A stretch of 64,000 nt of DNA, from positions 24,494-88,493 of IMG/VR virus record IMGVR_UViG_3300048694_001042; one strand, 5' to 3'. The position numbers were made by a program, and so were the translations under genes. The stretch is from a virus. The notes beneath the pieces are model-generated. The model worked only from the letters and a program-made list of their open reading frames with translations. It did no database searches and was not told the origin of the DNA. Shown piece by piece: positions 1 to 64,000 of this stretch (the stretch's first letter is position 1; each line of letters begins with the position of its first letter).

Positions 1-46
1 TGGTTTCAAACTAGCTGCTTCCTAATTCAAACCTAGGTCAAGCATC

Positions 47-76
47 AACCCCGGACATAAAAACTCCGGGGTTTTT
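47..76 (+). terminator. Rho-independent terminator
   Basis: Perfect 9-bp inverted repeat (AACCCCGGA at 47-55, TCCGGGGTT at 65-73) with a 9-nt loop, followed by a T run. It would end a transcript entering from the left and separates that unit from the gene starting at 100. Confidence 0.85.
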
Positions 77-99
77 CTTTGGCCTTAAATACCCGCACG

Positions 100-516
100 A
101 TGAAAATACTATGCAAAACCCTGTTTGATTGCACACGCACTGGTGTAACCGGGCATTTTCGCCCAGCACAGGTGCCTTTTGTTGACCAAGCGGAACAAAC
201 AATCAACAACCAGGAAGATTGGAATCGTGCAAGAAATCAACAGCGCAATTGGGAAACAATCATGCAAATTGCCAGTCTCCGAGCACAGATTATGTCTACT
301 AGCAAAACACGCAAGGTTGATGACACCTGGGAATTTTCATTCGAAGTAGAAACAGTGGGTGTTTACAGCAGCAACGGGGACCCAGAAGACCTTGACGGGC
401 TGCTGGCCGAATGCGAGGGCATACCCATGGTCGTTGGACTAAATGAAACTGTGAGTGAATCCACGCTGATCCCCGGAAAGAACATTTGGTTCGATGCCAT
501 AAATATTGAACCATGA
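100..516 (+). CDS. Conserved-type phage protein, unknown function
   Basis: 138-residue protein starting MKILCKTLFDC. I chose the ATG at 100 over an in-frame TTG at 79, which lies in the terminator tail. The N-terminus has short Cys-containing strands, followed by an acidic C-terminal half. The style matches small proteins near structural genes of T4-like marine phages, but I recognise no domain. It is the first gene after a strong terminator, and a TATAAATA-like late promoter (498-505) overlaps its 3' end. Its stop overlaps the next start (ATGA). Confidence 0.7.
   Translation: MKILCKTLFDCTRTGVTGHFRPAQVPFVDQAEQTINNQEDWNRARNQQRNWETIMQIASLRAQIMSTSKTRKVDDTWEFSFEVETVGVYSSNGDPEDLDGLLAECEGIPMVVGLNETVSESTLIPGKNIWFDAINIEP
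498..505 (+). promoter_or_regulatory. Candidate T4-type late promoter (CATAAATA)
   Basis: CATAAATA lies 7 nt upstream of the ATG at 513. T4-like phages use TATAAATA-type -10 boxes without a -35 for virion genes. The box is a one-base variant and lies inside the previous coding region, so chance cannot be excluded. Confidence 0.35.
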
Positions 517-776
517 GCGACACCACAGAAATCGAAAAAAAGAGTCTAGAAGCACACGTTGAACTGTGTGCCGAAAGATACAAACTTCTTGAAACCAAAC
601 TAGGAACAGTTGAGCAAGGAGTTAGGCACGCTAATTCGTTAATTGAAGATTTAGCAGAAACTGTGAGCAAATCCAGTGAAAAAAGCAATGATAGATTGAT
701 CGCCTGGGGCGTGGGAATCATTGTCACATTGTCTGGCGCTTGCGGTTGGTTATTGACCAATTATCTCAATAAATGA
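513..776 (+). CDS. Small membrane-anchored coiled-coil protein (holin/haemolysin-XhlA-like)
   Basis: 87 residues. A charged helical N-terminal region (about 1-60, coiled-coil-like with Glu/Lys repeats) precedes one C-terminal transmembrane helix (about 65-82, WGVGIIVTLSGACGWLL) and a short NYLNK tail. This layout resembles XhlA-type holin accessory proteins, but many phage membrane proteins share it. It overlaps the genes on both sides by 4 nt, so translation is probably coupled. A lysis role is inference only. Confidence 0.6.
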   Translation: MSDTTEIEKKSLEAHVELCAERYKLLETKLGTVEQGVRHANSLIEDLAETVSKSSEKSNDRLIAWGVGIIVTLSGACGWLLTNYLNK

Positions 777-1249
777 TCAAAGAACAAAAACTAGAACAGT
801 GGGCCGAGCGCGAACTCATTCGTCATATTCACACTATGATTATTGACGACAACGACGGTGGTTATGTAGTTTTTGGAAAATACCATCTCACACCCGAAAC
901 CCATGGATTTGCTGTAAAAACTTGGGATCGACACATACACTGTTTTGGCAGCAAACGATCTGCAATCAGTTGGTGTGTGGCCGACAGATCCAACAACATC
1001 AATCTAGCCAATCAAATTTTAGTACTAGACCGCAAACAACAAATGCTGTCTGCAGACATACACTGTCGTCGAGGCCAGGCCAATCGCGGACGTACAGAAG
1101 ATTTTTACGAAATAGTAAATACCAAAGTGCAGCCCAAAATTGAGCAGCATCTTTCGGTGACTGCTGAATTAGAGAAATGTATAAATTCGGCTAAATATAT
1201 TCAAATTAGAGGATTCAATAATGAAATTGCAAGAACTAGCGGCCAATAA
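773..1249 (+). CDS. Phage protein of unknown function
   Basis: 158 residues, starting in an ATGA overlap with the preceding membrane protein. It is mixed alpha/beta in character, rich in His and Trp in the first half (about 40-70) and helical in the second. No signal peptide or membrane segment and no recognised family. Its 3' end overlaps the next gene by 29 nt in another frame. Confidence 0.65.
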   Translation: MIKEQKLEQWAERELIRHIHTMIIDDNDGGYVVFGKYHLTPETHGFAVKTWDRHIHCFGSKRSAISWCVADRSNNINLANQILVLDRKQQMLSADIHCRRGQANRGRTEDFYEIVNTKVQPKIEQHLSVTAELEKCINSAKYIQIRGFNNEIARTSGQ

Positions 1250-2192
1250 GCCAAGCAAGCAAATAGCCCAAGTATTCGAAAGTTACTTTGGGTCAAACCT
1301 GCACTTTGACCAGTTAAACGCTGGACAAACAAAAACACTGTTGGGTCGCGTACAAAAAATTCTAGGTGAAACCAGACGCACACCTGGCTTTTATCAAAGT
1401 CAAAACAATCCCACATATCTCAAGCTAGTTATGTTGGAACAGGCACTGACCAGCCGCCTGCGCGAAGCTGGAGTTCCTCCTATCCCTGGTACCACTCCTG
1501 CTGCCGCACCTGGCACCACTGGCACAACCACAGCTACACAGACTCCACAGGATGCTGCCAAGCAAGCTGCCGCCACAGTGGCTGCTACCAAGGATCCTGC
1601 ACTACGTGCTGCATTACAGAAAGCTGCCAAAGGCCAAAGCTTGAATCCTCAAGAACAAAAAATGGTAGCTGGCGCTGCACTAATGAAACAAGAAAGCCGT
1701 TTGCGTAATGCTTATCGCATGCTCAAAGAATCTGAAGTGCAACAAGCCCAAGTGGTGTTGGCCGCTCAAGACATGGTAGACAAAATGCAAGGCATGTTGG
1801 AAGACGTAAGCGAATTGCAATTCAAAGAATTGCCAGCTCTAGTTGACTCAATCAAGAACCAAGTGGGTATTGATCAAGCTCAACAGTTCAATACTGATGT
1901 GTCGGCTGCACTAACTGGCTTGATGCAGAATCTACAAGCTACCAAGCAACAGCTTGACTCTGCACTGGGTGTGGTAACTGGTCAAGCTCCTGCTGTTCCT
2001 GGCGTACCCGGTGCAGGCGACCTTGGCGCCGAACTAGGTGCTGACTTGGGTGCTGCTGCAGGCGGCGCTCCTGGCGCCGAAGCAGGTGCCGAACTAGGTG
2101 CTGACTTAGACAATGACCTGGCTGCTGCCGCTGCTGCCGGCAACGAAGCTGAACCAGCACCTGCTGCTAGCTTAGGCCGCGCACGTAGATAA
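1221..2192 (+). CDS. Ala/Gly-rich virion-core-like protein
   Basis: 323 residues. The N-terminal 90 residues are a helical module (MKLQELAANKPSKQIAQVFE..., with an LEQALTSRLREAG helix). A Pro/Thr/Ala linker follows (about 90-120), then helical regions (about 120-245), then a low-complexity tail of repeated GAELGADLGAA-type units. Similar N-terminal modules occur in uncharacterised virion or prohead-core proteins of T4-like marine phages; that comparison is from memory. A GCTAAATATATT box about 25 nt upstream may be a late promoter. The alanine-rich tail repeats at DNA level (GCCGAACTAGGTGCTGACTT twice). Confidence 0.6.
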   Translation: MKLQELAANKPSKQIAQVFESYFGSNLHFDQLNAGQTKTLLGRVQKILGETRRTPGFYQSQNNPTYLKLVMLEQALTSRLREAGVPPIPGTTPAAAPGTTGTTTATQTPQDAAKQAAATVAATKDPALRAALQKAAKGQSLNPQEQKMVAGAALMKQESRLRNAYRMLKESEVQQAQVVLAAQDMVDKMQGMLEDVSELQFKELPALVDSIKNQVGIDQAQQFNTDVSAALTGLMQNLQATKQQLDSALGVVTGQAPAVPGVPGAGDLGAELGADLGAAAGGAPGAEAGAELGADLDNDLAAAAAAGNEAEPAPAASLGRARR

Positions 2193-2542
2193 TGAGAATC
2201 AACGAAGTTGCTGCTGACCAACCTGGAGCAGACCCAAATCAATTAGTGGGTCTGGTCCAATTTCTCAGTGGCCGCGCAACAGACACTGATGCTCAAAAAC
2301 AAATTAGCCAAGATGCATTTATTAAATTGGCACAAAGCTTGGGTGTCAATATCACACATCAAAACCTCGGCGACATAATTAGCCAACCTCCATTAAATGG
2401 CGTGCTAGAACCCTTGGATCCAAATTCCAATATGATCTCATTCAAAGGCGCCGACATAGGCCCTGCCAAAATGAGTGTGCCACAAGCTCAACAAGTTGTC
2501 AACAAAATGGCCAAAAGCGCAATGAAACGCGGTTTGAAGTAA
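2192..2542 (+). CDS. Phage protein of unknown function
   Basis: 116 residues starting at an ATG that overlaps the upstream stop (TAATG). Predominantly helical, with repeated Asp/Gln-rich segments and a basic C-terminus (KMAKSAMKRGLK). It is probably co-expressed with the Ala-rich protein upstream, which also starts MxxxE(L/V)AA; the two N-termini (MKLQELAANKP, MRINEVAADQP) look related. No known domain recognised. Confidence 0.65.
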   Translation: MRINEVAADQPGADPNQLVGLVQFLSGRATDTDAQKQISQDAFIKLAQSLGVNITHQNLGDIISQPPLNGVLEPLDPNSNMISFKGADIGPAKMSVPQAQQVVNKMAKSAMKRGLK

Positions 2543-2550
2543 ACGTTTTG

Positions 2551-2580
2551 TTGACAACAGGCGTTGTATTAGTATACAAT
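2551..2580 (+). promoter_or_regulatory. Sigma70-type promoter
   Basis: TTGACA at 2551-2556 and overlapping -10 candidates TATACA (2573-2578) and TACAAT (2575-2580), with 16-18 bp spacing. It lies just after the stop of the upstream gene and 18 bp before the ATG at 2598, with AAGGAG between. Confidence 0.7.
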
Positions 2581-2597
2581 GCTACAAGGAGATTCCA

Positions 2598-2897
2598 ATG
2601 AAAAAAGCTCTTGCAATTTTAATGCTGATTGCCGGCACGTCGGCTTTGGCACACGGTCCGGTTTATCGTCCACATCCTCATTACAGCCATGGCTATGGCT
2701 GGGTAGTTCCGACAATCATTGGCGGCGTGGTGGGTTATGAAATTGCTCGACAGCAACAACCTGTGGTGGTACAACAGCAACCAGTGATTGTTCAGAATCC
2801 CCCGATAGTGTATCAGCCACAGTCAAATTGTGGACCTTGGATTGAAACACTAAACTCAGACGGAACTATCACTCGCTCACGAACTTGTATGCAATGA
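2598..2897 (+). CDS. Secreted or periplasmic His/Gln-rich small protein
   Basis: 99 residues. A clear Sec signal peptide (MKKALAILMLIAGTSALA, cleavage expected before HGP) is followed by a His/Tyr-rich stretch (HPHYSHGYGW), a short hydrophobic segment (VVPTIIGGVVGYEIA), Gln/Val repeats and a C-terminal Cys pair. The layout resembles small bacterial cell-envelope proteins with a glycine-zipper-like segment. It has its own promoter and an AAGGAG ribosome site 7 nt upstream, so it is an independent unit. An envelope-modification role is inferred only from export. Confidence 0.75.
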   Translation: MKKALAILMLIAGTSALAHGPVYRPHPHYSHGYGWVVPTIIGGVVGYEIARQQQPVVVQQQPVIVQNPPIVYQPQSNCGPWIETLNSDGTITRSRTCMQ

Positions 2898-2955
2898 AAT
2901 ACTGGAAAATACAGCTACACTATCATCCTGGGCTAGACATCGATTATAATATAGC

Positions 2956-3543
2956 ATGAAAATAAATCAAGCAACTGCGGCCGAATTGGCCAACTACTCA
3001 CAGCATCTAAAATCGCTGCCGCCACATGACAAATACACACGTTTTGGTTTCTCTGTCAGCAACGAAACCATTGATCAGTTGATATTGAATGTGCTGTATC
3101 ATCCCGAAGATCATTACATATTTGTAGCACAATACAATGACACTGTTGTGGGTTTTGGGCACCTGGCACGGGAAGGCGCAGACTGGGAATTGGCTGTCAG
3201 CGTCAACGAAGATTTGCAAGGCCAAGGCATCGGCAACGCACTAATGAGTCACATGATCGGCTGGAGTAAAACACACGGTATTCATTCTGTGTTCATGCAC
3301 TGCATCAGCGAAAATCAAAAAATACAGCACCTTGCTCGCAAGCATGGCTTGCGAACTGTAGAACGCTCGGGACCGGAAATAACTGCAAAAGTTGAATTGC
3401 CGGATCCAACAATGATAGATTATGTTAAAACTTATTTGGAAGAACAACAAAATCTAATCAAACAAATTACCGATTTACAAAAAAAGCTATTGGCTACATT
3501 TTCGCCTGTGGCTGTATTCAACCCACAAGACAAAGTAGAATAA
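2956..3543 (+). CDS. GNAT-family N-acetyltransferase with C-terminal extension
   Basis: 195 residues. The GNAT fold core spans about 10-150: strands around YIFVAQYNDTVVGFGHL, the acetyl-CoA motif A (VNEDLQGQGIGNALMSHMI, giving Q-G-Q-G-I-G), and the conserved C-terminal strand region (ENQKIQHLARKHGL). A helical tail follows, perhaps coiled coil (about 155-180). The substrate cannot be inferred. A TATAAT box at 2945-2950 ends only 5 nt before the ATG and there is no SD, so the mRNA may be leaderless, although a good -35 is lacking. Confidence 0.85.
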   Translation: MKINQATAAELANYSQHLKSLPPHDKYTRFGFSVSNETIDQLILNVLYHPEDHYIFVAQYNDTVVGFGHLAREGADWELAVSVNEDLQGQGIGNALMSHMIGWSKTHGIHSVFMHCISENQKIQHLARKHGLRTVERSGPEITAKVELPDPTMIDYVKTYLEEQQNLIKQITDLQKKLLATFSPVAVFNPQDKVE

Positions 3544-3544
3544 A

Positions 3545-4054
3545 TTGAAAGAAAAATTCAAACACGCATACATGGACACAGCACGTAGATTTGCTGAACT
3601 CAGTCCAGCAATTAGACGCAAGGTAGGAGCCATTGTTGTAAAAGACGATAGAATTATTTCAATCGGTTACAACGGCATGCCTGTGGGCTGGGACAATGAG
3701 TGTGAATATAAAGAATATCTAAATGCTGCTAAGGCAGGGTTCATGAACGACGCAGAAATCCAAGATAAATTTCCCTTTGAAGAATACGTAGAGGAATATC
3801 AAGCCATGCGTAGATACCGTCTAGTGACCAAAGACGAAGTACTCCACGCAGAGTCCAATGCAGTTTCAAAGTTGGCAAAAAGCAACGAGTCGGGGTTGGG
3901 TGCAGATTTGTTTGTGACCACAGCACCTTGCATTCATTGTGCCAAACTCATACACCAGACTGGTATTCGCCGAGTGTGGTACAGCGACAATTACAGAGAT
4001 TCGGCAGGCATTGATTTCTTGGTCAAGTCCGGCGTAACTGTAGAAAAAATTTAA
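3545..4054 (+). CDS. Deoxycytidylate (dCMP) deaminase
   Basis: 169 residues, TTG start one base after the preceding stop. Zinc-dependent deaminase motifs are intact: HAE in VLHAESNAV (about residue 101) and PCIHC in TTAPCIHCAKLI (about 128). The insertion between the first strands matches phage dCMP deaminases. It converts dCMP to dUMP, feeding dTTP synthesis during phage replication. It is tightly packed with the GNAT gene and the exonuclease (TAATG overlap). Confidence 0.9.
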   Translation: MKEKFKHAYMDTARRFAELSPAIRRKVGAIVVKDDRIISIGYNGMPVGWDNECEYKEYLNAAKAGFMNDAEIQDKFPFEEYVEEYQAMRRYRLVTKDEVLHAESNAVSKLAKSNESGLGADLFVTTAPCIHCAKLIHQTGIRRVWYSDNYRDSAGIDFLVKSGVTVEKI

Positions 4055-4770
4055 TGTATAATCCAAAATTCAATTACCAACCTGTGCCCAGAGTAACCAT
4101 CGAGGGCAAACGTTTTTACGCCACTCCTGATGGAAACAAATTACCTAGTGTAACCACAATTCTAGACAAAACCAAAAGTGAAGAAAGCAAAGCAGCACTG
4201 AACCAATGGCGAGCAAGAGTAGGCACCGAGCGAGCACAGCAAATTACCACAGAAGCAGCCAATCGAGGCACAAGGATGCACACGTACTTGGAAAAGTACA
4301 TCAAAGAAGGCGCCATCCCTCCACGTGGAAGCAATCCTTTCTCATGGCCCAGTCATATTATGGCTGAAGAAGTTGTTAAAAAAGGCTTGGTCAATGTAAG
4401 CGAGTTTTGGGGTATTGAAGTCCCACTGTATTTCCCCCGAGTATATGCAGGTACTACAGACGGTGCGGGCATACACTTGAACGAAGAATCCATTTTAGAT
4501 TACAAGCAAACAAATAAGCCTAAAAAGCGTGAGTGGATTGAAGATTACTTCATGCAACTTGCTGCCTATGCAGAAGCACACAATGAATTGCATGGCACAC
4601 GAATCAAAAAAGGCGTAGTTTTGATGTGCGTCAAGCCCGATTTAGACGCCAATCACAATATCATTGGTCAGCCGCAATACCAGGAATTTGTGCTAGAAGG
4701 CACAGAATTTGAGAAGTATCGCGGACTGTGGTGGAAAAAGGTTGAACAGTATTATCTGCTAAATATGTGA
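4054..4770 (+). CDS. PD-(D/E)XK (RecB/Cas4-like) exonuclease
   Basis: 238 residues. Shows the order expected for the RecB-type nuclease fold: RGTRMHTYLEKY (motif with His, about 72), GTTDGAG (Asp of the PD motif, about 135), ILDYKQTNKPK (D-x-K, about 151) and a MQLAAYAEA helix (about 170). Similar stand-alone exonucleases are common in T4-like phages and are thought to act in DNA recombination or degradation of host DNA. It starts in an overlap with the dCMP deaminase stop. Confidence 0.85.
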   Translation: MYNPKFNYQPVPRVTIEGKRFYATPDGNKLPSVTTILDKTKSEESKAALNQWRARVGTERAQQITTEAANRGTRMHTYLEKYIKEGAIPPRGSNPFSWPSHIMAEEVVKKGLVNVSEFWGIEVPLYFPRVYAGTTDGAGIHLNEESILDYKQTNKPKKREWIEDYFMQLAAYAEAHNELHGTRIKKGVVLMCVKPDLDANHNIIGQPQYQEFVLEGTEFEKYRGLWWKKVEQYYLLNM

Positions 4771-4788
4771 TACCTCGAGGATATCACA

Positions 4789-6684
4789 GTGGCAATTTTA
4801 CAAATTTCAAGAATAACCAATCGCAAAGGATTAGCCGAAGACCTCCCACAACCATTGGCTGGTGCAGAGCTGGGTTGGGCAACGGACAGTCGTAGATTAT
4901 TCATTGGCAACGGAACTGTTGCCGAAGGCGCCCCTGTAGTGGGCAACACAGAAATTCTTACTGAATTTTCTGATTTGCTTTCCTTTGCTAACCAATACAC
5001 TTACAACGGTGTCAGCGCCACTGGATACACAGTACAAACAGGTCCTACTGTAGCTACCCCGGTTTCGCAAAGCATACAAGATAGATTAGATAGCATCGTA
5101 ATCGCTACAGATTTTGGAATCGTTGGCGATGGTGTTACTGATTGTACCGCAGCGATCAACCGTGCAATGTACCAATTGTATTGTGTCAATAATAATCCAG
5201 CAATTCGACGGGGATTGTTTTTTCCAGCCGGTGCATACCTCATTACAGGAACCTTGTACATTCCTACCTATGCCACACTGATCGGCGAAGGAAATGAAGG
5301 CACAACTATTTCATTAGTTACACAGACTTGGTTAGGAACAGTTGCCTGGCAGGCTGATACTATTGTGGTTCGCGAAGGCGTTTACTATCTTTCTTCGCAA
5401 GCTGTGCCCCCAAATACCAGTATTGGTGATACAACCTATTGGACTGAAGTACCAGCACCTGAACAGGTTTGGCAAACAGTAGACAGTCAATTCAATACAG
5501 GTACCAGCATTGGCCTAGGATCAGCAGTTGCTCCAACTGGTATCACTATTACAGGAATACAATTTACCACAGACAATCCTGGAATGCAAGGTGCATTGTT
5601 GGAAGATGCAAGTCATGTGGTATTAGACAGTGTAAGCATTTTAGGACCTCTCACTGAGCAAAATATCACTGACATTGTTATAGACAGTATTGTAGTTGCA
5701 GCGGACATCAATGCCGGCTACGAATACACAATTGTCACACTAGGCGACACAGATTTTACAGAGATTGGTGCTTCACAAAACGTAATAGGTACAAGATTCA
5801 CAGCCACAGGACCTGGAACAGGAACAGGTACTGCTGAAATCATGTATCCAACCACCACAGCTATTGCCTGGGCCAGTACGCCTGCATTGGTTTGCAGCAA
5901 TGTAAACATCACAAATTGCAAGTTCGGTGGTTTCTGGACCGGAACAAAAACAGATCAGCAAATCAAAGGCATAGTGATCGGCCAATCAAAATTTGACACA
6001 CTGTATCAAGGCATATATCTTGGCGGAGATGCACCAACTGATGGTGGCGCCAGCGGTGTGCGTATGGTTCAAAATACATTTGACAACATTTATTTGCAAG
6101 GCATCTCACTTGAAAATGTTGAAATGAACGTGTCAGCATACAACACATTTTATGATGTAGGCAACGAATTCAACGGCGTTGATTATCCACAAAGTTCAAT
6201 CATTGACTTTGATGCTGACAACAACGTCAGCATTGGAGACATGTTCCAAAGAACTGCTGATGTTGCAGAAACTTCTGGATTGGCTAGAATCAATCTGCAT
6301 CGCCGTGCGAACATTGCCATGGACGGCGCTTATGCTCTGGATCTAGGAACATATCACCGCCAGTCTGGACTTGAAGCAACTCTAGCAGATGGATCCGACG
6401 CTGCGGCATTGTTTACAGTTGATTCCGCTGTCACTCGAGCATTTGCTGTTGACTATACCATCGTCCGAGACACTGCTGTGGAAACAGGAAAATACACAGT
6501 GGTAGCAGGCACCGACGGAGAGGGCACTGGACTAAACTCAACATACACTGCCCAACTTCAGAACAGTGTCACAAATGTATTCTTTTCTGTTTCTGAATCC
6601 GGTGGTGTGGTATCTCTGCTATATACAGTTGTTCCCAGCGGAACAGACGCCTTACTTTCATACTCTGTAACAAAACTAGCTTGA
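4789..6684 (+). CDS. Beta-helix tail fibre/tailspike-type protein
   Basis: 631 residues, GTG start preceded by GAGGAT. Residues about 1-60 (AILQISRITNRKGLAEDLPQ...GWATDSRRLFIGNG) form the N-terminal module seen in many phage fibres that attach to the virion. Residues about 100-480 look like a right-handed parallel beta-helix of the pectate-lyase superfamily, opening with DFGIVGDGVTDCTAAI and continuing with N/G/T-rich rungs. The last about 130 residues are a beta-rich C-terminal domain. Likely role: receptor binding or polysaccharide recognition or cleavage; no catalytic residues can be assigned by eye. A GCTAAATATGTG box upstream is a possible late promoter. Confidence 0.85.
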   Translation: MAILQISRITNRKGLAEDLPQPLAGAELGWATDSRRLFIGNGTVAEGAPVVGNTEILTEFSDLLSFANQYTYNGVSATGYTVQTGPTVATPVSQSIQDRLDSIVIATDFGIVGDGVTDCTAAINRAMYQLYCVNNNPAIRRGLFFPAGAYLITGTLYIPTYATLIGEGNEGTTISLVTQTWLGTVAWQADTIVVREGVYYLSSQAVPPNTSIGDTTYWTEVPAPEQVWQTVDSQFNTGTSIGLGSAVAPTGITITGIQFTTDNPGMQGALLEDASHVVLDSVSILGPLTEQNITDIVIDSIVVAADINAGYEYTIVTLGDTDFTEIGASQNVIGTRFTATGPGTGTGTAEIMYPTTTAIAWASTPALVCSNVNITNCKFGGFWTGTKTDQQIKGIVIGQSKFDTLYQGIYLGGDAPTDGGASGVRMVQNTFDNIYLQGISLENVEMNVSAYNTFYDVGNEFNGVDYPQSSIIDFDADNNVSIGDMFQRTADVAETSGLARINLHRRANIAMDGAYALDLGTYHRQSGLEATLADGSDAAALFTVDSAVTRAFAVDYTIVRDTAVETGKYTVVAGTDGEGTGLNSTYTAQLQNSVTNVFFSVSESGGVVSLLYTVVPSGTDALLSYSVTKLA

Positions 6685-6690
6685 CATTCG

Positions 6691-7116
6691 ATGTGGCATC
6701 GACAATTTTCTGATCGACTGAGTTCGTGGACCGAACTCAGAACAACTTGCGCTCAATTGCCTGTGGATCAAGCACTGGCAAATATCAATCGATGGTGGTT
6801 TGACGCCCCGTGGATTCCTTATCATTTGCACTGGGATGATCAGTTAACTTGGCCCGATCCATGGCAATTGCTAGACGATAATTTATTCTGTCCGCTTGCA
6901 CGAGGACTGGGAATCCTGTATACTATAGCTATACTTGATCGCAGTGACATGCAAAATGCTGTTTTAATCGAGGTTGGAAGTGACAATTTAGTCCAGATTG
7001 CTGGGGGGAAATATATATTGAATTGGGACCCAGATGACATCGTAAATATCAACCTAGACCGATTAAAAATTCGTCACAGCGTCAGTCAAGAGCAAATAAA
7101 AAAACAAATTAAGTAG
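6691..7116 (+). CDS. Conserved-type phage protein of unknown function
   Basis: 141 residues, Trp-rich first half (RWWFDAPWIPYHLHWDDQLTWPDPWQLL) with a hydrophobic, strand-rich core (GLGILYTIAIL, AVLIEV). No signal peptide. Similar Trp-rich proteins occur beside nrdA or fibre genes in T4-like marine phages, with no known function. It starts 6 bp after the tail gene stop and 5 bp separate it from nrdA, so it may be transcribed with either. Confidence 0.65.
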   Translation: MWHRQFSDRLSSWTELRTTCAQLPVDQALANINRWWFDAPWIPYHLHWDDQLTWPDPWQLLDDNLFCPLARGLGILYTIAILDRSDMQNAVLIEVGSDNLVQIAGGKYILNWDPDDIVNINLDRLKIRHSVSQEQIKKQIK

Positions 7117-7121
7117 GTAAA

Positions 7122-9443
7122 ATGAAAAATATAACAGTTGTTAAGCGCAGCGGTAGCCGCGAGCCGTTGGCATTGGAAAAATGGCAAGCTCAAATTGCCA
7201 AAATATGTTCGGGTATAGCAGATGTTAGCCAGAGCATGATAGAGATCAGAACACAGTTACATTTTTATGATGGTATAACAACACAAGAAATTGATGGTAT
7301 TACATTACGTGCTATTGTGGATTTGATTGATATTGAATCCAACCCTGATGTTGGACACACCAACTATCAGTACGTGGCAGGAAAACAGCGACTGAGCATG
7401 TTGCGTAAAGATGTATACGGAACATATGATCCTCCACACTTGTTGGATATTGTCAAGCGAAATGTTGCAGTAGGTTTGTACACTCCTGAATTGCTGGAAT
7501 GGTACTCAGAAGATGATTGGAATCGAATGAATGAAATCATTGATCATTCAAAAGATGAGCAGTACAGTTATGCCGCAGTGGAGCAGATGATCGAAAAATA
7601 TTTGGTCAGAAATAGAGCAACGAAAGAAATTTATGAAACACCTCAAGTTAGATACATGGTTGCTGCTGCGACTGTATTCCACAAAGAAGAGCCTAACTCA
7701 GCTCGTTTACGCTATATCAAAGAATATTATGGCGCGGCTTCGGACGGCCTTTTCACACTGGCTACTCCAGTCCTCGCTGGTCTTGGTACTCCTACTAAGC
7801 AGTTTAGCAGTTGCGTTCTTATCAGGTCAGACGACGATCTGGACTCAATCTTTGCCTCTGGCGAGATGATGGCCAAGTATGCCAGCAAGCGAGCTGGCAT
7901 TGGCTTGGAAATTGGACGCTTGCGTCCGCTAGGATCGCCCATACGTGGTGGAGAGATCATGCACACCGGCATGATTCCTTTCTTGAAAAAATGGTTCGGT
8001 GATTTACGTTCATGTTCACAAGGTGGTATCCGTAATGCAAGTGCGACTGTGTTTTATCCCATCTGGCATCATCAGTTCGATGATCTCATTGTGCTCAAGA
8101 ACAACCAAGGTACCGAGGAGACACGGGTACGGCATATGGACTATGGGGTGGTACTGTCGGCTTTCTTTTGGCGTCGATTCAAGAACAAAGAAAATATCAC
8201 TTTCTTTGATCCCAACGAGGTGCCGGATCTATACGAGGCATTTTATCGGAACACTAAGTTATTTGAAGATCTATATGTCAAATATGAAGCTAGATCTGAC
8301 CTCCGGAAAAAGACTATGTCTGCTGAAGAAGTCTTTGCCTCAGGCATACTTAAGGAACGAACAGACACTGGTCGCATTTATCTAGTGTTCATTGACAATG
8401 TGATGAATCAAGGTCCATTTGACCCTGAGTATCACACCATTTACCAGAGTAACCTTTGCTGTGAAATTCTCCTCCCTACAAAGCCGTTTAAGCGTCTGGA
8501 TGACGCTGATGGGCGCATCGCGCTCTGTACGCTTGGAAGTATTAACTGGGGCGCCTTCCGGAATCCTGAAGACATGCGCCGTGCTTGCAGAATTCTGCAG
8601 AGATCCTTGTGTAATATCCTTGACTACCAAGACTTCCTTTCTATCCAAAGTCAACTATCGAACGATGAGATTCAGCCGCTGGGTATCGGTATTACTAACC
8701 TTGCTTACTGGCATGCCAAACGGGGTTTCCAATATGGCGACCGGGATGCTTTGGCCGAGGTTAAATCGTGGATGGAGCACCAGGCTTTCTACCTTACCGA
8801 AGCAACAGTTGAACTTGCGAAAGAGCGTGGCCGCTGCAAAGATTCGGACCGCACCTGGTACGGTAAGGGTGTGTTTCCTTGGGAGCGACGAGCCGCCGGG
8901 GTCAACGAACTCACGGACTTTTCACCTGAGTTAAACTGGGAAGGCTTGCGCGGACTGATGCGAGCATGGGGTGTGCGTAATGCCACACTGATGGCCATTG
9001 CTCCTGTAGAGTCAAGCAGTGTTGTGATCAACTCAACCAACGGCATTGAAATGCCCATGAGCTTGATCACTGTAAAAGAAAGCAAAGCTGGTTCACTCAC
9101 ACAAGTGGTTCCAGAATATCAAAAGCTGAAGAACCGTTATCAACTGATGTGGGCACAAAAAGATTGCGACGGTTATTTGAAGACAGCGGCTGTATTGGCA
9201 GCGTATGTTGACCAATCAATCAGCACAAACACCTTCTACAATCCGGCCCACTTTCCCGACCGCAAGGTTCCCACAACATTGATTGCTCGAAACTTAATGC
9301 TGGCTCATCACTGGGGATTGAAAACATTCTACTACAGTTTGATCAACAAGCAAGGTAGCAAACAAAAAGACGAAGATGTAGTTGCACCGTTAGAAGTGAT
9401 TGACTACGACATGGAAGAAGATTGTGAATCTTGTAAGCTATGA
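7122..9443 (+). CDS. nrdA: Ribonucleoside-diphosphate reductase class Ia, large subunit
   Basis: 773 residues, full length for NrdA. An N-terminal ATP-cone-like region (VVKRSGSREPLALEKW) is followed by the catalytic barrel with the redox Cys in FSSCVLIRSDDD (about 228), the active-site Asn/Cys/Glu region QSNLCCEI (about 440), the radical-path tyrosines FYYS (about 735) and the C-terminal Cys pair CESC that shuttles electrons from glutaredoxin. It reduces ribonucleotides with NrdB. The middle third (about 7.74-8.95 kb) seems to use more C/G-ending codons than the flanks, a possible mosaic. The stop overlaps a small membrane-protein gene. Confidence 0.97.
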   Translation: MKNITVVKRSGSREPLALEKWQAQIAKICSGIADVSQSMIEIRTQLHFYDGITTQEIDGITLRAIVDLIDIESNPDVGHTNYQYVAGKQRLSMLRKDVYGTYDPPHLLDIVKRNVAVGLYTPELLEWYSEDDWNRMNEIIDHSKDEQYSYAAVEQMIEKYLVRNRATKEIYETPQVRYMVAAATVFHKEEPNSARLRYIKEYYGAASDGLFTLATPVLAGLGTPTKQFSSCVLIRSDDDLDSIFASGEMMAKYASKRAGIGLEIGRLRPLGSPIRGGEIMHTGMIPFLKKWFGDLRSCSQGGIRNASATVFYPIWHHQFDDLIVLKNNQGTEETRVRHMDYGVVLSAFFWRRFKNKENITFFDPNEVPDLYEAFYRNTKLFEDLYVKYEARSDLRKKTMSAEEVFASGILKERTDTGRIYLVFIDNVMNQGPFDPEYHTIYQSNLCCEILLPTKPFKRLDDADGRIALCTLGSINWGAFRNPEDMRRACRILQRSLCNILDYQDFLSIQSQLSNDEIQPLGIGITNLAYWHAKRGFQYGDRDALAEVKSWMEHQAFYLTEATVELAKERGRCKDSDRTWYGKGVFPWERRAAGVNELTDFSPELNWEGLRGLMRAWGVRNATLMAIAPVESSSVVINSTNGIEMPMSLITVKESKAGSLTQVVPEYQKLKNRYQLMWAQKDCDGYLKTAAVLAAYVDQSISTNTFYNPAHFPDRKVPTTLIARNLMLAHHWGLKTFYYSLINKQGSKQKDEDVVAPLEVIDYDMEEDCESCKL

Positions 9444-9616
9444 TAGCTAACGCACAAGATCTGCCAGAAAAGAAAGCCAGCGTAGAGGTATCGGGCATCA
9501 AAGTTGTTGTTGACAAAAACGATAACTGGGAAACTGTAGGAATGATACTCGTACTTGTATTAGGAGTATACGCAGGAATCAAAGTTATAAACAAAATTTT
9601 TAAGGAAACTAAATGA
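9440..9616 (+). CDS. Small single-pass membrane protein between nrdA and isocitrate lyase
   Basis: 58 residues, [15 protein letters not shown].... Hydrophilic N-terminus, then one transmembrane helix (about 33-50, [18 protein letters not shown]) and a short basic tail (NKIFKETK). It starts by ATGA overlap with the nrdA stop and ends by ATGA overlap with aceA, so it is embedded in the operon. No known family recognised. Confidence 0.7.
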
Positions 9617-10821
9617 AAAAGCGTAATTACACACAGGAACAAGTTCGTAAGTTACAAGGTAGCGTACAAATTGAACACACACTGGCCAAACGTGGAGCAT
9701 ACAAACTTCGCGAGCTATTGGCCAATGAACCATACATCAACACCTTGGGTGCATACAATGGTCAAATGGCAGTACAACATGCCAAAGCTGGACTCAAAGC
9801 AATTTACTTGAGCGGTTGGCAAGTGGCAGGTGCAAACAATACCTCAAACCAAACCTATCCCGACCAGTCATTGTATCCAGTTGACTCAGTACCTCGTGTG
9901 GTCAAAGGTATTAACAATGCTTTCCGTCGTGCTGATCAAATTGAAACACTGGAAGGCAATGTCACAACAGATTACTTCCTGCCTATTGTTGCAGATGCCG
10001 AAGCAGGCTTTGGTGGTGCGCTAAACGCTTACGAACTGATGGCAGCAATGATCGAAGCTGGCGCTGCTGGTGTACACTTTGAAGATCAATTGGCGTCGGA
10101 AAAGAAATGCGGCCACTTGGGCGGCAAAGTTCTTGTACCCACAAGTCAAATGATTCGCACACTGAATGCCGCACGACTGGCCGCGGACGTTGCAGGAGTT
10201 GACACAGTTATCATGGCCCGAACCGATGCAGAAAGTGCAACACTGATTACCAGCGACCACGACCCACTAGACAAGGATTTTATTATCAATGAGCGCACTG
10301 AAGAAGGCTTTTATAAATTTAAGAATGGTATTGATGCTTGTATTAGCAGAGGTCTTGCTTATGCCCCTTACGCTGATCTCCTTTGGTTTGAAACTTCGAC
10401 TCCTGATATTGCACAAGCTAAGAAGTTTGCTGATGCCATCCACGCTGAGTTTCCTGACCAAATGCTTGCTTACAATTGCAGTCCTAGTTTTAATTGGCGT
10501 AAGTTTTTGAGCGAAGACGAGTGCGAAACGTTCCAGCGTGAACTAGGCGAACTGGGCTACAAGTTCCAGTTCATTACACTTGCCGGCTTCCACTCAGTTA
10601 ACCTTGCTACCTTTGAATTGGCCGAAGCGTACCGTCAACGTGGTATGGCTGGCTATTCAGAAATGCAACAACGTGAGTTTGCCGCTCAAGAGCGTGGATT
10701 TACCACTGTCAAGCATCAACGTGAAGTTGGCGTTGGTTACTTTGATGCTATCAGCGAAGCAGTGGGTGCCACAAGCACTGTGGCCAACCGAACAAGTACA
10801 GAATCGGATCAGTTTCATTGA
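9613..10821 (+). CDS. aceA: Isocitrate lyase
   Basis: 402 residues, close to bacterial isocitrate lyases (about 430). Family landmarks run in order: [40 protein letters not shown] (Mg-binding region), the catalytic loop signature [11 protein letters not shown] (about 163-173, nucleophile Cys), [20 protein letters not shown] and [11 protein letters not shown]. It splits isocitrate into glyoxylate and succinate, the first step of the glyoxylate shunt. No malate synthase gene is in the window. It lies inside the nrd operon, overlapping small membrane genes at both ends. A phage-borne copy is very unusual and probably acts as an auxiliary metabolic gene. Confidence 0.95.
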
Positions 10822-11015
10822 ACTCACTGGAACGTATCTGGGCCAGAGCAACTGGGCATTTGATGGGCGAGACCGATGAGGATCGCCCTGATGTGCCTAT
10901 ACTCACGCTGAAAGAAGCTCGAATAGCATTGTTTTTCAAAACGTTTTGGGTTATAATACATGTGATAACTTGCTGTTTTATTATTGCCGGCGTTATTAGA
11001 CATTGGAACAATTGA
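10818..11015 (+). CDS. Small membrane protein in nrd operon
   Basis: 65 residues. Acidic N-terminal part ([22 protein letters not shown]) and one C-terminal transmembrane helix (about 42-60, [18 protein letters not shown]). It overlaps the isocitrate lyase stop by ATGA. It shares the soluble-head, C-terminal-anchor plan with the 58-residue protein at 9440. Role unknown. Confidence 0.7.
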
Positions 11016-11016
11016 T

Positions 11017-11217
11017 ATGATACATATTAGACGCGAAGGCGGGCTCCTTCACAATGGTTTTAATTTTTATTCGTTAACAGACAAAAACAGTTTTGGATTT
11101 TTGTTTAGGTATGGTCCTTACATGCCACAGACGAATTTGGGTTCTAAAGTTTACTGTTTTAGATACAGCAAACAAACAAAAAAATGGATAATCGGACATG
11201 TCGCAAGCTCAATATAA
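11017..11217 (+). CDS. Small phage protein of unknown function
   Basis: 66 residues starting MIHIRREGGLLHNGF; I chose the ATG at 11017, directly after the upstream stop, rather than an in-frame ATG at 10984 inside the previous gene. Aromatic-rich and strand-like (FNFYSLTDKNSFGFLFRYG), ending SKQTKKWIIGHVASSI. It overlaps the nrdB start by 20 nt. No domain recognised. Confidence 0.55.
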   Translation: MIHIRREGGLLHNGFNFYSLTDKNSFGFLFRYGPYMPQTNLGSKVYCFRYSKQTKKWIIGHVASSI

Positions 11218-12298
11218 CTTAAAAACAAAAACAGATTACTTGCAACGCAAGATGTTTCTGGACCCAGCCGGTCCGGTCACTATTCAACGCTTTGAAGAAG
11301 TCAAGTACAACAAGATTGTGAAGTTTGAACAAGAAGCACGTGGTTTCTTTTGGGTACCAGAAGAAATCTCATTGACCAAAGATGCTCAGGATTTCAAAGA
11401 CGCCAGCGAAACTGTGAAACATATTTTCACTAGTAACTTGTTGCGCCAAACAGCATTGGACAGTTTGCAAGGTCGTGGACCCAGTCAAATTTTTACACCT
11501 GTGGTGAGCTTGCCTGAACTGGAAGCCTTGGTCTACAACTGGACCTTTTTTGAAACAAACATCCACAGTCGTAGTTATTCGCACATCATTCGCAACATCT
11601 ACAACGTGCCCAAGGATGTGTTTAATACCATTCACGACACTGAAGAAATTGTGAACATGGCTTCAAGTGTGGGCCGGTATTATGATCACTTGCACATGGT
11701 CAACTGTGAAAAAGAACTAGAAGTTCCTGTTAAAGAACAACCACATGTCAAAGCCATTTGGCTGGCACTGAATGCCAGTTATGCACTGGAAGCGTTCCGC
11801 TTCATGGTTAGCTTTGCCACAAGCCTGGCCATGGTCGAAAACAAGATCTTCATTGGCAACGGCAACATCATCAGTTTGATTCTGCAAGATGAAATCCTGC
11901 ACAAAGAATGGACTGCTTGGATTATCAACCAAGTGGTCAAAGAAGATCCACGTTTTGCCGCTGCCAAGGCAGAATGCGAAGCAGAAGTCTATGCCATGTA
12001 CATGGACGTTATTAGAGAAGAAAAAGCATGGGCAGATTACCTGTTCAAGTTCGGTCCTGTTATTGGATTGAATGCCGCTATCCTGCGAGACTTTGTGGAC
12101 TATACTGCGGCCGCTGCGCTCAAGGAAATTGGTATCAAGTATCAAAGCCCTGCACCCAAGAGCACGCCCATTCCTTGGTTCAACAAACATGTGGATACAC
12201 ACAAGAAACAAACAGCACTGCAAGAAAATGAAAGCACCAACTATGTGATTGGTGTTCTTGACGGCAAAGTGGATTACGATTCATTACCAGATTTATAA
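11198..12298 (+). CDS. nrdB: Ribonucleoside-diphosphate reductase class Ia, small subunit
   Basis: 366 residues. The di-iron, radical-bearing four-helix core is intact: FFETNIHSRSYSHII (Glu, His and the radical Tyr, about 112-126), a later E-x-x-H pair in ILQDEILHKEW (about 230) and the C-terminal segment with acidic and aromatic residues (YVIGVLDGKVDYDSLPDL) that docks into NrdA. It generates the tyrosyl radical for NrdA. Followed after 10 bp by glutaredoxin with its own AAGGAG. Confidence 0.97.
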   Translation: MSQAQYNLKTKTDYLQRKMFLDPAGPVTIQRFEEVKYNKIVKFEQEARGFFWVPEEISLTKDAQDFKDASETVKHIFTSNLLRQTALDSLQGRGPSQIFTPVVSLPELEALVYNWTFFETNIHSRSYSHIIRNIYNVPKDVFNTIHDTEEIVNMASSVGRYYDHLHMVNCEKELEVPVKEQPHVKAIWLALNASYALEAFRFMVSFATSLAMVENKIFIGNGNIISLILQDEILHKEWTAWIINQVVKEDPRFAAAKAECEAEVYAMYMDVIREEKAWADYLFKFGPVIGLNAAILRDFVDYTAAAALKEIGIKYQSPAPKSTPIPWFNKHVDTHKKQTALQENESTNYVIGVLDGKVDYDSLPDL

Positions 12299-12308
12299 GG
12301 AGAATAAA

Positions 12309-12542
12309 ATGAAAGCAACAGTATGGAGTAAAAATGGATGCGGATTTTGCTCACAGGCAAAAGCACTGCTGGAAAGCAAGGGCATCGAATACGAAGAGCG
12401 AAATATTACCAACAGCAACTGGACCCGAGATGATTTGCTAACTGCGGTACCCACTGCCAAAACTCTGCCACAGATTTTTCTTGGCGAAGAATACATCGGT
12501 GGTTACACTGAATTGAGAAAAAAATTAACAGAAAGTGCATGA
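12309..12542 (+). CDS. Glutaredoxin
   Basis: 77 residues. Thioredoxin-fold dithiol CGFC at 11-14, cis-Pro segment TLPQIF (about 55), and GGYTEL for glutathione binding. It is the expected electron donor for the class Ia reductase encoded just upstream. Start chosen at the ATG 5 nt after AAGGAG, which itself overlaps the nrdB stop. Its stop overlaps the next start. Confidence 0.93.
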   Translation: MKATVWSKNGCGFCSQAKALLESKGIEYEERNITNSNWTRDDLLTAVPTAKTLPQIFLGEEYIGGYTELRKKLTESA

Positions 12543-12844
12543 TGACATTAGAAGTAGGAAAAGTATATACATTTAAGATGAACTCTGGCGAGGAAATGAT
12601 TGCCAAGTATCACAGCGAGGTAGTAGGAAACTATATTGCAGTCACTGATCCAGTGAGCGTGGCGCCTGGGCCAAAAGGCATGGGCCTGGTACCCAGCTTG
12701 TTTACTGGAAACCCCGATCAAAGTGTCACTATAAATACTAACTGTATTGCTATGTATGTGGAAACTGACGATGCTGTCAGGGGCAAATATACAGAAGCAA
12801 CCACTGGTATTCAAGTGCCAGACAAAAAAATTATAATGGGATAA
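12539..12844 (+). CDS. Sm-like-fold conserved phage protein
   Basis: 101 residues. The opening MTLEVGKVYTFKMNSGEEMIAKY followed by IAVTDPVSVAPGPKG has the alternating strand/turn pattern and the MxSGExIxG/A-type motif of small phage proteins with an Sm-like beta-barrel; this assignment is from pattern only. It is co-translated after glutaredoxin (ATGA overlap; the start could be either of two adjacent ATGs). Function unknown. Confidence 0.6.
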   Translation: MMTLEVGKVYTFKMNSGEEMIAKYHSEVVGNYIAVTDPVSVAPGPKGMGLVPSLFTGNPDQSVTINTNCIAMYVETDDAVRGKYTEATTGIQVPDKKIIMG

Positions 12845-12845
12845 C

Positions 12846-13130
12846 ATGCCACCAGTGCAACGACAAGGCGATCCAAACACAGCAGGGGGAACAAACACCA
12901 GTGGTGTGAGTTCGGTGCGAGTGAACGGAAAGCCTATTGTTGTTGATGGCACAGTGGTCAGTAGCCATGCACCCTGGGGAAGACCTCATCCGCCGCATGA
13001 AGCTGCTACCACAACAGGCGGCGTGGGCTCTGTGCGTGCAGGCAATATTCCGGTCAATGTTGATGGCAATGCTGACACATGTGGTCACACTAGAACCGCA
13101 GGTTCGGGCGATGTAAGGGCAGGCGGATAA
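12846..13130 (+). CDS. PAAR-domain spike-tip protein
   Basis: 94 residues, almost entirely a PAAR-type fold: Pro/Ala/Gly-rich short strands (MPPVQRQGDPNTAGG, VSSVRVNGKPIVVDGTVVSSHAPWG...) repeated as GGVGSVRAGNIPVNVDG, with His/Cys candidates for metal binding (HPPHE, CGHTR). PAAR proteins cap the central spike of contractile tails (T4 gp5.4) and T6SS. It sits immediately before a large structural candidate, consistent with a baseplate module. Confidence 0.85.
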   Translation: MPPVQRQGDPNTAGGTNTSGVSSVRVNGKPIVVDGTVVSSHAPWGRPHPPHEAATTTGGVGSVRAGNIPVNVDGNADTCGHTRTAGSGDVRAGG

Positions 13131-15097
13131 TGGGTTTGCTTACTCCACTGCAACTTACTGCGGCTTCGGCATTATTGGATAATTCTGGCATTGCGTTAAA
13201 TTCAGAATGGCAAGATCAATTGCAGGCTTATCAATCTACAGAGTTGATTGCCAACTGGCAAAACGCTGTGAATTATTATAATTCTCGCAGTTGGAAAACC
13301 GACAACACTCTGGCTTTGTTATTGAGAATGGGCGCTTCAATTTTCCCGGCGCTGGGCAATAGCATTCCAACTGGTGCACCAACACCACGACCCATTGAAG
13401 GTCCAGTAACAACAGGATTTGTGGGCCTGATTGAAAATACTGGAAATTTATACCTAGGAGACGGTAACGTAGGTAAATTTGCTCTTTCCTTCATGGCAGC
13501 ACAAGGGTATATCAGTTCAACCAATGTGTTTATCAACAGCGCAGTAAATGCACAGACCTATCTAGGTCCAACATTTACCAACATGAGCAATCTAACAACC
13601 AACAATATCAGTGCATTGAATTCAAATCTAACTGGGTTTGGGGTGGACCTTGGCAATCAAGGCCAGCTTACTGACATGCAAAACCTCAACAACTATGGCA
13701 CACCTGCAGCACTGTTGAAACAAATTTCCAAAGTAGCTGGCTTACAAGGCGGCACATTGAAAATAATTGAAGTTGCGTTAATAGCTGTTGGACTAACCAA
13801 GGCCAACATACTAACATTGATCTCAGGGTCTAGAGACGCCAATCCCACACAGTTTGATCAATACCAACGATTGGCTTATACTGGCATGACCAATGTTGTT
13901 GGTGCTGACCTCCAGCAAGTGTTGAGTATTTTAGATGTTACAACTCCCAACATCGCAACACTAGCAGACTTATTGGATCAGAAAAAAATATTTCCTAACA
14001 GTTGGTCTACACTTACAACTCCCACTGTTAACGGACCCGTGCCGGTTTATCAAGACAACGGCAGTACTAATTTTGCACTGGCCACAGAAGTAGCTGCATA
14101 TTTGCCTACAGCCAGTGGTTGCGAAGAGCTTGGAAAAATAATTCCTCCCGGACAAGCTGTGGCAAATAAATCTGTCCAAGTCGGACTGCAACAAATCACT
14201 GGTATTGCGTCAACTACCTTGCCCAAGCTTGCACAAACAGTTTTGGGACAATGCAAAAACGTATGGTCAGTTAATAAAATTTATCTAGCCGATAGCTGTG
14301 TGGCCAATGGCCAACCCATACCCACTTATTATCGAGCACAGCAAGATGTTCCTGCTGGCATTGATATCAACAACACTGATTATTGGTTGCCCACATCGTT
14401 GGGTGGCATCAGTACCATGGCAGGATTACCAGACATTCAAGCACAAACTACAGCGTTGCCTGCTGAAGTTGTTGCATACTATGATACTCTTGCTACAGGT
14501 ACTGGACCCAACGGAACATTGACCACATGCGATTTATTTGGCACTGCTGCTGGCAGCGGATACATTGAAAAATTAGCTACAGTTACAGGAATAATCAATT
14601 CTTTGAATTCAATAGGTGAACTAAACACATTGAAAAATGTTTACATTAACATGTTGTCAGCAACCAACGATTCTCAAATGTTAAGCTACATCAGTGCTGC
14701 CAATACTAACATTCTTTCTATTAGTACAAATTATCCAGAAGCTGCCGGAATAGCAAATACTGCATGGATGTGGATGGCTACAAAACTTGCTACAGAAAAA
14801 AACAATCAAACCAAAGCTGGCATTGACTACGATAATTTGCCAGACAACAATCAAACCAGTGTTTATGGATTTGTGCAAAATCTACCGCAGTACGGACTTC
14901 AAGTTGATGCTTGCGGTGCAGGTGATTTCCTGGATCAGGTCGCTGACCTTTCTGTAATCGGTGGGCAAGCGATTGTTGGAACCATGCGCGAAGCCAGAAA
15001 CAATCAACGCCTTGGCGCCGCACAATTGGCGCAAAATACCACACCTTCCACAGGTTTTGCAGTAACGCCTGCGCCTGCAGTTGTTCCTGTAAACTAA
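13130..15097 (+). CDS. Large virion/baseplate-associated protein candidate
   Basis: 655 residues, no signal peptide, start overlapping the PAAR stop. The N-terminal third carries a pattern resembling baseplate or lysozyme-adjacent proteins (NAVNYYNSRSWKTDNTLALLLRMGASIFPALGNSIP). The middle is Asn/Thr/Leu-rich helix-strand repeats, with a segment resembling carbohydrate-binding modules (WSVNKIYLADSCVANGQPIPTYYRA, about 382-400). The C-terminal 40 residues are Ala/Pro/Thr-rich. Co-transcription with PAAR suggests a tail component. No catalytic motif recognised. Confidence 0.65.
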   Translation: MGLLTPLQLTAASALLDNSGIALNSEWQDQLQAYQSTELIANWQNAVNYYNSRSWKTDNTLALLLRMGASIFPALGNSIPTGAPTPRPIEGPVTTGFVGLIENTGNLYLGDGNVGKFALSFMAAQGYISSTNVFINSAVNAQTYLGPTFTNMSNLTTNNISALNSNLTGFGVDLGNQGQLTDMQNLNNYGTPAALLKQISKVAGLQGGTLKIIEVALIAVGLTKANILTLISGSRDANPTQFDQYQRLAYTGMTNVVGADLQQVLSILDVTTPNIATLADLLDQKKIFPNSWSTLTTPTVNGPVPVYQDNGSTNFALATEVAAYLPTASGCEELGKIIPPGQAVANKSVQVGLQQITGIASTTLPKLAQTVLGQCKNVWSVNKIYLADSCVANGQPIPTYYRAQQDVPAGIDINNTDYWLPTSLGGISTMAGLPDIQAQTTALPAEVVAYYDTLATGTGPNGTLTTCDLFGTAAGSGYIEKLATVTGIINSLNSIGELNTLKNVYINMLSATNDSQMLSYISAANTNILSISTNYPEAAGIANTAWMWMATKLATEKNNQTKAGIDYDNLPDNNQTSVYGFVQNLPQYGLQVDACGAGDFLDQVADLSVIGGQAIVGTMREARNNQRLGAAQLAQNTTPSTGFAVTPAPAVVPVN

Positions 15098-15110
15098 AGT
15101 ATACATTTTT

Positions 15111-15130
15111 AGGTTAGTACACACTTACCC
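15111..15130 (+). promoter_or_regulatory. Imperfect palindrome of the GTTAGT-N4-ACTAAC family
   Basis: AGGTTAGT-ACAC-ACTTACCC, 9 bp before the -35 of the next promoter. The perfect version (arms ATAGGTTAGT/ACTAACCTAT with the same 4-nt spacer) lies at 43995-44018, also just upstream of a TTGACC promoter. Candidate operator. Confidence 0.4.
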
Positions 15131-15138
15131 GAAAACAG

Positions 15139-15167
15139 TTGACCAAAAATAGCTATTTTGCTATAAT
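15139..15167 (+). promoter_or_regulatory. Strong sigma70-type promoter (TTGACC-N17-TATAAT)
   Basis: TTGACC 15139-15144, TATAAT 15162-15167, 17-bp spacer containing the recurrent ATTTTGC just before the -10. The next ATG (15174) starts 6 nt after the -10, so the predicted transcript is leaderless. Confidence 0.85.
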
Positions 15168-15173
15168 AACAAC

Positions 15174-15293
15174 ATGAACAACAAAACACCAGTCGAAACG
15201 CCCGAAGACGAGTACACCACAGGCATGGACATTGCTGACAGTGTCGGGCTCATTGCTTTGTGCGTGTTGATTGTGCTGGCACTGTCAATCTAA
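15174..15293 (+). CDS. Micro membrane protein, predicted leaderless
   Basis: 39 residues: acidic N-terminus (MNNKTPVETPEDEYTTG) and one hydrophobic helix (DSVGLIALCVLIVLALSI) running to the C-terminus. It lies directly under a strong promoter with no SD and no room for a leader. Its stop precedes the next promoter by 3 bp, so it forms a monocistronic unit. Likely an early membrane-acting peptide; function unknown. Confidence 0.65.
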   Translation: MNNKTPVETPEDEYTTGMDIADSVGLIALCVLIVLALSI

Positions 15294-15296
15294 CGG

Positions 15297-15325
15297 TTGA
15301 CCAATATTTCCCATTTTGCTATAAT
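15297..15325 (+). promoter_or_regulatory. Strong sigma70-type promoter (TTGACC-N17-TATAAT)
   Basis: TTGACC 15297-15302, spacer AATATTTCCCATTTTGC, TATAAT 15320-15325. The spacer sequence recurs almost unchanged at 35728, 41567, 41928 and 44027. The leader ACATAGCGTAACAAAACAGGAG recurs at 41961 with one change. Confidence 0.9.
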
Positions 15326-15357
15326 TGAAACATAGCGTAACAAAACAGGAGTTTGAG

Positions 15358-15630
15358 ATGAATATCAAAGACGTCAATTCTGCGATTATTTCTGGCATTT
15401 ACACCAACGACGATCTCAACAGCATTGCTGAAGCACTAAAATATGCTCGCGCTCAACTTGGAAAATTAAACCGTCGTGGCATGTTGCCCGGCGACACTGT
15501 GCGGTTTACCAGCAACCGCAACGGTATCACCTACACTGGTACAGTGACCAAAGTCAAAATTAAAAACGTTCTTGTTCGCACCAACGCTGGCATGTTCAAC
15601 GTTCCTGCTAACATGTTGGAGGCAGTTTGA
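15358..15630 (+). CDS. Small early protein with SH3/KOW-like barrel
   Basis: 90 residues, MNIKDVNSAIISGIYT.... N-terminal helical half (DDLNSIAEALKYARAQLGKL) and a C-terminal beta half beginning PGDTVRFTSNRNGITYTGTVTKVKIKNVLVRT, a KOW/SH3-like pattern common in small phage nucleic-acid-associated proteins. Start chosen after an AGGAG site; an in-frame upstream TTG lies in the leader. First gene of an early transcription unit running at least to 18.6 kb. Confidence 0.7.
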   Translation: MNIKDVNSAIISGIYTNDDLNSIAEALKYARAQLGKLNRRGMLPGDTVRFTSNRNGITYTGTVTKVKIKNVLVRTNAGMFNVPANMLEAV

Positions 15631-15749
15631 TGTTTTGGGTGATTGATAAAAAAGGCGCCAAGTTTGTGTTCAAACGCATCGACGATCTGTTTGACTTCAT
15701 TGCAGTTTGCGGTGCAAACAACATTGTTGAAGGGTGGGCAGGGATATGA
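15630..15749 (+). CDS. Small early protein, unknown function
   Basis: 39 residues, MFWVIDKKGAKFVFKRIDD.... It starts on the last base of the preceding stop (TGATG) and ends in ATGA overlap with the next gene. The overlap at both ends and the unbroken reading frame support it as a real cistron. Amphipathic; no family recognised. Confidence 0.55.
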   Translation: MFWVIDKKGAKFVFKRIDDLFDFIAVCGANNIVEGWAGI

Positions 15750-15904
15750 ACTTCCGGCAGTGGTGCCGCGAAAAGTGGTTTGAGCACAAAGACGAACTAG
15801 AAGCGTACGGCCAGAAATTGCCATATACTTCGCAAGAATACTTTGCCCGATACAAATTCTGGCTCAAGCGCGAATATCGTCATCAACACAATGCAAATCG
15901 ATAA
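15746..15904 (+). CDS. Small basic/aromatic early protein, unknown function
   Basis: 52 residues, MNFRQWCREKWFEHKDEL...; rich in Trp, Tyr, Arg and His (RYKFWLKREYRHQHNANR). ATGA overlap with the 39-residue gene before it. No domain recognised; composition suggests nucleic-acid or protein binding. Confidence 0.6.
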   Translation: MNFRQWCREKWFEHKDELEAYGQKLPYTSQEYFARYKFWLKREYRHQHNANR

Positions 15905-15920
15905 AAGGTGGTATGTAACT

Positions 15921-16361
15921 ATGGGACTGGATCAATACGCATACGTGGCCGCAAAGGCCGGGCAACGAGAAGAATTTTACGAAACGTCAGAGTACAACGA
16001 AGAAACCAAGGAGTGGGTTAGCAAAACTGCCAAGCCCCGTGAAATTGCCTACTGGCGCAAGCATCCTAACCTGCAGGGATGGATGGAACGGTTGTGGGAA
16101 CACAAACTGGCCGCCCAAGGCCAAATTCCCGAAGCAGGACAATTTGGTAGCACATTCAATGGAGTTGAGCTAGAGCTTACATGGGAAGACCTTGACGCCT
16201 TGGAACGGGCTGTGACACACAACCAACTGCCCGAGACCACAGGTTTCTTCTTTGGCAATCCTTCTGATGAGCATTATCGCGAACAGGATCTTGCGTTTAT
16301 CCGCGAGGCCCGAGCAGAGTTGTTCTTGGGACTCAAAGTATTTTACAATTCCAGTTGGTAA
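15921..16361 (+). CDS. Conserved-type phage early protein (MGLD family-like)
   Basis: 146 residues starting MGLDQYAYVAAKAGQ; I chose the ATG at 15921 after AAAGGTGG rather than upstream in-frame codons. Contains EIAYWRKHPNLQGWMERLW, a typical segment of small phage and bacterial proteins that begin MGLDxYA, of unknown function. Charged helical C-terminus. Its stop overlaps the next gene. Confidence 0.7.
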   Translation: MGLDQYAYVAAKAGQREEFYETSEYNEETKEWVSKTAKPREIAYWRKHPNLQGWMERLWEHKLAAQGQIPEAGQFGSTFNGVELELTWEDLDALERAVTHNQLPETTGFFFGNPSDEHYREQDLAFIREARAELFLGLKVFYNSSW

Positions 16362-16555
16362 TGCTCAAGCAAGACATCCTCGACTCAAAAGGCAACGTGT
16401 ACGCCACAGTTAAGTTTGATGGCACCATGTTGTCATTCTGCAACTTACAGCCATACAATCTGACCTTTGTCATGGATGCCCGAGTGGTCGAGCAACTGCT
16501 ACCAATTTTACAAAGCATCAAGTTAATTCAGTGGACCGGAGCCGTAAATAAATGA
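16361..16555 (+). CDS. Small early protein, unknown function
   Basis: 64 residues, MLKQDILDSKGNVYATVKF...; beta-hairpin-rich first half and a C-terminal helix (RVVEQLLPILQSIKLIQW). Starts on the last base of the preceding TAA. Precedes DNA ligase with an ATGA overlap. Confidence 0.6.
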   Translation: MLKQDILDSKGNVYATVKFDGTMLSFCNLQPYNLTFVMDARVVEQLLPILQSIKLIQWTGAVNK

Positions 16556-17928
16556 TAGATTACACAGAAGATAGGTTTATTGGAACTATGGCATCAGGTT
16601 GGATCCGCGACTTGGAAAGTTCTGACAGTCGTTTGCATAAAGAGGCAGTGATTGAAAAAGCTCTCATGGCTGCAAAGCTAGGATCAGCAGAAGCGCAGGC
16701 GTTCTTGTTCAACTGTTACCAAGCCTACAATCCGTACTATACATTCCATGTCAAACAAGTACCAGAAGTTAGCGACCACCGAGACCGTCCCAATGCATGG
16801 CCTAAGTTTTGGGCACTGCTAGAAGCACTTCGTACTCGTTCAACTACAGGTAACTCAGCTCGTGAAGCCATTGTGGAATGTGCTGAACTGTTCGATGATG
16901 CTGAGTGGAATACAGTTTGTCGGCGTGTTATTATCAAGGACCTGCGTTGCGGCATCTCAGAAAAGACCTTAAACAAAATTCTTAAAAACACCGATTGGGA
17001 GATTCCGGTATTCAGTTGCCAGCTGGCACAAGATTCAACTGATCAACCCCGGAAGCTCACAGGCTTCAAACGCCTTGAGCCCAAGCTGGATGGGGTGCGT
17101 GTGTTAGCTGTGGTGCAAGGCATGAACGTGAGCTTGTTCAGCCGCAATGGCAAAGAGTTTGCCAACTTCCCCCAGATTGCCAAGGATATTAACATCTACC
17201 GCAGAGCATTCCAAAACAATCTTGGCTCAGGTGGTCGTTTTGTGCTGGACGGCGAAGTAACTGGCGAGAGTTTCCAAAAGCTCATGAAGCAAGCACATCG
17301 AAAAAGTGATGCCCAAACCGATGGTATGGTGTACAACATCTTTGACGTTGTTCCTTTGGACGACTTCCAGCGCGGTTATTGGAACGCTCAACAATACAAG
17401 CGTTTTGAAATTCTAGATCGCGCCCGCGGCGCACTAGAAGATGCCACAGGCGGTCACAGCCTGAGAGTTGTAAGCGGACTGGAAGTAGATCTAGGCACAG
17501 CTGAGGGCCACGATATTATGAATCGCTATGCCCAAGATTGTGTGGCAGAAGGCTACGAAGGCATCATGATCAAAAGCATGGATGCTCCGTATGTGTGCAA
17601 ACGAGCAGACTACTGGATGAAATGGAAGCCTACTATTTCAGTAGATTTGACCATTGTGGGTTTTGAAGAAGGTACCGGTCGTAACGAAAACCGACTTGGT
17701 GCTATAATTTGTGAAGGAGTTGACAATGATCGTAACATACGAGTTAATGTTGGTAGCGGTTTTAGTGATAGCGATCGTGATGAGTATTGGTCCGGAAGGG
17801 ATAGCCTGCTTGGGCACTTGGTTGAAGTCCAAGCTGACGCAGTTACGCAAAACCAAGACGGATCATACAGTTTGAGGTTCCCCCGATTCCTACGTTTCCG
17901 TGATTTTGAAGCAGGCGAAAAGTTGTGA
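16552..17928 (+). CDS. ATP-dependent DNA ligase (T4 gp30-like)
   Basis: 458 residues, the size of T4 DNA ligase (487). An N-terminal helical domain (about 1-150) precedes the adenylation domain with motif I EPKLDGVR (nucleophile Lys about 179), motif III FVLDGEVTGE (about 225), motif IV EGYEGIMIKSMD (about 345) and motif V KRADYWMKWKP (about 362). The OB-fold domain follows (VDLTIVGFEEGTGRNENRLGAI). It seals nicks in phage DNA during replication and repair. Confidence 0.95.
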   Translation: MIDYTEDRFIGTMASGWIRDLESSDSRLHKEAVIEKALMAAKLGSAEAQAFLFNCYQAYNPYYTFHVKQVPEVSDHRDRPNAWPKFWALLEALRTRSTTGNSAREAIVECAELFDDAEWNTVCRRVIIKDLRCGISEKTLNKILKNTDWEIPVFSCQLAQDSTDQPRKLTGFKRLEPKLDGVRVLAVVQGMNVSLFSRNGKEFANFPQIAKDINIYRRAFQNNLGSGGRFVLDGEVTGESFQKLMKQAHRKSDAQTDGMVYNIFDVVPLDDFQRGYWNAQQYKRFEILDRARGALEDATGGHSLRVVSGLEVDLGTAEGHDIMNRYAQDCVAEGYEGIMIKSMDAPYVCKRADYWMKWKPTISVDLTIVGFEEGTGRNENRLGAIICEGVDNDRNIRVNVGSGFSDSDRDEYWSGRDSLLGHLVEVQADAVTQNQDGSYSLRFPRFLRFRDFEAGEKL

Positions 17929-18152
17929 GACGCTGGGACGAGGATTCAGATCTGTGGCTGTTTACCATGTCAGAGTTTCAACAGCTTCCTGATGGTATTG
18001 TGCTAGAAAGCATCGATGGCAAAAAAGCAGTAAAAGGTCTGGATCGCATCGGCCACGATCAACGTGCTAGGTATATTGCTTGGGGAATACGAGATCCTTT
18101 CAATCATGAACTAGGGCCATTGTTTACAAAGTTTGTGTTAGAAACAAAATGA
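17925..18152 (+). CDS. Small phage protein, unknown function
   Basis: 75 residues, GTG start overlapping the ligase stop (GTGA). Acidic N-terminus, then LPDGIVLESIDGKKAVKGLDRI and a Trp/Pro-containing C-terminal half. Similar short proteins follow ligase or helicase genes in T4-like phages; no function known. ATGA overlap with the next gene. Confidence 0.6.
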   Translation: MRRWDEDSDLWLFTMSEFQQLPDGIVLESIDGKKAVKGLDRIGHDQRARYIAWGIRDPFNHELGPLFTKFVLETK

Positions 18153-18613
18153 AGAAAGTCTACTATGAAAAGATCGGGCGCAAATATGTGCCTGTTAGCG
18201 AGTACGATGGCGATTATCATCTGAGTTTTCCTAAAGGTAATCACCTTGTTATGTGTTATCCTGGTGGCTCCTCACGTAGGTTCAACGTCGAACCTGCCCT
18301 GGCTCCAATGATTGCTGCCGGCCGCTTTGCTGAAGACAAAATGTGTGAAGCTGTTTATGAGGCAGCTTCCATGCATCGCCAAGAGCACCAAGGCACAGAG
18401 CTAACCCCCGAGCAACTTTGCGCCTGGCGCAATTTTGAAAAAGTCATGGGCGAGCGTGGCAAGTATGTGCAATTCAAAAGCACACACGACATTGTAGGAG
18501 CTGGACTTCGGGTGTTGGAAAAAGAAGCCGCTGAACTCATGACACACCCAGCAGTTCGTGACGCCTACGAACAGTTCCAAGCAGTTTGCAAATTGGTTAA
18601 ACAAACCAGTTGA
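18149..18613 (+). CDS. Phage protein of unknown function
   Basis: 154 residues: beta-rich N-terminus (YEKIGRKYVPVSEYDGDYHLSF, CYPGGSSRRFNV) and a long helical C-terminal two-thirds. No motif recognised. Last gene of the ligase unit: the -35 of the next promoter (18610-18615) overlaps its TGA stop. Confidence 0.65.
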   Translation: MKKVYYEKIGRKYVPVSEYDGDYHLSFPKGNHLVMCYPGGSSRRFNVEPALAPMIAAGRFAEDKMCEAVYEAASMHRQEHQGTELTPEQLCAWRNFEKVMGERGKYVQFKSTHDIVGAGLRVLEKEAAELMTHPAVRDAYEQFQAVCKLVKQTS

Positions 18614-18637
18614 CATCTACGCAATCTGTTGTATAAT
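18610..18637 (+). promoter_or_regulatory. Sigma70-type promoter for structured RNA
   Basis: TTGACA 18610-18615 and TATAAT 18632-18637, spacer 16 bp. The predicted start (about 18643) falls at the closing stem of the RNA described next, so the promoter seems dedicated to it and the gene at 18830. Confidence 0.85.
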
Positions 18638-18641
18638 CGCT

Positions 18642-18799
18642 AGGCATGGTCCAGGAGGTTGTGCTGCTCAATGGAGAAAGCGGAAACGATTGGTAACCTA
18701 GGTCCGCTAGAACCCGTGGCAAGTGAGCGTAAGTCACAGAGGTGAGACACTGTCTTGGAGAAATCCAAAACCCAGGCTGGTACCCTGGGGAGTATGCCT
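18642..18799 (+). ncRNA. Structured RNA of unknown class (about 158 nt), possible leader or free ncRNA
   Basis: No ORF fits here. The ends pair (AGGCAT 18642-18647 with ATGCCT 18794-18799). Inside are a stem AGCGGA/TCCGCT (18679-18684, 18703-18708), TTGGA-GAAA-TCCAA with a GNRA-type loop (18755-18768) and CCCAGG/CCTGGG (18771-18776, 18784-18789). It starts at a promoter and ends 31 nt before the ATG at 18830. I could not match it to tmRNA, RNase P RNA, 6S, self-splicing introns or a known riboswitch. A cis-regulatory leader and a processed phage RNA are both possible. Confidence 0.6.
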
Positions 18800-18829
18800 T
18801 AAAGAACTAAACAGTGAAAGGAATGAAAC

Positions 18830-19138
18830 ATGTCTGTTGAAATTGCGGTTTCTGCGTTGAGTATGCCGCAGTCCCTCGACTCTCTTAAATTGGAAACGCC
18901 CTTGACCATGCACCGTGTTGTTTTCGAAATCTCGTCAGTTGAAACATGGTACAAGATAATGGCCGAAGCAAGAGTGCAATTCGGCAAGAACTGGCGTGCT
19001 CAACCCAGAGTCAAGCGCAGACTCACCAGCTGGAGGAACACCACTCTAAAGGTTTGGTTTGAAGTGCCAGACTCGACTTTTGCAACCTGGTGTGCAGTTA
19101 AATTGGGTGTTCAAGCTGTGGGAGTAGTCAATAAATAA
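18830..19138 (+). CDS. Small protein, possible outlier of the LRW paralogue family
   Basis: 102 residues. C-terminal region KVWFEVPDSTFATWCAVKLGVQ resembles the YF-x-(D/E)-x-x-x-A-x-F-x-L-(R/K) ending of the arrays at 44.8-63.5 kb (compare DSTIATWFALKRS at the end of the first array). The N-terminal half has alternating hydrophobics and a basic RVKRRLTSWRN segment. It is downstream of the structured RNA and has GGAATGAAAC before its ATG. Relationship to the arrays is inference. Confidence 0.55.
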   Translation: MSVEIAVSALSMPQSLDSLKLETPLTMHRVVFEISSVETWYKIMAEARVQFGKNWRAQPRVKRRLTSWRNTTLKVWFEVPDSTFATWCAVKLGVQAVGVVNK

Positions 19139-19142
19139 ATCT

Positions 19143-20579
19143 ATGTTTCTCTCATGGTTAATGATGGGCGTGGCACTGAGTCTCAGTGTTATCGCCGCTT
19201 TTTATAGTATAGCAGGTTTGGCTGCTATTTTTGCCGCGGCGGTGGTTCCTATTGTGGTAATGGGAACAATATTAGAAGTCGCCAAGCTCACTGTCACAGT
19301 TTGGTTACACGAGTACTGGCCACGGTGCCGATTCCTTATGAAGGCATACCTGGTACCTGCGGTGGCATTGCTTGCTTTTATTACCAGTATGGGTATATTT
19401 GGATTTCTAAGCAAAGCACACAGTGACCAGGGCATGGTGTCAGGTGACGTGCAAGCCAAGATTGCCATTTACGATGAAAAAATTCAAACCGAACGGGAGA
19501 ACATTGATGCAAATCGCAAGGCGCTTAAACAACTTGATGAGGCAGTGGACCAAGTTATGGCACGCTCAACAGATGAAAAAGGGGCCGATAAGGCCGTGGC
19601 AATACGGCGAGCCCAGCAAAAAGATCGCGCTCGTTTACTTGAAGAAATTAGCAAGAGCCAATTGCGGATTACCGCACTCAACGAAGAACGAGCTCCAATT
19701 GCGGCGGAAGTACGAAAAGTGGAGGCCGAAGTGGGCCCTATCAAGTATATCGCCGCCTTGGTGTATGGGGATAACACCGATGCAAACATTTTAGAACGGG
19801 CAGTGCGTTGGGTCATAATTATTCTAGTAATTGTATTTGACCCATTGGCAATTATGATGCTGTTGGCTGCAACCGAAAGCTTCAAGTGGGAGAAAGAGCC
19901 GCCTGTGGCAGAAACTGTAGTTGATGATGACAAGATTCGAGAAACTGCCAAAGAGCAAGAGCCCGAAATACCAGCGGAGCCTGTGCCCGAAGTTGAAAAG
20001 TCTTGGCAAGAAAAGTATCCATATCTCACTAAACCTTTTGTGCATTTCAGTAATACCAAACCGGTAGTCTATTCGGGCAATCCTGCAGAGTTTCAACAAC
20101 CTTGGCCGGAAGAGAAAAAACAAGAGTTGGTCAAGGTAATGAAGGATATTTTCCCGTCGGACGATTGGTTAGACGGCGAAGAGCATGGTTCAGATGAAGA
20201 AAAGCAAGCCATAAGAGAATGGAAAGCGGCTAATCCTGAACTCACAGTAAAAGCACAGCGAGAACTGCTGGCACGTGGTGAAATTACCGAACTACCTTGG
20301 GCAAGAAAACCCAATTCAACTTTTGGATTTGTGTTTCCTTGGAGCCCAGAAAAAGGCGACACATTTATCAAAACAGATGTGGTGCCCAATGCAATGTACA
20401 AGTTTAACGGAACTCAATGGATGGCCGTTGACAAATCTGTGTTAGACAGTTATACTCATGATACTGCATACATTGATTATCTTATCTCCAAAATATCATC
20501 AGGTGAATATGATCCTGAGCTATTGTCTGAAGACTTGCGTGATCAAGTAGCTGAACGTATCAAACAAACTGACGCATGA
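19143..20579 (+). CDS. Membrane protein with coiled coil, conserved-type in T4-like phages
   Basis: 478 residues. Three hydrophobic segments near the N-terminus (about 3-25, 28-50, 68-90), then a long coiled coil (about 105-200, IAIYDEKIQTERENIDANRKAL...), a further transmembrane helix (about 220-245, WVIIILVIVFDPLAIMMLLA), and a hydrophilic C-terminal half with Pro/Glu-rich linker and a segment reading FKFNGTQW-like. Proteins with the FDPLAxMLLLA helix recur in T4-like marine phages without known function. Overlaps clpX by ATGA, tying it to the proteostasis block. Confidence 0.75.
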   Translation: MFLSWLMMGVALSLSVIAAFYSIAGLAAIFAAAVVPIVVMGTILEVAKLTVTVWLHEYWPRCRFLMKAYLVPAVALLAFITSMGIFGFLSKAHSDQGMVSGDVQAKIAIYDEKIQTERENIDANRKALKQLDEAVDQVMARSTDEKGADKAVAIRRAQQKDRARLLEEISKSQLRITALNEERAPIAAEVRKVEAEVGPIKYIAALVYGDNTDANILERAVRWVIIILVIVFDPLAIMMLLAATESFKWEKEPPVAETVVDDDKIRETAKEQEPEIPAEPVPEVEKSWQEKYPYLTKPFVHFSNTKPVVYSGNPAEFQQPWPEEKKQELVKVMKDIFPSDDWLDGEEHGSDEEKQAIREWKAANPELTVKAQRELLARGEITELPWARKPNSTFGFVFPWSPEKGDTFIKTDVVPNAMYKFNGTQWMAVDKSVLDSYTHDTAYIDYLISKISSGEYDPELLSEDLRDQVAERIKQTDA

Positions 20580-21811
20580 AAACAACTGAAAATTTAGATA
20601 ACTGTAGTTTTTGTGGAAAACACAAAGATCAAGTAGTTAAGCTCATTGTGGGCGCCGAAGTTGCAATTTGCAACGAGTGTGTGGACTTGTGCCAGACTTT
20701 GCTAGAAGATGCACCTGTTGCCAAAGCTGACAAAACGCCCGGTGCGCTTGATCCTAGAGAAATCAAACGTCACCTTGACGAGTATGTGATTGGGCAAGAC
20801 CAAGCAAAAATTGTTCTCAGTGTAGCAGTTACCAACCACTACAAACGAATCAACAACAAAGAAAAACAAACCGAAGTCGAAAAAGCCAACATCCTCATGC
20901 TTGGTCCCACAGGATCAGGAAAAACACTGCTGGCCAGAAGCGTGGCCAGATATTTGGATGTGCCGTTTGTTATTGCAGACGCCACCAGTTTGACTGAAGC
21001 AGGATATGTGGGTGATGATGTTGAGAGTTTGATCAGTCGGCTGTACGCAGCTTCTGGATTCGACGTTGAAAAAACACAGCGTGGTATTGTGTTTGTGGAC
21101 GAAATTGACAAAATCAGCAGAAAAAGCGAAAGCACAAGTATTACCCGAGACGTGTCGGGCGAAGGCGTGCAACAGGCCCTGCTCAAGTTGGTTGAAGGCA
21201 CCAAGTGCAGAATTCAACCAACTGGTGGTCGTAAACATCCAGGCGGGGACATGATCGAAATAGATACCACTGACATTCTGTTCATAGCAGGTGGTGCTTT
21301 TGTGGGCCTGGATAACATTGTTAAAAACCGTATCAAAGGCACCAGCATTGGATTCCAAGCTGAAGTCAACCAAGATACTCCTGGCAAATTAGACATGGTC
21401 ACGCCCGACGATTTGGTACGCTTTGGGTTGATTCCTGAGTTTGTGGGCAGATTCCCCAGTTGGGTAGCATTGCAAGAGTTAACGTTGGAAGATCTCATTT
21501 CCATTCTAACTGAAGTTAAAAACTGCTATGTTGATCAGTATCAATGGTTATTTGACCAAGATCAAGTTGCACTGACATTCGAAACTGACGCACTCAAACG
21601 CATAGCTGAAAATACCATCAAAAACAAAACTGGCGCCCGTGGGCTGCACAGTGAACTGGAGCGTGTGTTATTGCCGCACATGTTTAACTTGCCACGCTAT
21701 CGAGACAGCGAAATCAACAGCCTTACAATCACTCAAGACCTGGTAAATAATCCTGTAGAACTAAAGGGATTACATGAACAAGTTGCGAGGAAGGTCAGTA
21801 CTGGTCACTGA
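20576..21811 (+). CDS. clpX: ATP-dependent Clp protease ATP-binding subunit ClpX
   Basis: 411 residues, close to E. coli ClpX (424). Zinc-binding domain with Cys10, Cys13, Cys32, Cys35. AAA+ core: Walker A GPTGSGKT (about 110), pore GYVG, Walker [13 protein letters not shown] pore loop in GGRKHPGG, the ClpP-docking IGF loop (TSIGFQAEV), and sensor/arginine residues in the C-terminal domain ([10 protein letters not shown]). All parts needed to unfold substrates and dock on ClpP are visible. Two ClpP-type genes lie at 38.4 and 40.6 kb. Its 3' end overlaps the rpsU start by 38 nt. Confidence 0.95.
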
Positions 21812-21998
21812 CGACAACATAGAAAAAGCTCTGCGTAAGTTCAAAAAGAAAATCCAAAACTCGGACATTCTTAACGAGCTACGCAAAAGAGAGCATTACG
21901 TTAAACCTACCACCAAGCGCAAACTCAAACGTAGCGCGGCTAAAAATCGCTGGCGTAAAAAGCTGGACGATCAAGCATTGCCCAAGAAGCTATACTAA
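21774..21998 (+). CDS. rpsU: Ribosomal protein bS21
   Basis: 74 residues, strongly basic. Shows the S21 pattern: short V-x-V strand then ENIEKALRKFKKKIQNSDILNELRKREHYVKPTTKRK and a KRSAAKNRWRKK tail. bS21 sits near the anti-Shine-Dalgarno end of 16S rRNA and affects initiation; phage-encoded copies are known in some marine phages. It begins inside the clpX 3' end (38-nt overlap). A phage S21 could bias ribosomes toward phage mRNAs, of which several here are predicted leaderless. Confidence 0.88.
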   Translation: MNKLRGRSVLVTDDNIEKALRKFKKKIQNSDILNELRKREHYVKPTTKRKLKRSAAKNRWRKKLDDQALPKKLY

Positions 21999-22237
21999 TG
22001 TACGTGGAGTTCAAGCTACCCGAATCTATTGCTGGTGCGTCATTATTGTTGCTTCGTCGTAGCATACTTGATTGGTCCGAAAAATACCAAATTCCTTACA
22101 CTGAAAAAACCATAAAATACACTTACCGCGTGTGTTTTGATAAAGACGAGTCTTATAGTTTTTTTGCAATGACCTATCCACAGACCCGGCACTTTCTCCA
22201 ATATCGCATTGTGTCTGACCTAAATAATAAAATATAA
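21998..22237 (+). CDS. Small phage protein of unknown function
   Basis: 79 residues starting on the last base of the rpsU stop (TAATG). Strand-rich: MYVEFKLPESIAGASLLLL, then KYTYRVCFDKDESYSFFAMTY. The FDKDESYSFFAM segment faintly recalls the array family ending but lacks LRW. No family assigned. Followed by the dnaK promoter region. Confidence 0.6.
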   Translation: MYVEFKLPESIAGASLLLLRRSILDWSEKYQIPYTEKTIKYTYRVCFDKDESYSFFAMTYPQTRHFLQYRIVSDLNNKI

Positions 22238-22249
22238 TTTGATTTCGTG

Positions 22250-22255
22250 TATAAT
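22250..22255 (+). promoter_or_regulatory. Candidate dnaK promoter -10 (TATAAT)
   Basis: TATAAT at 22250-22255, whose predicted start (about 22262) lies at the foot of the dnaK leader hairpin (22265). A second TATAAT at 22233-22238 has a weak -35 (TTGTGT). No clear sigma70 -35 matches the first box. Confidence 0.5.
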
Positions 22256-22264
22256 AAATAACAA

Positions 22265-22313
22265 TGTAGCGCCGATGGTCGGGCTACAAAATTAATCTTG
22301 CTTTTCGAAGGAG
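22265..22313 (+). promoter_or_regulatory. dnaK 5' leader hairpin + CUUGCUU-SD element
   Basis: Lower stem TGTAGC/GCTACA (22265-22270, 22283-22288), bulged G, upper stem CCGA/TCGG with TGG loop, then CTTGCTTTTCGAAGGAG (22297-22313), where CTTT can pair with the SD region. The same architecture precedes hsp20 and the phasin gene with a different lower stem that still pairs, so it is probably an RNA element controlling these stress-type genes. Confidence 0.7.
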
Positions 22314-22319
22314 AACACA

Positions 22320-24206
22320 ATGAGCAAAGTAATCGGTATCGATCTGGGTACCACAAATTCATGCGTAGCCGTGGTTGAAAACGGCAATTCCCGAGTAATT
22401 GAAAACAGCGAAGGTGCTAGAACAACTCCTAGTGTTGTTGCTTACACCAGCGACGATGTGCTGGTCGGTGCAAGCGCCAAGCGTCAAGCAATTACCAATC
22501 CCAAAAACACCATTTACGCAGCCAAGCGATTGATCGGACGCAAGTTCCGCGAAGATGCAGTGCAGAAGGACATCAACTTGATGCCGTATAGCATTGTGGA
22601 AAATGACAATGGTGATGCTTGGGTTCAAGCTGGCGATCGCCGACTGGCACCTCCACAAATCTCTGCAGAAGTTCTGCGTAAAATGAAAAAGACAGCAGAA
22701 GACTATCTTGGCACAGAAGTCACACAAGCTGTTATCACTGTCCCTGCTTACTTCAACGACAGCCAACGTCAAGCTACCAAAGATGCTGGACGTATCGCTG
22801 GACTAGAAGTATTGCGTATTATCAACGAGCCAACTGCGGCTGCACTAGCATACGGCGTTGACAAAGCCGATAAAAAGGATCGCAAGATTGCTGTGTACGA
22901 CTTGGGCGGCGGCACGTTTGACGTAAGCATCATTGAAATCGCCAACATTGACAATGAAAAGCAAATCGAAGTATTGAGCACCAACGGAGACACCTTCCTG
23001 GGCGGTGAAGACTTTGACCAGCGCATCATGGACTTCTTGGTCGACGAATTCAAGCGGGATACTGCTGTGGACTTGACCCGAGACGTACTGGCCTTGCAAC
23101 GCTTGAAAGAAGCTGCTGAAAAAGCCAAGATTGAACTGTCAAGCAGCACTGCTACAGACGTCAACTTGCCTTATGTCACTGCTGATGCTAGTGGTCCCAA
23201 GCACATGAACATCAAGCTCACTCGTGCCAAACTAGAGAGTTTGGTGGACGAGTTGATCCAACGCAGTATTGAACCTTGCCGCATTGCAATGAAAGATGCC
23301 GGTGTCACTGCTGATGAAATTGATGAAGTTATTCTTGTTGGTGGCCAAACTCGCATGCCCCGAGTACAAGAAGCTGTGGAAAAACTGTTTGGCAAAGCAC
23401 CGCGCCGGGATGTTAACCCTGACGAAGCAGTGGCTGCAGGCGCTGCTATTCAAGGAAGTGTGTTGGCCGGTGACCGCAAAGACGTGTTGCTGTTGGATGT
23501 TACACCGTTGAGCTTGGGCATTGAAACCATGGGTGGTGTGTTTACTAAAATCATCCAAAAGAACACAACCATTCCTACCAAGGGCACACAAACATTCAGT
23601 ACTGCTGAAGACAATCAGCCTGCTGTGACCATCAAGGTTGGACAAGGTGAGCGTGAGCTGTTCAAGTACAACAAAGAACTTGGTTTGTTTAATCTAGACG
23701 GTATTGCTCCTGCACCACGTGGCATGCCGCAAATTGAAGTTACCTTTGACATTGACGCCAATGGCATTATGCATATTTCGGCCAAAGACAAAGGCACCGG
23801 CAAAGAAAACAAAATCACTATCAAGAGTGACTCAGGCTTGAAAGAGGATGAAATTCAACGCATGGTTCGTGAAGCTGAAGACAATGCCGAAGCTGACAAG
23901 AAACAAGTTGAATTGATTCAAGCTCGCAACACCGCAGAAGGTACGTTGCATGGGTTCCGCAAGGACTTTGATGCCTACAAGGATCAGGTCACAGAAGAAG
24001 AACGCAACCGAGCTGAACAAGCACTTCAAGATCTTGACACTGCTATTGGCGGTGATGACGTTGAGGAAATCAACGCAAAAACAACAGAATTGTACCAAGC
24101 TATCGGTCCTATCACCGGTAAAAAGTACGAAGCCGAGCAAAAGGCCAAAGCGGAATCCGAGAAAAAGGATGATGATGTGGTCGATGCCGAAGTCAAGGCT
24201 GCTTGA
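22320..24206 (+). CDS. dnaK: Chaperone DnaK (Hsp70)
   Basis: 628 residues, nearly full bacterial length (638 in E. coli). Nucleotide-binding domain shows [13 protein letters not shown], the [15 protein letters not shown] region, [23 protein letters not shown] and VGGQTRMP; the interdomain linker [12 protein letters not shown] is intact, as is the substrate-binding domain ([24 protein letters not shown]). A helical lid and acidic tail ([14 protein letters not shown]) finish it. No dnaJ or grpE is in the window, so it probably uses host co-chaperones. A phage dnaK is rare. Preceded by the shared leader hairpin. Confidence 0.97.
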
Positions 24207-24221
24207 TTTCGATAAGTAAAA

Positions 24222-24276
24222 ATACAGGTGCCGATGGTCGGGCCCGTATAACAAAGTCAACTTGCTTTATAAGGAG
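24222..24276 (+). promoter_or_regulatory. hsp20 5' leader hairpin + CUUGCUU-SD element
   Basis: ATACAGGT pairs with GCCCGTAT (24222-24229, 24242-24249) with one mismatch and one wobble; bulged G; upper stem CCGA/TCGG with TGG loop identical to dnaK; then CTTGCTTTATAAGGAG (24261-24276). No good promoter box lies between dnaK and this hairpin, so it may be intercistronic. Confidence 0.7.
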
Positions 24277-24283
24277 AAATGAC

Positions 24284-24727
24284 ATGACTAAGACTTTAAC
24301 ACTACGCACATTCGATATCCCACAAATGCACAAGTTTGGGATTGGATTCGACAACATGTTTGATGAACTCATGCGTGTTACATCACAACAACAAACCAAT
24401 TATCCTCCACACAATGTGATCAAAACAGGTGAAAACACCTTGATCATTGAAGTGGCTGTGGCTGGCTTTGCCGAAGGCGAAATTGACATTCAGGTGGAGA
24501 AAAACTTGTTGACAATTCGTGGCGAGCAGGCACGTGAAACAGATGCCAGTTGGGAATTTTTGCATCGCGGAATTTCCAGCCGTGATTTTAGCCAAGCTTT
24601 TACTTTGGCCGATCACGTGGAAGTAAAAAGCGCCAGCATTACCAACGGCATTTTGAGTGTGTTTTTGGAACGCAAGATTCCAGAAGAAGCCAAGCCAAAG
24701 AGTATTGCTATTACCTACAATAAGTAA
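24284..24727 (+). CDS. Small heat-shock protein (Hsp20/alpha-crystallin)
   Basis: 147 residues. N-terminal region with FGIGFDNMFDELMRV (as in IbpA-type proteins, about 15-30), then the alpha-crystallin domain: PPHNVIKTGENTLIIEVAVAGFAEGEIDIQVEKNLLTIRGE (about 45-85), the FLHRGISSRDFSQAFTLADHV strand pair and the terminal NGILSVFLERKIPEE. It holds unfolding proteins for DnaK. Start chosen at the ATG after AAGGAG; an in-frame ATG at 24203 lies in the dnaK end and would translate the hairpin. Confidence 0.93.
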   Translation: MTKTLTLRTFDIPQMHKFGIGFDNMFDELMRVTSQQQTNYPPHNVIKTGENTLIIEVAVAGFAEGEIDIQVEKNLLTIRGEQARETDASWEFLHRGISSRDFSQAFTLADHVEVKSASITNGILSVFLERKIPEEAKPKSIAITYNK

Positions 24728-24733
24728 TATAAT
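24705..24733 (+). promoter_or_regulatory. Candidate clpS promoter (TTGCTA-N17-TATAAT)
   Basis: TTGCTA 24705-24710, inside the hsp20 3' end, and TATAAT 24728-24733, right after the hsp20 stop, spacer 17 bp. Its predicted start would put the following hairpin at the 5' end of the clpS mRNA. Confidence 0.55.
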
Positions 24734-24741
24734 GTAAATAC

Positions 24742-24765
24742 AGCAGTGGGAATGGTCCCACTGCT
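24742..24765 (+). promoter_or_regulatory. clpS leader hairpin (perfect 10-bp stem)
   Basis: AGCAGTGGGA-ATGG-TCCCACTGCT. No T run follows, so it is not a typical terminator. Its place just after a promoter suggests a 5' mRNA-end stem, in the same position as the dnaK and phasin hairpins but of different sequence. It could also be an attenuating or stabilising stem for the hsp20 3' end. Confidence 0.6.
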
Positions 24766-24782
24766 ACAACAAGGATAATAAA

Positions 24783-25097
24783 ATGGCACAGTCAGATACA
24801 CGTACCAAAATCAAGCCTAACGAAGCTGTCAAAGAGCCACCGATGTTCAAGGTAGTTTATATCAATGACAATCAGACCAGCATGGAATTTGTGATTTCCA
24901 GCTTGGTTGATTATTTTGATTACCGCATTGAAACTGCTGAACAAATCACCATTGACATTCACGAAACCGGCTCTGCTGTGGTAGCTGTGTTGCCTTATGA
25001 AATTGCCGAGCAAAAAGGCATCGAAGTTACTCTCAATGCACGAGCACAAAGCTATCCGCTACAAATCAAACTTGAACCCGATGGCGTGGGTCAATAA
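24783..25097 (+). CDS. clpS: ClpS adaptor (N-end-rule)
   Basis: 104 residues. Unstructured N-terminal extension (about 1-20) then the ClpS core: PPMFKVVYINDNQTSMEFVISSL (the D/N-containing substrate pocket, as DDxTPMEFV in host proteins), IETAEQITIDIHETGSAVVAVLPYEIAEQK and LNARAQSYPLQIKLEPD. ClpS normally delivers N-degron substrates to ClpA, not ClpX; no clpA is present here, so it probably acts on the host ClpAP or blocks it. Convergent with the minus-strand phosphoesterase, overlapping by 7 nt. Confidence 0.9.
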   Translation: MAQSDTRTKIKPNEAVKEPPMFKVVYINDNQTSMEFVISSLVDYFDYRIETAEQITIDIHETGSAVVAVLPYEIAEQKGIEVTLNARAQSYPLQIKLEPDGVGQ

Positions 25098-25885
25098 TCA
25101 ATTGTAATGCGCTTGGGGTGATACACCCAAGTTGACCACGGCGAACCACTGCGACCACGACAGTTATTCACATAACGAATATTGTCGTGCGTCTGGTCTA
25201 CGCTGCCATGGTAGTGACCAAAGCACCAGGTGTGTATTTTCTTTTCAGAATCTGCTGCCAATACATGTTGCATATAACGATTGCCCATGGTATTGAATTT
25301 CAACGATCCCACTAGATTGACGTCGTGGTTGATCAGCACAGGGTTGGGCACAGTGTGAGTGGCAACCACAATCTTTTTAACGTCAATATGTGTTTGCAAG
25401 CGTTTGATTGAACCGATCATGTAGCTGGCATCGTTTGTACTCATCTTACGTATGTTTTCTATTTCGTTTAGGCCATAGAATTCTTTTTCTGCGTACCATT
25501 GGGCAGATTGATCGGGGTCTGTAACACCATCAAAGTCAAACCCCCACCAGCCGTTGGTTCCAATAATGGCCACACCGTCTACCACTACCACATTGTCTTG
25601 TAGATAAACAACATTGTGTACCGCAGTAACACGATCCACCAAGTCACGATAGCTGTGTCCTAGATCTTGCATGTGGTTGGAGTGTTCGTCGTTGCCGTCG
25701 ATATAAAACACAGCTTGATAGCATTTGCCCAAGTGTGTGAGTGCTTCGATCAGCCGGTCTCGGTCCTTGGCAACGTCTCCTACTACCAAACAGTGGGCGC
25801 TGGTGCTGCGGTCAGTCCAGTCAAACGTTTCTTGCCAAGTATCTATGTGTAAATCAGAAATTAAATCAAAAGTAAATTGCATCAT
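25091..25885 (-). CDS. Calcineurin-like metallophosphoesterase
   Basis: 264 residues, minus strand. Metal-binding motifs in order: DLISDLHID (D-x-H, about 8), VVGDVAKDRD (GD, about 35), IDGNDEH (GNDE/H, about 62), VATHTVPNP (about 172) and CFGHYHG (GHxH, about 223). It cleaves phosphoester bonds; the substrate is unknown. A second, related phosphoesterase is at 55380. Opposite orientation to its neighbours suggests a separate promoter; a CTAAATAT box lies just upstream of the ATGATG start. Confidence 0.88.
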   Translation of the reverse strand: MMQFTFDLISDLHIDTWQETFDWTDRSTSAHCLVVGDVAKDRDRLIEALTHLGKCYQAVFYIDGNDEHSNHMQDLGHSYRDLVDRVTAVHNVVYLQDNVVVVDGVAIIGTNGWWGFDFDGVTDPDQSAQWYAEKEFYGLNEIENIRKMSTNDASYMIGSIKRLQTHIDVKKIVVATHTVPNPVLINHDVNLVGSLKFNTMGNRYMQHVLAADSEKKIHTWCFGHYHGSVDQTHDNIRYVNNCRGRSGSPWSTWVYHPKRITIDY

Positions 25886-25908
25886 ACATATTTAGAAGGA
25901 TTTTTATC

Positions 25909-26274
25909 ATGCATATAATTTTTGGCGATGCCATAAAACACATACCCAATAGTTATACAGTATTGGAGTTAGATACCATACGTATAGAACCTGACAACCA
26001 AGAATTCAAGACCTACTGTGTGATTGAAAAAATTCCTTTGGCTGAGTTTCCTGTTGCAGAAATAAATCAAAAAGTTCATGCAGATTTGATACAACACTAC
26101 AAGCAGCAGGACTGGCAATTTTGCGAAGATGCAATCTCTGTACTGTACGGAAAATGGGACGGAGAAATAGATAGTTTTTATGACGACTTGAGCCGACGAA
26201 TCAACGAGTATAAAAACGTCAAGTTAGAACCCAGCTGGGATGGCACACTGGTGCGTTCTATAAATACTCAATGA
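25909..26274 (+). CDS. Phage protein of unknown function
   Basis: 121 residues, MHIIFGDAIKHIPNSYTVLELDTIRI.... Mixed alpha/beta; resembles small phage proteins that open with MNIIFGDAV-type strands and contain a Tyr/Asp-rich C-terminal half (SFYDDLSRRINEYK). AAGGA 11 nt upstream supports the start. Divergent from the phosphoesterase and overlapping the desaturase start (ATGA). Confidence 0.65.
   Translation: MHIIFGDAIKHIPNSYTVLELDTIRIEPDNQEFKTYCVIEKIPLAEFPVAEINQKVHADLIQHYKQQDWQFCEDAISVLYGKWDGEIDSFYDDLSRRINEYKNVKLEPSWDGTLVRSINTQ
26259..26266 (+). promoter_or_regulatory. T4-type late promoter (TATAAATA)
   Basis: Exact TATAAATA followed by CTCA and the ATG at 26271. The short gap predicts a leaderless desaturase message if used. 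Confidence 0.55.
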
Positions 26275-26981
26275 CAGAATTAATTGCAACCCTAGTAATG
26301 ACGCACATTACCATTGCTTGTGTTACCTTGTATTTGCATCGTAGCCAAGCTCATCGCAGCGTGACCTTTCACCCAGCGATAGCACATTTCATGCGTTTTT
26401 GGTTGTGGCTCACAACAGGCATGGTTACCAAACAGTGGGTGGCCATACATCGCAAACACCATAGATACAGTGATCGATCAGGCGACCCGCACAGTCCATT
26501 GGTGTATGGTATCCGCAGAGTTTTCTTTCAAGGAGCAGGTTTATATCATGAAGCAAGCAAAGATCGTGTTATGGTTGACGCATACGGTGCTGGTACTCCT
26601 GCTGATTGGATGGAGCGCAACGTATACAGTGCTCACTCCAGACTTGGCATTGGCCTTCTCTTTTTGTTCAACGTTGCCGTTTTCGGTTGGGTCGGCGCCT
26701 TAATATGGTTGGTACAAATGGCGTGGATTCCGTTTTGGGCAGCGGGAGTGATTAACGGCCTAGCACATTGGTGGGGATATAGAAATGGTGAAACTAGAGA
26801 CAACAGTAGAAATATTAGTCCCATTGGTATTATCATCGGTGGTGAATGCTTACATAATAATCACCATCTTGACCCTGCTAGTGCCAAACTGAGCCGACGT
26901 TGGTTTGAGTTTGATATTGGTTGGATGTATATTGTTATTTTGCGTTCAGCGGGGTTGGCAAAGGTTACCCAGGCAAAGTAA
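26271..26981 (+). CDS. Fatty-acid (acyl-CoA delta-9-type) desaturase
   Basis: 236 residues. Three His boxes for the di-iron centre: HRSQAHRS (about 24), HRKHHRYSD (about 61) and HNNHH (about 193), with three to four hydrophobic segments between, as in membrane desaturases. Shorter than host enzymes (about 300) but with all His boxes. It introduces double bonds into membrane acyl chains, probably altering envelope fluidity during infection. Preceded by an exact TATAAATA box. Confidence 0.9.
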   Translation: MTELIATLVMTHITIACVTLYLHRSQAHRSVTFHPAIAHFMRFWLWLTTGMVTKQWVAIHRKHHRYSDRSGDPHSPLVYGIRRVFFQGAGLYHEASKDRVMVDAYGAGTPADWMERNVYSAHSRLGIGLLFLFNVAVFGWVGALIWLVQMAWIPFWAAGVINGLAHWWGYRNGETRDNSRNISPIGIIIGGECLHNNHHLDPASAKLSRRWFEFDIGWMYIVILRSAGLAKVTQAK

Positions 26982-27161
26982 CTTGAACTGTTCCATTTGA
27001 TCCTGCGCTTCTACCACAGCACCCATCCAGAACCATTGATCCAGCATGGATTCCACAAACAGGTCCATGTACCAGTTAAACAATGGGCTGTTGAGCCAGG
27101 GCTCTGATTGTTGGACCAGCAGGCGGTTCCACGCCTGCCCTAGTTGATAAAACTCATACAT
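26946..27161 (-). CDS. Small Trp-rich phage protein, unknown function
   Basis: 71 residues on the minus strand, MYEFYQLGQAWNRLLVQQSE.... Helical with many Trp/Met/Gln. It starts one base after the stop of the 28-residue minus-strand ORF upstream (TGATG), and both follow a TATAAATA box, which supports them as a real pair. Its 3' end overlaps the desaturase 3' end by 36 nt. Confidence 0.6.
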   Translation of the reverse strand: MYEFYQLGQAWNRLLVQQSEPWLNSPLFNWYMDLFVESMLDQWFWMGAVVEAQDQMEQFKLLCLGNLCQPR

Positions 27162-27247
27162 CAGCTTGATTTAGTAGGGGTAATAGGTGCGGGCTTGTTG
27201 CCATTGAATGGCGGGTTTTTGGGTGGATTATGTTTGAACCAACTCAT
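27161..27247 (-). CDS. Micro-ORF MSWFKHN-type
   Basis: 28 residues: MSWFKHNPPKNPPFNG plus a Pro/Thr/Lys tail. Short MSWFK-Pro-rich peptides recur in T4-like phages (from memory). Minus strand, ATG five bases after TATAAATA, coupled to the 71-residue gene. Confidence 0.5.
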   Translation of the reverse strand: MSWFKHNPPKNPPFNGNKPAPITPTKSS

Positions 27248-27252
27248 GCTGG

Positions 27253-27260
27253 TATTTATA
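27253..27260 (-). promoter_or_regulatory. T4-type late promoter (TATAAATA, minus strand)
   Basis: Minus-strand TATAAATA, then CCAGC and the ATG at 27247. With the identical box at 26259 it suggests that late promoters here can start leaderless mRNAs. Confidence 0.55.
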
Positions 27261-27267
27261 TGTGACG

Positions 27268-27295
27268 TTGTGATTTTTTCAGGCCAGTGTAAAAT
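27268..27295 (+). promoter_or_regulatory. Weak sigma70-type promoter
   Basis: TTGTGA 27268-27273, spacer 16 bp, TAAAAT 27290-27295; 35 bp leader with AAGGA before the ATG at 27331. Confidence 0.4.
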
Positions 27296-27330
27296 AGCGA
27301 TAAATTATTCTATTACATTAAGGAACATTC

Positions 27331-28572
27331 ATGAAAAAAATCGGGTTTATTGGGATTGGCAAGCTAGGCTTAGACTGTGCTGAAGTAATGGCTGAAAAGC
27401 ATGAAGTTCGCGGATATGACATCTATCCACGAACCAGTGATTCAGTAAAAGTCTGTGACATCAGCGAGCTGGTCAATGAAAGCGAGTGGATTTTTATCGC
27501 AGTCCCAACACCACATGCCGAAGGCTATGATGGAAGTGTGCCAAGCTCGCACATGGAACCACGTGACTTCGGACACGACGCTGTGATTGACGCAATCAAG
27601 AACGTAAACAAGTATGCTACATCTCCTAAAAAGGTTGTGCTGATTTCTACAGTGCTACCGGGCACAACACGCAAGCACTTTTATCCTTTGCTGGACAAGC
27701 AACATCAGTTCTTGTACAATCCCTACTTGATTGCCATGGGATCAGTAAAATGGGACATGGCCAATCCTGAAATGGTCATGATTGGTACAGAAGATGGCAA
27801 CCCCAATGCTCTGGCCGGTGAGTTGATTGATTTGTACAAAACCATGATGCAAAACAATCCACGCTATGAAATTGGTACCTGGGACGAGTGCGAAGCAATC
27901 AAGATTTTCTACAATACCTTTATTTCAGCCAAGGTTGGTCTGGTCAACATGATTCAAGACTTTGCCATGCGTATTGGACACATCAACGTTGACGTTGTGA
28001 CCAATGCTCTAGCTCGAAGCACCATGCGTATCATGGGACCCAAGTACATGACCGCAGGCATGGGCGATGCAGGCGCTTGCCACCCACGTGACAACATTGC
28101 TCTGCGTTGGTTGGCCAAAGAGTACAATTTGGGCTATGACTTGTTTGACACAGTGATGCATGCCAGAGAAATCCAAGCCAAAAACTTGGCCATGTTCTTG
28201 GTGGACTTGAGTGTGATGAACGACAACTTGCCCATTGCCATTCACGGCAAAGCATACAAGCCCGACGTTCCCTACTGCATTGGTAGCTACAGCACCTTGG
28301 TTGGACACTATGTTGAACAAGAAGGTAAATCGGTTGTGTACGTCGATCCCTTGGCCGATGATCCAACCAACGTGGTTGAAAAGGTTGGTGGACCTGCAAT
28401 CTTTTTATGGGCACATGATCGCAAGATCACTTACGAATACACTGGTGACCAACCCGAAACTCAACCTTATTGTGAAATCCTCCCAGGATCCATTATTGTT
28501 GACCCTTGGCGCAAGCTGAAATCGGGCAACGGCATTGAAGTTATTCATTACGGTAACACCCGTCAACAATAA
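27331..28572 (+). CDS. UDP-glucose/UDP-sugar 6-dehydrogenase family protein
   Basis: 413 residues. N-terminal Rossmann domain (KKIGFIGIGKLGLDCAEVM, then IFIAVPTPHAEG), a central helical domain (CEAIKIFYNTFISAKVGLVNMI), catalytic Cys in GACHPRDN (about 251) and a C-terminal UDP-binding domain (IHGKAYKPDVPYCIGSYS). Oxidises a UDP-hexose to the uronate with NAD. Possible roles: capsule or lipopolysaccharide remodelling, or sugar for virion glycans. Phage homologues occur, so this is an auxiliary metabolic gene of uncertain substrate. Confidence 0.88.
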   Translation: MKKIGFIGIGKLGLDCAEVMAEKHEVRGYDIYPRTSDSVKVCDISELVNESEWIFIAVPTPHAEGYDGSVPSSHMEPRDFGHDAVIDAIKNVNKYATSPKKVVLISTVLPGTTRKHFYPLLDKQHQFLYNPYLIAMGSVKWDMANPEMVMIGTEDGNPNALAGELIDLYKTMMQNNPRYEIGTWDECEAIKIFYNTFISAKVGLVNMIQDFAMRIGHINVDVVTNALARSTMRIMGPKYMTAGMGDAGACHPRDNIALRWLAKEYNLGYDLFDTVMHAREIQAKNLAMFLVDLSVMNDNLPIAIHGKAYKPDVPYCIGSYSTLVGHYVEQEGKSVVYVDPLADDPTNVVEKVGGPAIFLWAHDRKITYEYTGDQPETQPYCEILPGSIIVDPWRKLKSGNGIEVIHYGNTRQQ

Positions 28573-28573
28573 C

Positions 28574-28602
28574 TTGACAAATAAACCCAATACGTGTATA
28601 AT
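28574..28602 (+). promoter_or_regulatory. Strong sigma70-type promoter
   Basis: TTGACA 28574-28579, TATAAT 28597-28602, spacer 17 bp. The ATG at 28609 lies 6 nt after the -10: leaderless prediction. It starts one base after the dehydrogenase stop. Confidence 0.88.
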
Positions 28603-28608
28603 TACACT

Positions 28609-29628
28609 ATGACTACACGTATTGGCTTTTGCTGCAAATGGCTCGATGACCCTGCTGAAACTGCAGGCCGTAAACCCACGTCTGAGAGCCGTGACCTAAA
28701 TGGACGTTCCACTACCATGCGTTGGCTCCGTGAACATGCGGACGAAGCCGAACAACGCCAGTGGGACATTATGAACCACAATGCCCGTGCGGCTCTGCTT
28801 ATGGTAGAACGTGTGGGCACACTGCCTCCTGAACGCAGAATGGTGCGTCTGGGTAGCGAAATGCTACAAGGCTACACAGAACCTTCATGGATAGATTGGT
28901 GGCAACGACGTGAAATACAAGATCACTGTGAACGAATCTTTGCGCCGGTTGGAGACGCTGCTCGGCGTCTTGGTGTACGGCTATCCTTCCATCCAGGGCA
29001 ATTTTGTGTACTGGCAAGCGAGTCGGATGAAATCGTGGAGAGATCCATACTCGAGTTTGAGTATCATACAGACATGGCGCGGTGGATGGGATTTGGCCAT
29101 GACTTTCATGATTCGGGATTCAAGATCAACGTACACTTATCGGGCAAAGGCGGTCCTGCTAAGTTTTTGCAGACGCTGAAACGTCTGTCACCTGAGGCTA
29201 GAAACCTTATCACTATCGAAAACGACGAGATGTCAAATGGGCTTGATACTACTTTACTTGTGGCTGAGCATTGTGCTCTTGTGCTGGATATTCATCACCA
29301 CTGGGTCAAAACAGGCGAATATATCGACCCCGCGGACGCTCGTGTTCAGCGGGTTCGTGAGTCTTGGCGTGGTGAGCGTCCTGTACTCCATTTTTCTACT
29401 AGCCGCGAAGATATTTTGGTTGACCATGATCCAAACGTTCGACCAGACCTTGCTGCTCTTATTGCTGGAGGTCATAAAAAACAGCAACTCCGGGCACACA
29501 GTGACTTCTATTGGAACCATGCTGTGAACGACTGGGCCTTGAGCTTTGCTGATCGCTTTGACATACAATGCGAGGCCAAGGGCAAGAACCTAGCAAGTGA
29601 ACAGATCTATGAACGACTTATTGGTTAA
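28609..29628 (+). CDS. uvsE: UV damage endonuclease
   Basis: 339 residues. UvsE/UvdE TIM barrel: TTRIGFCCKW at the start, RLSFHPGQFCVL (metal His, about 124-135), DFHDSGFKINVHLSGK, LITIENDEMS (metal Glu, about 204), LVLDIHHHW (about 225) and HSDFYWNH (about 298). It nicks DNA 5' of UV photoproducts in an AP-endonuclease-independent excision path. Start chosen at the ATG directly after the -10; an in-frame TTG-type start at 28594 lies in the promoter. Confidence 0.94.
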   Translation: MTTRIGFCCKWLDDPAETAGRKPTSESRDLNGRSTTMRWLREHADEAEQRQWDIMNHNARAALLMVERVGTLPPERRMVRLGSEMLQGYTEPSWIDWWQRREIQDHCERIFAPVGDAARRLGVRLSFHPGQFCVLASESDEIVERSILEFEYHTDMARWMGFGHDFHDSGFKINVHLSGKGGPAKFLQTLKRLSPEARNLITIENDEMSNGLDTTLLVAEHCALVLDIHHHWVKTGEYIDPADARVQRVRESWRGERPVLHFSTSREDILVDHDPNVRPDLAALIAGGHKKQQLRAHSDFYWNHAVNDWALSFADRFDIQCEAKGKNLASEQIYERLIG

Positions 29629-29896
29629 TACCTTTAGTTGGATACGAGATGATTTCCGGTCTTATCCTACTAGGTTTGTTGTTGAGTTGCTTGCTTGGGC
29701 TATTAGCATTGGGTGCAGTATTACTATGGCTCTTACTGTCCCCAACCCACCCTTACTCACCTTATATCCTATTTGGATCTCTGGTTGCGCCATGTATGCT
29801 TGGGCTGCTTATACTAGGAAATCATTTGGCATGCTGGTTAACTACCTGCTTCTTGTGACCATTGATTCAGTTGGCCTATTTAGGATGCTTATGTAA
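29609..29896 (+). CDS. Small multi-spanning membrane protein
   Basis: 95 residues, MNDLLVNTFSWIRDDFRSYPTRF..., overlapping uvsE by 20 nt. Three hydrophobic segments (about 23-42, 47-68, 74-93). The N-terminal amphipathic part and TM layout match small membrane proteins of T4-like marine phages of unknown function. Possibly a superinfection-exclusion or holin-like factor, but nothing decides this. Confidence 0.65.
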   Translation: MNDLLVNTFSWIRDDFRSYPTRFVVELLAWAISIGCSITMALTVPNPPLLTLYPIWISGCAMYAWAAYTRKSFGMLVNYLLLVTIDSVGLFRMLM

Positions 29897-29968
29897 GCAG
29901 ATATTTCTTTCGTTTAGTTACCATAAGTAATAGGTACTCAAGTACGCTATACTCTAAGGTGAACAATA

Positions 29969-31420
29969 ATGATAAGAACTATCACTGCGGGGTTACTTGC
30001 CGTTTCAATGGCCGGAGCCGTTTCCGCACAAACTCTAATTAATCAAAGCTCTATATCCAGTGGATATGGATCTGCTAGCTTAATAGATACCAACAGTACT
30101 TCTAACTCAGTTAGTACTGTTAATACCACAAATACCAGCACAGCTACGACTAACAGCACCGCTACCAGTACTGTTACGTCCACCAACGTAAACACCAACA
30201 ACAACGTAAACAGTGGTGCTGTGACTTATACCAACAACAACGTAAACAGTGGGTCGGTAACCTATACCAACAACAACGTTGCGTCGGGGGAAGTAACATA
30301 CAACAACGTAAACAGTGGCACAGTGAATTACAACAACACAAATACCAGCACTGCCACAAATACTAACAACAACACAAATACCAGCACAAGCACCAATACA
30401 AACACAAACAACAACACAAATACCAACACCAGTACCAGCACTGCTACAAACACCAACAATAACACAAATACCAGTACCAGTACCAATACAAACACAAACA
30501 ACAACACAAATACCAACACAAATACCAGCACATCAACCAACACCAACAACAACACAAATACCAACACTAGTACCAATACAAACACCAATACAAACATAAA
30601 CACCAATAACGGTACTATGAATTACAACAACACCAACACAAGCACAGCCACTAACACAAACAACAACACCAGTACCAGTACTGCAACTAACACAAACAAC
30701 AACACCAGTACTAGCACCAACACAAACACCAATAACAATACCAACACATCAACTAGTACCAACACAAACACCAATAACAATACAAGTACCAGTAACAACG
30801 TGAACACTAACACAAATACCAGTACTGCTACAAATACTAATACCAACAACAATACCAATACCAGTACAAGTAACAATGTGAATACAAACACCAATACGTC
30901 GACTAGCACCAGTACAAGTAGTAACAACAACGTCAACCAAAACGTACAAACTGGAGACATGACCAATCGTAATATTAACGATACTACAATTACACAAAAG
31001 ATTATTCAGCCTCCACCAACTGCTATTGCTCCAATGATGATGAGCGGCGGCAACCAAGACCTGTGTACAACTGGCACATCCAGTGCTGTACAAACACAAA
31101 TCTTTGGTGTGTCAACAGGCGGTACAGTACGTGACTTGAATTGTGAACGTTTGAAGTTGAGCAAGACATTGTTTGATATGGGTATGAAAGTTGCTGCCGT
31201 TGCTACAATGTGCCAAGACAAGCGTGTTTGGGATGCTATGATGGCTGCAGGAACACCTTGCCCATACGAAGGCAAGATTGGTGAACAGGCCAAGGCTGCA
31301 TGGGAAGCAAACCCAACCAAGGTACCACCTGAACCAGAAAAGGAAGTGAAAGATGACACTTATCAGAAAGTTGGCTTTGGTGCTCTTATTGGCATCTTGG
31401 TTAACAAGTGGTTCAACTAA
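29969..31420 (+). CDS. Secreted Asn/Thr/Ser-repeat protein
   Basis: 483 residues. Sec signal peptide (MIRTITAGLLAVSMAGAVSAQ, cleavage about 21), then about 300 residues of nearly pure Asn/Thr/Ser with a repeating N-T-N/T-S-T pattern (about 30-330). A globular C-terminal part follows (about 340-483), with Cys residues, CQDKRVWDAMMAAGTPCPYEG, and a hydrophobic segment near the end (VGFGALIGILVNKWF). Parallel beta-solenoid, adhesin or ice-binding-type folds use such repeats; function unknown. A TATACT -10 and AAGGTGA precede the ATG. First gene of a five-gene secreted/membrane operon. Confidence 0.8.
   Translation: MIRTITAGLLAVSMAGAVSAQTLINQSSISSGYGSASLIDTNSTSNSVSTVNTTNTSTATTNSTATSTVTSTNVNTNNNVNSGAVTYTNNNVNSGSVTYTNNNVASGEVTYNNVNSGTVNYNNTNTSTATNTNNNTNTSTSTNTNTNNNTNTNTSTSTATNTNNNTNTSTSTNTNTNNNTNTNTNTSTSTNTNNNTNTNTSTNTNTNTNINTNNGTMNYNNTNTSTATNTNNNTSTSTATNTNNNTSTSTNTNTNNNTNTSTSTNTNTNNNTSTSNNVNTNTNTSTATNTNTNNNTNTSTSNNVNTNTNTSTSTSTSSNNNVNQNVQTGDMTNRNINDTTITQKIIQPPPTAIAPMMMSGGNQDLCTTGTSSAVQTQIFGVSTGGTVRDLNCERLKLSKTLFDMGMKVAAVATMCQDKRVWDAMMAAGTPCPYEGKIGEQAKAAWEANPTKVPPEPEKEVKDDTYQKVGFGALIGILVNKWFN
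30190..30940 (+). repeat. Low-complexity Asn/Thr/Ser coding repeats
   Basis: Degenerate short repeats built from AACACAAATACC/AACAACACAAAT units. Synonymous codon changes (AAT/AAC, ACA/ACC/ACT) interrupt identity, so the repeat is held at protein level and is not a simple microsatellite. Confidence 0.9.
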
Positions 31421-33341
31421 CAGCCAAGAACTAGTACCTGGTCAAGTTTATAACACACAAAACTTGACCAATAACTCTACTTCTGCCAGTTCTACTACTG
31501 GAACTTGGCAGAACGTTGGTTTGTGGAATCAGGGATTGCCATGCTGGGCACCAGGCGGGCCCACCTATTGCGGACCAAAACCTTATTTCAATAACGGTAG
31601 TGTGAACTTTTCCTATGGCACCACTGACTTGAATCAAGTAGTGAACATTGCTGCGGCATTGCCTACCAGCAGCACTGGATTGAGAGTTAATGGTTTCAAT
31701 TTTGGATTCACTGCTAAAAACGGCAATGGCTGGGACGATGGTCGCCAAGACTATCTTGCAGCCTATGTTAAATTCCGTGACACTAGTGGGGCTGTGGTTG
31801 CCAATTACGACTACTCCGGCAGTACCAATCGCCAATACAACTGGACCACATTTAATTTTAGTGAGACATTTACTACACCTTATGCTGCCAAAGATTTGAG
31901 CACAGCGCAATACGGGTTTGTTGGAAGAGACAACAACTTCTGGGCCGGACCATACGGACCTGAAATCCAAGGAATAAATTTCAGTTTGAAATATTCAGTA
32001 GACCCTTGTGTGAAAGATCCGCTGTCAAGCCCAACCTGTTCAGGCTTCTTGGACGCATTGAGTAAAACAACTGGTGCAACCTCCACTTCGGCAACAACTA
32101 CCACAGCTTCGCCTGCCACAGTGGCAGCAACTACAACAACTGAAACACCAGTTACAACAACTACCACAACAGTATCTGGACCACCACCTTCTGCGGTTTC
32201 TGCTGATTTGTTGTCTAAGATTGTGGAAAGCAATCGAACTGCTAATGCAGCCTCTGCGGCCAGCATTACAGCCGCCACAAATCTAAATGACAAATCTTCT
32301 GTGGCAGCATTTGCGCTGTCAGTGATTGCAAAAAATGCAGCCAATGACCGAGCAATACAAGAAAAAGCAGTAGGAGATGCAATAGCTTCTGCCAATGCGG
32401 CTGCAACAGCAGCAGTTGAGCAGGCACAAGCAATTGCATTGACTCAAAGTCTAGCCAGTGCAAACACTGCCAATAGACTTGCTGGAGCTGCGGTTGCAAG
32501 CAGTGGTCCAGCGCCTGGCGTTAATACTGCTGCATCAGTTCCAGCAGCTGGAGTCAATAATGCGGTGACAGGTCCAGCACCTGGTGCTACTATTGCAAAT
32601 AATGCCACTGTGGTGACCAATAACACAGGTGCAATACAAACTGGCAACAACAATAATATCACAGCACAGAACAGTTTACCATTGCTAGCCCCAGCACCTG
32701 CACCGGTTGTGGAAAACACTGCACCAACGCAATCAACTGCGCCAGTAGTTCAAACAGCAGTGGTGCAAAATAACAATGTTTCCTTGCCAAGTACTACGCC
32801 AGTTGTAGCCAGTTTTGAGCTGTTACCGCCATCGATCTCAACTGCAACACAACCTGTGACATCAAACCCTGCACAAGGATTAAACGTAGCAATAACATCT
32901 ACACCATTTACGCCTGCACCAGTTTTTGTTTCACCGGCGCCAGTTTTTGTTTCACCAGCGCCAGTAATTGAATTGCCAAAATTCAAAGAAGTCGAAAGCA
33001 GTCGTAACATAGACATGAGCTCACCCACTGACTTTGTTGCTGGATATGTAAACACCAAACACAACCTAAATGACATGCAAGCCACAACAAACGCACCAGC
33101 AGTGAACAGCAAAGCACAAGACAATGATGCTGCCGGTGGCGTTACTATTGCAGCCATTGCAAAAATGCCACCAGGATACGATCTATATACGTCACTGTCA
33201 ATTAGAGATGCAAACTTCTACAAGCCAGAAGAGTTGTATCGTGGACAAAAGACTGTGGACAATGTTAGATTACTAAGAGGTTTGACTGGAGCTAGTGATA
33301 GAGTCCATCAAGAAATGGTTGATAGCCAATATAACAAATAA
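31353..33341 (+). CDS. Large secreted protein with beta domain and Ala/Pro/Thr stalk
   Basis: 662 residues, start overlapping the previous gene by 68 nt. Signal peptide MTLIRKLALVLLLASWLTSGSTNS, then an Asn/Gly/Tyr-rich beta domain with two Cys pairs (about 25-215; GLPCWAPGGPTYC, VDPCVKDPLSSPTC). A long Thr/Ala/Pro low-complexity stalk runs to about 560 and includes a tandem PVFVSPA repeat (about 523-537). A C-terminal globular region follows (YVNTKHNLNDM..., FYKPEELYRGQKTVDN). Possibly an exported adhesin or a surface coat with the Asn/Thr protein; unlike standard tail fibres it has a Sec signal. Confidence 0.7.
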   Translation: MTLIRKLALVLLLASWLTSGSTNSQELVPGQVYNTQNLTNNSTSASSTTGTWQNVGLWNQGLPCWAPGGPTYCGPKPYFNNGSVNFSYGTTDLNQVVNIAAALPTSSTGLRVNGFNFGFTAKNGNGWDDGRQDYLAAYVKFRDTSGAVVANYDYSGSTNRQYNWTTFNFSETFTTPYAAKDLSTAQYGFVGRDNNFWAGPYGPEIQGINFSLKYSVDPCVKDPLSSPTCSGFLDALSKTTGATSTSATTTTASPATVAATTTTETPVTTTTTTVSGPPPSAVSADLLSKIVESNRTANAASAASITAATNLNDKSSVAAFALSVIAKNAANDRAIQEKAVGDAIASANAAATAAVEQAQAIALTQSLASANTANRLAGAAVASSGPAPGVNTAASVPAAGVNNAVTGPAPGATIANNATVVTNNTGAIQTGNNNNITAQNSLPLLAPAPAPVVENTAPTQSTAPVVQTAVVQNNNVSLPSTTPVVASFELLPPSISTATQPVTSNPAQGLNVAITSTPFTPAPVFVSPAPVFVSPAPVIELPKFKEVESSRNIDMSSPTDFVAGYVNTKHNLNDMQATTNAPAVNSKAQDNDAAGGVTIAAIAKMPPGYDLYTSLSIRDANFYKPEELYRGQKTVDNVRLLRGLTGASDRVHQEMVDSQYNK

Positions 33342-33356
33342 TAAAAGGAGCCAGAA

Positions 33357-33944
33357 ATGGGAGAGGAAATCAAAGACTTAAACAAGGAAGTCGACAAATT
33401 AGAAGAAGCAGCCAAAAAGTACGCTAGCAAGGACACAGTGATCAGCATTGGTGGGTATGAATTCACGCCGGCCAAGCTCATGGTAGCATTTACGTTAGCC
33501 AGTTCACTGCTAGGCGGTTTGTATGGTGCGTTTGAAGTGTACAAAGACTACATAGGCATGAAGAAAAAGATTGCTGAATACACAGCACCAGACCTGTCAG
33601 GATTTGACAAACGTCTGGCCGTGATTGAAGAAAACAGTCAAAAAGCGTCGGACTACACTCGTGATATCAAAACTGATTTGAAGAGTGACATTCGCCGCAA
33701 TGAGTCAGTCACAGAACAAGTGGAACGCAGTGTCAAACAAGCACAGCGCGAAACTGAACAAGAGATGCGTCAAGCACGCAAAGATGTGCGTGAAGACCTG
33801 GACAAGGCACGCAATGAAGTCAATGCTATCCGCAAGGAAATGGCAGAAGCACGTAGAGAAATTTCACGTGAAGTTGAGCAACTCAAACGTGAAGTAGATG
33901 GCAAGATTCAAAAGGCCATCGACAATCCCTTGGCTAACAAATAA
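33357..33944 (+). CDS. Membrane-anchored coiled-coil protein
   Basis: 195 residues. N-terminal acidic helix (about 1-30), one transmembrane segment (about 42-62, LMVAFTLASSLLGGLYGAF), then a long coiled coil (about 75-185) with heptads rich in Glu/Arg/Lys (RQARKDVREDLDKARNEVNAIRKEMAEARREI). AAGGAG before the ATG. Possibly anchors or clusters the secreted proteins encoded upstream; the next two genes are also membrane proteins. No known family named. Confidence 0.7.
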   Translation: MGEEIKDLNKEVDKLEEAAKKYASKDTVISIGGYEFTPAKLMVAFTLASSLLGGLYGAFEVYKDYIGMKKKIAEYTAPDLSGFDKRLAVIEENSQKASDYTRDIKTDLKSDIRRNESVTEQVERSVKQAQRETEQEMRQARKDVREDLDKARNEVNAIRKEMAEARREISREVEQLKREVDGKIQKAIDNPLANK

Positions 33945-34096
33945 TGTATACCACTTACTTCTTAATAGGGTTTGTTACATCGTTTGGATGGTGGTCAGCA
34001 GGCAAAGTACAAAAGTCAGTTGACAACACTGTTGTTGAAATAAGGGTTGAAACCAAGACAGTTGCACCTGCCAAACCAACGACCGATGCAAAGTAA
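33944..34096 (+). CDS. Small membrane protein
   Basis: 50 residues, MYTTYFLIGFVTSFGWWSAGKVQ..., starting on the last base of the upstream stop (TAATG). Hydrophobic first 20 residues, then a Val/Thr/Lys-rich tail. Overlap coupling and position in the membrane operon support it. Confidence 0.6.
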   Translation: MYTTYFLIGFVTSFGWWSAGKVQKSVDNTVVEIRVETKTVAPAKPTTDAK

Positions 34097-34102
34097 AATG
34101 CC

Positions 34103-34654
34103 ATGGTCGATCCTATTTCCATTGGCGCAGCGTATCTAGTTGCCAAAACAGCAGTAGGTGGAATCAAGGAAGCTATTAGGCTTGGAAAAGACGCTGGTGA
34201 AATAGCCGGCGAAATTTCCAAGTTTTTTCATTCTGCAGTCACAGTAGAAAAGGCTGCTAAAAAAATTGACGCTGACCGCGTGGTCAAGATGAAGCAGGAT
34301 GTCAAGAAAGGCGACCTCAAAGGCTATTACGAACTCACAGCCGAAGCTATGGACATTGCCATCAAGGCCGAAGAAGTCAAACGATTTGAAGAAGAAATCA
34401 AAGATACGCTAATATGGTCCGGACGTGGACACATTTACTATACCATGGTAAGTGAACGCAATAGAATGGAAGCTGAACAGGCCCGAGCCATTGCTCTTGA
34501 AGAACTAGAGCAAGCTAGAATAGAACAAGAAAAGCAACATCAAAAAGAAATGACACGAGACTTGATGTGGTGCGCGGCTGCTATAACACTAACCGGCTTG
34601 TTTCTCTGGTGGGTGGTTGATTTTATGATAACCAAAAAAATGGGAGTTGTTTGA
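34103..34654 (+). CDS. Membrane-associated helical protein
   Basis: 183 residues. Glycine-rich start (MVDPISIGAAYLVAKTAVGGIKEAI), a long helical middle, and a C-terminal transmembrane helix (about 155-176, WCAAAITLTGLFLWWVVDFMI). Glu/Gln/Arg coiled coil at about 122-150 (EAEQARAIALEELEQARIEQEKQ). Similar proteins occur in T4-like marine phages; function unknown. Last gene of the 29.97-34.65 kb unit. Confidence 0.7.
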   Translation: MVDPISIGAAYLVAKTAVGGIKEAIRLGKDAGEIAGEISKFFHSAVTVEKAAKKIDADRVVKMKQDVKKGDLKGYYELTAEAMDIAIKAEEVKRFEEEIKDTLIWSGRGHIYYTMVSERNRMEAEQARAIALEELEQARIEQEKQHQKEMTRDLMWCAAAITLTGLFLWWVVDFMITKKMGVV

Positions 34655-34664
34655 CAACCCCCAT
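34631..34664 (-). terminator. Terminator for the minus-strand gene
   Basis: Stem AATGGG-GTTGT / ACAAC-CCCATT with TTG loop and single opposed extra bases. Reading leftward it is followed by seven T. It sits inside the 3' end of the plus-strand gene, and the plus side lacks a T run, so it serves the gene at 34673-35020. Confidence 0.7.
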
Positions 34665-34672
34665 TGCGTAGA

Positions 34673-35020
34673 TTACTCTTTGGCTTTTTTAGCACGAGGC
34701 TTAGCCGGAGCTTTCATAGCTGCTGGCTTTTTTGCGGCTGCTTTTTTAGCTGCTGGCTTTTTAGCAGGTGTTTTTGTTTCTGTCTTGGCTTCTACTACCG
34801 GAGCAGGATTGGCAGGATGCTTGTTCCACTCTTCTGCAGTCAAACTGTGTAGTCCCACACAATAACCAGACGGGCTACGACCGCAGCCGCACTTGGTTGG
34901 TTCTACCTTTGTGGTAGGTGCTTCGGCAGCAGGTGTTTCTACTTTGTAAGGCGCAACAGAGTCATTCTGGGCCGGGTGACCTTTTCGGTTTAATATAAAA
35001 TCAAATAATGTTTTGAACAT
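34673..35020 (-). CDS. CDGSH-like iron-sulfur/zinc motif fused to histone-H1-like Lys/Ala tail
   Basis: 115 residues, minus strand. N-terminal hydrophobic helix (MFKTLFDFILNRKGH), then CGCGRSPSGYCVGLH (about 45-59), matching the C-x-C-x2-S-xn-C-x-G-x-H pattern of CDGSH domains but one residue shorter and with Val for Asp. The last about 40 residues are (A/P)-A-K-K-P repeats as in bacterial H1-like proteins, suggesting DNA or RNA binding. AGGAG precedes the ATG and an AATAAATA late-type box lies 17 nt further upstream. Confidence 0.75.
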   Translation of the reverse strand: MFKTLFDFILNRKGHPAQNDSVAPYKVETPAAEAPTTKVEPTKCGCGRSPSGYCVGLHSLTAEEWNKHPANPAPVVEAKTETKTPAKKPAAKKAAAKKPAAMKAPAKPRAKKAKE

Positions 35021-35037
35021 TTGGTTCTCCTCGGGGG

Positions 35038-35045
35038 TATTTATT
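35038..35045 (-). promoter_or_regulatory. Late-type promoter box (AATAAATA, minus strand)
   Basis: Minus-strand AATAAATAC upstream of the AGGAG of the gene ending at 34673. TAAATAC recurs at 26259, 27260 (minus) and 41450 (minus). Confidence 0.4.
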
Positions 35046-35071
35046 AGTGACCATTCACTACAAAAAACTTA

Positions 35072-35100
35072 TTGCACTGCACAAAAAAATCATATATAAT
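35072..35100 (+). promoter_or_regulatory. Phasin promoter (TTGCAC-N17-TATAAT)
   Basis: TTGCAC 35072-35077 and TATAAT 35095-35100, 17-bp spacer. The predicted start (about 35107) falls on the first bases of the leader hairpin, so the hairpin forms the 5' end of the mRNA. The 16-mer TTGCACTGCACAAAAA here recurs at 41462-41477. Confidence 0.7.
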
Positions 35101-35105
35101 AGTAC

Positions 35106-35156
35106 ATAGGACGCTGAATAGGTCGGGTCCTATAGTAGACTTGCTTACTTAAGGAG
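35106..35156 (+). promoter_or_regulatory. Phasin 5' leader hairpin + CUUGCUU-SD element
   Basis: ATAGGAC/GTCCTAT (35106-35112, 35127-35133), bulged G, upper stem CTGA/TCGG (one wobble) with ATAGG loop, then CTTGCTTACTTAAGGAG (35140-35156). The lower stem differs from those of dnaK and hsp20 but pairs perfectly: compensatory change supporting a real RNA structure. Confidence 0.75.
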
Positions 35157-35162
35157 AAAATT

Positions 35163-35444
35163 ATGTTTACACTAGACGCAACCATCGACGCCGTACAAAA
35201 CGGTAAAAAACAATTCGTTAACACTTTCGTTCCAAACGAAAGCGTAAAAGAAACACTGAATAATTTCATTGACGCCCAAGCCGAATACACCAAGGCTGCG
35301 GTCAAAGTCGGACAAGACACAGCTACCAAGTTGGCTAGCGAAATGACCAAGGCCATTGGCGAAGCTGCCAAGTTTGACTACACCAAGTTTGGCGAAGGCG
35401 TAATGAAGGCCTATGACAACTTGGCCAAAGCCACTAAAAAGTAA
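35163..35444 (+). CDS. Phasin-like PHA-granule protein
   Basis: 93 residues, entirely helical: FTLDATIDAVQNGKKQFVNTFVPN, then FIDAQAEYTKAAVKVGQDTATKLASEMTKAI. The amphipathic F-x-x-x-Q-x-x-F and LDA-AxxYTKxA patterns match short phasins (PhaP type) that coat polyhydroxyalkanoate granules and can act chaperone-like. It shares the leader element with dnaK and hsp20, grouping it with stress proteins. Independent unit with its own promoter and terminator. Phage phasins are rarely reported. Confidence 0.7.
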   Translation: MFTLDATIDAVQNGKKQFVNTFVPNESVKETLNNFIDAQAEYTKAAVKVGQDTATKLASEMTKAIGEAAKFDYTKFGEGVMKAYDNLAKATKK

Positions 35445-35458
35445 TACCTAAGTATTAT
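35441..35458 (+). promoter_or_regulatory. Palindrome of GTAATACT-N2-AGTATTAC family
   Basis: GTAATACC-TA-AGTATTAT overlapping the phasin stop, 36 bp before the next TTGACC -35. The perfect copy is at 41901-41918. Candidate operator. Confidence 0.45.
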
Positions 35459-35464
35459 CCGTAC

Positions 35465-35490
35465 AAGCCCCTGTTTTAGGGGCTTTTTTT
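35465..35490 (+). terminator. Rho-independent terminator after phasin
   Basis: AAGCCCC-TGTTTTA-GGGGCTT followed by a T run; the next promoter starts 4 bp later. Confidence 0.88.
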
Positions 35491-35493
35491 TGG

Positions 35494-35522
35494 TTGACCA
35501 GTAATTCCCGTTTTGTTATAAT
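35494..35522 (+). promoter_or_regulatory. Strong promoter (TTGACC-N17-TATAAT)
   Basis: TTGACC 35494-35499, TATAAT 35517-35522. The ATG at 35529 is 6 nt downstream: leaderless prediction. Confidence 0.88.
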
Positions 35523-35528
35523 TTGAAC

Positions 35529-35738
35529 ATGGAAACACTAGCAAAACAAATTTTTCAAGAGAATCCCATCATTGCATCCGAGAGCATGTTGCTGAGTCTG
35601 GGGTTTGAACGTATGCGAAAAGAACAAGGATCCAAGGCTGCTCGTTATTACTTTTGGTATGACGAGGACTTCCCTGCAGACTATGTCAGTGAGTACTTTT
35701 GGCTGCAACGTCAGGTTCGAATCGGGGTTGACCAATAA
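35529..35738 (+). CDS. Small early protein, predicted leaderless
   Basis: 69 residues, METLAKQIFQENPIIASESMLLSLGFERM.... N-terminal helix pair, then a Tyr/Trp/Asp-rich beta part (RYYFWYDEDFPADYVSEYFW). ATG chosen at 35529; the in-frame TTG at 35523 overlaps the -10. Its last codons and TAA form the -35 region of the next promoter. Confidence 0.65.
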   Translation: METLAKQIFQENPIIASESMLLSLGFERMRKEQGSKAARYYFWYDEDFPADYVSEYFWLQRQVRIGVDQ

Positions 35739-35756
35739 TTCCCATTTTGCTATAAT
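35728..35756 (+). promoter_or_regulatory. Strong promoter (TTGACC-N17-TATAAT)
   Basis: TTGACC 35728-35733, spacer AATAATTCCCATTTTGC, TATAAT 35751-35756. The upstream gene's stop (35736-35738) lies in the spacer. ATG at 35766 allows only 2-4 nt of leader. Confidence 0.88.
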
Positions 35757-35765
35757 TACACTACT

Positions 35766-35924
35766 ATGAAGCCCATACAGTTTACACTGCCGCCTGTTAA
35801 GGAACGTCGACACCGTGCTCTATTCGATCGCGACTTGCCGTTCCGCGGACGTGTGGAAAAAAGCAAAACTGAGTATCAACGCAAACCCAAACATCGAGGC
35901 CGAGATGATAACCTTCACTCCTGA
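35766..35924 (+). CDS. Small basic early protein
   Basis: 52 residues, MKPIQFTLPPVKERRHRALF..., very basic (RDLPFRGRVEKSKTEYQRKPKHRGR). Directly under a strong promoter, nearly leaderless. Overlaps the next gene by 20 nt. Composition suggests nucleic-acid binding; no family. Confidence 0.6.
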   Translation: MKPIQFTLPPVKERRHRALFDRDLPFRGRVEKSKTEYQRKPKHRGRDDNLHS

Positions 35925-36123
35925 ACAAGAACAGTTCATGCAACTAACCCAAACTCGTTCGTACTATCAAGGTATGCGCGAAGGTGTTGAGTTATATGCA
36001 CACTGGCGGGACGGTGTACAGTATGTGGGTACCACTGGCCGCACTCTCAAGCAAGCTCTTGCTGATATCAACAGTGAAGAAGCACAGAGCATGGCTCGTT
36101 GCGATCGATTGAAGGTGATATGA
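35905..36123 (+). CDS. Small early protein, unknown function
   Basis: 72 residues, MITFTPEQEQFMQLTQTRSYYQGM.... I chose the ATG at 35905 because residues upstream of it duplicate the overlapping basic gene in another frame. Contains VELYAHWRDGVQYVGTTGRTLKQAL, a strand-turn-strand-helix pattern resembling small phage proteins with WKDGVQYVGT. ATGA overlap with the next gene. Confidence 0.6.
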   Translation: MITFTPEQEQFMQLTQTRSYYQGMREGVELYAHWRDGVQYVGTTGRTLKQALADINSEEAQSMARCDRLKVI

Positions 36124-36446
36124 GCAACTCTAAACGCAGAAGCCACTCTAAGCGCAAAACCACGCGAGTACGAGTTGCCCAGGCTGAGTCCGTCGATTGG
36201 TGGACCGAGCCCAACATTGAATTCAAAAAGCACGAGCTCATTCCACGGACCAAAGATGTTTTTGGTGAGCCCGGAATCCAAGCAGGCCGTCGTTGGTTCT
36301 ACAAAACCAATCGTGAATATTTCTACAATCGAACGCCAACACTCAACGGTGGCTGGGTGAGCGTTTCCAGAACGCGAATGTTTCTTGACTTCTATTTCAA
36401 ACGTCCAGAGGATGCCACATGGTTTCAACTAAAGTGTATGGGCTGA
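36120..36446 (+). CDS. LRW-type paralogue outside the arrays
   Basis: 108 residues. Basic N-terminus (MSNSKRRSHSKRKTTRVRV, compare MNS-x-QRR starts at 46816 and 62021), Trp-rich middle, and the C-terminal signature FYFKRPEDATWFQLKCMG, matching YF-x-(N/D)-x-(E/D)-x-A-x-(L/W)-F-x-L-(R/K) of the arrays. It ends with KCMG and overlaps a lipoprotein gene. Likely an ancestral or dispersed family member. Confidence 0.7.
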   Translation: MSNSKRRSHSKRKTTRVRVAQAESVDWWTEPNIEFKKHELIPRTKDVFGEPGIQAGRRWFYKTNREYFYNRTPTLNGGWVSVSRTRMFLDFYFKRPEDATWFQLKCMG

Positions 36447-36676
36447 TTGCAGCCTTGGTGTTGACCACAGCTGGTTGCACTACCAATCGTGCTCCGCCTG
36501 TTGATGTGAGACTCGTCCCTAATGATTGTGTTAACCGCCAACTGATAATAAACTATCTCAGTGAGCAAGCCGCACTGCCCCGCGGAACCCTTGAAAGCCA
36601 ACAAGACTATGAACGTACTCGCGCAGAAATTCGTCAACGTATTTGGACCATGCGTTATTATTGCCAGCCTGTGTAG
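36419..36676 (+). CDS. Small lipoprotein
   Basis: 85 residues: signal with lipobox (MVSTKVYGLIAALVLTTAGC, Cys20), then a short Cys-containing domain (VPNDCVNRQLIINYL) and a charged helix. Start overlaps the 3' end of the LRW-type gene by 28 nt. Shares layout with the following lipoprotein (both have a conserved Cys, helical C-terminus and terminal Cys), and the two frames overlap by 68 nt. Confidence 0.7.
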   Translation: MVSTKVYGLIAALVLTTAGCTTNRAPPVDVRLVPNDCVNRQLIINYLSEQAALPRGTLESQQDYERTRAEIRQRIWTMRYYCQPV

Positions 36677-36899
36677 TGGTTGTGCAACAGGAACACCCAG
36701 CCGCGTGGCCATTGATCCCTATGACTTGAATTACTTTCAACCTGATTGCAGTCAAAAGGCACAGCAAATTGCATTTTTACAAAGTCTCCGCCGCAGTCCT
36801 GAAGATCGAGCATTCACGCTCAGTGGCTGGTTTGGTGTGGACGATCAAGTAAACTGGACCATTAACTCTCACATACTGTATCTCAAACAATACTGCTAA
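36609..36899 (+). CDS. Small lipoprotein, overlapping pair
   Basis: 96 residues, MNVLAQKFVNVFGPCVIIASLCSGC with lipobox LCSGC (Cys25). Start chosen at 36609 to give a proper signal; an in-frame upstream ATG would add 16 non-signal residues. Domain FQPDCSQKAQQIAFLQSL and C-terminal WTINSHILYLKQYC mirror the preceding lipoprotein (C...QLIINYL...MRYYC), suggesting tandem duplication with frame overlap. Spanin-like lysis roles are possible but the order does not fit Rz/Rz1. Confidence 0.65.
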   Translation: MNVLAQKFVNVFGPCVIIASLCSGCATGTPSRVAIDPYDLNYFQPDCSQKAQQIAFLQSLRRSPEDRAFTLSGWFGVDDQVNWTINSHILYLKQYC

Positions 36900-37459
36900 T
36901 GAAAAAATTATTGTTATTGATTGCCTTGCCTGCTGTGGTTTCAGCGCAACAATGCGTGTTGCAAGACCGTACAGTGACTCGAGGTACTGTAGTCATCCAA
37001 GAGCGCAGTGAAATGCGAGCCGAAGTGGTACCAGCGTTTAACGGTGGCCGCAAGTGTATGGCCAGCTTTCGAGTACGAATTGGTGGCGAATGGCACAGCG
37101 CATTTGGTGAATACGAATGGCCTGGCGACCGACCCAGAGAAGAAGCCTGTGCTGTGGCTGTGAAACGTGCTGAAGATTCTGTGCGCGAGCGTGTGAGCCG
37201 GACTCAAGTTGTGACAGAAAAGACGTTGATTTGTTCAGACAATCCGGACCACCAAACCTTGCGGTCCATGAATCCTGGAACTATTGGCAAACTCAGCCAG
37301 TTCCGACCCCATCCTGATTTACCTCGTGAGTTTTGGCATAACGGTGCCCCATGCAGGTTCTTTTTGGATAGCACCTATACCGGATCCGATGTAAGGACTT
37401 GGCAAGGTGTGATTTGTAAGCTACAAGACTCAAATTGGGTAGTGGTTGACAAATTTTAA
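36899..37459 (+). CDS. Secreted periplasmic protein, unknown function
   Basis: 186 residues. Signal peptide MKKLLLLIALPAVVSAQQ, mature part with Cys pairs (QQCVLQDRTVTRG, GRKCMASF, EACAVAVK, LICSDN, APCRFF, VICKL) typical of disulfide-stabilised periplasmic proteins. Starts on the last base of the lipoprotein stop. Envelope-directed role inferred from its lipoprotein neighbours. Confidence 0.7.
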   Translation: MKKLLLLIALPAVVSAQQCVLQDRTVTRGTVVIQERSEMRAEVVPAFNGGRKCMASFRVRIGGEWHSAFGEYEWPGDRPREEACAVAVKRAEDSVRERVSRTQVVTEKTLICSDNPDHQTLRSMNPGTIGKLSQFRPHPDLPREFWHNGAPCRFFLDSTYTGSDVRTWQGVICKLQDSNWVVVDKF

Positions 37460-37474
37460 TTTTGGTGCTATACT
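37446..37474 (+). promoter_or_regulatory. Sigma70-type promoter
   Basis: TTGACA 37446-37451, TATACT 37469-37474, spacer 17 bp; overlaps the stop of the upstream gene. The -35 is in the coding end. AAAGG about 9 nt upstream of the ATG at 37507. Confidence 0.8.
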
Positions 37475-37506
37475 ACATTATCCTCAACTAACCTGAAAGG
37501 TTTGAA

Positions 37507-38331
37507 ATGAAAGTTTATCGTTTGTTACTTGTTGCAGTCACTGCCAATTTGGTTGCCTGCGCCAGCGCCCAAAAAGCTGAAACTGTGGTTGCTCCGCAAC
37601 CGGTTGCATCGGCACCGGCACCGGCACCGGCGGCGGCTGCTCCTGCTCCGCATCCTTATGCATTGCCCCCACAGGCCATGCGTACTGTGACCCCTGCTCC
37701 GGCGTGGTTCATTCAACTGCCTGAGAGTACTGCCGAAATGGTGTTTGCCGCGGCAACTGCTACCAGCGTAGACGAGCAAATGGCTTACAGCAAGGCTCGC
37801 ATGTTTGCAGAACAAAAGCTGGTTGAACAAACTCGATCAGTGATTCGCACTCAGACCAAGAGCTACCGCAACGACACAGGTGCCGCCATGGTAGAGAGTT
37901 TTGAAACTGTGGTTCGCAAAAACGCCAATGGTGAGCTGATTGGTGCCCAGCGTGTGGACAGCCAAGTCACGTTTGACGGACGTCAGTACAAGGTCTACGT
38001 GTTGTTGCGTTTGCCACTAGGCGATGCTAACGTACTGGCCAAAGAACGCGAATCTGCAAAACTGCGTCGAGAAGCTGAACTACGAAGTGGCCGTGCCCAG
38101 CAAGATCTTGACCGAGCAGTGGATGCTGAAAAGCAAGAGCAAGAAAAAGCTGACCAAAATCTACGCAAAGAAGTTGGTCCTCGAGCCGAAAGTGCCGTGC
38201 CCACTGTGTCTGTGCCAGTTTCGCAAGGTGAGCTCAAGCTTTTGGATGTAGAAAACGCTGAATACAAAGCTCGTCGGGCAGAAGCACTGGAAAAGCCCGG
38301 GGCAGTGATAGGACAAACTACCCTACGATAA
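37507..38331 (+). CDS. Lipoprotein with Pro/Ala linker and C-terminal coiled coil
   Basis: 274 residues. Lipobox in MKVYRLLLVAVTANLVAC (Cys18), Ala/Pro-rich linker (about 30-65), an LPP20-like beta/alpha domain (about 70-170: WFIQLPESTAEMVFAAATATSVDEQMAYSKARMFAEQKL), and a Glu/Gln/Lys-rich helical C-terminus (about 180-225). LPP20/FlgT-like folds act in outer-membrane assemblies; the phage role is unknown. Own promoter, followed by a terminator. Confidence 0.75.
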   Translation: MKVYRLLLVAVTANLVACASAQKAETVVAPQPVASAPAPAPAAAAPAPHPYALPPQAMRTVTPAPAWFIQLPESTAEMVFAAATATSVDEQMAYSKARMFAEQKLVEQTRSVIRTQTKSYRNDTGAAMVESFETVVRKNANGELIGAQRVDSQVTFDGRQYKVYVLLRLPLGDANVLAKERESAKLRREAELRSGRAQQDLDRAVDAEKQEQEKADQNLRKEVGPRAESAVPTVSVPVSQGELKLLDVENAEYKARRAEALEKPGAVIGQTTLR

Positions 38332-38341
38332 ACGGCTTATA

Positions 38342-38374
38342 AATAAAAGCGGCTCCCGGGCCGCTTTTATTTTT
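38342..38374 (+). terminator. Rho-independent terminator
   Basis: AATAAAAGCGGC / GCCGCTTTTATT 12-bp stem with TCCCGG loop and T run. It ends 9 bp before the ATG at 38383, so the ClpP-like gene must be expressed by read-through or an unseen start. A TATAAATA box (38339-38346) overlaps the stem. Confidence 0.85.
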
Positions 38375-38382
38375 GGCAAATC

Positions 38383-38955
38383 ATGGCAAACGACATCGAC
38401 ACATCAGATAAATCCCCAGGACAACTGCTACAAGAAAACGGAATGTATGTTTTCATGGGCGAAGTTGACCATGACAATATCAAGCCGATCATAGAGTGGA
38501 TCTTGCACGAAAACTACGTGGTCAAGAAAAAGAAAAAAGAACTGCTGTTGATGATTTGCAGTGATGGTGGCAGTGTGGAAAGTGCGTTTGCTCTAATCGA
38601 CGTGATGCGTAGCAGTAACATACATATCAAAACAGTGGGACTGGGGCAGATAGCAAGTGCAGGACTTCTGATATTCTTAGCAGGGTCTCCGGGACGCAGA
38701 GTGCTCACTCCCAACACATCAATATTGAGCCATCAGTTCAGTTGGGGCTCAGATGGCAAGGCACATGAACTGTTTGCCACAATCAAAGAGTTTGAGCTTA
38801 CTCACAAACGCATGGTCCAACACTATCGAGACACCACAGGCTTGGATGACGAGGAAATTAAAAAGACCTTGCTTCCCCCGCATGATGTGTGGCTCACAGC
38901 AGAAGAAGCGTTGGAATACAATATCTGCGACGCAATTTCAGAAATTCAACGCTGA
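38383..38955 (+). CDS. Divergent ClpP-type serine protease
   Basis: 190 residues. ClpP/crotonase fold with YVFMGEVDHDNIKPIIEWI, ICSDGGSVESAFALID, catalytic Ser in GLGQIASAGLLIF (about 91), His in ILSHQFSWGS (about 115) and Asp in PPHDVWLTAEEALEY (about 167). The triad is kept, but the SPGG motif is SDGG and the N-terminus differs from canonical ClpP. It could form mixed or distinct rings with the ClpP at 40569. Convergent overlap of 10 nt with the minus-strand gene. Confidence 0.82.
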   Translation: MANDIDTSDKSPGQLLQENGMYVFMGEVDHDNIKPIIEWILHENYVVKKKKKELLLMICSDGGSVESAFALIDVMRSSNIHIKTVGLGQIASAGLLIFLAGSPGRRVLTPNTSILSHQFSWGSDGKAHELFATIKEFELTHKRMVQHYRDTTGLDDEEIKKTLLPPHDVWLTAEEALEYNICDAISEIQR

Positions 38956-40517
38956 CGACGTTCTCTACCCAGTGTACCAGCATCGGTTTTAGGGCCGGCT
39001 GCGGAACGTGCAGTTTTTACTCCTGGACCTGTGAGTCTAGTAGGCTCTTCAGGTGCAACGCCGCCAGCACTGGCTTTTAAGTTTGGTCGGCGATCCATGG
39101 CTCGTTCCAGTGACTGTGCGCTGACAGGATCGTCCCACTTGGCTCTGCGATACTCAGTCAGTTTTTCCAGCAACGGTTCTTTTTCAATATAGTTACGAAC
39201 ATACAAACCACTGGGGCGATTTTCAATCTTCATTCTGACTGTGAGCAATTTGTTTTTGGGATTGCCACGCTCGTGAATCACAACTTCGGGCCAAGTTTTG
39301 CTGTCATTGTAGGTAGCACCCAAATCAACTGTTTGAAGTTTTCTCACCAGGTTGTTGAATCTCAAGACCTTGAACCCACCTTTGTCAAAGTCCACTAGTT
39401 CGACCTTGGGGTCTCCCAGTGTAGCAAAGTGTGTGATTCCTCTAGCAATGCTGTCAATCATGCCAGCTTCTTCTTTGGCGCTGGCATTTTTTAATTCTGT
39501 ATCAATTTTCTTGGCTGCGTATTCGTACACTTTCTTGAATGCTTCTCTTGGATCTTTTTTCACTGCGGATTCAAAGTCTTTGAGTGCAGGCGCAACATCA
39601 ACGTCAAAGTAGTTCCACAAGGACTGTTGAGTTTCTTCTGTGTCGCCACCAACTTGACCAAATTGTCCAATACCGCCAACCTTCAAACTGGTGTTGAGTC
39701 TCAGTTTGCGAGGCTGACCATTTTCGTCGGTAACATAGACCCATACATCAGTCTTTTGTGTTTTTTCGCCAGTGACGCCGTCGGCCATGACAACAATTTT
39801 ATCAGCGCGGCCGTTGATGTAAAAATAACGACTGTAACGTTCTGCGTCAGCAGTGTTGACATAAGCGGCTGCACTGGCAAACTCGTTGGCCAACAGTGGG
39901 CGCTTTGCAGGATCCATCAAGTCTTCGTATGGGCCTGTCTTGAGTCGCAACACAAAAGACACAACGTCGGCGTTTTTGTTATCGTAATCTTCTACTTCAA
40001 CTTCGTACTGATCTTCGCCAGTTTGTTTTAGGCTGTTCAGTACTTGGTTGATATCCTCGGGTGTTACTGTGCCAATTTCTTCATTGGGTTCACGTTTGGT
40101 AAACTTGGCAAACATGGCAGCACCAAGAATGCCTTCTGAAGTTTCTCCACGATTGGCAATTTTTCCTTGTGATGCGTCGGCACCAGCTCCTGTGTATGAG
40201 TTAAACATGGGCCCAATTGTGCTGGCGCTGCCTGTGATCAAAACATACTCGCCAGCATTGTTGGCAAACAAGTATCCGTCTGGTCCCGAACTCACAGCAA
40301 TGGTTGGGAGATTCAACAGGTCCTCATCCCCAAGTTCGCTGGTATCTTGCATGGTCAATGGCGGAGCAGGGTCAAAACCGTGCTGTTGCATCAGTGCCAT
40401 GAGTTTTTGGCCAGATTGACTGCCACTGACAGAAAATTGGGTACCAGGTCCATATTTGGATTTGGAAATGGTTACTTCGTTGATTACAGAATCGAGTTTA
40501 TCGAGCAGGTCTCTCAT
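38946..40517 (-). CDS. Large phage protein, unknown function
   Basis: 523 residues, minus strand, no signal peptide. N-terminal helix ([19 protein letters not shown]), then alternating alpha/beta; a central segment with many Asp/Asn and a C-terminal low-complexity basic tail ([26 protein letters not shown]). The [11 protein letters not shown]-type start is typical of T4-like phage proteins of the virion or head region. Sits between two ClpP-type genes transcribed the other way. Confidence 0.65.
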
Positions 40518-40568
40518 TGCTTTTTCCAGGGTTTAATGTTATACTTATGCTTTCAACAAGGAGAGCAC

Positions 40569-41159
40569 ATGCCAAATTTAGTCCCAATGGTCCTGGAAAA
40601 CACTTCAAAGGGCGAACGCAGTTACGATATTTACAGCAGATTGTTACGCGATCGAATTGTGATTTTGGACGGTGAAGTCAACAGCCACAGTTCCAGCTTG
40701 ATCACTGCTCAATTGCTGTTCTTGGAAAGTGACAACCCGGACAAAGCCATTTCGTTTTACATCAATTCACCTGGGGGCAGTGTAACAGCAGGCATGGCCA
40801 TACTGGACACTATGAATTTCATCAAGCCTGATATTCATACCATTGTGATGGGACAGGCTGCAAGCATGGGCAGTTTGTTGGCCAATGCAGGCACCAAGGG
40901 ACATCGTTATATTCTGCCCAATGCACGACACATGATCCACCAACCCTTGGGCGGTGCGTCAGGTCAGGCCACAGACGTTGAAATTCAAGCTAGAGAACTG
41001 TTGCGTTGGAAAAAGGTGTTGACCGATATCTACGTACAAAATACTGGCCGAGATTATGAAACACTACGCCAAGATATGGAACGTGATTTCTTCATGACAG
41101 CTGAAGAAGCTGTGGCATATGGTCTTGCTGACCGAGTGATTACCCGTCGAGAAGTTTAA
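40569..41159 (+). CDS. clpP: ATP-dependent Clp protease proteolytic subunit ClpP
   Basis: 196 residues, canonical length. [49 protein letters not shown], catalytic Ser in [14 protein letters not shown] (about 98), His in [12 protein letters not shown] (about 123) and Asp in [19 protein letters not shown] (about 172). Works with ClpX (20576) for ATP-driven degradation. Start chosen at the ATG after AAGGAG; a long upstream frame extension is antisense to the minus gene. A TATACT box lies about 25 nt upstream. Confidence 0.95.
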
Positions 41160-41263
41160 TACCAGGTGCTGTTTCTGGTTTTGCGATGGTATTCGTTCAT
41201 GAACTCAGCCCATGCAACGATACCCTCGTGTAAACTTCTCAGTGATTTTCTAAGCCAGCTCAT
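41156..41263 (-). CDS. Small phage protein, unknown function
   Basis: 35 residues, [35 protein letters not shown]. It starts by ATGA overlap with the 54-residue gene upstream on the same strand; its TAA overlaps the clpP TAA in the other strand. Typical amphipathic T4-like small ORF. Supported by coupling to the upstream ORF. Confidence 0.5.
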
Positions 41264-41424
41264 AGCCAAGAACTCACTTGACGTTGTTCAAACTCTCGCA
41301 TGAACAGTTCTACATCGGCAGCACTTTGCGGATAGCGGTTGCTGATGTAATTTTCCATTTGGGTTTGGTAGTTGGACTTGGAAAACAAATCCACGATTCT
41401 TTCTATTAAAGCAATAAACGACAT
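41260..41424 (-). CDS. Small conserved-type phage protein
   Basis: 54 residues, MSFIALIERIVDLFSKSNYQ then a helical EQ-rich part (SAADVELFMREFEQRQ). The FI-x-R-I-x-x-LF-S-x-S-x-YQ motif followed by Y-I-x-x-x-x-P-x-x-x-A-x-V-E recurs in small T4-like phage proteins (from memory). AAGGAG precedes the ATG and a GGTAAATA box lies 18 nt upstream. Confidence 0.6.
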   Translation of the reverse strand: MSFIALIERIVDLFSKSNYQTQMENYISNRYPQSAADVELFMREFEQRQVSSWL

Positions 41425-41442
41425 GATGTGTCTCCTTCTCAG

Positions 41443-41450
41443 TATTTACC
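41443..41450 (-). promoter_or_regulatory. Late-type promoter box (GGTAAATA, minus strand)
   Basis: Minus-strand GGTAAATACTGAG upstream of the AAGGAG of the gene at 41424. Degenerate relative to TATAAATA. Confidence 0.3.
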
Positions 41451-41503
41451 ATGAGAAGATGTTGCACTGCACAAAAACTCATGGTTTCTACTGAGATTTT
41501 TTA

Positions 41504-41519
41504 GTTAGTGCTCACTAAA
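41504..41519 (+). promoter_or_regulatory. Palindrome GTTAGT-N4-ACTAAA
   Basis: GTTAGTGCTCACTAAA, 47 bp before the -35 at 41567; same arms and 4-nt spacer as at 43998-44015 (GTTAGTACCCACTAAC). Candidate operator. Confidence 0.45.
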
Positions 41520-41537
41520 TTTACCCAAGGTCAAAAA

Positions 41538-41558
41538 GTAGTACTTTTGTAGTATTAC
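41538..41558 (+). promoter_or_regulatory. Palindrome GTAGTACT-N5-AGTATTAC
   Basis: Arms match the 43967 copy, with a 5-nt instead of 2-nt spacer; 8 bp before the TTGACC box. Candidate operator. Confidence 0.45.
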
Positions 41559-41566
41559 ATTTTTGG

Positions 41567-41595
41567 TTGACCGATATTTCCCGTTTTGCTATAAT
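41567..41595 (+). promoter_or_regulatory. Strong promoter (TTGACC-N17-TATAAT)
   Basis: TTGACC 41567-41572, spacer GATATTTCCCGTTTTGC, TATAAT 41590-41595. Leader TACACATAGACACACAAAAGGAG resembles that at 44056. Confidence 0.92.
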
Positions 41596-41625
41596 ATACA
41601 CATAGACACACAAAAGGAGCCCCAA

Positions 41626-41904
41626 ATGAGTTACGTAGTTGTCGCAAAAGGTACTGGTCTTATTGTTACTGACGGTCCCAACAAGACCCGTGCCTACAAG
41701 ACTTGGGCCGCCGCCCAAGCAACTCGCAGTCGTTTGATCAACAAAGCGGGCTGGACCATTGATCAACTGATGATCATGGACTATGCTTCCTACCGTGCGC
41801 CCAAAATCACTGTGAAGTCGTTGATGACAGGTGCGGCAGTGGAAATTGACGCAGATACGCCGTGGTGTTGCCGCCCGGATTCCGAAGCTTATTGGAGCAT
41901 GTAA
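41626..41904 (+). CDS. Small early protein, unknown function
   Basis: 92 residues, MSYVVVAKGTGLIVTDGPNKTRAYKTWAAAQATRSRL..., then ASYRAPKITVKSLMTGAAVEID and a Cys pair near the end. Start chosen after AAGGAG; an in-frame TTG-type start upstream lies in the promoter. Beta-hairpin plus helix; similar short phage proteins begin MSYVI(V/F)xxG. Ends at the palindrome at 41901. Confidence 0.65.
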   Translation: MSYVVVAKGTGLIVTDGPNKTRAYKTWAAAQATRSRLINKAGWTIDQLMIMDYASYRAPKITVKSLMTGAAVEIDADTPWCCRPDSEAYWSM

Positions 41905-41918
41905 TACTCAAGTATTAC
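41901..41918 (+). promoter_or_regulatory. Perfect palindrome GTAATACT-CA-AGTATTAC
   Basis: 18-bp perfect inverted repeat containing the upstream stop codon, 9 bp before the next -35. Family copies at 35441, 41538, 43967 and core GTACTCAAGTAC at 29934. Confidence 0.6.
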
Positions 41919-41927
41919 AAAATTCGG

Positions 41928-41956
41928 TTGACCCGAAATTCCCAATTTGCTATAAT
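41928..41956 (+). promoter_or_regulatory. Strong promoter (TTGACC-N17-TATAAT)
   Basis: TTGACC 41928-41933, spacer CGAAATTCCCAATTTGC, TATAAT 41951-41956; leader GAAACATAGCGCAACAAAACAGGAG nearly identical to 15326-15350. Confidence 0.92.
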
Positions 41957-41988
41957 AGAAACATAGCGCAACAAAACAGGAGCGGAAG

Positions 41989-42339
41989 ATGGCGTACATG
42001 AGTCAAGAGCACAAAGCAAAGCTGGCACCCACTATCAAGGCAATTTGCAAAAAGTATGGCATCAAGGCCACACTGAGTGTTCGCAATCACAGCTCGCTGG
42101 TGCTCACAGTCAAGCAAGGCTCAATCGACTTTGGCGGCGATCGTATCCAAGTCAATCCCTACTGGTATCACGAACACTTTGAAGGTCGTGCTAAAGAGTT
42201 CCTGAGCGAAGTGATTCCAGCCATGTACGGTCCGGACTACTTTGATCATTCGGACGCCCAAACTGACTACTTCCATTGCTCGCACTACATCGACGTCAAT
42301 ATTGGCAAGTGGAATGCTCCTTACGCCCTGGAAAAGTAA
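41989..42339 (+). CDS. Conserved-type early phage protein (MAYMSQE family-like)
   Basis: 116 residues beginning MAYMSQEHKAKLAPTIKAI, followed by KKYGIKATLSVRNHSSLVLTV and WYHEHF. I know this start (MAYMSQExKAxIxP, then a short SVRNHSxLVLT strand) from many phage and plasmid proteins of unknown function. No catalytic motif seen. First gene of an early cluster (41.99-43.97 kb) with overlapping starts. Confidence 0.75.
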   Translation: MAYMSQEHKAKLAPTIKAICKKYGIKATLSVRNHSSLVLTVKQGSIDFGGDRIQVNPYWYHEHFEGRAKEFLSEVIPAMYGPDYFDHSDAQTDYFHCSHYIDVNIGKWNAPYALEK

Positions 42340-42340
42340 T

Positions 42341-42637
42341 ATGAACAAGCGAGCACGCCGACAACTCATAATGGCCAAACGCTATGCCAAAGTGGATCAG
42401 CGCAAGCAACAGTCCCGCCAGGCCAAAGAGGATAACAAACGGTTTGAAGCAGAGATGGATTTTATTATGTTTCAAAATCATCCCATGGCCAAGATTGCCC
42501 GAGAGCTGATTGGCAAGTGGAATCGTGGTCATCGCGGCCATATTGAAAAGTGGCAAGAGGAAAATCCTGAGTTGTCGGCCCAAATGAAAGCCTACGTAGA
42601 GCAAGCACAAAAAGACTTTCGAGAATCAAGAAAATGA
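42341..42637 (+). CDS. Small basic early protein, unknown function
   Basis: 98 residues, MNKRARRQLIMAKRYAKVD.... Basic N-terminal helix, then mostly helical. ATG 2 nt after the preceding stop; a longer frame upstream overlaps the previous gene. ATGA overlap with the next. No known family. Confidence 0.6.
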   Translation: MNKRARRQLIMAKRYAKVDQRKQQSRQAKEDNKRFEAEMDFIMFQNHPMAKIARELIGKWNRGHRGHIEKWQEENPELSAQMKAYVEQAQKDFRESRK

Positions 42638-42849
42638 ACGAGCGAATTAAACAACTTGCTGAACAGGCTGCGATAAGTTGTGGTTATTTTATCGGACCCA
42701 GGTTATACATGACACACGAAGAAGAAATGGAAAAGTTTGCCGAGTTGATTGTTCGGGAATGTGTGGAGACACTGGGAACATATGAAAATACATGGACTCA
42801 TGAAGAACAAATGACTCTATTGAAGAAACATTTCGGAGTTGAATCGTGA
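42634..42849 (+). CDS. Conserved-type small phage protein
   Basis: 71 residues, MNERIKQLAEQAAISCGYFIGPRL..., helical, with EEEMEKFAELIVRECVETLGTYE. Proteins beginning MNERIKxLAEQA and ending in F(A/G)ELIVRECAx are very common in phages; function unknown. Confidence in coding is high from coupling and family pattern. Confidence 0.75.
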   Translation: MNERIKQLAEQAAISCGYFIGPRLYMTHEEEMEKFAELIVRECVETLGTYENTWTHEEQMTLLKKHFGVES

Positions 42850-43001
42850 CAAAATTTGAATATTCAAAAGATGGATTATGGTATACCAAAAGTCATAAAG
42901 GTGAGCAAGTAAACCATTTGTTCAGGCTTGGCACAACTACACTTGACGGCATGAAGATTTATGAAATCATTATTGGTAAATTCAGATTGGCTTGGAGTTG
43001 A
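42846..43001 (+). CDS. Small phage protein, weak resemblance to LRW family
   Basis: 51 residues, GTG start overlapping the previous stop (GTGA). VTKFEYSKDGLWYTKSHKGEQVN..., ending IIIGKFRLAWS. The terminal F-R-L-A-W-S recalls F-A-L-R-W-S with order changed; no other family marks. Intact frame and overlap support coding. Confidence 0.5.
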   Translation: MTKFEYSKDGLWYTKSHKGEQVNHLFRLGTTTLDGMKIYEIIIGKFRLAWS

Positions 43002-43004
43002 ATT

Positions 43005-43175
43005 GTGAAATCAGTGGCACTATTTTTTGTCTATGCCATGGCACTATTCAACTGCTATGTTTGGATAATCAATCCTGAATTCTTCTACGCCATGCTGTGG
43101 AAGTTGGACATTTTTCTAACGCTGTTATTTGCTCCGTTGATTTGGAGTTTGCGGGAACCAAAGGCACTGACATGA
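43005..43175 (+). CDS. Small membrane protein
   Basis: 56 residues, GTG start, two hydrophobic helices (about 4-22 and 34-48). Overlaps the next start by ATGA. Likely an early membrane-acting peptide; unknown. Confidence 0.55.
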   Translation: MKSVALFFVYAMALFNCYVWIINPEFFYAMLWKLDIFLTLLFAPLIWSLREPKALT

Positions 43176-43357
43176 CAATGATACCGCATACACCAACTGA
43201 GCGACTTATTCTGCTTGAAGAGATTGAACGAGGCGACAAAATTGTAATTCCAACAAGTATTGAACATGCCAAGTTTATGATCCAAGTAGCACAATTTTAC
43301 ATTGACCAACAACACGAAGCCACATTCAAGGCACTAGCAAAGGACTATACAAAATGA
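43172..43357 (+). CDS. Small early helical protein
   Basis: 61 residues, MTMIPHTPTERLILLEEIERG..., with two amphipathic helices. ATGA overlaps both sides. No family recognised. Confidence 0.55.
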   Translation: MTMIPHTPTERLILLEEIERGDKIVIPTSIEHAKFMIQVAQFYIDQQHEATFKALAKDYTK

Positions 43358-43581
43358 TGAAACTTTCAACTGGACAAGACAGCACACTTGCCTCTTACCT
43401 CCAATTGTGCCTTGCAATTTTTGGCACAGGCAGCCCGCAGGTAAAGTTTATCATGAGCAAGATTGCTGAAAGCCCCAACGGTGCCCACGAAGAAGTCATT
43501 GCGGCAGAAAGCCAAATGATGTACTTGCTGGTCAACTTGCCCCCAGAAGGACAAGAAGAAATGAAAGGTTTACTAGCATGA
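43354..43581 (+). CDS. Small early helical protein
   Basis: 75 residues, MMKLSTGQDSTLASYLQLCLAIFG..., helical (SKIAESPNGAHEEVIAAESQMMYLLVNLP). Overlaps neighbours by ATGA. Unknown. Confidence 0.55.
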   Translation: MMKLSTGQDSTLASYLQLCLAIFGTGSPQVKFIMSKIAESPNGAHEEVIAAESQMMYLLVNLPPEGQEEMKGLLA

Positions 43582-43970
43582 CTGGATACTCAACATACAC
43601 TCGCTGGCAACGTATTGAAGAATGGGCCAAGAAACTAGGATTTCGACTGGCCGACCCCAAGCATGGCTGGACCGGTGTCGGCGATACTGATACAGTGGCA
43701 CTATACCCCGATGGCGAAGCACTGCCCATCTATGCCCGCGATACTGACATCTTCACAGGCACCTTCAGCCAAGTGGAAACCTTTCTCACAGGTTGGGTTC
43801 GGTACCAGCAATACGCGGCTATCTTGGGTGCCGCAGATGACAAGCGAGTCAAGCGGTACGAGGACAAAGAACGTGCTCGTCAAGTAGAACAACGCAAGCG
43901 GGAAGAGCAGAAACAGATGATGGAAGTGCTACGAGCTTCAGATGCTGAAAATTCCAGCAAGAAAAAGTAG
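43578..43970 (+). CDS. Small early protein with C-terminal coiled coil
   Basis: 130 residues. Globular N-terminal part (RIEEWAKKLGFRLADPKHGWTGVGDTDTVALYPDGEALPIYAR) and a basic/acidic coiled-coil tail (DKRVKRYEDKERARQVEQRKREEQKQ). Ends at the palindrome at 43967. Unknown function. Confidence 0.6.
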   Translation: MTGYSTYTRWQRIEEWAKKLGFRLADPKHGWTGVGDTDTVALYPDGEALPIYARDTDIFTGTFSQVETFLTGWVRYQQYAAILGAADDKRVKRYEDKERARQVEQRKREEQKQMMEVLRASDAENSSKKK

Positions 43971-43984
43971 TACTTGAGTATTAC
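43967..43984 (+). promoter_or_regulatory. Palindrome GTAGTACT-TG-AGTATTAC
   Basis: One mismatch from perfect; includes the TAG stop of the upstream gene; 43 bp before the next promoter -35. Candidate operator of the GTAATACT family. Confidence 0.5.
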
Positions 43985-43994
43985 CTTTTTACAC

Positions 43995-44018
43995 ATAGGT
44001 TAGTACCCACTAACCTAT
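43995..44018 (+). promoter_or_regulatory. Perfect palindrome ATAGGTTAGT-ACCC-ACTAACCTAT
   Basis: 10-bp perfect arms, 9 bp before the TTGACC at 44027. No T run follows, so it is more likely an operator than a terminator. Confidence 0.6.
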
Positions 44019-44026
44019 TGTTTTGG

Positions 44027-44055
44027 TTGACCAATATTTGCCGTTTTGCTATAAT
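44027..44055 (+). promoter_or_regulatory. Strong promoter (TTGACC-N17-TATAAT)
   Basis: TTGACC 44027-44032, spacer AATATTTGCCGTTTTGC, TATAAT 44050-44055. It is the last strong promoter before the first paralogue array and probably drives it. Confidence 0.92.
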
Positions 44056-44084
44056 ATACACATAGACAGCAAAAAGGACGCAAC

Positions 44085-44312
44085 ATGTGGAACTTGGAAG
44101 GCAAGCGAGTGGTTGGCAAATACATGGGCACATTCGTCGTGCAAGGTGTTGTTGAACTCAGTCGTGTGCAATACGGCGGTGAAGTGGCACACCACATTCA
44201 ACTGGACCAGCCCATTGAGGTCTACGGTGCTATGCGTGAGCGTGTGATTCTCGAGCACAAATATGTTGAGCGTGTGATGGACGTTCGTAACCAAAGCATT
44301 GAGGTTGAATAA
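44085..44312 (+). CDS. Small early beta-rich protein
   Basis: 75 residues, MWNLEGKRVVGKYMGTFVVQGVVELSRVQYGGEV..., strand-rich like a small beta-barrel (Sm/SH3-like pattern, LEGKRVxGxYxGxFxVxGxVxxSRVxYGG). Known as a common short phage-protein pattern of unknown function. AAGGA in the leader precedes the ATG. First gene of the unit leading into the array. Confidence 0.65.
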   Translation: MWNLEGKRVVGKYMGTFVVQGVVELSRVQYGGEVAHHIQLDQPIEVYGAMRERVILEHKYVERVMDVRNQSIEVE

Positions 44313-44422
44313 TGCGAGAAGAAAAACTCTACACTGTGCGCTGGACGCAAGAATACACCCTGTGGCCCACTATGGACTTGACCGAGGCTCGTGCTGTGTT
44401 GGCAAGGATCATGGCGCTATGA
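44312..44422 (+). CDS. Micro-ORF before the array
   Basis: 36 residues, MREEKLYTVRWTQEYTLWPTMDLTEARAVLARIMAL. Starts on the last base of the preceding TAA and ends in ATGA overlap with the next ORF. Supported by coupling on both sides only. Confidence 0.45.
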   Translation: MREEKLYTVRWTQEYTLWPTMDLTEARAVLARIMAL

Positions 44423-44502
44423 AATACATTCATCACATCCATTGCTTTGTGCTAGGTGTGTTTGTTGGGGTCAACATTGTGTTTTTTATGGTGATCAAAT
44501 GA
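44419..44502 (+). CDS. Micro membrane protein
   Basis: 27 residues, one hydrophobic helix (CFVLGVFVGVNIVFFMVIK). ATGA overlaps at both ends. Likely real by position, function unknown. Confidence 0.45.
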   Translation: MKYIHHIHCFVLGVFVGVNIVFFMVIK

Positions 44503-44861
44503 AATGGTTTGCTGAAACAACTGAATGGTCGGATGCTACTATTCCCAACGGGGTGTATTTGTTGGACGACTCAAAGAGCAAGATGTATGCATTCCGTCCG
44601 TTTGGGGGCGCAGGCAAAGTCAAAGTGTTCAAGAATCCAATCAAACTTGACACCCGTGGCCGCAAGTTCAAGATCAATGATGTGCAATACAAGACGCAAG
44701 TGAATGAGGAAGTGCCAGAAGGCCGCGTGTGGACAGTGAAAGGATCAAAAGGCGATGAGTACCGAGTATCAGAACTCAATGGAGAATATTCATGCACCTG
44801 CTCAGGATTTAAGTTTCGAGCCAAATGTAAGCACACGGAAAGTATTCGTCAAACGGTTTGA
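44499..44861 (+). CDS. SWIM-type zinc finger protein
   Basis: 120 residues. First part is beta-rich (GVYLLDDSKSKMYAFRPFGG, KVKVFKNPIKLDTRGRKFKINDVQYKT). The C-terminus carries YSCTCSGFKFRAKCKHTESIRQ, the C-x-C-xn-C-x-H SWIM zinc pattern (about 97-115), found in DNA- or protein-binding proteins and common in phages. It is the last unrelated gene before the array; the first array gene overlaps its 3' end. Confidence 0.8.
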   Translation: MKWFAETTEWSDATIPNGVYLLDDSKSKMYAFRPFGGAGKVKVFKNPIKLDTRGRKFKINDVQYKTQVNEEVPEGRVWTVKGSKGDEYRVSELNGEYSCTCSGFKFRAKCKHTESIRQTV

Positions 44862-45033
44862 TGTAGATAGCGTGGGCATGTTTCGAGATGGCCGTTGGGC
44901 TGAAATGATTGACTGGTGCCAACACAATCTATACCATGGTGGCTACTATGAGCCTAACTGGTATGCTGACTACCCTACGTTCTACTTCTACGACGAGAAG
45001 GAATACACTGCATTTTTGTTGAGGTGGTCATAA
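44779..45033 (+). CDS. LRW-family paralogue 1
   Basis: Up to 84 residues; the start is uncertain (ATG at 44779 or 44755, GTG at 44872 or ATG at 44878) because the 5' half overlaps the SWIM gene. The family core is clear: MIDWCQHNLYHGGYYEPNW and FYFYDEKEYTAFLLRWS. YDEK-subgroup ending, as in the genes ending at 46177, 49165 and 51767. Confidence 0.65.
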   Translation: MENIHAPAQDLSFEPNVSTRKVFVKRFDVDSVGMFRDGRWAEMIDWCQHNLYHGGYYEPNWYADYPTFYFYDEKEYTAFLLRWS

Positions 45034-45293
45034 TGGAAGCATTGGAACGCTACGAAATCGAGCAACGTCGCCCACTGATGGACTGTGTCACGTATAGTGA
45101 CAAGTCGTGGACTACGGTGGAACTCCAGGACTGTCATTCTGGTGCATGGCAGTGGGGAGAAGGTGAGTATTACAACTGGTGTGATGCTAACTGTACCGAC
45201 AAATACAACATCGTAAAATACAAACATCAAACTATCGTTGGGCGTTTCAAGAGTGCCGCAGATGCTACTGCGTTTGTGTTGAGGTGGTCATGA
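45033..45293 (+). CDS. LRW-family paralogue 2
   Basis: 86 residues, MEALERYEIEQRRPLMDCVTY..., starts on the last base of the previous TAA. Core YYNWCDANCTDKYNIVKYKHQT, ending GRFKSAADATAFVLRWS. Has AADA in place of YDEK. Confidence 0.75.
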   Translation: MEALERYEIEQRRPLMDCVTYSDKSWTTVELQDCHSGAWQWGEGEYYNWCDANCTDKYNIVKYKHQTIVGRFKSAADATAFVLRWS

Positions 45294-45496
45294 TCAAAGA
45301 TATGGTACTTCACCATGATTGGACTGTGGTTGAGTTTGACGTGCCCAAATGGGTCATGGACAGAGTGGCCAAGGAACGCGAGATTCGCACTTGGTGCGAC
45401 ACACATTTCCCCCATGGTCGTTGGCAAGTGTTTTCCAATAGGGCGTATTTCCAAAAAGCCAGTGACGCTGTATTTTTCAAAATGGTGTGGTCGTGA
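45290..45496 (+). CDS. LRW-family paralogue 3
   Basis: 68 residues, MIKDMVLHHDWTVVEFDVPKWV..., core IRTWCDTHFPHGRWQVFSNR, ending YFQKASDAVFFKMVWS. LRW is degraded to KMVW (ATG-GTG-TGG), so the next gene lacks the GAGGTGG site and starts with GTG. Confidence 0.72.
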   Translation: MIKDMVLHHDWTVVEFDVPKWVMDRVAKEREIRTWCDTHFPHGRWQVFSNRAYFQKASDAVFFKMVWS

Positions 45497-45693
45497 AAAT
45501 AGAAAAGACTGGATACGCCGGGTGGAACAACTATCCTGTTTATCGTGTGAGAAGTTTTCAGGATTGGGAAGAACTCACTAGATGGATGCGAGCCAATGGT
45601 GTAGAACATTTCTTGTTGAGCAGTAGTAGTAGCATGGGATATACTTTTCAAGTAACACATAACCATGAGTGGTTTGCGTTGAGGTGGGCATGA
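45493..45693 (+). CDS. LRW-family paralogue 4 (WM subgroup)
   Basis: 66 residues, GTG start. GWNNYPVYRVRSFQDWEELTRWMRANGVEHFLLSSSSS, ending HNHEWFALRWA. Nearly the same protein recurs at 50530, and more distantly at 47046 and 45690: W-C is replaced by W-M/W-L followed by (K/A)-x-(N/S)-(V/I)-x-H. Confidence 0.78.
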   Translation: MKIEKTGYAGWNNYPVYRVRSFQDWEELTRWMRANGVEHFLLSSSSSMGYTFQVTHNHEWFALRWA

Positions 45694-45896
45694 AAATCAA
45701 AGTAAAAGATCTCTACTTCAAATTATCACAGCAATACCCCTACAATTACAGAGTGGAGGTCAGTGCCGATGCTCTTGCGGCTGACAAAGTAAGTGCGTGG
45801 TTGAAAGAAAATTCAATTCCGCATACACAAACCGGTTGGGGTGTGTATTATATGAACAAGCCCGGTGTTGAGTGGTTGTTGATGAGGTGGTCATGA
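45690..45896 (+). CDS. LRW-family paralogue 5 (WM subgroup)
   Basis: 68 residues, MKIKVKDLYFKLSQQYPYNYRVEV..., core VSAWLKENSIPHTQTGWGVYY, ending NKPGVEWLLMRWS. Related to the 45493 gene by W-L-K-E-N-x-x-x-H. Confidence 0.75.
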   Translation: MKIKVKDLYFKLSQQYPYNYRVEVSADALAADKVSAWLKENSIPHTQTGWGVYYMNKPGVEWLLMRWS

Positions 45897-46177
45897 GTCA
45901 CGGACCTTTGACGCCAGTGGAGAGAATTTTGGCAACTATTCGTCGCAAACATACCAAAGGTGAGTGGCGGTTTGATTACAATCCCGACAAAGAACGCTGG
46001 GAAACTTATCGCACGCCAATAGACTGGCCGTTTGGTTTGTATGGCTGGCTGTGGGAGCTTGGTAATCCACTCAGTGATCTAGCAGGCAATGAATCTAGTG
46101 GCTGGGACTATCATGGTGGCCATATTTACTTCTACGATGAGAAGTTGGTCACTGCGTTTATGTTGAGGTGGTCATGA
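45893..46177 (+). CDS. LRW-family paralogue 6
   Basis: 94 residues, MSHGPLTPVERILATIRRKHTKGEWRF..., a longer N-terminus and an FGLYGWLWELGNP helix in place of W-C; ending HIYFYDEKLVTAFMLRWS (YDEK subgroup). Confidence 0.75.
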   Translation: MSHGPLTPVERILATIRRKHTKGEWRFDYNPDKERWETYRTPIDWPFGLYGWLWELGNPLSDLAGNESSGWDYHGGHIYFYDEKLVTAFMLRWS

Positions 46178-46386
46178 AATTTACACCTGTTGACTTGCCA
46201 ATTCAGTATGGCAAAATAGAAGCAGTAAAATGGCTAAGAGAAACCATTGGTTATTCCAGGCTGGACGCGATGGCACGGTGGGACCAACTGATTTGGTATC
46301 ACGATTGGGTGTCCAGTAAAGAATGTTTTAGATTCTACTTTCGTAATCCCGAACACGCAACACTATTCGCATTGAGGTGGCTATAA
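46174..46386 (+). CDS. LRW-family paralogue 7
   Basis: 70 residues, MKFTPVDLPIQYGKIEAVKWLRE..., ending RFYFRNPEHATLFALRWL. The ending is very close to that of the outlier at 36120 (FYFKRPEDATWFQLKC), linking the arrays with it. Confidence 0.78.
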   Translation: MKFTPVDLPIQYGKIEAVKWLRETIGYSRLDAMARWDQLIWYHDWVSSKECFRFYFRNPEHATLFALRWL

Positions 46387-46637
46387 TGACTGAAGTGTAT
46401 CTTATAATCGACGGCCAAAAGGTTCGTGTGCCTACTCGCCCCTATGAGGCTTCGGACTTGGGTTGGCACAGAGGTGCAGATTATGGGTCTGCATTAAACT
46501 GGAAAGAACACGATTTTGTATCGATACGGGAGTGGTGTGAGGCAACATTTGATCCGCATGTTTACAAAATGTTTATGCGAAGCGTTTGGTTCTTATATGA
46601 GCACGATGCTGTGCTGTGTAGGTTGAAGTGGTCATGA
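46386..46637 (+). CDS. LRW-family paralogue 8
   Basis: 83 residues, MTEVYLIIDGQKVRVPTRPYE..., core SIREWCEATFDPHVYKMFMRS, ending YEHDAVLCRLKWS. Starts on the last base of the preceding TAA. Confidence 0.75.
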   Translation: MTEVYLIIDGQKVRVPTRPYEASDLGWHRGADYGSALNWKEHDFVSIREWCEATFDPHVYKMFMRSVWFLYEHDAVLCRLKWS

Positions 46638-46819
46638 CCAAAATACCTGTAAAATTCGATGACAGATTCAGCCGACACGAAGTATTTTACTGGGCCATTG
46701 CGGCGTTTGGCGCACCAGAAAGATGGCGCTCAAATGAGCGTTGGTCGTGGGACACCATCGATACTTTTTATTTCCGTGATCAAGAGGATGCTATTTACTT
46801 TGCATTGAGGTGGCGATGA
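46634..46819 (+). CDS. LRW-family paralogue 9
   Basis: 61 residues, MTKIPVKFDDRFSRHEVFYWAIAAFG..., one of the shortest, ending FYFRDQEDAIYFALRWR, a near-consensus C-terminus. Confidence 0.78.
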   Translation: MTKIPVKFDDRFSRHEVFYWAIAAFGAPERWRSNERWSWDTIDTFYFRDQEDAIYFALRWR

Positions 46820-47049
46820 ATTCAGCACAAAGACGTCGAGCACGACGTGAATTTCCGCATGTGGTGTTGTTGAACCCAGCAGAATCAGAACGGTACTTTC
46901 AGCATGACAACCGAGTAATCAAAGCCCGTGGGTGGTGTCGGCGTCAATTTGTCGAAGGTACCTGGACCAGCAAAGAACTTTGGGACCACGCAGAGTTTAA
47001 GTTTAGTAAACAAAAGGATGCAGTGTATTTTGCACTCAAATGGTCATGA
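46816..47049 (+). CDS. LRW-family paralogue 10 (MNSxQRR start)
   Basis: 77 residues. Basic N-terminus MNSAQRRRARREFPHVVLLNPAE shared with the gene at 62021 (MNSKQRRKDRRKW). Core VIKARGWCRRQFVEGTW, ending FKFSKQKDAVYFALKWS. Codons CTC-AAA-TGG keep the protein motif but lose the SD-like GAGG, showing selection on the protein. Confidence 0.78.
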   Translation: MNSAQRRRARREFPHVVLLNPAESERYFQHDNRVIKARGWCRRQFVEGTWTSKELWDHAEFKFSKQKDAVYFALKWS

Positions 47050-47237
47050 AGGTTTATCAAGTTGTGGGCTACCCACGCAATCATTATTTTGTTAAAACTT
47101 TTTCAGAGTTATTGGAAATTATGAGTTGGATGCAAAAGAACAATGTAGGTCATTTGCACGAATCCAGCGGCCTACACGGATATGGATTTAGCGTTCGTAA
47201 GAACATCGAGTGGTTTGCATTGAAGTGGTTGACATGA
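47046..47237 (+). CDS. LRW-family paralogue 11 (WM subgroup)
   Basis: 63 residues, MKVYQVVGYPRNHYFVKTF..., core LLEIMSWMQKNNVGHLHESSGLHGYGF, ending KNIEWFALKWLT. Related to 45493 and 50530. Confidence 0.75.
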   Translation: MKVYQVVGYPRNHYFVKTFSELLEIMSWMQKNNVGHLHESSGLHGYGFSVRKNIEWFALKWLT

Positions 47238-47506
47238 CGCACATCAAAACTTGGCGTTTAACTTGGAGTTACGATAGCTTGCCCGGTGCCCACGACATCG
47301 AGTACGCAGAAAGTCTTGGCTGCACGGTTGTGGTCCACGACAACATAAAGACGGCAGAAATTACAGGTCCAGATGGCAGAGCCTATTATTATGCCCGGCC
47401 CAGTTTCTACGGATTGGAATTTATTACTACAACCGATAGACAAGAAATGGCTTTGCTGTTAAAATATGGAGACTTACTAGAGCTTCGGCGCACCAAAGCA
47501 ATATGA
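47234..47506 (+). CDS. Divergent array gene
   Basis: 90 residues, MTHIKTWRLTWSYDSLPGAHDIE.... Lacks the LRW ending (TTTDRQEMALLLKYGDLLELRRTKAI); a residual D-R-Q-E-M-A-L-L-L-K may mark a decayed or extended family C-terminus. ATGA overlaps maintained. Confidence 0.6.
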   Translation: MTHIKTWRLTWSYDSLPGAHDIEYAESLGCTVVVHDNIKTAEITGPDGRAYYYARPSFYGLEFITTTDRQEMALLLKYGDLLELRRTKAI

Positions 47507-47787
47507 TGATGACTAATGTTCAGAATTGGATTCGTAGTAAGCGACCGCATGTTCGTGATATGGTCTATGGCGATAAACTTTTTTACTTTGCACCATACGA
47601 AGAGCCCGGTTGGCTTAGAGATGATGGGTACCGATGGTATCGCATAAGTTGCAGTTATTGGTTCGCGGACTGGATCGAAGCAAACGGAATCAAAAATGTG
47701 CAGTGGGAAGCTTACGGTGAACGGCATCGTGCCATTTACATGGTGCGTGATGACTTGTTTGCGTTTATAAAGTTGAAGTGGCTGTGA
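47503..47787 (+). CDS. LRW-family paralogue 12
   Basis: 94 residues, MMMTNVQNWIRSKRPHVRDMVYG..., core YWFADWIEANGIKNVQWEAYG, ending YMVRDDLFAFIKLKWL. The following gene starts 15 bp later, one of few gaps in the array. Confidence 0.72.
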   Translation: MMMTNVQNWIRSKRPHVRDMVYGDKLFYFAPYEEPGWLRDDGYRWYRISCSYWFADWIEANGIKNVQWEAYGERHRAIYMVRDDLFAFIKLKWL

Positions 47788-47802
47788 AAACGTGTTGCAC
47801 AA

Positions 47803-48018
47803 ATGAGTTATTTGAAGCATGAGGTGAAAATTCACAAAGACCAATATTGGGACGCCACTCACTGGTGTTTTGACCAGTTTGGTAGCAGATGGAGTCCGGT
47901 CAGCAACAGATCGGGTGCGTGGGCAGTATTTTGGTGTGGTACTGATCAGCGAAACCTATATAGGTTTTCTTTTGCTCAGGAGCAGGACATGGTTTGGTTT
48001 GCATTGAGGTTTGCATGA
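47803..48018 (+). CDS. LRW-family paralogue 13
   Basis: 71 residues, MSYLKHEVKIHKDQYWDATHWCFDQFGSRW, ending RFSFAQEQDMVWFALRFA (Trp replaced by Phe). Starts 15 bp after the previous stop; no clear SD. Confidence 0.75.
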   Translation: MSYLKHEVKIHKDQYWDATHWCFDQFGSRWSPVSNRSGAWAVFWCGTDQRNLYRFSFAQEQDMVWFALRFA

Positions 48019-48242
48019 AAGTCAATCTATTTAATCATTGGTTCAAATATAAAGTCCCTGTTGATACGCATATTGATAGGGTTAAGGATGCTGTATTAAA
48101 AGATAAACAACATTACTTGCGTTTTTGGGGCTGGCTCAATGATGTACATGATGTGGGGCAATACTACAAAGTCAGTGAAGGTCGCAACTACATGGTATTT
48201 CACAATCGAGCTCACTATATGATGTTTCTGTTAAAATTATGA
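48015..48242 (+). CDS. LRW-family paralogue 14
   Basis: 75 residues, MKVNLFNHWFKYKVPVDTHID..., core LRFWGWLNDVHDVGQYY, ending MVFHNRAHYMMFLLKL, lacking the final Trp. Codons at the end (TTA-AAA-TTA-TGA) give no SD. Confidence 0.7.
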   Translation: MKVNLFNHWFKYKVPVDTHIDRVKDAVLKDKQHYLRFWGWLNDVHDVGQYYKVSEGRNYMVFHNRAHYMMFLLKL

Positions 48243-48505
48243 TACTTCGAGACATAGACAAACTTTGGTATACCTTGCCGGACAAGATGGAGAACTTCAC
48301 CGGTCAGCGAGTAGACGACGATCCGGAGTGTCGCCGTTTTATTCGCAAAAACTTCAGTCATTGGCAATTCAGCGGTCTGGACAAGTTTGACGAAATTTTG
48401 ATTTGGTGCGAACAACACCTGGGCAATAATTTTATTTGGGACTGGGAAACCATTTATTTCAAGACTGAGCAAGACCGGGCGTTCTTTTTGTTGAGGTGGG
48501 CATGA
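48239..48505 (+). CDS. LRW-family paralogue 15
   Basis: 88 residues, MILRDIDKLWYTLPDKMENFTG..., core EILIWCEQHLGNNFIWDWETIYF, ending KTEQDRAFFLLRWA. Textbook order of W-C helix, Trp strand and LRW helix. Confidence 0.78.
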   Translation: MILRDIDKLWYTLPDKMENFTGQRVDDDPECRRFIRKNFSHWQFSGLDKFDEILIWCEQHLGNNFIWDWETIYFKTEQDRAFFLLRWA

Positions 48506-48708
48506 AATACTGGAACAAAGATAAAAACACTAGACAGAAACATTGGTTTCGTGTTGAGCTGCCCAACAAAGGGTGGAACTACGCTCAATCCAAGCGTGAG
48601 TTACAACTGCAAGACAGCCCGGGTAAGTTTTATCTCTACTACGGTAGCAATAGTATTTGGTTTGAGCGCGAGCAGGATGCTATGTGGTTTAGGTTGAAAT
48701 GTGTATGA
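48502..48708 (+). CDS. LRW-family paralogue 16
   Basis: 68 residues, MKYWNKDKNTRQKHWFRVELPN..., no W-C helix; ending SIWFEREQDAMWFRLKCV with Cys for Trp, as in the outlier at 36120 (LKCMG). Confidence 0.73.
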   Translation: MKYWNKDKNTRQKHWFRVELPNKGWNYAQSKRELQLQDSPGKFYLYYGSNSIWFEREQDAMWFRLKCV

Positions 48709-48935
48709 GAGTAGATATTGAACCGCAGTGGAAGCGACTGGCCAACTGGTATTGGGACAATGCTGGCGGCTACGAAGGTGTGGGCATGAGCATTTGGGCA
48801 ATGCTGGAGCGTGACTACGGTGCTATCAAAGTTTACCATGGTGTCCGCGGCGGCAAACTCGGAGCAAAGCACCAGTCCTTGGTGGAATTTCCTGACGAAA
48901 AAACTTATACAATGTTCTTATTGAGGTTTGGATGA
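48705..48935 (+). CDS. LRW-family paralogue 17
   Basis: 76 residues, MRVDIEPQWKRLANWYWDNAGGYEG, ISIWAMLERDYGAIKVYHG-type core, ending FPDEKTYTMFLLRFG. Confidence 0.73.
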   Translation: MRVDIEPQWKRLANWYWDNAGGYEGVGMSIWAMLERDYGAIKVYHGVRGGKLGAKHQSLVEFPDEKTYTMFLLRFG

Positions 48936-49165
48936 TTAGAATAAAGATATTTGAAGAAGATCGCCATCCATTAGAAATCCCACAATGGTGGTATAACTTT
49001 TGTCCAGATAGTTTCGGCGAAGAAGAACTCAATCATGCTCTCATGGACTGGTCAGCAAACTTTTGGATAGCAAAACCCATAAATCCGTTAAACGGTTACG
49101 GGGACAGATATCTTGATTTTTACGATGAAAAAGCGTATACTTGGTTTATGCTGAGGTGGACATAG
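48932..49165 (+). CDS. LRW-family paralogue 18
   Basis: 77 residues, MIRIKIFEEDRHPLEIPQWWYNF..., core HALMDWSANFWIAKPINP, ending DFYDEKAYTWFMLRWT (YDEK subgroup). Stop is TAG, giving a TAGTG overlap instead of ATGA. Confidence 0.75.
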   Translation: MIRIKIFEEDRHPLEIPQWWYNFCPDSFGEEELNHALMDWSANFWIAKPINPLNGYGDRYLDFYDEKAYTWFMLRWT

Positions 49166-49407
49166 TGTTTATCCATACATACGAGCTGATGAAAGATGCA
49201 GATGGTTCCGGTGGCGGACCATGGCACGTTGCGGCATTTACTGCTCCAAGAAGCTATCGTGAGATTGTTGAGTGGTGCTTAAAAACATTTGGACCAGCAG
49301 GCTACCATGATACACCGCAGGCCAGATGGAAAAATGATATTTTCTACGGTGAAGTATATTTTAGTCGTCAAGAAGACCTTGAGTGGTTTGTATTGAGGTG
49401 GTCATGA
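49165..49407 (+). CDS. LRW-family paralogue 19
   Basis: 80 residues, GTG start on the last base of the preceding TAG. VFIHTYELMKDADGSGGGPW..., core EIVEWCLKTFGPAGYHD, ending YFSRQEDLEWFVLRWS. Confidence 0.73.
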   Translation: MFIHTYELMKDADGSGGGPWHVAAFTAPRSYREIVEWCLKTFGPAGYHDTPQARWKNDIFYGEVYFSRQEDLEWFVLRWS

Positions 49408-49619
49408 AAACTATCCCACAGCATCCTTACCTACAAAATATTGTGGCAGAATACCGTCGTCAGCATGGAATGGGACCCACGCACTTATGGGATTCCAATC
49501 ACTATGTCAAATGGCTAAAACAATTTGGATTTCGAGTTCCCATGGACTTTCACAAAATAGAATTTCCTGACGATTTTTCTGACCAAGATTTGCTGTTGTT
49601 TGTATTGAGGTGGCGGTAA
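49404..49619 (+). CDS. LRW-family paralogue 20
   Basis: 71 residues, MKTIPQHPYLQNIVAEYRRQHG..., core HYVKWLKQFGFRVPMDFHKI, ending FSDQDLLLFVLRWR. Confidence 0.73.
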   Translation: MKTIPQHPYLQNIVAEYRRQHGMGPTHLWDSNHYVKWLKQFGFRVPMDFHKIEFPDDFSDQDLLLFVLRWR

Positions 49620-49822
49620 TGTACTATCTACCAATCAGCCCCTACCATAAACATTTATGTGACTATTGGGATGCTACTGGTCGTGGCCAAACACCTACTA
49701 GCAACTTTTGGGCTTGGGTCGAAAAAGAATACGGTGCTGAACTCACGCTATGGGAACGACCCGAGCGATGGCGATTTAAGGATGAACAAGATATGATTTG
49801 GTTTGCGTTGAGGTGGCGATGA
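49619..49822 (+). CDS. LRW-family paralogue 21
   Basis: 67 residues, MYYLPISPYHKHLCDYWDATGRGQ, core FWAWVEKEYGAELTLWERPERW, ending FKDEQDMIWFALRWR. Its N-terminus (PYHKHLCDYW) parallels the 48705 and 49404 genes (QWKRLANWYW, PYLQNIVAEY). Confidence 0.75.
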   Translation: MYYLPISPYHKHLCDYWDATGRGQTPTSNFWAWVEKEYGAELTLWERPERWRFKDEQDMIWFALRWR

Positions 49823-50109
49823 AAATAAACTTCAAGAGTGTAGATGATGTAGCACATGATGTGTTGGTTGACCATTTTCGTGGCTTGCTAGAAATCGTGC
49901 CGGCATACGTTCCTGACGGGTTTGTCAATGAAGGGCGAAAACCGCCTGAAGGTTATGAGAGCTATGTTTGCGTGGATGTGTTAGGTGAAGAACTGTTGTG
50001 GATGAACGAACAGTTCCCCCAAGAACAATACACTTGGTATATTTGGTTTGAGTCAATATTTTTAGTTACTCCGGAAATGGCTTCGTACTTGAAGTTGAAG
50101 TGGTCATGA
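49819..50109 (+). CDS. LRW-family paralogue 22
   Basis: 96 residues, MKINFKSVDDVAHDVLVDHFRG..., longer N-terminus; core LLWMNEQFPQEQYTWYIWFES, ending LVTPEMASYLKLKWS. Confidence 0.73.
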   Translation: MKINFKSVDDVAHDVLVDHFRGLLEIVPAYVPDGFVNEGRKPPEGYESYVCVDVLGEELLWMNEQFPQEQYTWYIWFESIFLVTPEMASYLKLKWS

Positions 50110-50351
50110 AACCCTGCGAACTACAAACCATGCTGGCACGAGCCATACGTGATTCGGTACAGGACAAGCCATGGACTCCTCCTCCAGAAGCACGAGTTAT
50201 TACAGGCAATCCCAAACATGACGCACAACTGCACCATGTGCTGGTTGAATATGGCATAGAGGTAGAGTTGGGAAAATACCATGACCTTGTGGATTACCGT
50301 GTTGTCGATGAACAAAAGTTCATGATGTTTTTGTTGAAGTGGGCACGATGA
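50106..50351 (+). CDS. LRW-family paralogue 23
   Basis: 81 residues, MKPCELQTMLARAIRDSVQDK..., mid-region HDAQLHHVLVEYGIEVELGKY, ending VVDEQKFMMFLLKWAR. Confidence 0.72.
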   Translation: MKPCELQTMLARAIRDSVQDKPWTPPPEARVITGNPKHDAQLHHVLVEYGIEVELGKYHDLVDYRVVDEQKFMMFLLKWAR

Positions 50352-50533
50352 CCAAATTTCGAATCGATCATCGATACAACCATATTGGCGTCAACGTCTT
50401 TCTCTGTGCCAACGAGTTTGACCAAATATACAATTGGTGCTATAATAAACCCGAAGCATACGATTGTTATTCCACTGGATTCGTATATCGAACCAAAAAT
50501 GATTTAACAATGTTTTTGTTGAGGTGGTCATGA
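50348..50533 (+). CDS. LRW-family paralogue 24
   Basis: 61 residues, MTKFRIDHRYNHIGVNVFLCAN, core FDQIYNWCYNKPEAYDCYSTG, ending YRTKNDLTMFLLRWS. Minimal version of the domain. Confidence 0.75.
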   Translation: MTKFRIDHRYNHIGVNVFLCANEFDQIYNWCYNKPEAYDCYSTGFVYRTKNDLTMFLLRWS

Positions 50534-50730
50534 AAGTAGTAGAAAGCTCAAGTTATTCTGGATGGAACGACTATCCTGTTTATAGAGTCAGATCGTTTCA
50601 AGATTGGCTTGACCTTATTGGGTGGATGAAAGAAAACCACGTAGAACATTTTTTACTGTCATCGGGTTATGGTGGATATGTATTTCAAGTTAAAACTAAT
50701 GCCGAATGGTTTGCACTGAGGTGGTCATGA
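50530..50730 (+). CDS. LRW-family paralogue 25 (close copy of 45493 gene)
   Basis: 66 residues, MKVVESSSYSGWNDYPVYRVRSF then QDWLDLIGWMKENHVEHFLLSSGYGGYVFQVKTNAEWFALRWS. Shares YPVYRVRSFQDW and VEHFLLSS with the 45493 gene about 5 kb away, the clearest recent duplication in the array. Confidence 0.8.
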   Translation: MKVVESSSYSGWNDYPVYRVRSFQDWLDLIGWMKENHVEHFLLSSGYGGYVFQVKTNAEWFALRWS

Positions 50731-51002
50731 AAGTGCATGAAATGCAAGACGGGCAAGTGTTTGGACATCGCTATACTGTGATTCCCTGTGAGTTTTTTGA
50801 CTACGATCGTCAAGCCGATTCGGATGAACTCTGGCGTAGTGAAGAACTCAAAGCCCTGAATCTATGGTGTTGGGAAGCGTTTGGCGAACAAGGTGAACCC
50901 TATGACTATATGGGTGCGCCTCACCGTTGGTATCAGCAAAAAGGACAGTTTTGGTTTCGTGATGCGGCAGATGTCGCTTGGTTTAAGTTGAAATGGGCAT
51001 GA
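50727..51002 (+). CDS. LRW-family paralogue 26
   Basis: 91 residues, MKVHEMQDGQVFGHRYTVIPCEFF..., core ALNLWCWEAFGEQGEPYDYM, ending FWFRDAADVAWFKLKWA. Confidence 0.75.
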   Translation: MKVHEMQDGQVFGHRYTVIPCEFFDYDRQADSDELWRSEELKALNLWCWEAFGEQGEPYDYMGAPHRWYQQKGQFWFRDAADVAWFKLKWA

Positions 51003-51340
51003 ACTACAATCCTACTACAGCAGCCAGTGTAGCTGCCAATGGACAAAAGATATTACTTCCTATGATTAGGAAGGTTATGCCTACCATTATGGCACAGCAG
51101 ATTGTGGGGGTGCAACCTATGACAAATAATCTAGGTATCTTTAATCGGTTACTCTACAAAAATTTCAATAAGAAATATTGGCCCTATCAATATTTTATCG
51201 ATGATAAAACATATCGAATTAGCGATGTTGAGCGTTGGTGTTGGGATCAGTTCAAAGGTCGCTACTGGAACAATTACGGCAGGAACTTTGTATTCAAGCG
51301 TGAGAAGGATGCTGTGATGTTTGCCTTGAGGTGGCTATGA
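50999..51340 (+). CDS. LRW-family paralogue 27 with capsid (gp23)-like N-terminus
   Basis: 113 residues, longest of the first array. Residues about 8-45 (ASVAANGQKILLPMIRKVMP, TIMAQQIVGVQPMTNNLG) resemble the T4-family major capsid protein segment M-V-R-R-x-x-P-x-L-I-A-x-x-I-x-G-V-Q-P-x-x-x-P-T-G. The C-terminal half is a normal family domain: ISDVERWCWDQFKGRYWNNYG, ending FVFKREKDAVMFALRWL. It looks like a fusion of a gp23 fragment to the LRW domain; decoy, assembly interference or mere recombination scar are open. Confidence 0.78.
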   Translation: MNYNPTTAASVAANGQKILLPMIRKVMPTIMAQQIVGVQPMTNNLGIFNRLLYKNFNKKYWPYQYFIDDKTYRISDVERWCWDQFKGRYWNNYGRNFVFKREKDAVMFALRWL

Positions 51341-51597
51341 TGGCAGTTACAATGATTGAACGCATGGTTGGGGACGGTAAGCCTTATAAGGTGCCAAAGT
51401 TACACAGGATCGTGTGGAAGACACGCACTTGGGCAGGTAGTCCATCATATTTGGATGAAAACTTCCTGGAAATGGACGCATGGTGTGAAAAAAACTGTCG
51501 GCATCCTTACTACCACGGCCCTGCTTGGCAACATGACTGTTTTATTGAGTTTGAATGTGATCAAGATGCCACAATGTTTGCCTTGAGGTGGCTATGA
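51337..51597 (+). CDS. LRW-family paralogue 28 (KVPxLHR subgroup)
   Basis: 86 residues, MMAVTMIERMVGDGKPYKVPKLHRIVWKT..., core MDAWCEKNCRHPYYHGPAWQHD, ending FECDQDATMFALRWL. Related to the gene at 60520 (LRVPRLHRVNY, WCKENCRAPSYMGGSW), a match across the two arrays. Confidence 0.78.
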   Translation: MMAVTMIERMVGDGKPYKVPKLHRIVWKTRTWAGSPSYLDENFLEMDAWCEKNCRHPYYHGPAWQHDCFIEFECDQDATMFALRWL

Positions 51598-51767
51598 GTT
51601 ATTTGTATACTACACCGGATGATGTTAAACCTGAATTTGGCGCGTGGACTAATCGCAAAGAATGGTGTGAAAAGAATTGCCAAGGAGCATGGAAATACAT
51701 GCTCCAAGGTAAGTTTGTTTTCTATGACGAAAAAGATTATGTGTTGTTCATGTTGAGGTGGTCATGA
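51594..51767 (+). CDS. LRW-family paralogue 29 (shortest)
   Basis: 57 residues, MSYLYTTPDDVKPEFGAWTN, core RKEWCEKNCQGAWKYMLQGK, ending FVFYDEKDYVLFMLRWS. Complete minimal domain; ATGA overlap at both ends. Confidence 0.78.
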   Translation: MSYLYTTPDDVKPEFGAWTNRKEWCEKNCQGAWKYMLQGKFVFYDEKDYVLFMLRWS

Positions 51768-52027
51768 TTCATCCAAATGATCCGCTTGCTAAGGATCTTT
51801 TTGAAAAAGAACCTAACATTCTTATGTTGGCCAAGAGCTCGGTGGACGGTGAGCAGTGGTACACAATCAGTTGTTTGCGAGATGTGTCAATGTGGATACA
51901 CAACGAGCACAGCGAACAAGAAAACAAGCTGTGGTTTGAAAATACTGACAGCCGTTGGCGGCGGAATTTCAACGTGTTTGATGTTCACGAAAAGTTTTAC
52001 TCCATACTGGCACTGAGGTGGTTATGA
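51764..52027 (+). CDS. LRW-family paralogue 30
   Basis: 87 residues, MIHPNDPLAKDLFEKEPNILML..., core CLRDVSMWIHNEHSEQENKLWF, ending FDVHEKFYSILALRWL. Confidence 0.75.
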   Translation: MIHPNDPLAKDLFEKEPNILMLAKSSVDGEQWYTISCLRDVSMWIHNEHSEQENKLWFENTDSRWRRNFNVFDVHEKFYSILALRWL

Positions 52028-52245
52028 CTTACTGGAGCACACATCAATTTTTTCCTGTGGCAAAAACGTACAATTCATCATGGCTTTGTCAAGAAGCAGA
52101 GTTTTGCAAGCAATATTTTGGGGACAACGATCCTTACCAATTGCTACAGCACCGTGCTTGGTTTACTGGTCCTGACGGTGTTTGGATTCGACTTGACTGT
52201 GTGGACTCCACTATTGCCACGTGGTTTGCCCTAAAGCGATCATAA
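52024..52245 (+). CDS. LRW-family paralogue 31, end of first array
   Basis: 73 residues, MTYWSTHQFFPVAKTYNSSWLCQ..., core AEFCKQYFGDNDPYQLLQHR, ending DCVDSTIATWFALKRS. No downstream gene to couple to, and LRW becomes LKR with codons CTA-AAG-CGA; this suits the idea that GAGGTGG is kept when a gene follows. A terminator starts right after the stop. Confidence 0.75.
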   Translation: MTYWSTHQFFPVAKTYNSSWLCQEAEFCKQYFGDNDPYQLLQHRAWFTGPDGVWIRLDCVDSTIATWFALKRS

Positions 52246-52273
52246 CAAAGCCCCTTGCGGGGCTTTGATTTTT
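52246..52273 (+). terminator. Rho-independent terminator of first array
   Basis: CAAAGCCCC-TTGC-GGGGCTTTG then ATTTTT, perfect 9-bp stem. Ends the array transcript. Confidence 0.92.
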
Positions 52274-52499
52274 ACGATTGGTCTACAAACTTTTTAAGTT
52301 CTTCGGCCTTGGCAATAATGTCAGTGCTGGACGGAAAGTCTGGCAGCGTTGGAAATGCAAGTGTTTCTCGATTGGCTTCGGTTATCTTGGAATGATATTC
52401 CTGTAATCGAGCATCGCGAGTTTGGTATATTGGCGTTACGAGAATTTCGTTGGCCATTTTGAGAAGTTCGAGACGGATCTCGTACGGTGTTTTGCTCAT
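52272..52499 (-). CDS. Small conserved-type phage protein
   Basis: 75 residues, MSKTPYEIRLELLKMANEIL..., helical, with LQEYHSKITEANRETLAFPTLPDFPSSTDIIAKAEEL. The start MSKTPYEIRLELLKMAxEIL followed by a helix and a Pro-rich FPTLP...DI(I/L)AKA.xL(K/Y) tail recurs in T4-like marine phages with unknown function. AGGAG precedes the ATG on the minus strand. Confidence 0.75.
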   Translation of the reverse strand: MSKTPYEIRLELLKMANEILVTPIYQTRDARLQEYHSKITEANRETLAFPTLPDFPSSTDIIAKAEELKKFVDQS

Positions 52500-52571
52500 G
52501 TTTTTCTCCTGTGTAATGTGTGTGTAATATTGCCCTGCCCCTTGCAGGACAAGATTGCTACACGAGCATGT

Positions 52572-53003
52572 TTACTTATAGATGTAATTGATGGTGTCAG
52601 GATTTTCGCGCAGTTCGCGGGCACCATTCTTCAAGTGAAAGCGACGAGCCATCTCGGTCTTGGGACTTAGGGTCACGTAGGTCTGTATGCCCGGAAATTC
52701 GCTTTCGATGCTTCGCTGTGCTTCCACAATCAAATCACGTCCAGCACCAGCGGCGTAACTCCAAATGGTGTAAAATACCGCAGTTGTGGCACTGCCGACA
52801 CCATCCACCAAGTCGTCCACTGACGCCGGAACAGCCTCCAAAAACTTAACACAGGTCACAGCACGTGGTTTATCCCCGTCTTGTAACATGTAAATTCTTG
52901 AGTTGGAATTGATTCTGCGTTCGGCAGGAATCTCGGGACGCACAGGGTCGTCCTTGAGCAGTCGAACAATTTCTTCGGTGATGGTGGTGATGGTTTGTAA
53001 CAT
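52572..53003 (-). CDS. GNAT-like conserved phage protein
   Basis: 143 residues, minus strand. MLQTITTITEEIVRLL..., strands PRAVTCVKFLEAVP and AVFYTIWSYAAGAGRDLIVEAQ, and a C-terminal QTYVTLSPKTEMARRFHLKNGARELREN that resembles the final GNAT helix-strand (A-x-x-F-x-x-x-x-G). No clear acetyl-CoA loop, so an acetyltransferase-like fold without proven activity. Confidence 0.6.
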   Translation of the reverse strand: MLQTITTITEEIVRLLKDDPVRPEIPAERRINSNSRIYMLQDGDKPRAVTCVKFLEAVPASVDDLVDGVGSATTAVFYTIWSYAAGAGRDLIVEAQRSIESEFPGIQTYVTLSPKTEMARRFHLKNGARELRENPDTINYIYK

Positions 53004-53061
53004 ATCTACGCTCTTGTATGCTTGTAAACCTATTTATCAAATGTGCGTAGAAAACGAAAAA

Positions 53062-53451
53062 TCAGCTCCAATTTTCTCGATAGCGTTGTAGTGCTCGCAT
53101 TCGGGCTATGAACAAACGTGTCTTGACCAGATCAGACACATCGTCAGTCTCGGGCTCATGCACCACTCGAGGTCTGCTGACTGCACTGCATAGATACTCG
53201 TCGTCTGGTGCGTCCAAGGGATCAACATCCTGGAACCGGATGGCAGTGAGTCTATGTGGATTACTTCTCAGCAGTTTTGGCTTGCGTGGGATTCTTGGGG
53301 CGGCATGGGCCCACTCGCTTTTCGTCACAGTTGGAATCCAAGTATGAGAAGGTCTGTGGTAGCCATCTGGGCTGGAATTCAACGCCGGGTTTGCCAGGCT
53401 TGTGTTCGCTATCAAAAGCGTAGATATAATGGGAATTACAAAGCGGTTCAT
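53062..53451 (-). CDS. Secreted small protein, unknown function
   Basis: 129 residues, signal peptide MNRFVIPIISTLLIANTSLANPA, then a Pro/His/Arg-rich region and a helical C-terminus (DDVSDLVKTRLFIARMRALQRYRENWS). No family recognised. The antisense frame is open but lacks a plausible start or ribosome site. Confidence 0.6.
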   Translation of the reverse strand: MNRFVIPIISTLLIANTSLANPALNSSPDGYHRPSHTWIPTVTKSEWAHAAPRIPRKPKLLRSNPHRLTAIRFQDVDPLDAPDDEYLCSAVSRPRVVHEPETDDVSDLVKTRLFIARMRALQRYRENWS

Positions 53452-53552
53452 GATTGGCTAGTTTTAACATATACCTCAACCTCGTTGGGATAATATAATA
53501 ACGCCTGGCTGTTTGGTTTGGTTGACAAGTTTTGGTAATTTTGCCATTCTGC

Positions 53553-53581
53553 TTGTTTTTATTTTGTGAGATCCGTACAAT
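53553..53581 (+). promoter_or_regulatory. Sigma70-type promoter candidate
   Basis: TTGTTT 53553-53558, TACAAT 53576-53581, 17-bp spacer; an upstream TTGACA (53522) has no good -10. The leader contains the hairpin ATGCTG-AAGCAA-CAGCAT (53588-53605) and an AGGAG before the ATG at 53626. Confidence 0.5.
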
Positions 53582-53625
53582 AGTGAAATGCTGAAGCAAC
53601 AGCATCTTATATAGGAGATTATCAA

Positions 53626-53895
53626 ATGCGTATCAATGAAAACACCAAGACCGCCCGTGTCCTTTCTGCTCTCCAAAGTGGTGAGCGTATCACTGCTAGC
53701 CAAGCCAAAAAGCGTTTTGGCGTAGGTAACTTGAGTGCCGAAGTTTCCAGAATCCGCCAAGCTGGTTTTGCGGTATATGCCAACAAGCGTACCGCCGGCA
53801 ACCATGTTGAAGTGACCGAGTATCGTTTGGGAACCCCCAGCCGCAAGTTGATTGCTGCTGGTTACCTTGCTATGAGCTTGGGTTTGGTCAACTAA
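53626..53895 (+). CDS. Winged-helix (HTH) conserved phage regulator-like protein
   Basis: 89 residues, MRINENTKTARVLSALQSGERITASQAKKRFGVGNLSAEVSRIRQAGFAVYANKR.... Helix-turn-helix with a beta wing (AVYANKRTAGNHVEVTEYRLG) and a C-terminal helix (SRKLIAAGYLAMSLGLV). This exact layout recurs in T4-like marine phages; DNA binding is expected but targets unknown. It is monocistronic (promoter, leader hairpin, terminator) and could recognise one of the palindromes described. Confidence 0.85.
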   Translation: MRINENTKTARVLSALQSGERITASQAKKRFGVGNLSAEVSRIRQAGFAVYANKRTAGNHVEVTEYRLGTPSRKLIAAGYLAMSLGLVN

Positions 53896-53914
53896 AAGGA
53901 CCTGGTAGGACGTG

Positions 53915-53943
53915 GAAAAACCCGCCATTTAGGCGGGTTTTTC
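53915..53943 (+). terminator. Rho-independent terminator
   Basis: GAAAAACCCGCC-ATTTA-GGCGGGTTTTTC, perfect 12-bp arms with internal A and T tracts; works in both directions. The next promoter starts immediately after. Confidence 0.92.
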
Positions 53944-53973
53944 TTGACTATTTAATGGGTTTTGTTGTATAAT
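53944..53973 (+). promoter_or_regulatory. Sigma70-type promoter
   Basis: TTGACT 53944-53949, TATAAT 53968-53973, spacer 18 bp, adjacent to the terminator. The ATG at 53979 is 5 nt after the -10: leaderless. Confidence 0.83.
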
Positions 53974-53978
53974 ACAGT

Positions 53979-54254
53979 ATGGATTCAAACAAACAACCTG
54001 AAGTTTTTTGCAAAGATTGCCGCCACAATCGTGCAGGTCCCATAGCACGTTTTTTGAATTTTACTCCTTTATGGACCTGTGCTATTGACCCTAGACCTCC
54101 CAAAACTGATCTTGTTACAGGCGGGAAAGAACCAGCGGGCTTTTACTATTGTTCCAGCACAAGACTTGACTCCACAGTGTGTGGTCGAGAAGGTCATGCC
54201 TGGCAACCGCGAAACAAAAAAGACCTGTTCAAATACATCAAACACGTGAGGTAA
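53979..54254 (+). CDS. Zinc-ribbon-like small protein, predicted leaderless
   Basis: 91 residues. Two C-x-x-C-type sites (FCKDCRHNRAG, about 11-14; WTCAIDPRP; YYCSSTR; VCGREGH) suggest a zinc fold. Short phage proteins with FCKDCxH starts are common. No SD; the ATG sits at the predicted transcription start. Heads a run of genes to 58.06 kb. Confidence 0.7.
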   Translation: MDSNKQPEVFCKDCRHNRAGPIARFLNFTPLWTCAIDPRPPKTDLVTGGKEPAGFYYCSSTRLDSTVCGREGHAWQPRNKKDLFKYIKHVR

Positions 54255-54255
54255 T

Positions 54256-54711
54256 ATGTTACTCAAACTTCTTGAACGACTGGGCCGTAAGCGTATTGTT
54301 TATGATCGTGTGGACAATGAACCTTACTTGGAACGCTACTACCTGTTCCTTCGAGATCGAGACCGTTTCCCGTTTAACATTTTCCTGCACAAGTTTTTGA
54401 AGTCAGATACCGACGACTTGCATGATCATCCCTGGCCCTTTGCTACACTTATCCTTCGAGGTGGCTACTGGGAATGGCGCCCGCAGTTTAACTCAAAAGG
54501 CGAGAAGGTTGGTGAGATTGCCAAGTGGTGTGGTCCTGGCAGCTTTCGCATAGCAGGTGCAAAAAGCTATCACCGCATTGAAATCGACCCAACTGTAACT
54601 TGCTGGACCTTGTTCATGCCCGGACCCAAACAACGTGACTGGGGCTTCTTGGTCAAGAACCGTTGGGTGCAATGGGAACAGTATTTGAAAAATCGAAAGG
54701 CAACTGTATGA
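54256..54711 (+). CDS. Cupin-like conserved phage protein
   Basis: 151 residues. LERYYLFLRDRDRFPFNIFLHKFLKSDTDDLHDHPWPFATLIL carries an H-x-H-P cupin-type metal pattern (about 56-60) in a beta-rich context, with later KSYHRIEI. Phage proteins with the same HDHPW motif are common; function unknown, perhaps sugar- or metal-binding. Confidence 0.72.
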   Translation: MLLKLLERLGRKRIVYDRVDNEPYLERYYLFLRDRDRFPFNIFLHKFLKSDTDDLHDHPWPFATLILRGGYWEWRPQFNSKGEKVGEIAKWCGPGSFRIAGAKSYHRIEIDPTVTCWTLFMPGPKQRDWGFLVKNRWVQWEQYLKNRKATV

Positions 54712-54992
54712 AATTTATCTGGCGTTATGTATGGAATAAACTAAGGGACATTGGCAACGAACCTGAGATGCCCAAATTGGCCACTGTGAGTAGAAGTTCG
54801 GGTTCCTTCGAAGGAGATGACCAAGGATTAAATATCACGGTGCGGCAGGCCCTGGGCGGCAAGATTGTGAGTTTCAGGCATCACGATGTCAAGACAGATC
54901 GTTACTTTTACAAGACCTATGTTGTACCCGAGGACTTGGATTTTGAGCGTGAACTGGGTAAAATGATCACTATGGAAAGCATGAGGATGTGA
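54708..54992 (+). CDS. Small phage protein, unknown function
   Basis: 94 residues, MKFIWRYVWNKLRDIGNEPEM.... Start at 54708 by ATGA overlap; the longer frame upstream overlaps the cupin gene. Short basic N-terminal helix, then beta-rich (GLNITVRQALGGKIVSFRHHD). No domain. Confidence 0.6.
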   Translation: MKFIWRYVWNKLRDIGNEPEMPKLATVSRSSGSFEGDDQGLNITVRQALGGKIVSFRHHDVKTDRYFYKTYVVPEDLDFERELGKMITMESMRM

Positions 54993-55348
54993 TGGAATTT
55001 GACTTTTTGAGTTTTTTGATTGGTATTGTGGCAGGTCTATCCATGGCCTACTGCGTTGTGCATTGGGTAGGCCAGCGACTGATTCGCCAACTGGAAGCTG
55101 CTGTAGTGGAAGAAGAAGCCAAATCACAAATCCCACGCATCGAAATGAAAGTAGAACGGCACGGTGATGTGTGGTATGCATTTGACGCTACCAATGATGA
55201 TTTTGTGTGCCAAGGCGTGGACTTGAAAGAACTCAAAGCAAATTTCATCAAGCGATTCCCGGGCCACGATGGCGCCATTGTAGATGCAGCCAAAGACCTG
55301 CAGGAAGAACTGGTCCGACAGAAAAAAGAACTGTCAAAAGCCAGTTGA
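54992..55348 (+). CDS. Single-pass membrane protein, unknown function
   Basis: 118 residues, N-terminal transmembrane helix (about 5-28, LSFLIGIVAGLSMAYCVVHWVG), then a helical and beta C-terminal domain (MKVERHGDVWYAFDATNDDFVCQGVDLKELKANFIKRFPG). ATG chosen on the last base of the previous stop; a GTG at 54989 is possible. The VWYAFDATNDDFVCQG segment is typical of small T4-like phage proteins. Confidence 0.65.
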   Translation: MEFDFLSFLIGIVAGLSMAYCVVHWVGQRLIRQLEAAVVEEEAKSQIPRIEMKVERHGDVWYAFDATNDDFVCQGVDLKELKANFIKRFPGHDGAIVDAAKDLQEELVRQKKELSKAS

Positions 55349-55373
55349 CCAATATAGGCTTTTGTGCTATAAT
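55345..55373 (+). promoter_or_regulatory. Strong promoter (TTGACC-N17-TATAAT)
   Basis: TTGACC 55345-55350, TATAAT 55368-55373; the -35 overlaps the upstream stop. The ATG at 55380 is 6 nt downstream: leaderless. Confidence 0.88.
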
Positions 55374-55379
55374 TGCTGT

Positions 55380-56192
55380 ATGAAAATATCTATTACCAGC
55401 GATAACCACTTGGAGTTCGCAGACCATGACTTTGAAAACACAGACAATGCTGAAGTGTTGATTCTGGGTGGCGATATTCTTGTGGTCAACGATTTGCGTG
55501 ATCACGACGCTGCCAACGTCATGGGCGAAAACACCAAGAGCCAGCGGTGGCATGCGTTTATGCAACGCTGTGCCCAACGTTTCCCGCACGTGGTAATGAT
55601 CATGGGCAACCACGAACACTATCATGGAAACTTTTCCAGTTCAGCTCGCAAGCTCAAAGCGGCCTTTGCATACCTGCCCAATGTGCATGTGCTGGACAAT
55701 GAAACATGGACACACCAAGATGTCACGTTTGTTGGCGGCACCATGTGGACCAACATGAACAACAGTGATGCATTGACCTTGTATCACATGCAAACCATGA
55801 TGAATGACTTCAGGGTTATTTGGTACGAAGGCAAGGGACGCAAGTTTCGCCCTGTGGATGCGTTTGAAGAACATGTTAAATTTCTGCGGTACGTTGACAC
55901 AGTCACACAAGGTCGCGCTGATCAAAAGTTTGTTGTGGCGGGTCACCATGCGCCCAGCAAGCTCAGCACCAAGCCCCGGTACCAAGATGATACTATCATG
56001 AATGGCGGTTACAGCAGTGACTTGAGTGAGTTTATTTTGAATCATCCACAGATTCGTCTGTGGACACACGGACACACTCATGACAGTTTTGACTACACAA
56101 TTGGCGAAACTCGAATTGTGTGTAACCCCCGAGGGTACGCAGGACATGAACAAAGGGCCGACGAATGGCAACTGGTAACAGTGGAGATTTAA
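55380..56192 (+). CDS. Calcineurin-like metallophosphoesterase, predicted leaderless
   Basis: 270 residues. Metal motifs: ITSDNHLEF (D-x-H variant, about 6), LGGDILVVND (GD, about 33), IMGNHEHY (GNHE, about 78), VAGHHAPS (GH, about 187) and LWTHGHTHDSF (GHTH, about 227). Distinct from the minus-strand homologue at 25091. Phage members of this family include nucleotide-end- and cyclic-nucleotide-acting enzymes, so a counter-defence role is possible but unproven. Start chosen at the ATG next to the -10. Confidence 0.88.
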   Translation: MKISITSDNHLEFADHDFENTDNAEVLILGGDILVVNDLRDHDAANVMGENTKSQRWHAFMQRCAQRFPHVVMIMGNHEHYHGNFSSSARKLKAAFAYLPNVHVLDNETWTHQDVTFVGGTMWTNMNNSDALTLYHMQTMMNDFRVIWYEGKGRKFRPVDAFEEHVKFLRYVDTVTQGRADQKFVVAGHHAPSKLSTKPRYQDDTIMNGGYSSDLSEFILNHPQIRLWTHGHTHDSFDYTIGETRIVCNPRGYAGHEQRADEWQLVTVEI

Positions 56193-56407
56193 CTGAAACT
56201 CGAGCAATTGGTGTTCGCGGGTTCCTAATCAGAACTGGCGACACCATCTTGTTTCGTGTGTATGATCATGAACACAACTTTGTGGATTATGAAATAACCA
56301 ACTACGATTGCGAAATTGTGATCATTGACCCCGACGCTGCCTTGATTCGACATGAAGCCGGGGATTTTTTAGACTACACCGAACAAAGCATGTGCCCAAT
56401 AACATGA
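56165..56407 (+). CDS. Small beta-rich phage protein
   Basis: 80 residues, MATGNSGDLTETRAIGVRGFLI..., beta barrel-like (GDTILFRVYDHEHNFVDYEITNYDCEIVI). Overlaps the phosphoesterase by 28 nt. Similar small beta proteins occur in T4-like phages; unknown function. Confidence 0.6.
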   Translation: MATGNSGDLTETRAIGVRGFLIRTGDTILFRVYDHEHNFVDYEITNYDCEIVIIDPDAALIRHEAGDFLDYTEQSMCPIT

Positions 56408-56598
56408 AAACAGTAACATTGACCAGAGGACAGGTATTGAAGTTGGCAACTTTTCTCACCCTTGACCAAGGTATTGAAAGTGTCGAGATTGAGGAAAACC
56501 ACAGCTCAGGCATTGGGCCAGGTCATCGAGTTTGGTTTAACAAGAGTCAAATTGAAAAAAGTTTTGAAGAAGACATAACAGACGTGAGCAACTGGTAA
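56404..56598 (+). CDS. Small phage protein, unknown function
   Basis: 64 residues, MKTVTLTRGQVLKLATFLTLDQ..., ending GHRVWFNKSQIEKSFEEDITDVSNW. ATGA overlap. Short strand-helix pattern, no family. Confidence 0.6.
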   Translation: MKTVTLTRGQVLKLATFLTLDQGIESVEIEENHSSGIGPGHRVWFNKSQIEKSFEEDITDVSNW

Positions 56599-57338
56599 TG
56601 AAAGTATACATCAGCAACTATCGAGATCACTGGATCTCACCGTACACCATGTTAGACTGGGTGTTCTTTTGGACTGACTGGTCAAAGTGCAGTCGCAACT
56701 GGACATTGACCGACACACTGGAAGATGATGCTAACACAACAAAAGGTGGCCGGAGCCGTTATGTGGAGCGCCCGGAATGGTGCGAAAAGTGGGCGGATCG
56801 CTTGACCCCCGTCAGTCAAGCAATCCAGTGGGTTGGCCAAAAGATTTGGCCCCGAGTGGAATATGTCAAAATTGACCGTTGGGACACTTGGAGCATGGAT
56901 CATACTTTGGGCATGATTGCTTTGCCCATGCTCAAGCAACTGCAAGCAACCAAGCACGGCGCCCCACTGGTGGACGACGAGGATGTGCCTGACGAACTGC
57001 GTAGCACCAGCGCACCACCTCGAGAAAATGAATACGACACAGATGACAACCACTTCCGGCGTTGGGACTGGGTCATAAGCGAAATGATCTTTGCGTTTGA
57101 ACACCGGTTAGATGACTCGTGGCAAGATGCTTACCGTTCAGGCAAGATTGATCATGTGATGGTGCCTGTGGATGCTGGCGGTAACACTGTACCAAAGGGC
57201 AAGCACAAATACTATAAAATGGGACATGGTCCCAACCACACTTATGTCTGTGACTATGATGGCATTCGTCGAGTGGAAGAGCGTATTCAAAACGGCTTCC
57301 GACTGTGGGGAAAATATTTCCAGGCGTTGTGGGATTGA
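56598..57338 (+). CDS. Conserved phage protein of unknown function
   Basis: 246 residues, Trp-rich. MKVYISNYRDHWISPYTMLDWVFFW, VKIDRWDTWSMDHTLGMIALPMLKQLQATKHGAPLVDDEDVP and a His-containing C-terminal region. The WDTWSMDxTLA.II.PML+QLK segment is a hallmark of a family common in T4-like marine phages whose role is not known. The conserved D/W/H residues suggest an enzyme or nucleic-acid-binding role. Confidence 0.82.
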   Translation: MKVYISNYRDHWISPYTMLDWVFFWTDWSKCSRNWTLTDTLEDDANTTKGGRSRYVERPEWCEKWADRLTPVSQAIQWVGQKIWPRVEYVKIDRWDTWSMDHTLGMIALPMLKQLQATKHGAPLVDDEDVPDELRSTSAPPRENEYDTDDNHFRRWDWVISEMIFAFEHRLDDSWQDAYRSGKIDHVMVPVDAGGNTVPKGKHKYYKMGHGPNHTYVCDYDGIRRVEERIQNGFRLWGKYFQALWD

Positions 57339-57340
57339 TA

Positions 57341-58060
57341 ATGAACATTGTAGATTTGACATTTGACGTTGACAACGATTTAGATGTTTTTGAAAAGTTG
57401 CTGGAGACACCGCCAAGCCCACCGCTGAGCTTTGCAGATGATCCAATTGCCATGGCCTGGAGTGCTTATCGCTCCAGAACTGGGCGCTACATGGGTGATA
57501 TTCAACAAGCTGTGGTCACTGATGAAGATCGAGCGCAAGCACAACAAATTCGCAATCACTATCATCGTCGCATTACTTTTCAACTGCTGACCAATGCTGG
57601 GCGCCCACTTAGTCCGTTTCAACGCAAACTCATGGGCATTGTTGCTGGCACACACGAAATAACCAAAGACGACTTGGGTATTTTGCATCGCATACCTTTC
57701 TTTTACGTGGAAGATTGCGACGTGGATCGTATGATTGAAAACTCACCCAAGCATGAATTTGACTTTCAAACGTTTGTTGATCGAACTGATCAGTTTGAAT
57801 TGATGCACAAGATTTCAGTTGAACGAAAGTCTCGCAGTGCTACACATTTTTGGTTGCGAGCCTCGTCCTCACCGTCGCTGTGTAAAATCGCTGTGTTAAA
57901 AGACAACCCGCTGTCAGACCTGTTAGAAAGTGTGTTGAGTCAGCCTGCAGTTAAACTCACTGCCAACTGGCACCCAAGGGAAAGAACATCCAACTATCAA
58001 AAATATTTTCACTATCAATTGGCCGCAGTGAAATTGTCAACAGGAGCGCACTTTGGGTGA
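57341..58060 (+). CDS. Phage protein of unknown function
   Basis: 239 residues, MNIVDLTFDVDNDLDVFEKLLE.... Start at the ATG 3 nt after the upstream stop; an upstream in-frame extension overlaps that gene. Helical C-terminal parts and SRSATHFWLRASSSPSL strand region. The central segment RPLSPFQRKLMGIV is basic. No family recognised. Confidence 0.65.
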   Translation: MNIVDLTFDVDNDLDVFEKLLETPPSPPLSFADDPIAMAWSAYRSRTGRYMGDIQQAVVTDEDRAQAQQIRNHYHRRITFQLLTNAGRPLSPFQRKLMGIVAGTHEITKDDLGILHRIPFFYVEDCDVDRMIENSPKHEFDFQTFVDRTDQFELMHKISVERKSRSATHFWLRASSSPSLCKIAVLKDNPLSDLLESVLSQPAVKLTANWHPRERTSNYQKYFHYQLAAVKLSTGAHFG

Positions 58061-58304
58061 ATCAGTATTTGGCAACATGGCATATGACTTGGTCACTGAC
58101 CATGCAGGACAAATTGTTGAGTCAATAGAGGAAAATCAGTACAATCAGTGGCAACGTGAATTTGTGTGGGATGCTTTGCAAAATCAAAGGTTCGGTCAAA
58201 GTTTTTGCAAAGCATTTGACATAAAGGACGCTATCCTGTATTATGAACGTGACTGGGTGCGAGCCGATGCTTACATTAGAAGAAACTATATTGCACGACC
58301 GTGA
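58053..58304 (+). CDS. Divergent small gene at start of second array
   Basis: 83 residues, TTG start preceded by AGGAG (an internal ATG at 58077 is an alternative). MAYDLVTDHAGQIVESIEEN..., FVWDALQNQRFGQSFCKAFDIKDAILYYERDW. A Trp/Cys-containing helix resembles the family core, but no LRW; C-terminal YIRRNYIARP is different. Overlaps the next gene by 38 nt. Confidence 0.6.
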   Translation: MGESVFGNMAYDLVTDHAGQIVESIEENQYNQWQREFVWDALQNQRFGQSFCKAFDIKDAILYYERDWVRADAYIRRNYIARP

Positions 58305-58521
58305 ATCGTGGTCCACAATTGTGTTGCTCGGCTGTTTGCCAATGGATGCTGTGGTAAAAAAACATGATTTGATATCAGACGGCTTGGTACTAGATGAAGA
58401 TTTTTGTTGGGGCTATCGTTCATCAGAGTATGACGGTTTTACGATGAATCGTGATCGTCATGCTGTGTTTGCGTTTAGAGATCCTGTGGTGGCTGGATTT
58501 TATAGATTAAAATGGTTATGA
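58267..58521 (+). CDS. LRW-family paralogue, second array
   Basis: 84 residues, MLTLEETILHDRESWSTIVLLGC..., ending VFAFRDPVVAGFYRLKWL. An earlier in-frame ATG at 58243 is possible. Codons TTA-AAA-TGG-TTA-TGA give no strong SD. Confidence 0.7.
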   Translation: MLTLEETILHDRESWSTIVLLGCLPMDAVVKKHDLISDGLVLDEDFCWGYRSSEYDGFTMNRDRHAVFAFRDPVVAGFYRLKWL

Positions 58522-58874
58522 TCGAACGCTTTGTATTGAACGACTTGCCTGATGGCTGGTCAGTGTCGTGGCCTGGCTTTGAGTGGGTAGTATGCGACAA
58601 CGAGCTCAAGGCCACTAACTTGCTAAAGATCTTGTTTGATGAAGTCAACGTGGATGAAGCTATTGTGGCGGTAAAATACAGTGACAAAGATTTTATAGTA
58701 AACATTCCTTGGTACACTTATCATCAGAATCCCGACGCTTCGGGCAGATTTTTAGTACGCAACCATGTAGTAACAGGTGTGAAATTTGTTACACTAGAGC
58801 AAGCACAAAAGTTCAAAGGCATCATGGACAAGCGACTGGCTTGGCGCCAACTGAGTGGCAGGAACTGGCAGTGA
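58518..58874 (+). CDS. Divergent array gene, C-terminus altered
   Basis: 118 residues, MIERFVLNDLPDGWSVSWPGFEWV.... Helix ATNLLKILFDEVNVDEAIVAV and an ending VTLEQAQKFKGIMDKRLAWRQLSGRNWQ: E-x-A-x-x-F with the LRW shifted and an extension. Probably a diverged family member. Confidence 0.6.
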   Translation: MIERFVLNDLPDGWSVSWPGFEWVVCDNELKATNLLKILFDEVNVDEAIVAVKYSDKDFIVNIPWYTYHQNPDASGRFLVRNHVVTGVKFVTLEQAQKFKGIMDKRLAWRQLSGRNWQ

Positions 58875-59083
58875 TTAAAATTACTCTCAAAACGCAACTA
58901 ACAGGTCATCAACAACAATGGCTGACGCAAAACGTTGGACCCAGAATGTTTTATTTGCACAATCAAATAGGCGGAACTGGTTGGGTGGCCAAGCAAGAAA
59001 CTGTGCTGGGGAGTTACCGACAGTGGACACTGACGTTCGAAGATGATCGACTGGCAACTGCGTTTTTGCTAAAATGGAAATAA
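58871..59083 (+). CDS. LRW-family paralogue, second array
   Basis: 70 residues, GTG start by GTGA overlap. VIKITLKTQLTGHQQQWLTQNVGPRMFYLHNQIGG..., ending LTFEDDRLATAFLLKWK. Core helix is HQQQWLTQNVG. Confidence 0.7.
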   Translation: MIKITLKTQLTGHQQQWLTQNVGPRMFYLHNQIGGTGWVAKQETVLGSYRQWTLTFEDDRLATAFLLKWK

Positions 59084-59292
59084 CACAGCGAATCTATGAT
59101 GGATGCGATTGCTATCCCTGGCGCAAAACCTTTGTGATTTGGCCTAGACGTAGCATAACTGGGCAACGTGTTTGGATGACCGTTGCCTACAAACGACGAT
59201 ATTGGGCGGTGTGGGGCACCGGATTCCATATGGAACCTGAGGTAGAGTATGCTACAATATTTGAAATACTAGCAGATAATCATGGACGTTGA
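59074..59292 (+). CDS. Small protein, unrelated to array
   Basis: 72 residues, MEITQRIYDGCDCYPWRKTFVIW..., overlapping the previous gene by 10 nt. Beta-rich, Trp/Arg-rich (RRSITGQRVWMTVAYKRRYWAVWGTGF). A common small T4-like phage pattern of unknown function. Confidence 0.6.
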   Translation: MEITQRIYDGCDCYPWRKTFVIWPRRSITGQRVWMTVAYKRRYWAVWGTGFHMEPEVEYATIFEILADNHGR

Positions 59293-59488
59293 AGCAGAAA
59301 ATACATTCAGAATCCTAAAGAATGAGCCGCCGTTGACTACCAGTTGGTTGTGTAGATTTGGTTGGCATCGCTGGACACAATGGTCAGAAGTGTACTTGCC
59401 TAAGAATGGACAAAACAATATTCAGCACAGTCACTGTGATCACTGCAACCGAATGCGAGTACATAAAGTAACAGGACCCGGAATATGA
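59282..59488 (+). CDS. Zinc-ribbon-like small protein
   Basis: 68 residues. WLCRFGWHRWTQWSEVYL and HSHCDHCNRMRVHKV give a C-x(n)-H...H-x-x-C-x-x-C pattern of short phage zinc ribbons. Unknown partner. Overlaps neighbours by 11 and 4 nt. Confidence 0.65.
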   Translation: MDVEAENTFRILKNEPPLTTSWLCRFGWHRWTQWSEVYLPKNGQNNIQHSHCDHCNRMRVHKVTGPGI

Positions 59489-59706
59489 TACTAAAAGCAG
59501 AGCAAATCGAAAAGTGGTTGTATTATGAAACTGGGTTTGAACAACTGCATCCGCGCCCGCCTATTCTTAAGTGGATGGCAGAGCAAGGTTACAAGTATAA
59601 TCAAGATTGGCGTTGCACTCGAATGGTTACGCCCACGGGGCTGATCTATGGCTTGATGTTTCCCAGTGAGGAAGTAAAAATTATGTTTATGTTGAGGTGG
59701 TCATGA
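59485..59706 (+). CDS. LRW-family paralogue, second array
   Basis: 73 residues, MILKAEQIEKWLYYETGFEQL..., core PPILKWMAEQGYKYNQDWRC (W-M type), ending FPSEEVKIMFMLRWS followed by a GAGGTGG-coupled start. Confidence 0.75.
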   Translation: MILKAEQIEKWLYYETGFEQLHPRPPILKWMAEQGYKYNQDWRCTRMVTPTGLIYGLMFPSEEVKIMFMLRWS

Positions 59707-60050
59707 AACCTTGTGTTTGGTATGATACAGATGAAAAGTTGCCGCCTACCAAAGGCTACTACCTTGCGTTCAAAGGCATGAGCATGGGAGACGACGAAAC
59801 TGAGACAGCCTATTACTACTGGGACCCAAAGTATGCAGAGTGGCGAGACTACGAAAGCCGAAGCATTGGCGGCTATGCTAACGTGGTGTACTGGACTGAC
59901 GCCGACCCTGCTACCTGGTACGAAAATTACAGTATGCCACCACGAAGCAAAACCAAACGCAAAGTATCAGAGGCAGAAATAGATGCTTGGCGTGCTGTAG
60001 AACAAGCAATTGAACGATATGAAGTTGTAAGGGCATTAGCAAAGAAATGA
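59703..60050 (+). CDS. DUF551-like small protein within array
   Basis: 115 residues. LPPTKGYYLAFKGMSMGDDE..., YYYWDPKYAEWRDYESRSIGG, ANVVYWTDADPATWYE follows the short DUF551-type pattern seen in phage proteins, plus a basic C-terminal helix. Not an LRW member, but inserted in ATGA register. Confidence 0.6.
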   Translation: MKPCVWYDTDEKLPPTKGYYLAFKGMSMGDDETETAYYYWDPKYAEWRDYESRSIGGYANVVYWTDADPATWYENYSMPPRSKTKRKVSEAEIDAWRAVEQAIERYEVVRALAKK

Positions 60051-60523
60051 ACTACTCAATAATGACAGACTCAGAGCTGCTACACTATCTAGACTTGTAT
60101 TCCAACGATCCACTGATTCGCAGGCTGGTTGACTTGATGCAAAACACTCGTGGCGAGGTTATCCGAGACTTAGTTGACGCAGGTATGGATTCAAAGACTT
60201 GGACATTTAGCACCGACTATGAAACAATGTATCCAGGTGAGTACATTGAATCACTGCGTAGTGAGCTTCGATGCAACGAACAAGACATGGATGACATGCG
60301 ATATGAATTGGAAAAAGCCTCCGATGAACGGGACGAATTAAAAACTCGCAACATCATGCAGTTCATCGAAGAAGTTCAGCAAGAAAAGCGAGCTGCTGCT
60401 GCCAAAGCCCAAGCGGCATACGCAGACGTTGCTAGCATTCGTGAGGAATCAAGCAAAGTAAAAAAAGAAAACGAAAAACTGCGAGAGCAAATCAACATGT
60501 GGGGGCGAATGAACACAGTATGA
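60047..60523 (+). CDS. Coiled-coil protein within array
   Basis: 158 residues, MNYSIMTDSELLHYLDLYSND..., then a long coiled coil (about 70-155, Glu/Lys/Arg/Gln heptads). Phage proteins of this type with an N-terminal DSELLHYxxLY helix are frequent; unknown function. Not an LRW member. Confidence 0.65.
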   Translation: MNYSIMTDSELLHYLDLYSNDPLIRRLVDLMQNTRGEVIRDLVDAGMDSKTWTFSTDYETMYPGEYIESLRSELRCNEQDMDDMRYELEKASDERDELKTRNIMQFIEEVQQEKRAAAAKAQAAYADVASIREESSKVKKENEKLREQINMWGRMNTV

Positions 60524-60738
60524 TTACCTACGTACAACCATGGGAAGAACTGCCCAGTTTGAGAGTACCACGCCTGCACCGAGTAAACTACAATCCCAAA
60601 TACAACTGGGGCGAAGTGCAATACTGGTGCAAGGAAAATTGTCGTGCTCCTTCCTACATGGGCGGTAGTTGGTCTGGAAACTTTGCGGAGTTTGAAGATG
60701 ATCAAGACGCTGTGCTGTTTGCATTGAAATGGGCATGA
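60520..60738 (+). CDS. LRW-family paralogue (KVPxLHR subgroup)
   Basis: 72 residues, MITYVQPWEELPSLRVPRLHRVNYNPKYN..., core VQYWCKENCRAPSYMGGSW, ending FEDDQDAVLFALKWA. Matches the gene at 51337 across arrays. Confidence 0.78.
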   Translation: MITYVQPWEELPSLRVPRLHRVNYNPKYNWGEVQYWCKENCRAPSYMGGSWSGNFAEFEDDQDAVLFALKWA

Positions 60739-60959
60739 TCACCGCCAGTGTTAGATTAAAAGAGCCAGAAAATCAGTATAAGTTTATTGATGAGGGCCCT
60801 ATTAACGTCTGGTTGCTGGCCAATGTTGGTGTTCATGCAAGATTCAAAGATCTAGTGGATGAGGATCGTCCTTGGCATGTTGAACATAATTTTCGAGAAC
60901 TTGTGTATCATTTTGCTCGCGAGCAGGATGCCACTGCATTTGCATTGAGATGGTCATGA
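60735..60959 (+). CDS. LRW-family paralogue, second array
   Basis: 74 residues, MITASVRLKEPENQYKFIDEG, core INVWLLANVGVHARFKDLVD, ending HFAREQDATAFALRWS. Confidence 0.75.
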   Translation: MITASVRLKEPENQYKFIDEGPINVWLLANVGVHARFKDLVDEDRPWHVEHNFRELVYHFAREQDATAFALRWS

Positions 60960-61183
60960 ATAATAGAACATTACCCGGAACTTCGGAATCACTACACAAT
61001 GCTGGAGTTTGGTTGCGAGAGTATCTTAATGTACCTCCCCGGCATACAATTTTTGACCAGTTTGAAGAATACTTCAACTGTCAACTGGTTGTGGAGCACA
61101 GAGAAGATCCGTGGTACTGTCCGGACCGGGCTGTGTTCAACACCGAACAAGATTTAACAGCATTTTTATTGAGGTGGGCATGA
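60956..61183 (+). CDS. LRW-family paralogue, second array
   Basis: 75 residues, MNNRTLPGTSESLHNAGVWLRE..., core FEEYFNCQLVVEHREDPWY, ending FNTEQDLTAFLLRWA. Confidence 0.75.
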   Translation: MNNRTLPGTSESLHNAGVWLREYLNVPPRHTIFDQFEEYFNCQLVVEHREDPWYCPDRAVFNTEQDLTAFLLRWA

Positions 61184-61401
61184 TGTTTGATCACCCTGCA
61201 GTCATAAAACTGCAAACAACCAACATCTGGGACATTGAATCTCGGGTAAGCGAAATACATGAAATACGACGTTGGTTGGATGAACTAACACTGTGGCAAG
61301 ATGATATGTATCGTATGGAAACAATCACACCAAAGAACTCATTAAGGGTTTGGTTCAAGGATCCCCAGCATGCAGTGTTTTGCAAGCTGAGGTGGCCTTG
61401 A
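61180..61401 (+). CDS. LRW-family paralogue, second array
   Basis: 73 residues, MMFDHPAVIKLQTTNIWDIES..., core IRRWLDELTLWQDDMYRME, ending WFKDPQHAVFCKLRWP. Longer frame upstream overlaps the previous gene. Confidence 0.75.
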   Translation: MMFDHPAVIKLQTTNIWDIESRVSEIHEIRRWLDELTLWQDDMYRMETITPKNSLRVWFKDPQHAVFCKLRWP

Positions 61402-61790
61402 TGTTTGGATTTAATCCAGCACCCGGCACGCCAGGTGGAAGACCTTGGTCAAAGGAACGTATGGCAAAGTGGGAAATAGATTTTAGATTTGGTCCGATTA
61501 GGGGATTGTGGTGGCGGTTCATGCCCGGTGTGCAAATTGAAGTGCCCTGGCCCACGGGCTGGACCGAACCCGAACCCGCGCCCGGTGGCGGATTTATACA
61601 GTTTGAGTCTGCGGACCCAAACGATCACTATCGTCCATGGCTTGAAAAGAACGTGGGCCGCCAAGGTTGGGATTGGGAATGGCGAATTGGGAAGGTGGCT
61701 GCTCAAACCAACGTACAAGATACTTTGGTAATCAAGTTTCGTCGAGGTCGAGAAAAGTATGCTACAATAGCAGCATTGAGGTGGGCGTGA
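61401..61790 (+). CDS. LRW-family paralogue with long Pro/Gly/Trp N-terminus
   Basis: 129 residues, the longest member. N-terminal half is Pro/Gly/Trp-rich (MFGFNPAPGTPGGRPWSKER, WTEPEPAPGGGFIQFES), then HYRPWLEKNVGRQGWDWEWR and ending RRGREKYATIAALRWA. A possible second fusion-type member, though I recognise no donor. Confidence 0.7.
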   Translation: MFGFNPAPGTPGGRPWSKERMAKWEIDFRFGPIRGLWWRFMPGVQIEVPWPTGWTEPEPAPGGGFIQFESADPNDHYRPWLEKNVGRQGWDWEWRIGKVAAQTNVQDTLVIKFRRGREKYATIAALRWA

Positions 61791-62024
61791 GTGAAATACT
61801 TTTGGACCGATGGTGGCAATAATAGGCCTTATTTTAGATACAGAATCAAAGTGCCTAGATGTACCGCAGAAATGTATCGCTGGTGTGAACAGTATGACGA
61901 TGAAGGTGAGTACTTCAGACGATTTCATGTTGAGTGGAAATCAATACACATTGATAAAGAATATGAAATTGTGCAATTTGAATGGGAGCAGGCTGCTATC
62001 ATGTTTGCCTTGAGGTGGTTATGA
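61791..62024 (+). CDS. LRW-family paralogue, second array
   Basis: 77 residues, GTG start directly after the previous stop. MKYFWTDGGNNRPYFRYRIK..., core EMYRWCEQYDDEGEYFRR, ending FEWEQAAIMFALRWL. Confidence 0.75.
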   Translation: MKYFWTDGGNNRPYFRYRIKVPRCTAEMYRWCEQYDDEGEYFRRFHVEWKSIHIDKEYEIVQFEWEQAAIMFALRWL

Positions 62025-62251
62025 ATTCAAAACAACGCAGAAAAGATCGAAGAAAATGGCGGTACAGTGTTAGACTGACCACATCGGATGTAATGATCAA
62101 AGAATATAACCAAATATGGGATTGGTGCCGAAACACATATGGCAACGGACGCAGGTGTGCTGGATGGAGAGAAAAATTTGGACACTTTGGAACTTGCTGG
62201 CAGTTTACCAGCGACAAGAAAGCTGCTCTGTTTGCGCTGAGGTGGTGCTGA
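62021..62251 (+). CDS. LRW-family paralogue (MNSxQRR start)
   Basis: 76 residues, MNSKQRRKDRRKWRYSVRLTT..., core QIWDWCRNTYGNGRRCAGW, ending FTSDKKAALFALRWC. Pairs with the gene at 46816 in the first array by its N-terminus. Confidence 0.77.
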   Translation: MNSKQRRKDRRKWRYSVRLTTSDVMIKEYNQIWDWCRNTYGNGRRCAGWREKFGHFGTCWQFTSDKKAALFALRWC

Positions 62252-62496
62252 TGCCTGATCGGTTTCGTGTTAAACTTCCTGGCCTGTCTTGGCAACAACC
62301 GTGGCCCAAGTATTTTGATAACTTTTGGAAACACTGCGACGATGTTGCCAGAAAGAATCAGTGGTTCACCATCACCGTTGCCAATACTGAACTCAAGCCC
62401 ATGGGTGGCCGATTGATTCAAACCAAAACACAGGGCTGGTACCTACGTTGGGATAGTGAAGCCAGTCATACAGCATTTGTGTTAAAGTGGGCTTGA
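62251..62496 (+). CDS. LRW-family paralogue, second array
   Basis: 81 residues, MPDRFRVKLPGLSWQQPWPKY..., core FWKHCDDVARKNQWFTITV, ending WDSEASHTAFVLKWA. Confidence 0.74.
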   Translation: MPDRFRVKLPGLSWQQPWPKYFDNFWKHCDDVARKNQWFTITVANTELKPMGGRLIQTKTQGWYLRWDSEASHTAFVLKWA

Positions 62497-62738
62497 TGTC
62501 TAGGTCATTGAGTAAACCTTATGTTGCTACCAATCCGCGTTCAGTGCGCGGGGCAAAGAAACGTGGCTGGCACGTAGTCAAACCAAACCCCAACTATGTG
62601 GAGAGAGCAAGTTGGGTGGGACTGAACATTTGGTGTGAGCGTATGGCAGGGGGATATTGGGTAGCCAGTTTCCACCACCGTGAGTTTGCATTTGAATCCG
62701 GTGCTGATGCCATGATGTTCAAATTAAAGTGGGGATAA
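62496..62738 (+). CDS. LRW-family paralogue, second array
   Basis: 80 residues, basic N-terminus MSRSLSKPYVATNPRSVRGAKKRGW, core GLNIWCERMAGGYWVASFHH, ending FESGADAMMFKLKWG. ATG shares a base with the upstream TGA. Confidence 0.75.
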   Translation: MSRSLSKPYVATNPRSVRGAKKRGWHVVKPNPNYVERASWVGLNIWCERMAGGYWVASFHHREFAFESGADAMMFKLKWG

Positions 62739-62748
62739 AAATCACTCA

Positions 62749-63039
62749 ATGATCCTGACCAGAAGTGAATTCAAACAATACTGGGACAACCTCGATCCAA
62801 GACTAACAGTGGATGATGGGCCGCTGTGGATACCCGACGAAGATACGCCCTCCAAATGGTTTGTGTGCGTCAAGCCCGTTGGCGTTCACAAGTTCAAGTG
62901 GAACTATTATGACTGGTGCAACCAAGCACTGAAAGGTCGAGTTCGTTGCTACAGTAGCAGCATCGACAATGAACAAGAGTGGTGGGGGTTTACTGAACAA
63001 CAGGACATAGCCTTTTGGCTATTGAAGTGGGCACAATGA
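62749..63039 (+). CDS. LRW-family paralogue, second array
   Basis: 96 residues, MILTRSEFKQYWDNLDPRLTV..., core YYDWCNQALKGRVRCYSSS, ending FTEQQDIAFWLLKWAQ. Starts 10 nt after the previous stop. Confidence 0.74.
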   Translation: MILTRSEFKQYWDNLDPRLTVDDGPLWIPDEDTPSKWFVCVKPVGVHKFKWNYYDWCNQALKGRVRCYSSSIDNEQEWWGFTEQQDIAFWLLKWAQ

Positions 63040-63278
63040 CTGACATAATGGAAGACTTTCGGCGCGGTAGATTCATAGTTGCGCCCAGCTACATCAGCCG
63101 TGGACTGTCCAATCCTCGTTATGGGCACATGATTGTGCTCACCGACATAGGTTTTTGGGCAGACAACATAGATGCGCTGGTACAGTGGTGCCAGGATCAC
63201 GGCTGTGAAACTCGAGGCATGACAGTGGACATACCTGATGATCACACCCTAACTCTTTTTTGCCTGCGGTGGAAATAG
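63036..63278 (+). CDS. LRW-family paralogue, second array
   Basis: 80 residues, MTDIMEDFRRGRFIVAPSYIS..., core ALVQWCQDHGCETRGMTVD, ending IPDDHTLTLFCLRWK. Confidence 0.74.
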   Translation: MTDIMEDFRRGRFIVAPSYISRGLSNPRYGHMIVLTDIGFWADNIDALVQWCQDHGCETRGMTVDIPDDHTLTLFCLRWK

Positions 63279-63293
63279 TCATACATAGTACTA

Positions 63294-63530
63294 ATGCAAA
63301 TCGCCAGCTCAGCAAAACAATTACGCGAAGAGAGCAGTTTCGCTTACTCCAAAGAGATAGCCAAACCTTTTGGCCAATTGGACGGCATTTTGGATTGGTG
63401 CCGTTCAGAACTCAATGGGGAATGGCGTTGGAAATTGATAACTGTAAGTTCGGACATAAGCCCGGGCCGATATCTTTTTTTCTTTGATTCTGAACGCGAT
63501 GCTTGTGCATTTACCATGCAGTGGGCTTGA
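63294..63530 (+). CDS. LRW-family paralogue, last of second array
   Basis: 78 residues, MQIASSAKQLREESSFAYSKEI..., core GILDWCRSELNGEWRWKLITV, ending FFFDSERDACAFTMQWA; LRW is degraded to MQW at the array end, where no coupled gene follows. Lies 15 nt after the preceding stop. Confidence 0.72.
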   Translation: MQIASSAKQLREESSFAYSKEIAKPFGQLDGILDWCRSELNGEWRWKLITVSSDISPGRYLFFFDSERDACAFTMQWA

Positions 63531-63574
63531 AAACTAATATTTGAGCAGCGGCTGACCAAAAGTAATGCAAGCAA

Positions 63575-64000
63575 TCAAGCAAGTGTTGCGGTGGTGCTGC
63601 TGTAGTATAGATAATATCTATACGAACCCACAGTGGCTGTTGCACTGGCATTGTTAAAGCTGTTTGATGAAGAAGCAAGAACCCCCAAGATCACAACGCC
63701 AGCACCACCATTGCCTACTATCAAGCCACCGTAGCCACCACCACCACCACCCCCTGTATTGGCAGTACCGGACGCTCCTGTAGAACTACCCCAGCCGTTG
63801 CCGCCACCGTTGACTCCTGTGCCGCCAACCCAACTCGAGCCACCAGCGCCACCGCCACCGCCGCCGGCGTAGGTAGTGCCATTTCCACCTGCAGCCGAGG
63901 GCCATTGTAAACCTGCGCCACCCGAGCCGCCATTCGAGCCGCCAGGGCCTGTGGGAGCACCACCACCAGCACCTGCACCCGCACCTCCGCCCCCAGCAAC
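63575..64000 (-). CDS. Glycine-rich tail-fibre-type protein (3' part; 5' end outside window)
   Basis: 142 codons reaching the window edge without a start. Reads VAGGGGAGAGAGGGAPTGPGG, more Gly/Ser/Asn-rich repeats (YAGGGGGGAGGSSWVGG, ANTGGGGGGGYGG), then GGAGVVILGVLASSSNSFNN and a Tyr-rich end (VGSYRYYLYYSSTTATLA). Gly-rich domains followed by a GGAGVVI-type strand are typical of phage fibre tips and adhesins. The other minus-strand frame with Ala/Val/Leu residues is a shadow. Confidence 0.75.
   Translation of the reverse strand, partial: VAGGGGAGAGAGGGAPTGPGGSNGGSGGAGLQWPSAAGGNGTTYAGGGGGGAGGSSWVGGTGVNGGGNGWGSSTGASGTANTGGGGGGGYGGLIVGNGGAGVVILGVLASSSNSFNNASATATVGSYRYYLYYSSTTATLA

Follow-up and report, generated by a model that had tools for sequence, protein, structure and literature searches.

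Exclusion by Lit, a suicide protease that cleaves EF-Tu, is known from E. coli. For the Gol/Lit/EF-Tu assay, E. coli K-12 offers a classical laboratory system. The Gol segment, the most conserved part of the capsid protein gp23, binds domains II and III of EF-Tu and triggers Lit, and a role in the translation or folding of gp23 has been suggested for it (PMC3014915). Capsid proteins are a common trigger of bacterial immunity, as for CapRel SJ46 (PMC9712102); by analogy only, a phage might profit from decoys of such a trigger. Two further systems concern gene organization: stop/start overlaps of the ATGA type with translational coupling (PMC6728339, PMC12548453) and the exchange of early-region modules among T4-type phages via promoter-terminator cassettes, or PeSLs (Arbiol 2010 and Comeau 2014, as cited in PMC4503421).

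The window analyzed here, a 64,000-nt stretch from a large T4-related phage, contains 46 small genes (57–129 aa) of one protein family, all on the plus strand and arranged in two runs of 31 and 15 members, consistent with the array of about 46 paralogues described in an earlier note on this DNA. Run 1 (44755/44779–52245) has start/stop overlaps at nearly all of its genes: 44755/44779–45033, 45033–45293, 45290–45496, 45493–45693, 45690–45896, 45893–46177, 46174–46386, 46386–46637, 46634–46819, 46816–47049, 47046–47237, 47503–47787, 47803–48018, 48015–48242, 48239–48505, 48502–48708, 48705–48935, 48932–49165, 49165–49407, 49404–49619, 49619–49822, 49819–50109, 50106–50351, 50348–50533, 50530–50730, 50727–51002, 50999–51340, 51337–51597, 51594–51767, 51764–52027 and 52024–52245. 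Run 2 (58243–63530) comprises 58243–58521, 58871–59083, 59485–59706, 60520–60738, 60735–60959, 60956–61183, 61180–61401, 61401–61790, 61791–62024, 62021–62251, 62251–62496, 62496–62738, 62749–63039, 63036–63278 and 63294–63530. The start of the first member of run 1 is uncertain (44755, 44779 or 44878) because of its overlap with a SWIM-like ORF ending at 44861, and six members are weak by themselves (starts 45690, 47503, 49404, 52024, 58243 and 62251). Membership is not clear for six ORFs within the runs: 58518–58874, 59074–59292, 59282–59488, 59703–60050, 60047–60523 and 47234–47506, the last (plus strand) being a possible degenerate member with an extended C-terminus (DRQEMALLLKY) that falls outside the profile.

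In a leave-one-out profile test, 40 of the 46 members scored better than all 920 shuffled sequences, and 43 exceeded the 99% level. The LRW ending supplies much of the profile signal; with the last six residues trimmed, 29 of the 46 were still above the 99% level, and the homology therefore extends beyond LRW. The LRW domain has a β-α-β-β-α fold, shared as had been claimed by the two members modeled: one AF2 model has a pLDDT of 89, and that of 50999–51340 reaches about 95 across its LRW domain. Identity between paralogues in the window is mostly below 45%. The earlier view that the divergence within the array is old is supported, and the previously named pairs hold, with identities of 66% (45493/50530), 44% (51337/60520) and 31% (46816/62021). 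The LRW domain gave no profile match in Pfam, PHROGs, NCBIfam, PADLOC or PDB, and Foldseek found no solved homologue in the PDB (best E 0.18). PADLOC models searched against 115 members returned a single match at chance level, no member resembled a known anti-defence or host-takeover protein in profile searches, and a literature search with subscription journals mostly outside its scope found no account of such arrays. We define here the LRW-domain family, which is undescribed.

The conserved ending had been read as a protein feature only, but its codons, TTG AGG TGG, double as the Shine-Dalgarno sequence of the gene that follows, and the ATG of that gene overlaps the stop codon (ATGA). At 45276–45293 (plus strand), for example, TTG AGG TGG TCA TGA encodes L-R-W-S-stop and at the same time provides GAGGTG and the ATG of the following gene. 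Members of the window share 36 such stop/start overlaps. In codon tests from which members matching the junction DNA pattern were excluded (the window and Phosso are free of that bias), the Arg is encoded by AGG at 306 of 382 overlapping junctions (80%) versus 13 of 40 non-overlapping ones (33%; Fisher p 1e-9), compared with 4 of 24 at odd offsets and a background of 292 of 4244 (7%); the window alone gives 25 of 26. The third base of the Leu codon is likewise G at 358 of 435 overlapping versus 30 of 68 non-overlapping junctions (p 1e-10), whereas the Trp is kept in all groups (425 of 454 versus 71 of 74). Median anti-Shine-Dalgarno duplex energies are −10.3 kcal/mol at overlapping junctions, −4.4 kcal/mol at non-overlapping junctions and −2.9 kcal/mol at random sites.

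Three members depart from the pattern. The gene at 63036–63278 (plus strand), which precedes a non-overlapping gene starting at 63294, keeps LRW with CGG as the Arg codon (CTGCGGTGG) and therefore carries no Shine-Dalgarno sequence, making it a natural control. The final member of run 1 (52024–52245, plus strand) ends in ALKRS (CTA AAG CGA TCA TAA); it has no gene downstream to serve, and both the motif and the Shine-Dalgarno sequence are lost. The final member of run 2 (63294–63530, plus strand) ends in TMQWA (ATGCAGTGG), with the R lost and the W retained. An RNA-only signal without a protein family is rejected, since homology persists without the last six residues and the Trp stays where no overlapping gene follows, and a protein-only motif is rejected by the Arg and Leu codon choice and the controls.

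As in ATGA-overlap coupling (PMC6728339, PMC12548453), the junctions combine a stop/start overlap with a correctly spaced Shine-Dalgarno sequence inside the upstream gene, the arrangement of a coupled operon; unlike in that coupling, the chain of overlaps is long (36) and the codons of a conserved protein motif make up the Shine-Dalgarno sequence. As judged from the sequence, translation could continue into the next gene by coupling through these junctions. Whatever the function of the proteins, one sequence serves as protein motif and ribosome-binding site, and the gene family is therefore plug-and-play.

Upstream of run 1 lies an early-type sigma70-like promoter (GTTGACC-N17-TATAAT with a TG extension; 44026–44055, plus strand), of which a near-copy occurs at 55344–55373 (repeat D18), and run 1 ends at an intrinsic terminator with a 9-bp stem and a T-run (52246–52267, plus strand). 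Of the strongly promoted, early-type setting that had been proposed, the sigma70-like promoter and the operon context are supported. Promoter look-alikes number 43, versus 30 ± 6 expected, and it is from such look-alikes only that we infer early expression of the array.

More than 100 uncultivated phage loci, collected by the junction DNA pattern and hence a biased sample, carry such arrays, with 8–44 members per large contig, and together they represent a shuffled cassette pool. The cultured carriers found are Sinorhizobium phage Phosso (28 members) and Atu_ph07 (5), and T4, XaC1 and RHph_Y68 have no LRW members, which fits poorly with the suggestion that single proteins of this type are scattered in T4-like phages. 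No DNA-level relation to known phages was found, nor was the consensus found in plasmids. A prophage search of 84,980 genomes gave eight pattern matches, just one of which, a phage-like contig of 6.4 kb from a MAG, contained family members. Neighbors differ in 113 of 135 orthologue pairs (84%), and a junction repeat of about 20 nt recurs through the array. Similar to PeSL shuffling in T4-type phages (as cited in PMC4503421), genes appear to be swapped as modules via short conserved elements; PeSLs, however, are promoter/stem-loop elements located between genes, whereas the shared element here is part of the coding sequence (codons for the C-terminus of the family itself) and is a ribosome-binding site, and all cassettes come from a single protein family.

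Each cassette is under purifying selection: dN/dS between orthologues is 0.23 and exceeds 1 in only 1 of 164 pairs, and across 200 pairs it is 0.25 in the N halves and 0.21 in the C halves. Positive selection on the N-termini is rejected by the N-half value. Taken together, the shared fold, the age of the array, the operon setting and a length and order that are not fixed among relatives (8–44 members, 84% of neighbors different) all stand from the earlier interpretation. The diversification that it had in mind does not hold as positive selection, and its almost freely varying N-termini turn out to be individually conserved between orthologues; the protein-only ending and the scattered singles were likewise given up.

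A recognizable N-terminal module is present in a minority of members, most consisting of the LRW domain and little else. The clearest case is 50999–51340 (plus strand), a chimera in which residues 1–55 correspond to a gp23 segment (T4 residues ~79–122, the Gol region), followed by the LRW domain. It matches PF07068 at 5.8e-9 and a gp23 profile at 8e-13 (best shuffle, 1.3); with 113 aa and only a roughly 45-residue capsid segment, it is not a full HK97-type gp23. The gp23 tail is predicted to be disordered and attached to the folded LRW domain. The Gol module aligns with gp23 residues 93–118, inside the region (residues 94–122) that acts as the 29-residue Gol peptide. More than a dozen relatives of 50999–51340 also bear a Gol-matching gp23 piece, and the same gp23 pieces occur on unrelated carriers too (G036 and Phosso). 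In scans of the proteomes of six contigs and, from ten contigs, of 344 conserved families, only gp23 gave strong matches, and the idea that the N-termini are fragments of many own-phage proteins was dropped.

In all nine modules compared, the positions of P104, I107, I111, V114, Q115 and M117 match the capsid residues. The Arg pair R100–R101 (T4 numbering) is present in 10 of 10 full-length capsid proteins, and its second Arg is replaced in 9 of 9 modules and in every further module read except that of Phosso, in which the first Arg is changed instead. Thus, the pair is invariant in capsids and always broken in modules, although this could simply reflect a role of the residue in capsid assembly rather than in Lit activation. 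Like T4 Gol, the modules of 50999–51340 and its relatives align within the Gol region of gp23; unlike T4 Gol, the tail sits on a separate small protein, the capsid is absent and Arg100–Arg101 is always broken.

We propose that the array is a polycistronic stack of interchangeable cassettes that is expressed early. Each cassette encodes a small protein with the shared LRW domain and an individual N-terminal part. The codons of L-R-W-x-stop serve as the Shine-Dalgarno sequence of the successor and overlap its start codon, so that any inserted cassette supplies the next one with its ribosome signal. Related phages draw on a common cassette pool, differing in number and order with purifying selection on each cassette, and recombination at the repeated ~20-nt junction may shuffle the cassettes. 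Some N-terminal parts are captured pieces of core phage proteins, chiefly the Gol segment of gp23. The proteins may act early, each binding its own host or defence partner through the surface of the LRW domain, the tail or both, and the Gol members may be bait for gp23 partners, occupying EF-Tu or a Lit-like capsid sensor without triggering it before the real capsid protein is made. To this reading as a whole, a coupled and shuffled cassette stack for host takeover or counter-defence with Gol bait as a part, we give an even chance. A stronger version, in which T4-superfamily jumbo phages keep a shuffling library of self-mimic decoys that saturate host sensors before the real proteins appear, is rather doubtful; the capsid Gol segment, a capsid helix and possibly terminase, helicase and RNR motifs would be displayed on a shared scaffold whose last codons keep the library expressible.

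Some of the same observations could be interpreted in other ways. The recognizable modules derive from oligomeric core phage proteins, and the same three gp23 regions (the N-terminal Gol segment, an EI..EID.EI helix and an FY.PY.PL strand) recur across phage groups, as expected if pieces of gp23, and possibly of TerL, DnaB or NrdA, poisoned the assembly of a co-infecting phage and formed a repertoire for inter-phage competition. However, Phosso and the 364-kb contig G031 encode their own full-length gp23 of the same type in one genome with the modules, so that self-poisoning would be expected unless timing or divergence protects. The non-gp23 sources are also weak (E 0.002–0.005), with marginal matches to the Walker A segments of DnaB and TerL (E 0.0018–0.006) and a match to NrdA at the motif level only (SNLCKEI.LP), and we regard such interference as quite unlikely. 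Targeting of foreign phages alone, considered since contigs G017 and G019 carry no gp23, T4 portal or Terminase_6C, is not general, because Phosso and G031 encode gp23 and G017 and G019 may be incomplete. It is very unlikely that the LRW proteins instead tune the phage's own programme as assembly or translation adaptors, with the Gol tail binding EF-Tu for translation or capsid folding: binding of EF-Tu domains II/III by the most conserved part of gp23 (PMC3014915) and purifying selection on the Gol module fit such a role, but presence, number and backbone vary between related phages, unlike for a core function, and the Arg pair is changed in every module.

Most modules have no recognizable source and the weak non-gp23 matches all fall at highly conserved catalytic motifs, as would result from neutral capture of random phage-gene fragments before LRW domains, with conserved motifs alone being recognized. 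This explanation appears quite improbable given that the Gol segment shows a pN of 0 and a pS of 0.30 across 30 codons (L091 versus L029) and a summed pN/pS of 0.20, that at least three LRW backbones, as well as non-LRW carriers, bear it, that module similarity often ends near T4 residue 118 whereas capsid conservation continues to about 131, and that the scan of 344 conserved families brought up neither portal nor sheath nor any other core family. Even more remote is a selfish expansion, in which cassettes are easily duplicated and exchanged owing to the Shine-Dalgarno/ATGA junction and this ease is the main reason for the array's growth. The repeated ~20-nt junctions, the shuffled order and the very variable length would suit it, but purifying selection acts on every gene (dN/dS 0.23), and with paralogues mostly below 45% identical no recent runaway duplication is seen.

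Returning to the cassette stack for takeover or counter-defence, the variable binders of the earlier note are still our best guess at function, with the captured gp23 segments as a concrete clue. If the proposal is true, phages counter suicide systems that sense capsids by means of a library of self-mimic decoys, and dozens of candidate binders for host or defence targets can be drawn from the array. The cultured phage Phosso, which grows on Sinorhizobium meliloti and has three gp23 pieces and 28 members, makes these ideas testable. Outside the array, the window also contains one outlying lone member with an LKC ending (36120–36446, plus strand).

The small genes form two tandem runs, as the earlier note had described from the sequence, and ORF listing together with start/stop analysis bears this out: on the plus strand, run 1 (44755-52245) comprises 31 small genes and run 2 (58243-63530) 15. 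The start of the first gene is uncertain because of its overlap with the 3' end of an ORF at 44500-44861, which has a SWIM-like zinc motif (CTCSGFKFRAKCKH). Based on a leave-one-out profile, 40 of the 46 members score above every shuffled control and 43 above the 99% level, and 29 of 46 still exceed the 99% level when the last six residues are removed. Using 115 family sequences as input (the alignments given to AlphaFold2 were family-only), member 60520-60735 was modeled with a pLDDT of 89 as strands 15-17/20-24, helix 30-40, strands 45-50/53-58 and helix 61-71, and the same fold was obtained for the LRW domain of member 50999-51340. The array proteins, named for their shared C-terminal L-R-W end, constitute one protein family with one predicted fold. 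The LRW domain has no family matches in Pfam, PHROG, NCBIfam, PADLOC or the PDB.

The LRW end has a dual use, as protein motif and as Shine-Dalgarno sequence, and its codons, not its amino acids alone, are under selection. The majority of the genes terminate in TTG AGG TGG TCA TGA, which reads L-R-W-S-stop in the protein; at the RNA level, GAGGUG base-pairs with the 16S rRNA 3' end, and translation of the next gene begins at the ATG within ATGA. Codon usage was compared in 747 distinct members, drawn from the window and 119 viral loci, leaving out members found by the search pattern itself. AGG encodes the Arg at 306 of 382 overlapping junctions versus 13 of 40 without an overlapping next gene (Fisher p 1e-9), and at 4 of 24 where the next start sits at a different offset; elsewhere within the same LRW genes, AGG accounts for 292 of 4,244 Arg codons. 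Likewise, the Leu codon has G as its third base in 358/435 overlapping versus 30/68 non-overlapping cases (p 1e-10), and pairing with the anti-Shine-Dalgarno is strongest where genes overlap, with a median duplex energy of -10.3 kcal/mol against -4.4 for non-overlapping junctions and -2.9 for random sites within these genes. Arg as a residue drops from 79% of members with an overlap to serve to 40% of those without, whereas Trp is retained in both groups (425/454 and 71/74, respectively), which indicates that L-x-W is a feature of the protein and the Arg codon a feature of the RNA. In the window alone, AGG is present at 25 of 26 overlapping junctions. Run 1 closes with a gene ending in LKRS, which a terminator directly follows (52246-52267), and run 2 with one ending in MQW; gene 63036-63278, whose next gene is separate, keeps LRW with CGG as its Arg codon. 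The cultured Sinorhizobium phage Phosso has its family members dispersed, and there AGG accounts for only 3 of 11 cases.

LRW cassettes are old and form a pool that related phages have in common, shuffled and under purifying selection. One junction pattern, a sampling that favors arrays having that junction, matches at least 119 viral loci, and the family profile detects members in all 119 of those gathered. Member counts per whole contig are 44 (the window's own), 39, 24, 23, 22, 17, 15, 14, 14 and 8, the contigs compared being incomplete. Window members have full-length orthologues in other contigs with up to 95% identity, and pairs within the window are mostly below 45%. Of 135 orthologue pairs followed by an LRW neighbor in both contigs, 22 share that neighbor and 113 have different ones. 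The dN/dS for 200 orthologue pairs is 0.23, with 0.25 in the N-terminal and 0.21 in the C-terminal halves, and it exceeds 1 in one of the 164 pairs having usable dS. Low dN/dS combined with changed neighbors indicates that the genes are real, translated and each conserved, and that what varies is which genes a phage has and in what order. Shuffling may proceed by recombination at the junctions. Among 84,980 bacterial and archaeal genomes, a single phage-like contig with the family was found. Among the cultured phages searched, the profile finds 28 members in Phosso and five in Agrobacterium phage Atu_ph07, and none in T4, XaC1 or RHph_Y68.

The window comprises bases 24,494-88,493 of a virus record of 88.5 kb that has no DNA-level match among the 50,697 phages searched. 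The record has 53 ORFs, including collinear stretches, in common with a 338-kb contig (G013) that carries T4-type capsid, portal and terminase genes, and the window's phage is therefore most likely a T4-superfamily jumbo phage.

Some of the N-terminal tails derive from the major capsid protein gp23. The N-terminus of 50999-51340 is a gp23 segment (PF07068, 5.8e-9), and the same piece recurs in the arrays of loci or contigs L017/G008, L119, L013/G006, L090, L091/L029, L080, G019 and G017, and further in L276-L285 and G031; the best E for a shuffled control is 1.3. At least three different LRW backbones bear it, and those backbones are also seen with other N-termini; the 364-kb G031 has it on two different backbones alongside the phage's own full-length gp23. 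In G017 (240 kb) and G019 (264 kb), no gp23 of their own, T4 portal or Terminase_6C was detectable; these two contigs may be parts of very large genomes, or their phages may use a different type of capsid.

Alignment to T4 places the core common to the gp23 modules at residues 93-118; the T4 Gol peptide corresponds to residues 94-122. Gol, a 29-residue part of gp23 and its most conserved part, binds to domains II/III of EF-Tu and induces Lit to cleave EF-Tu (PMC3014915). Essentially all modules retain P104, V114, Q115 and M117. Of the full-length capsid proteins read, 10 of 10 have the Arg pair R100-R101. Every Gol module breaks this pair, at the second Arg in 9/9 and likewise in later modules, and at the first in Phosso. 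Many modules end near residue 118, although capsids stay conserved as far as about 131. A comparison of L091 with L029 shows 0 amino-acid changes in the piece with 30% of synonymous sites changed; when further pairs are summed, its pN/pS is 0.20. The 50999-51340 model predicts it as a disordered tail (pLDDT about 55) attached to a well-folded LRW domain. Two more gp23 segments recur, a helix (EI..EID.EI; G017, L090, Phosso and G036) and FY.PY.PL (G018 and Phosso). The complete genome of the cultured Phosso encodes a gp23 of its own and has all three gp23 segments, each as a separate gene. Another small carrier (EEEADEI..RL) bears the Gol and helix pieces, next to each other, in G036. In L297 (IMGVR_UViG_3300049491_000195, 5000-7500), two adjacent small genes with this carrier have the Gol and helix pieces without an LRW domain.

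LRW proteins may bind partners, and Gol-bearing members could act as bait, occupying gp23 partners such as EF-Tu or a Lit-like capsid sensor without triggering. Such a role would account for the retention of a peptide that engages EF-Tu and a suicide protease, in the form of a free tail whose Arg pair is always altered, and for the phage-to-phage variation in the number of such proteins; capsid proteins are known defense triggers (PMC9712102). The same members could instead interfere with co-infecting phages or tune the phage's own translation or assembly, or they may be captured pieces made conspicuous by detection bias. The array would be expressed early, judging from two near-identical 30-nt sequences resembling strong sigma70 promoters at 44026-44055 and 55344-55373 (GTTGACCAATAT...TGCTATAAT), which probably belong to an early-promoter family of this phage.

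When N-termini were compared with own-phage proteomes and 344 conserved families, gp23 alone gave strong matches; Walker A stretches of DnaB and TerL gave marginal ones. N-termini at L052:412-861, L057:3163-3648 and L060:3828-4259 resemble the Q-motif/Walker A region of the terminase large subunit (YPWQERLVDA...ARQLGKS; best E 0.005). Those at L116:2604-3110, L056:7079-7570, L068:2979-3401 and L042:538-861 have an NrdA active-site-like SNLCKEI.LP, for which the window's NrdA counterpart is SNLCCEILLPTKP, and some also have a Walker A stretch (GGIHPSEMMIFSGGRQTGKS); an NrdA origin is suggestive only.

Elsewhere in the window, an ORF at 9613-10821 resembles isocitrate lyase, a metabolic gene that is unusual in phages, and its counterpart in G013 is 96% identical. 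Named from their sequence, ORFs at 20576-24727 and 38383-41159 read as ClpX, DnaK, a small heat-shock protein and two ClpP-like proteins, apparently a sizeable phage-encoded proteostasis set. A run of genes at 29969-38331 combines signal peptides and extreme low complexity (NTNTSTNTN repeats) with ORFs of lipoprotein-like and membrane type; it has the look of a module for exported surface proteins, which is unusual for a phage. Right behind run 2, glycine/valine/alanine-rich ORFs on the minus strand (63575-63999) may represent the end of a structural gene rich in repeats.
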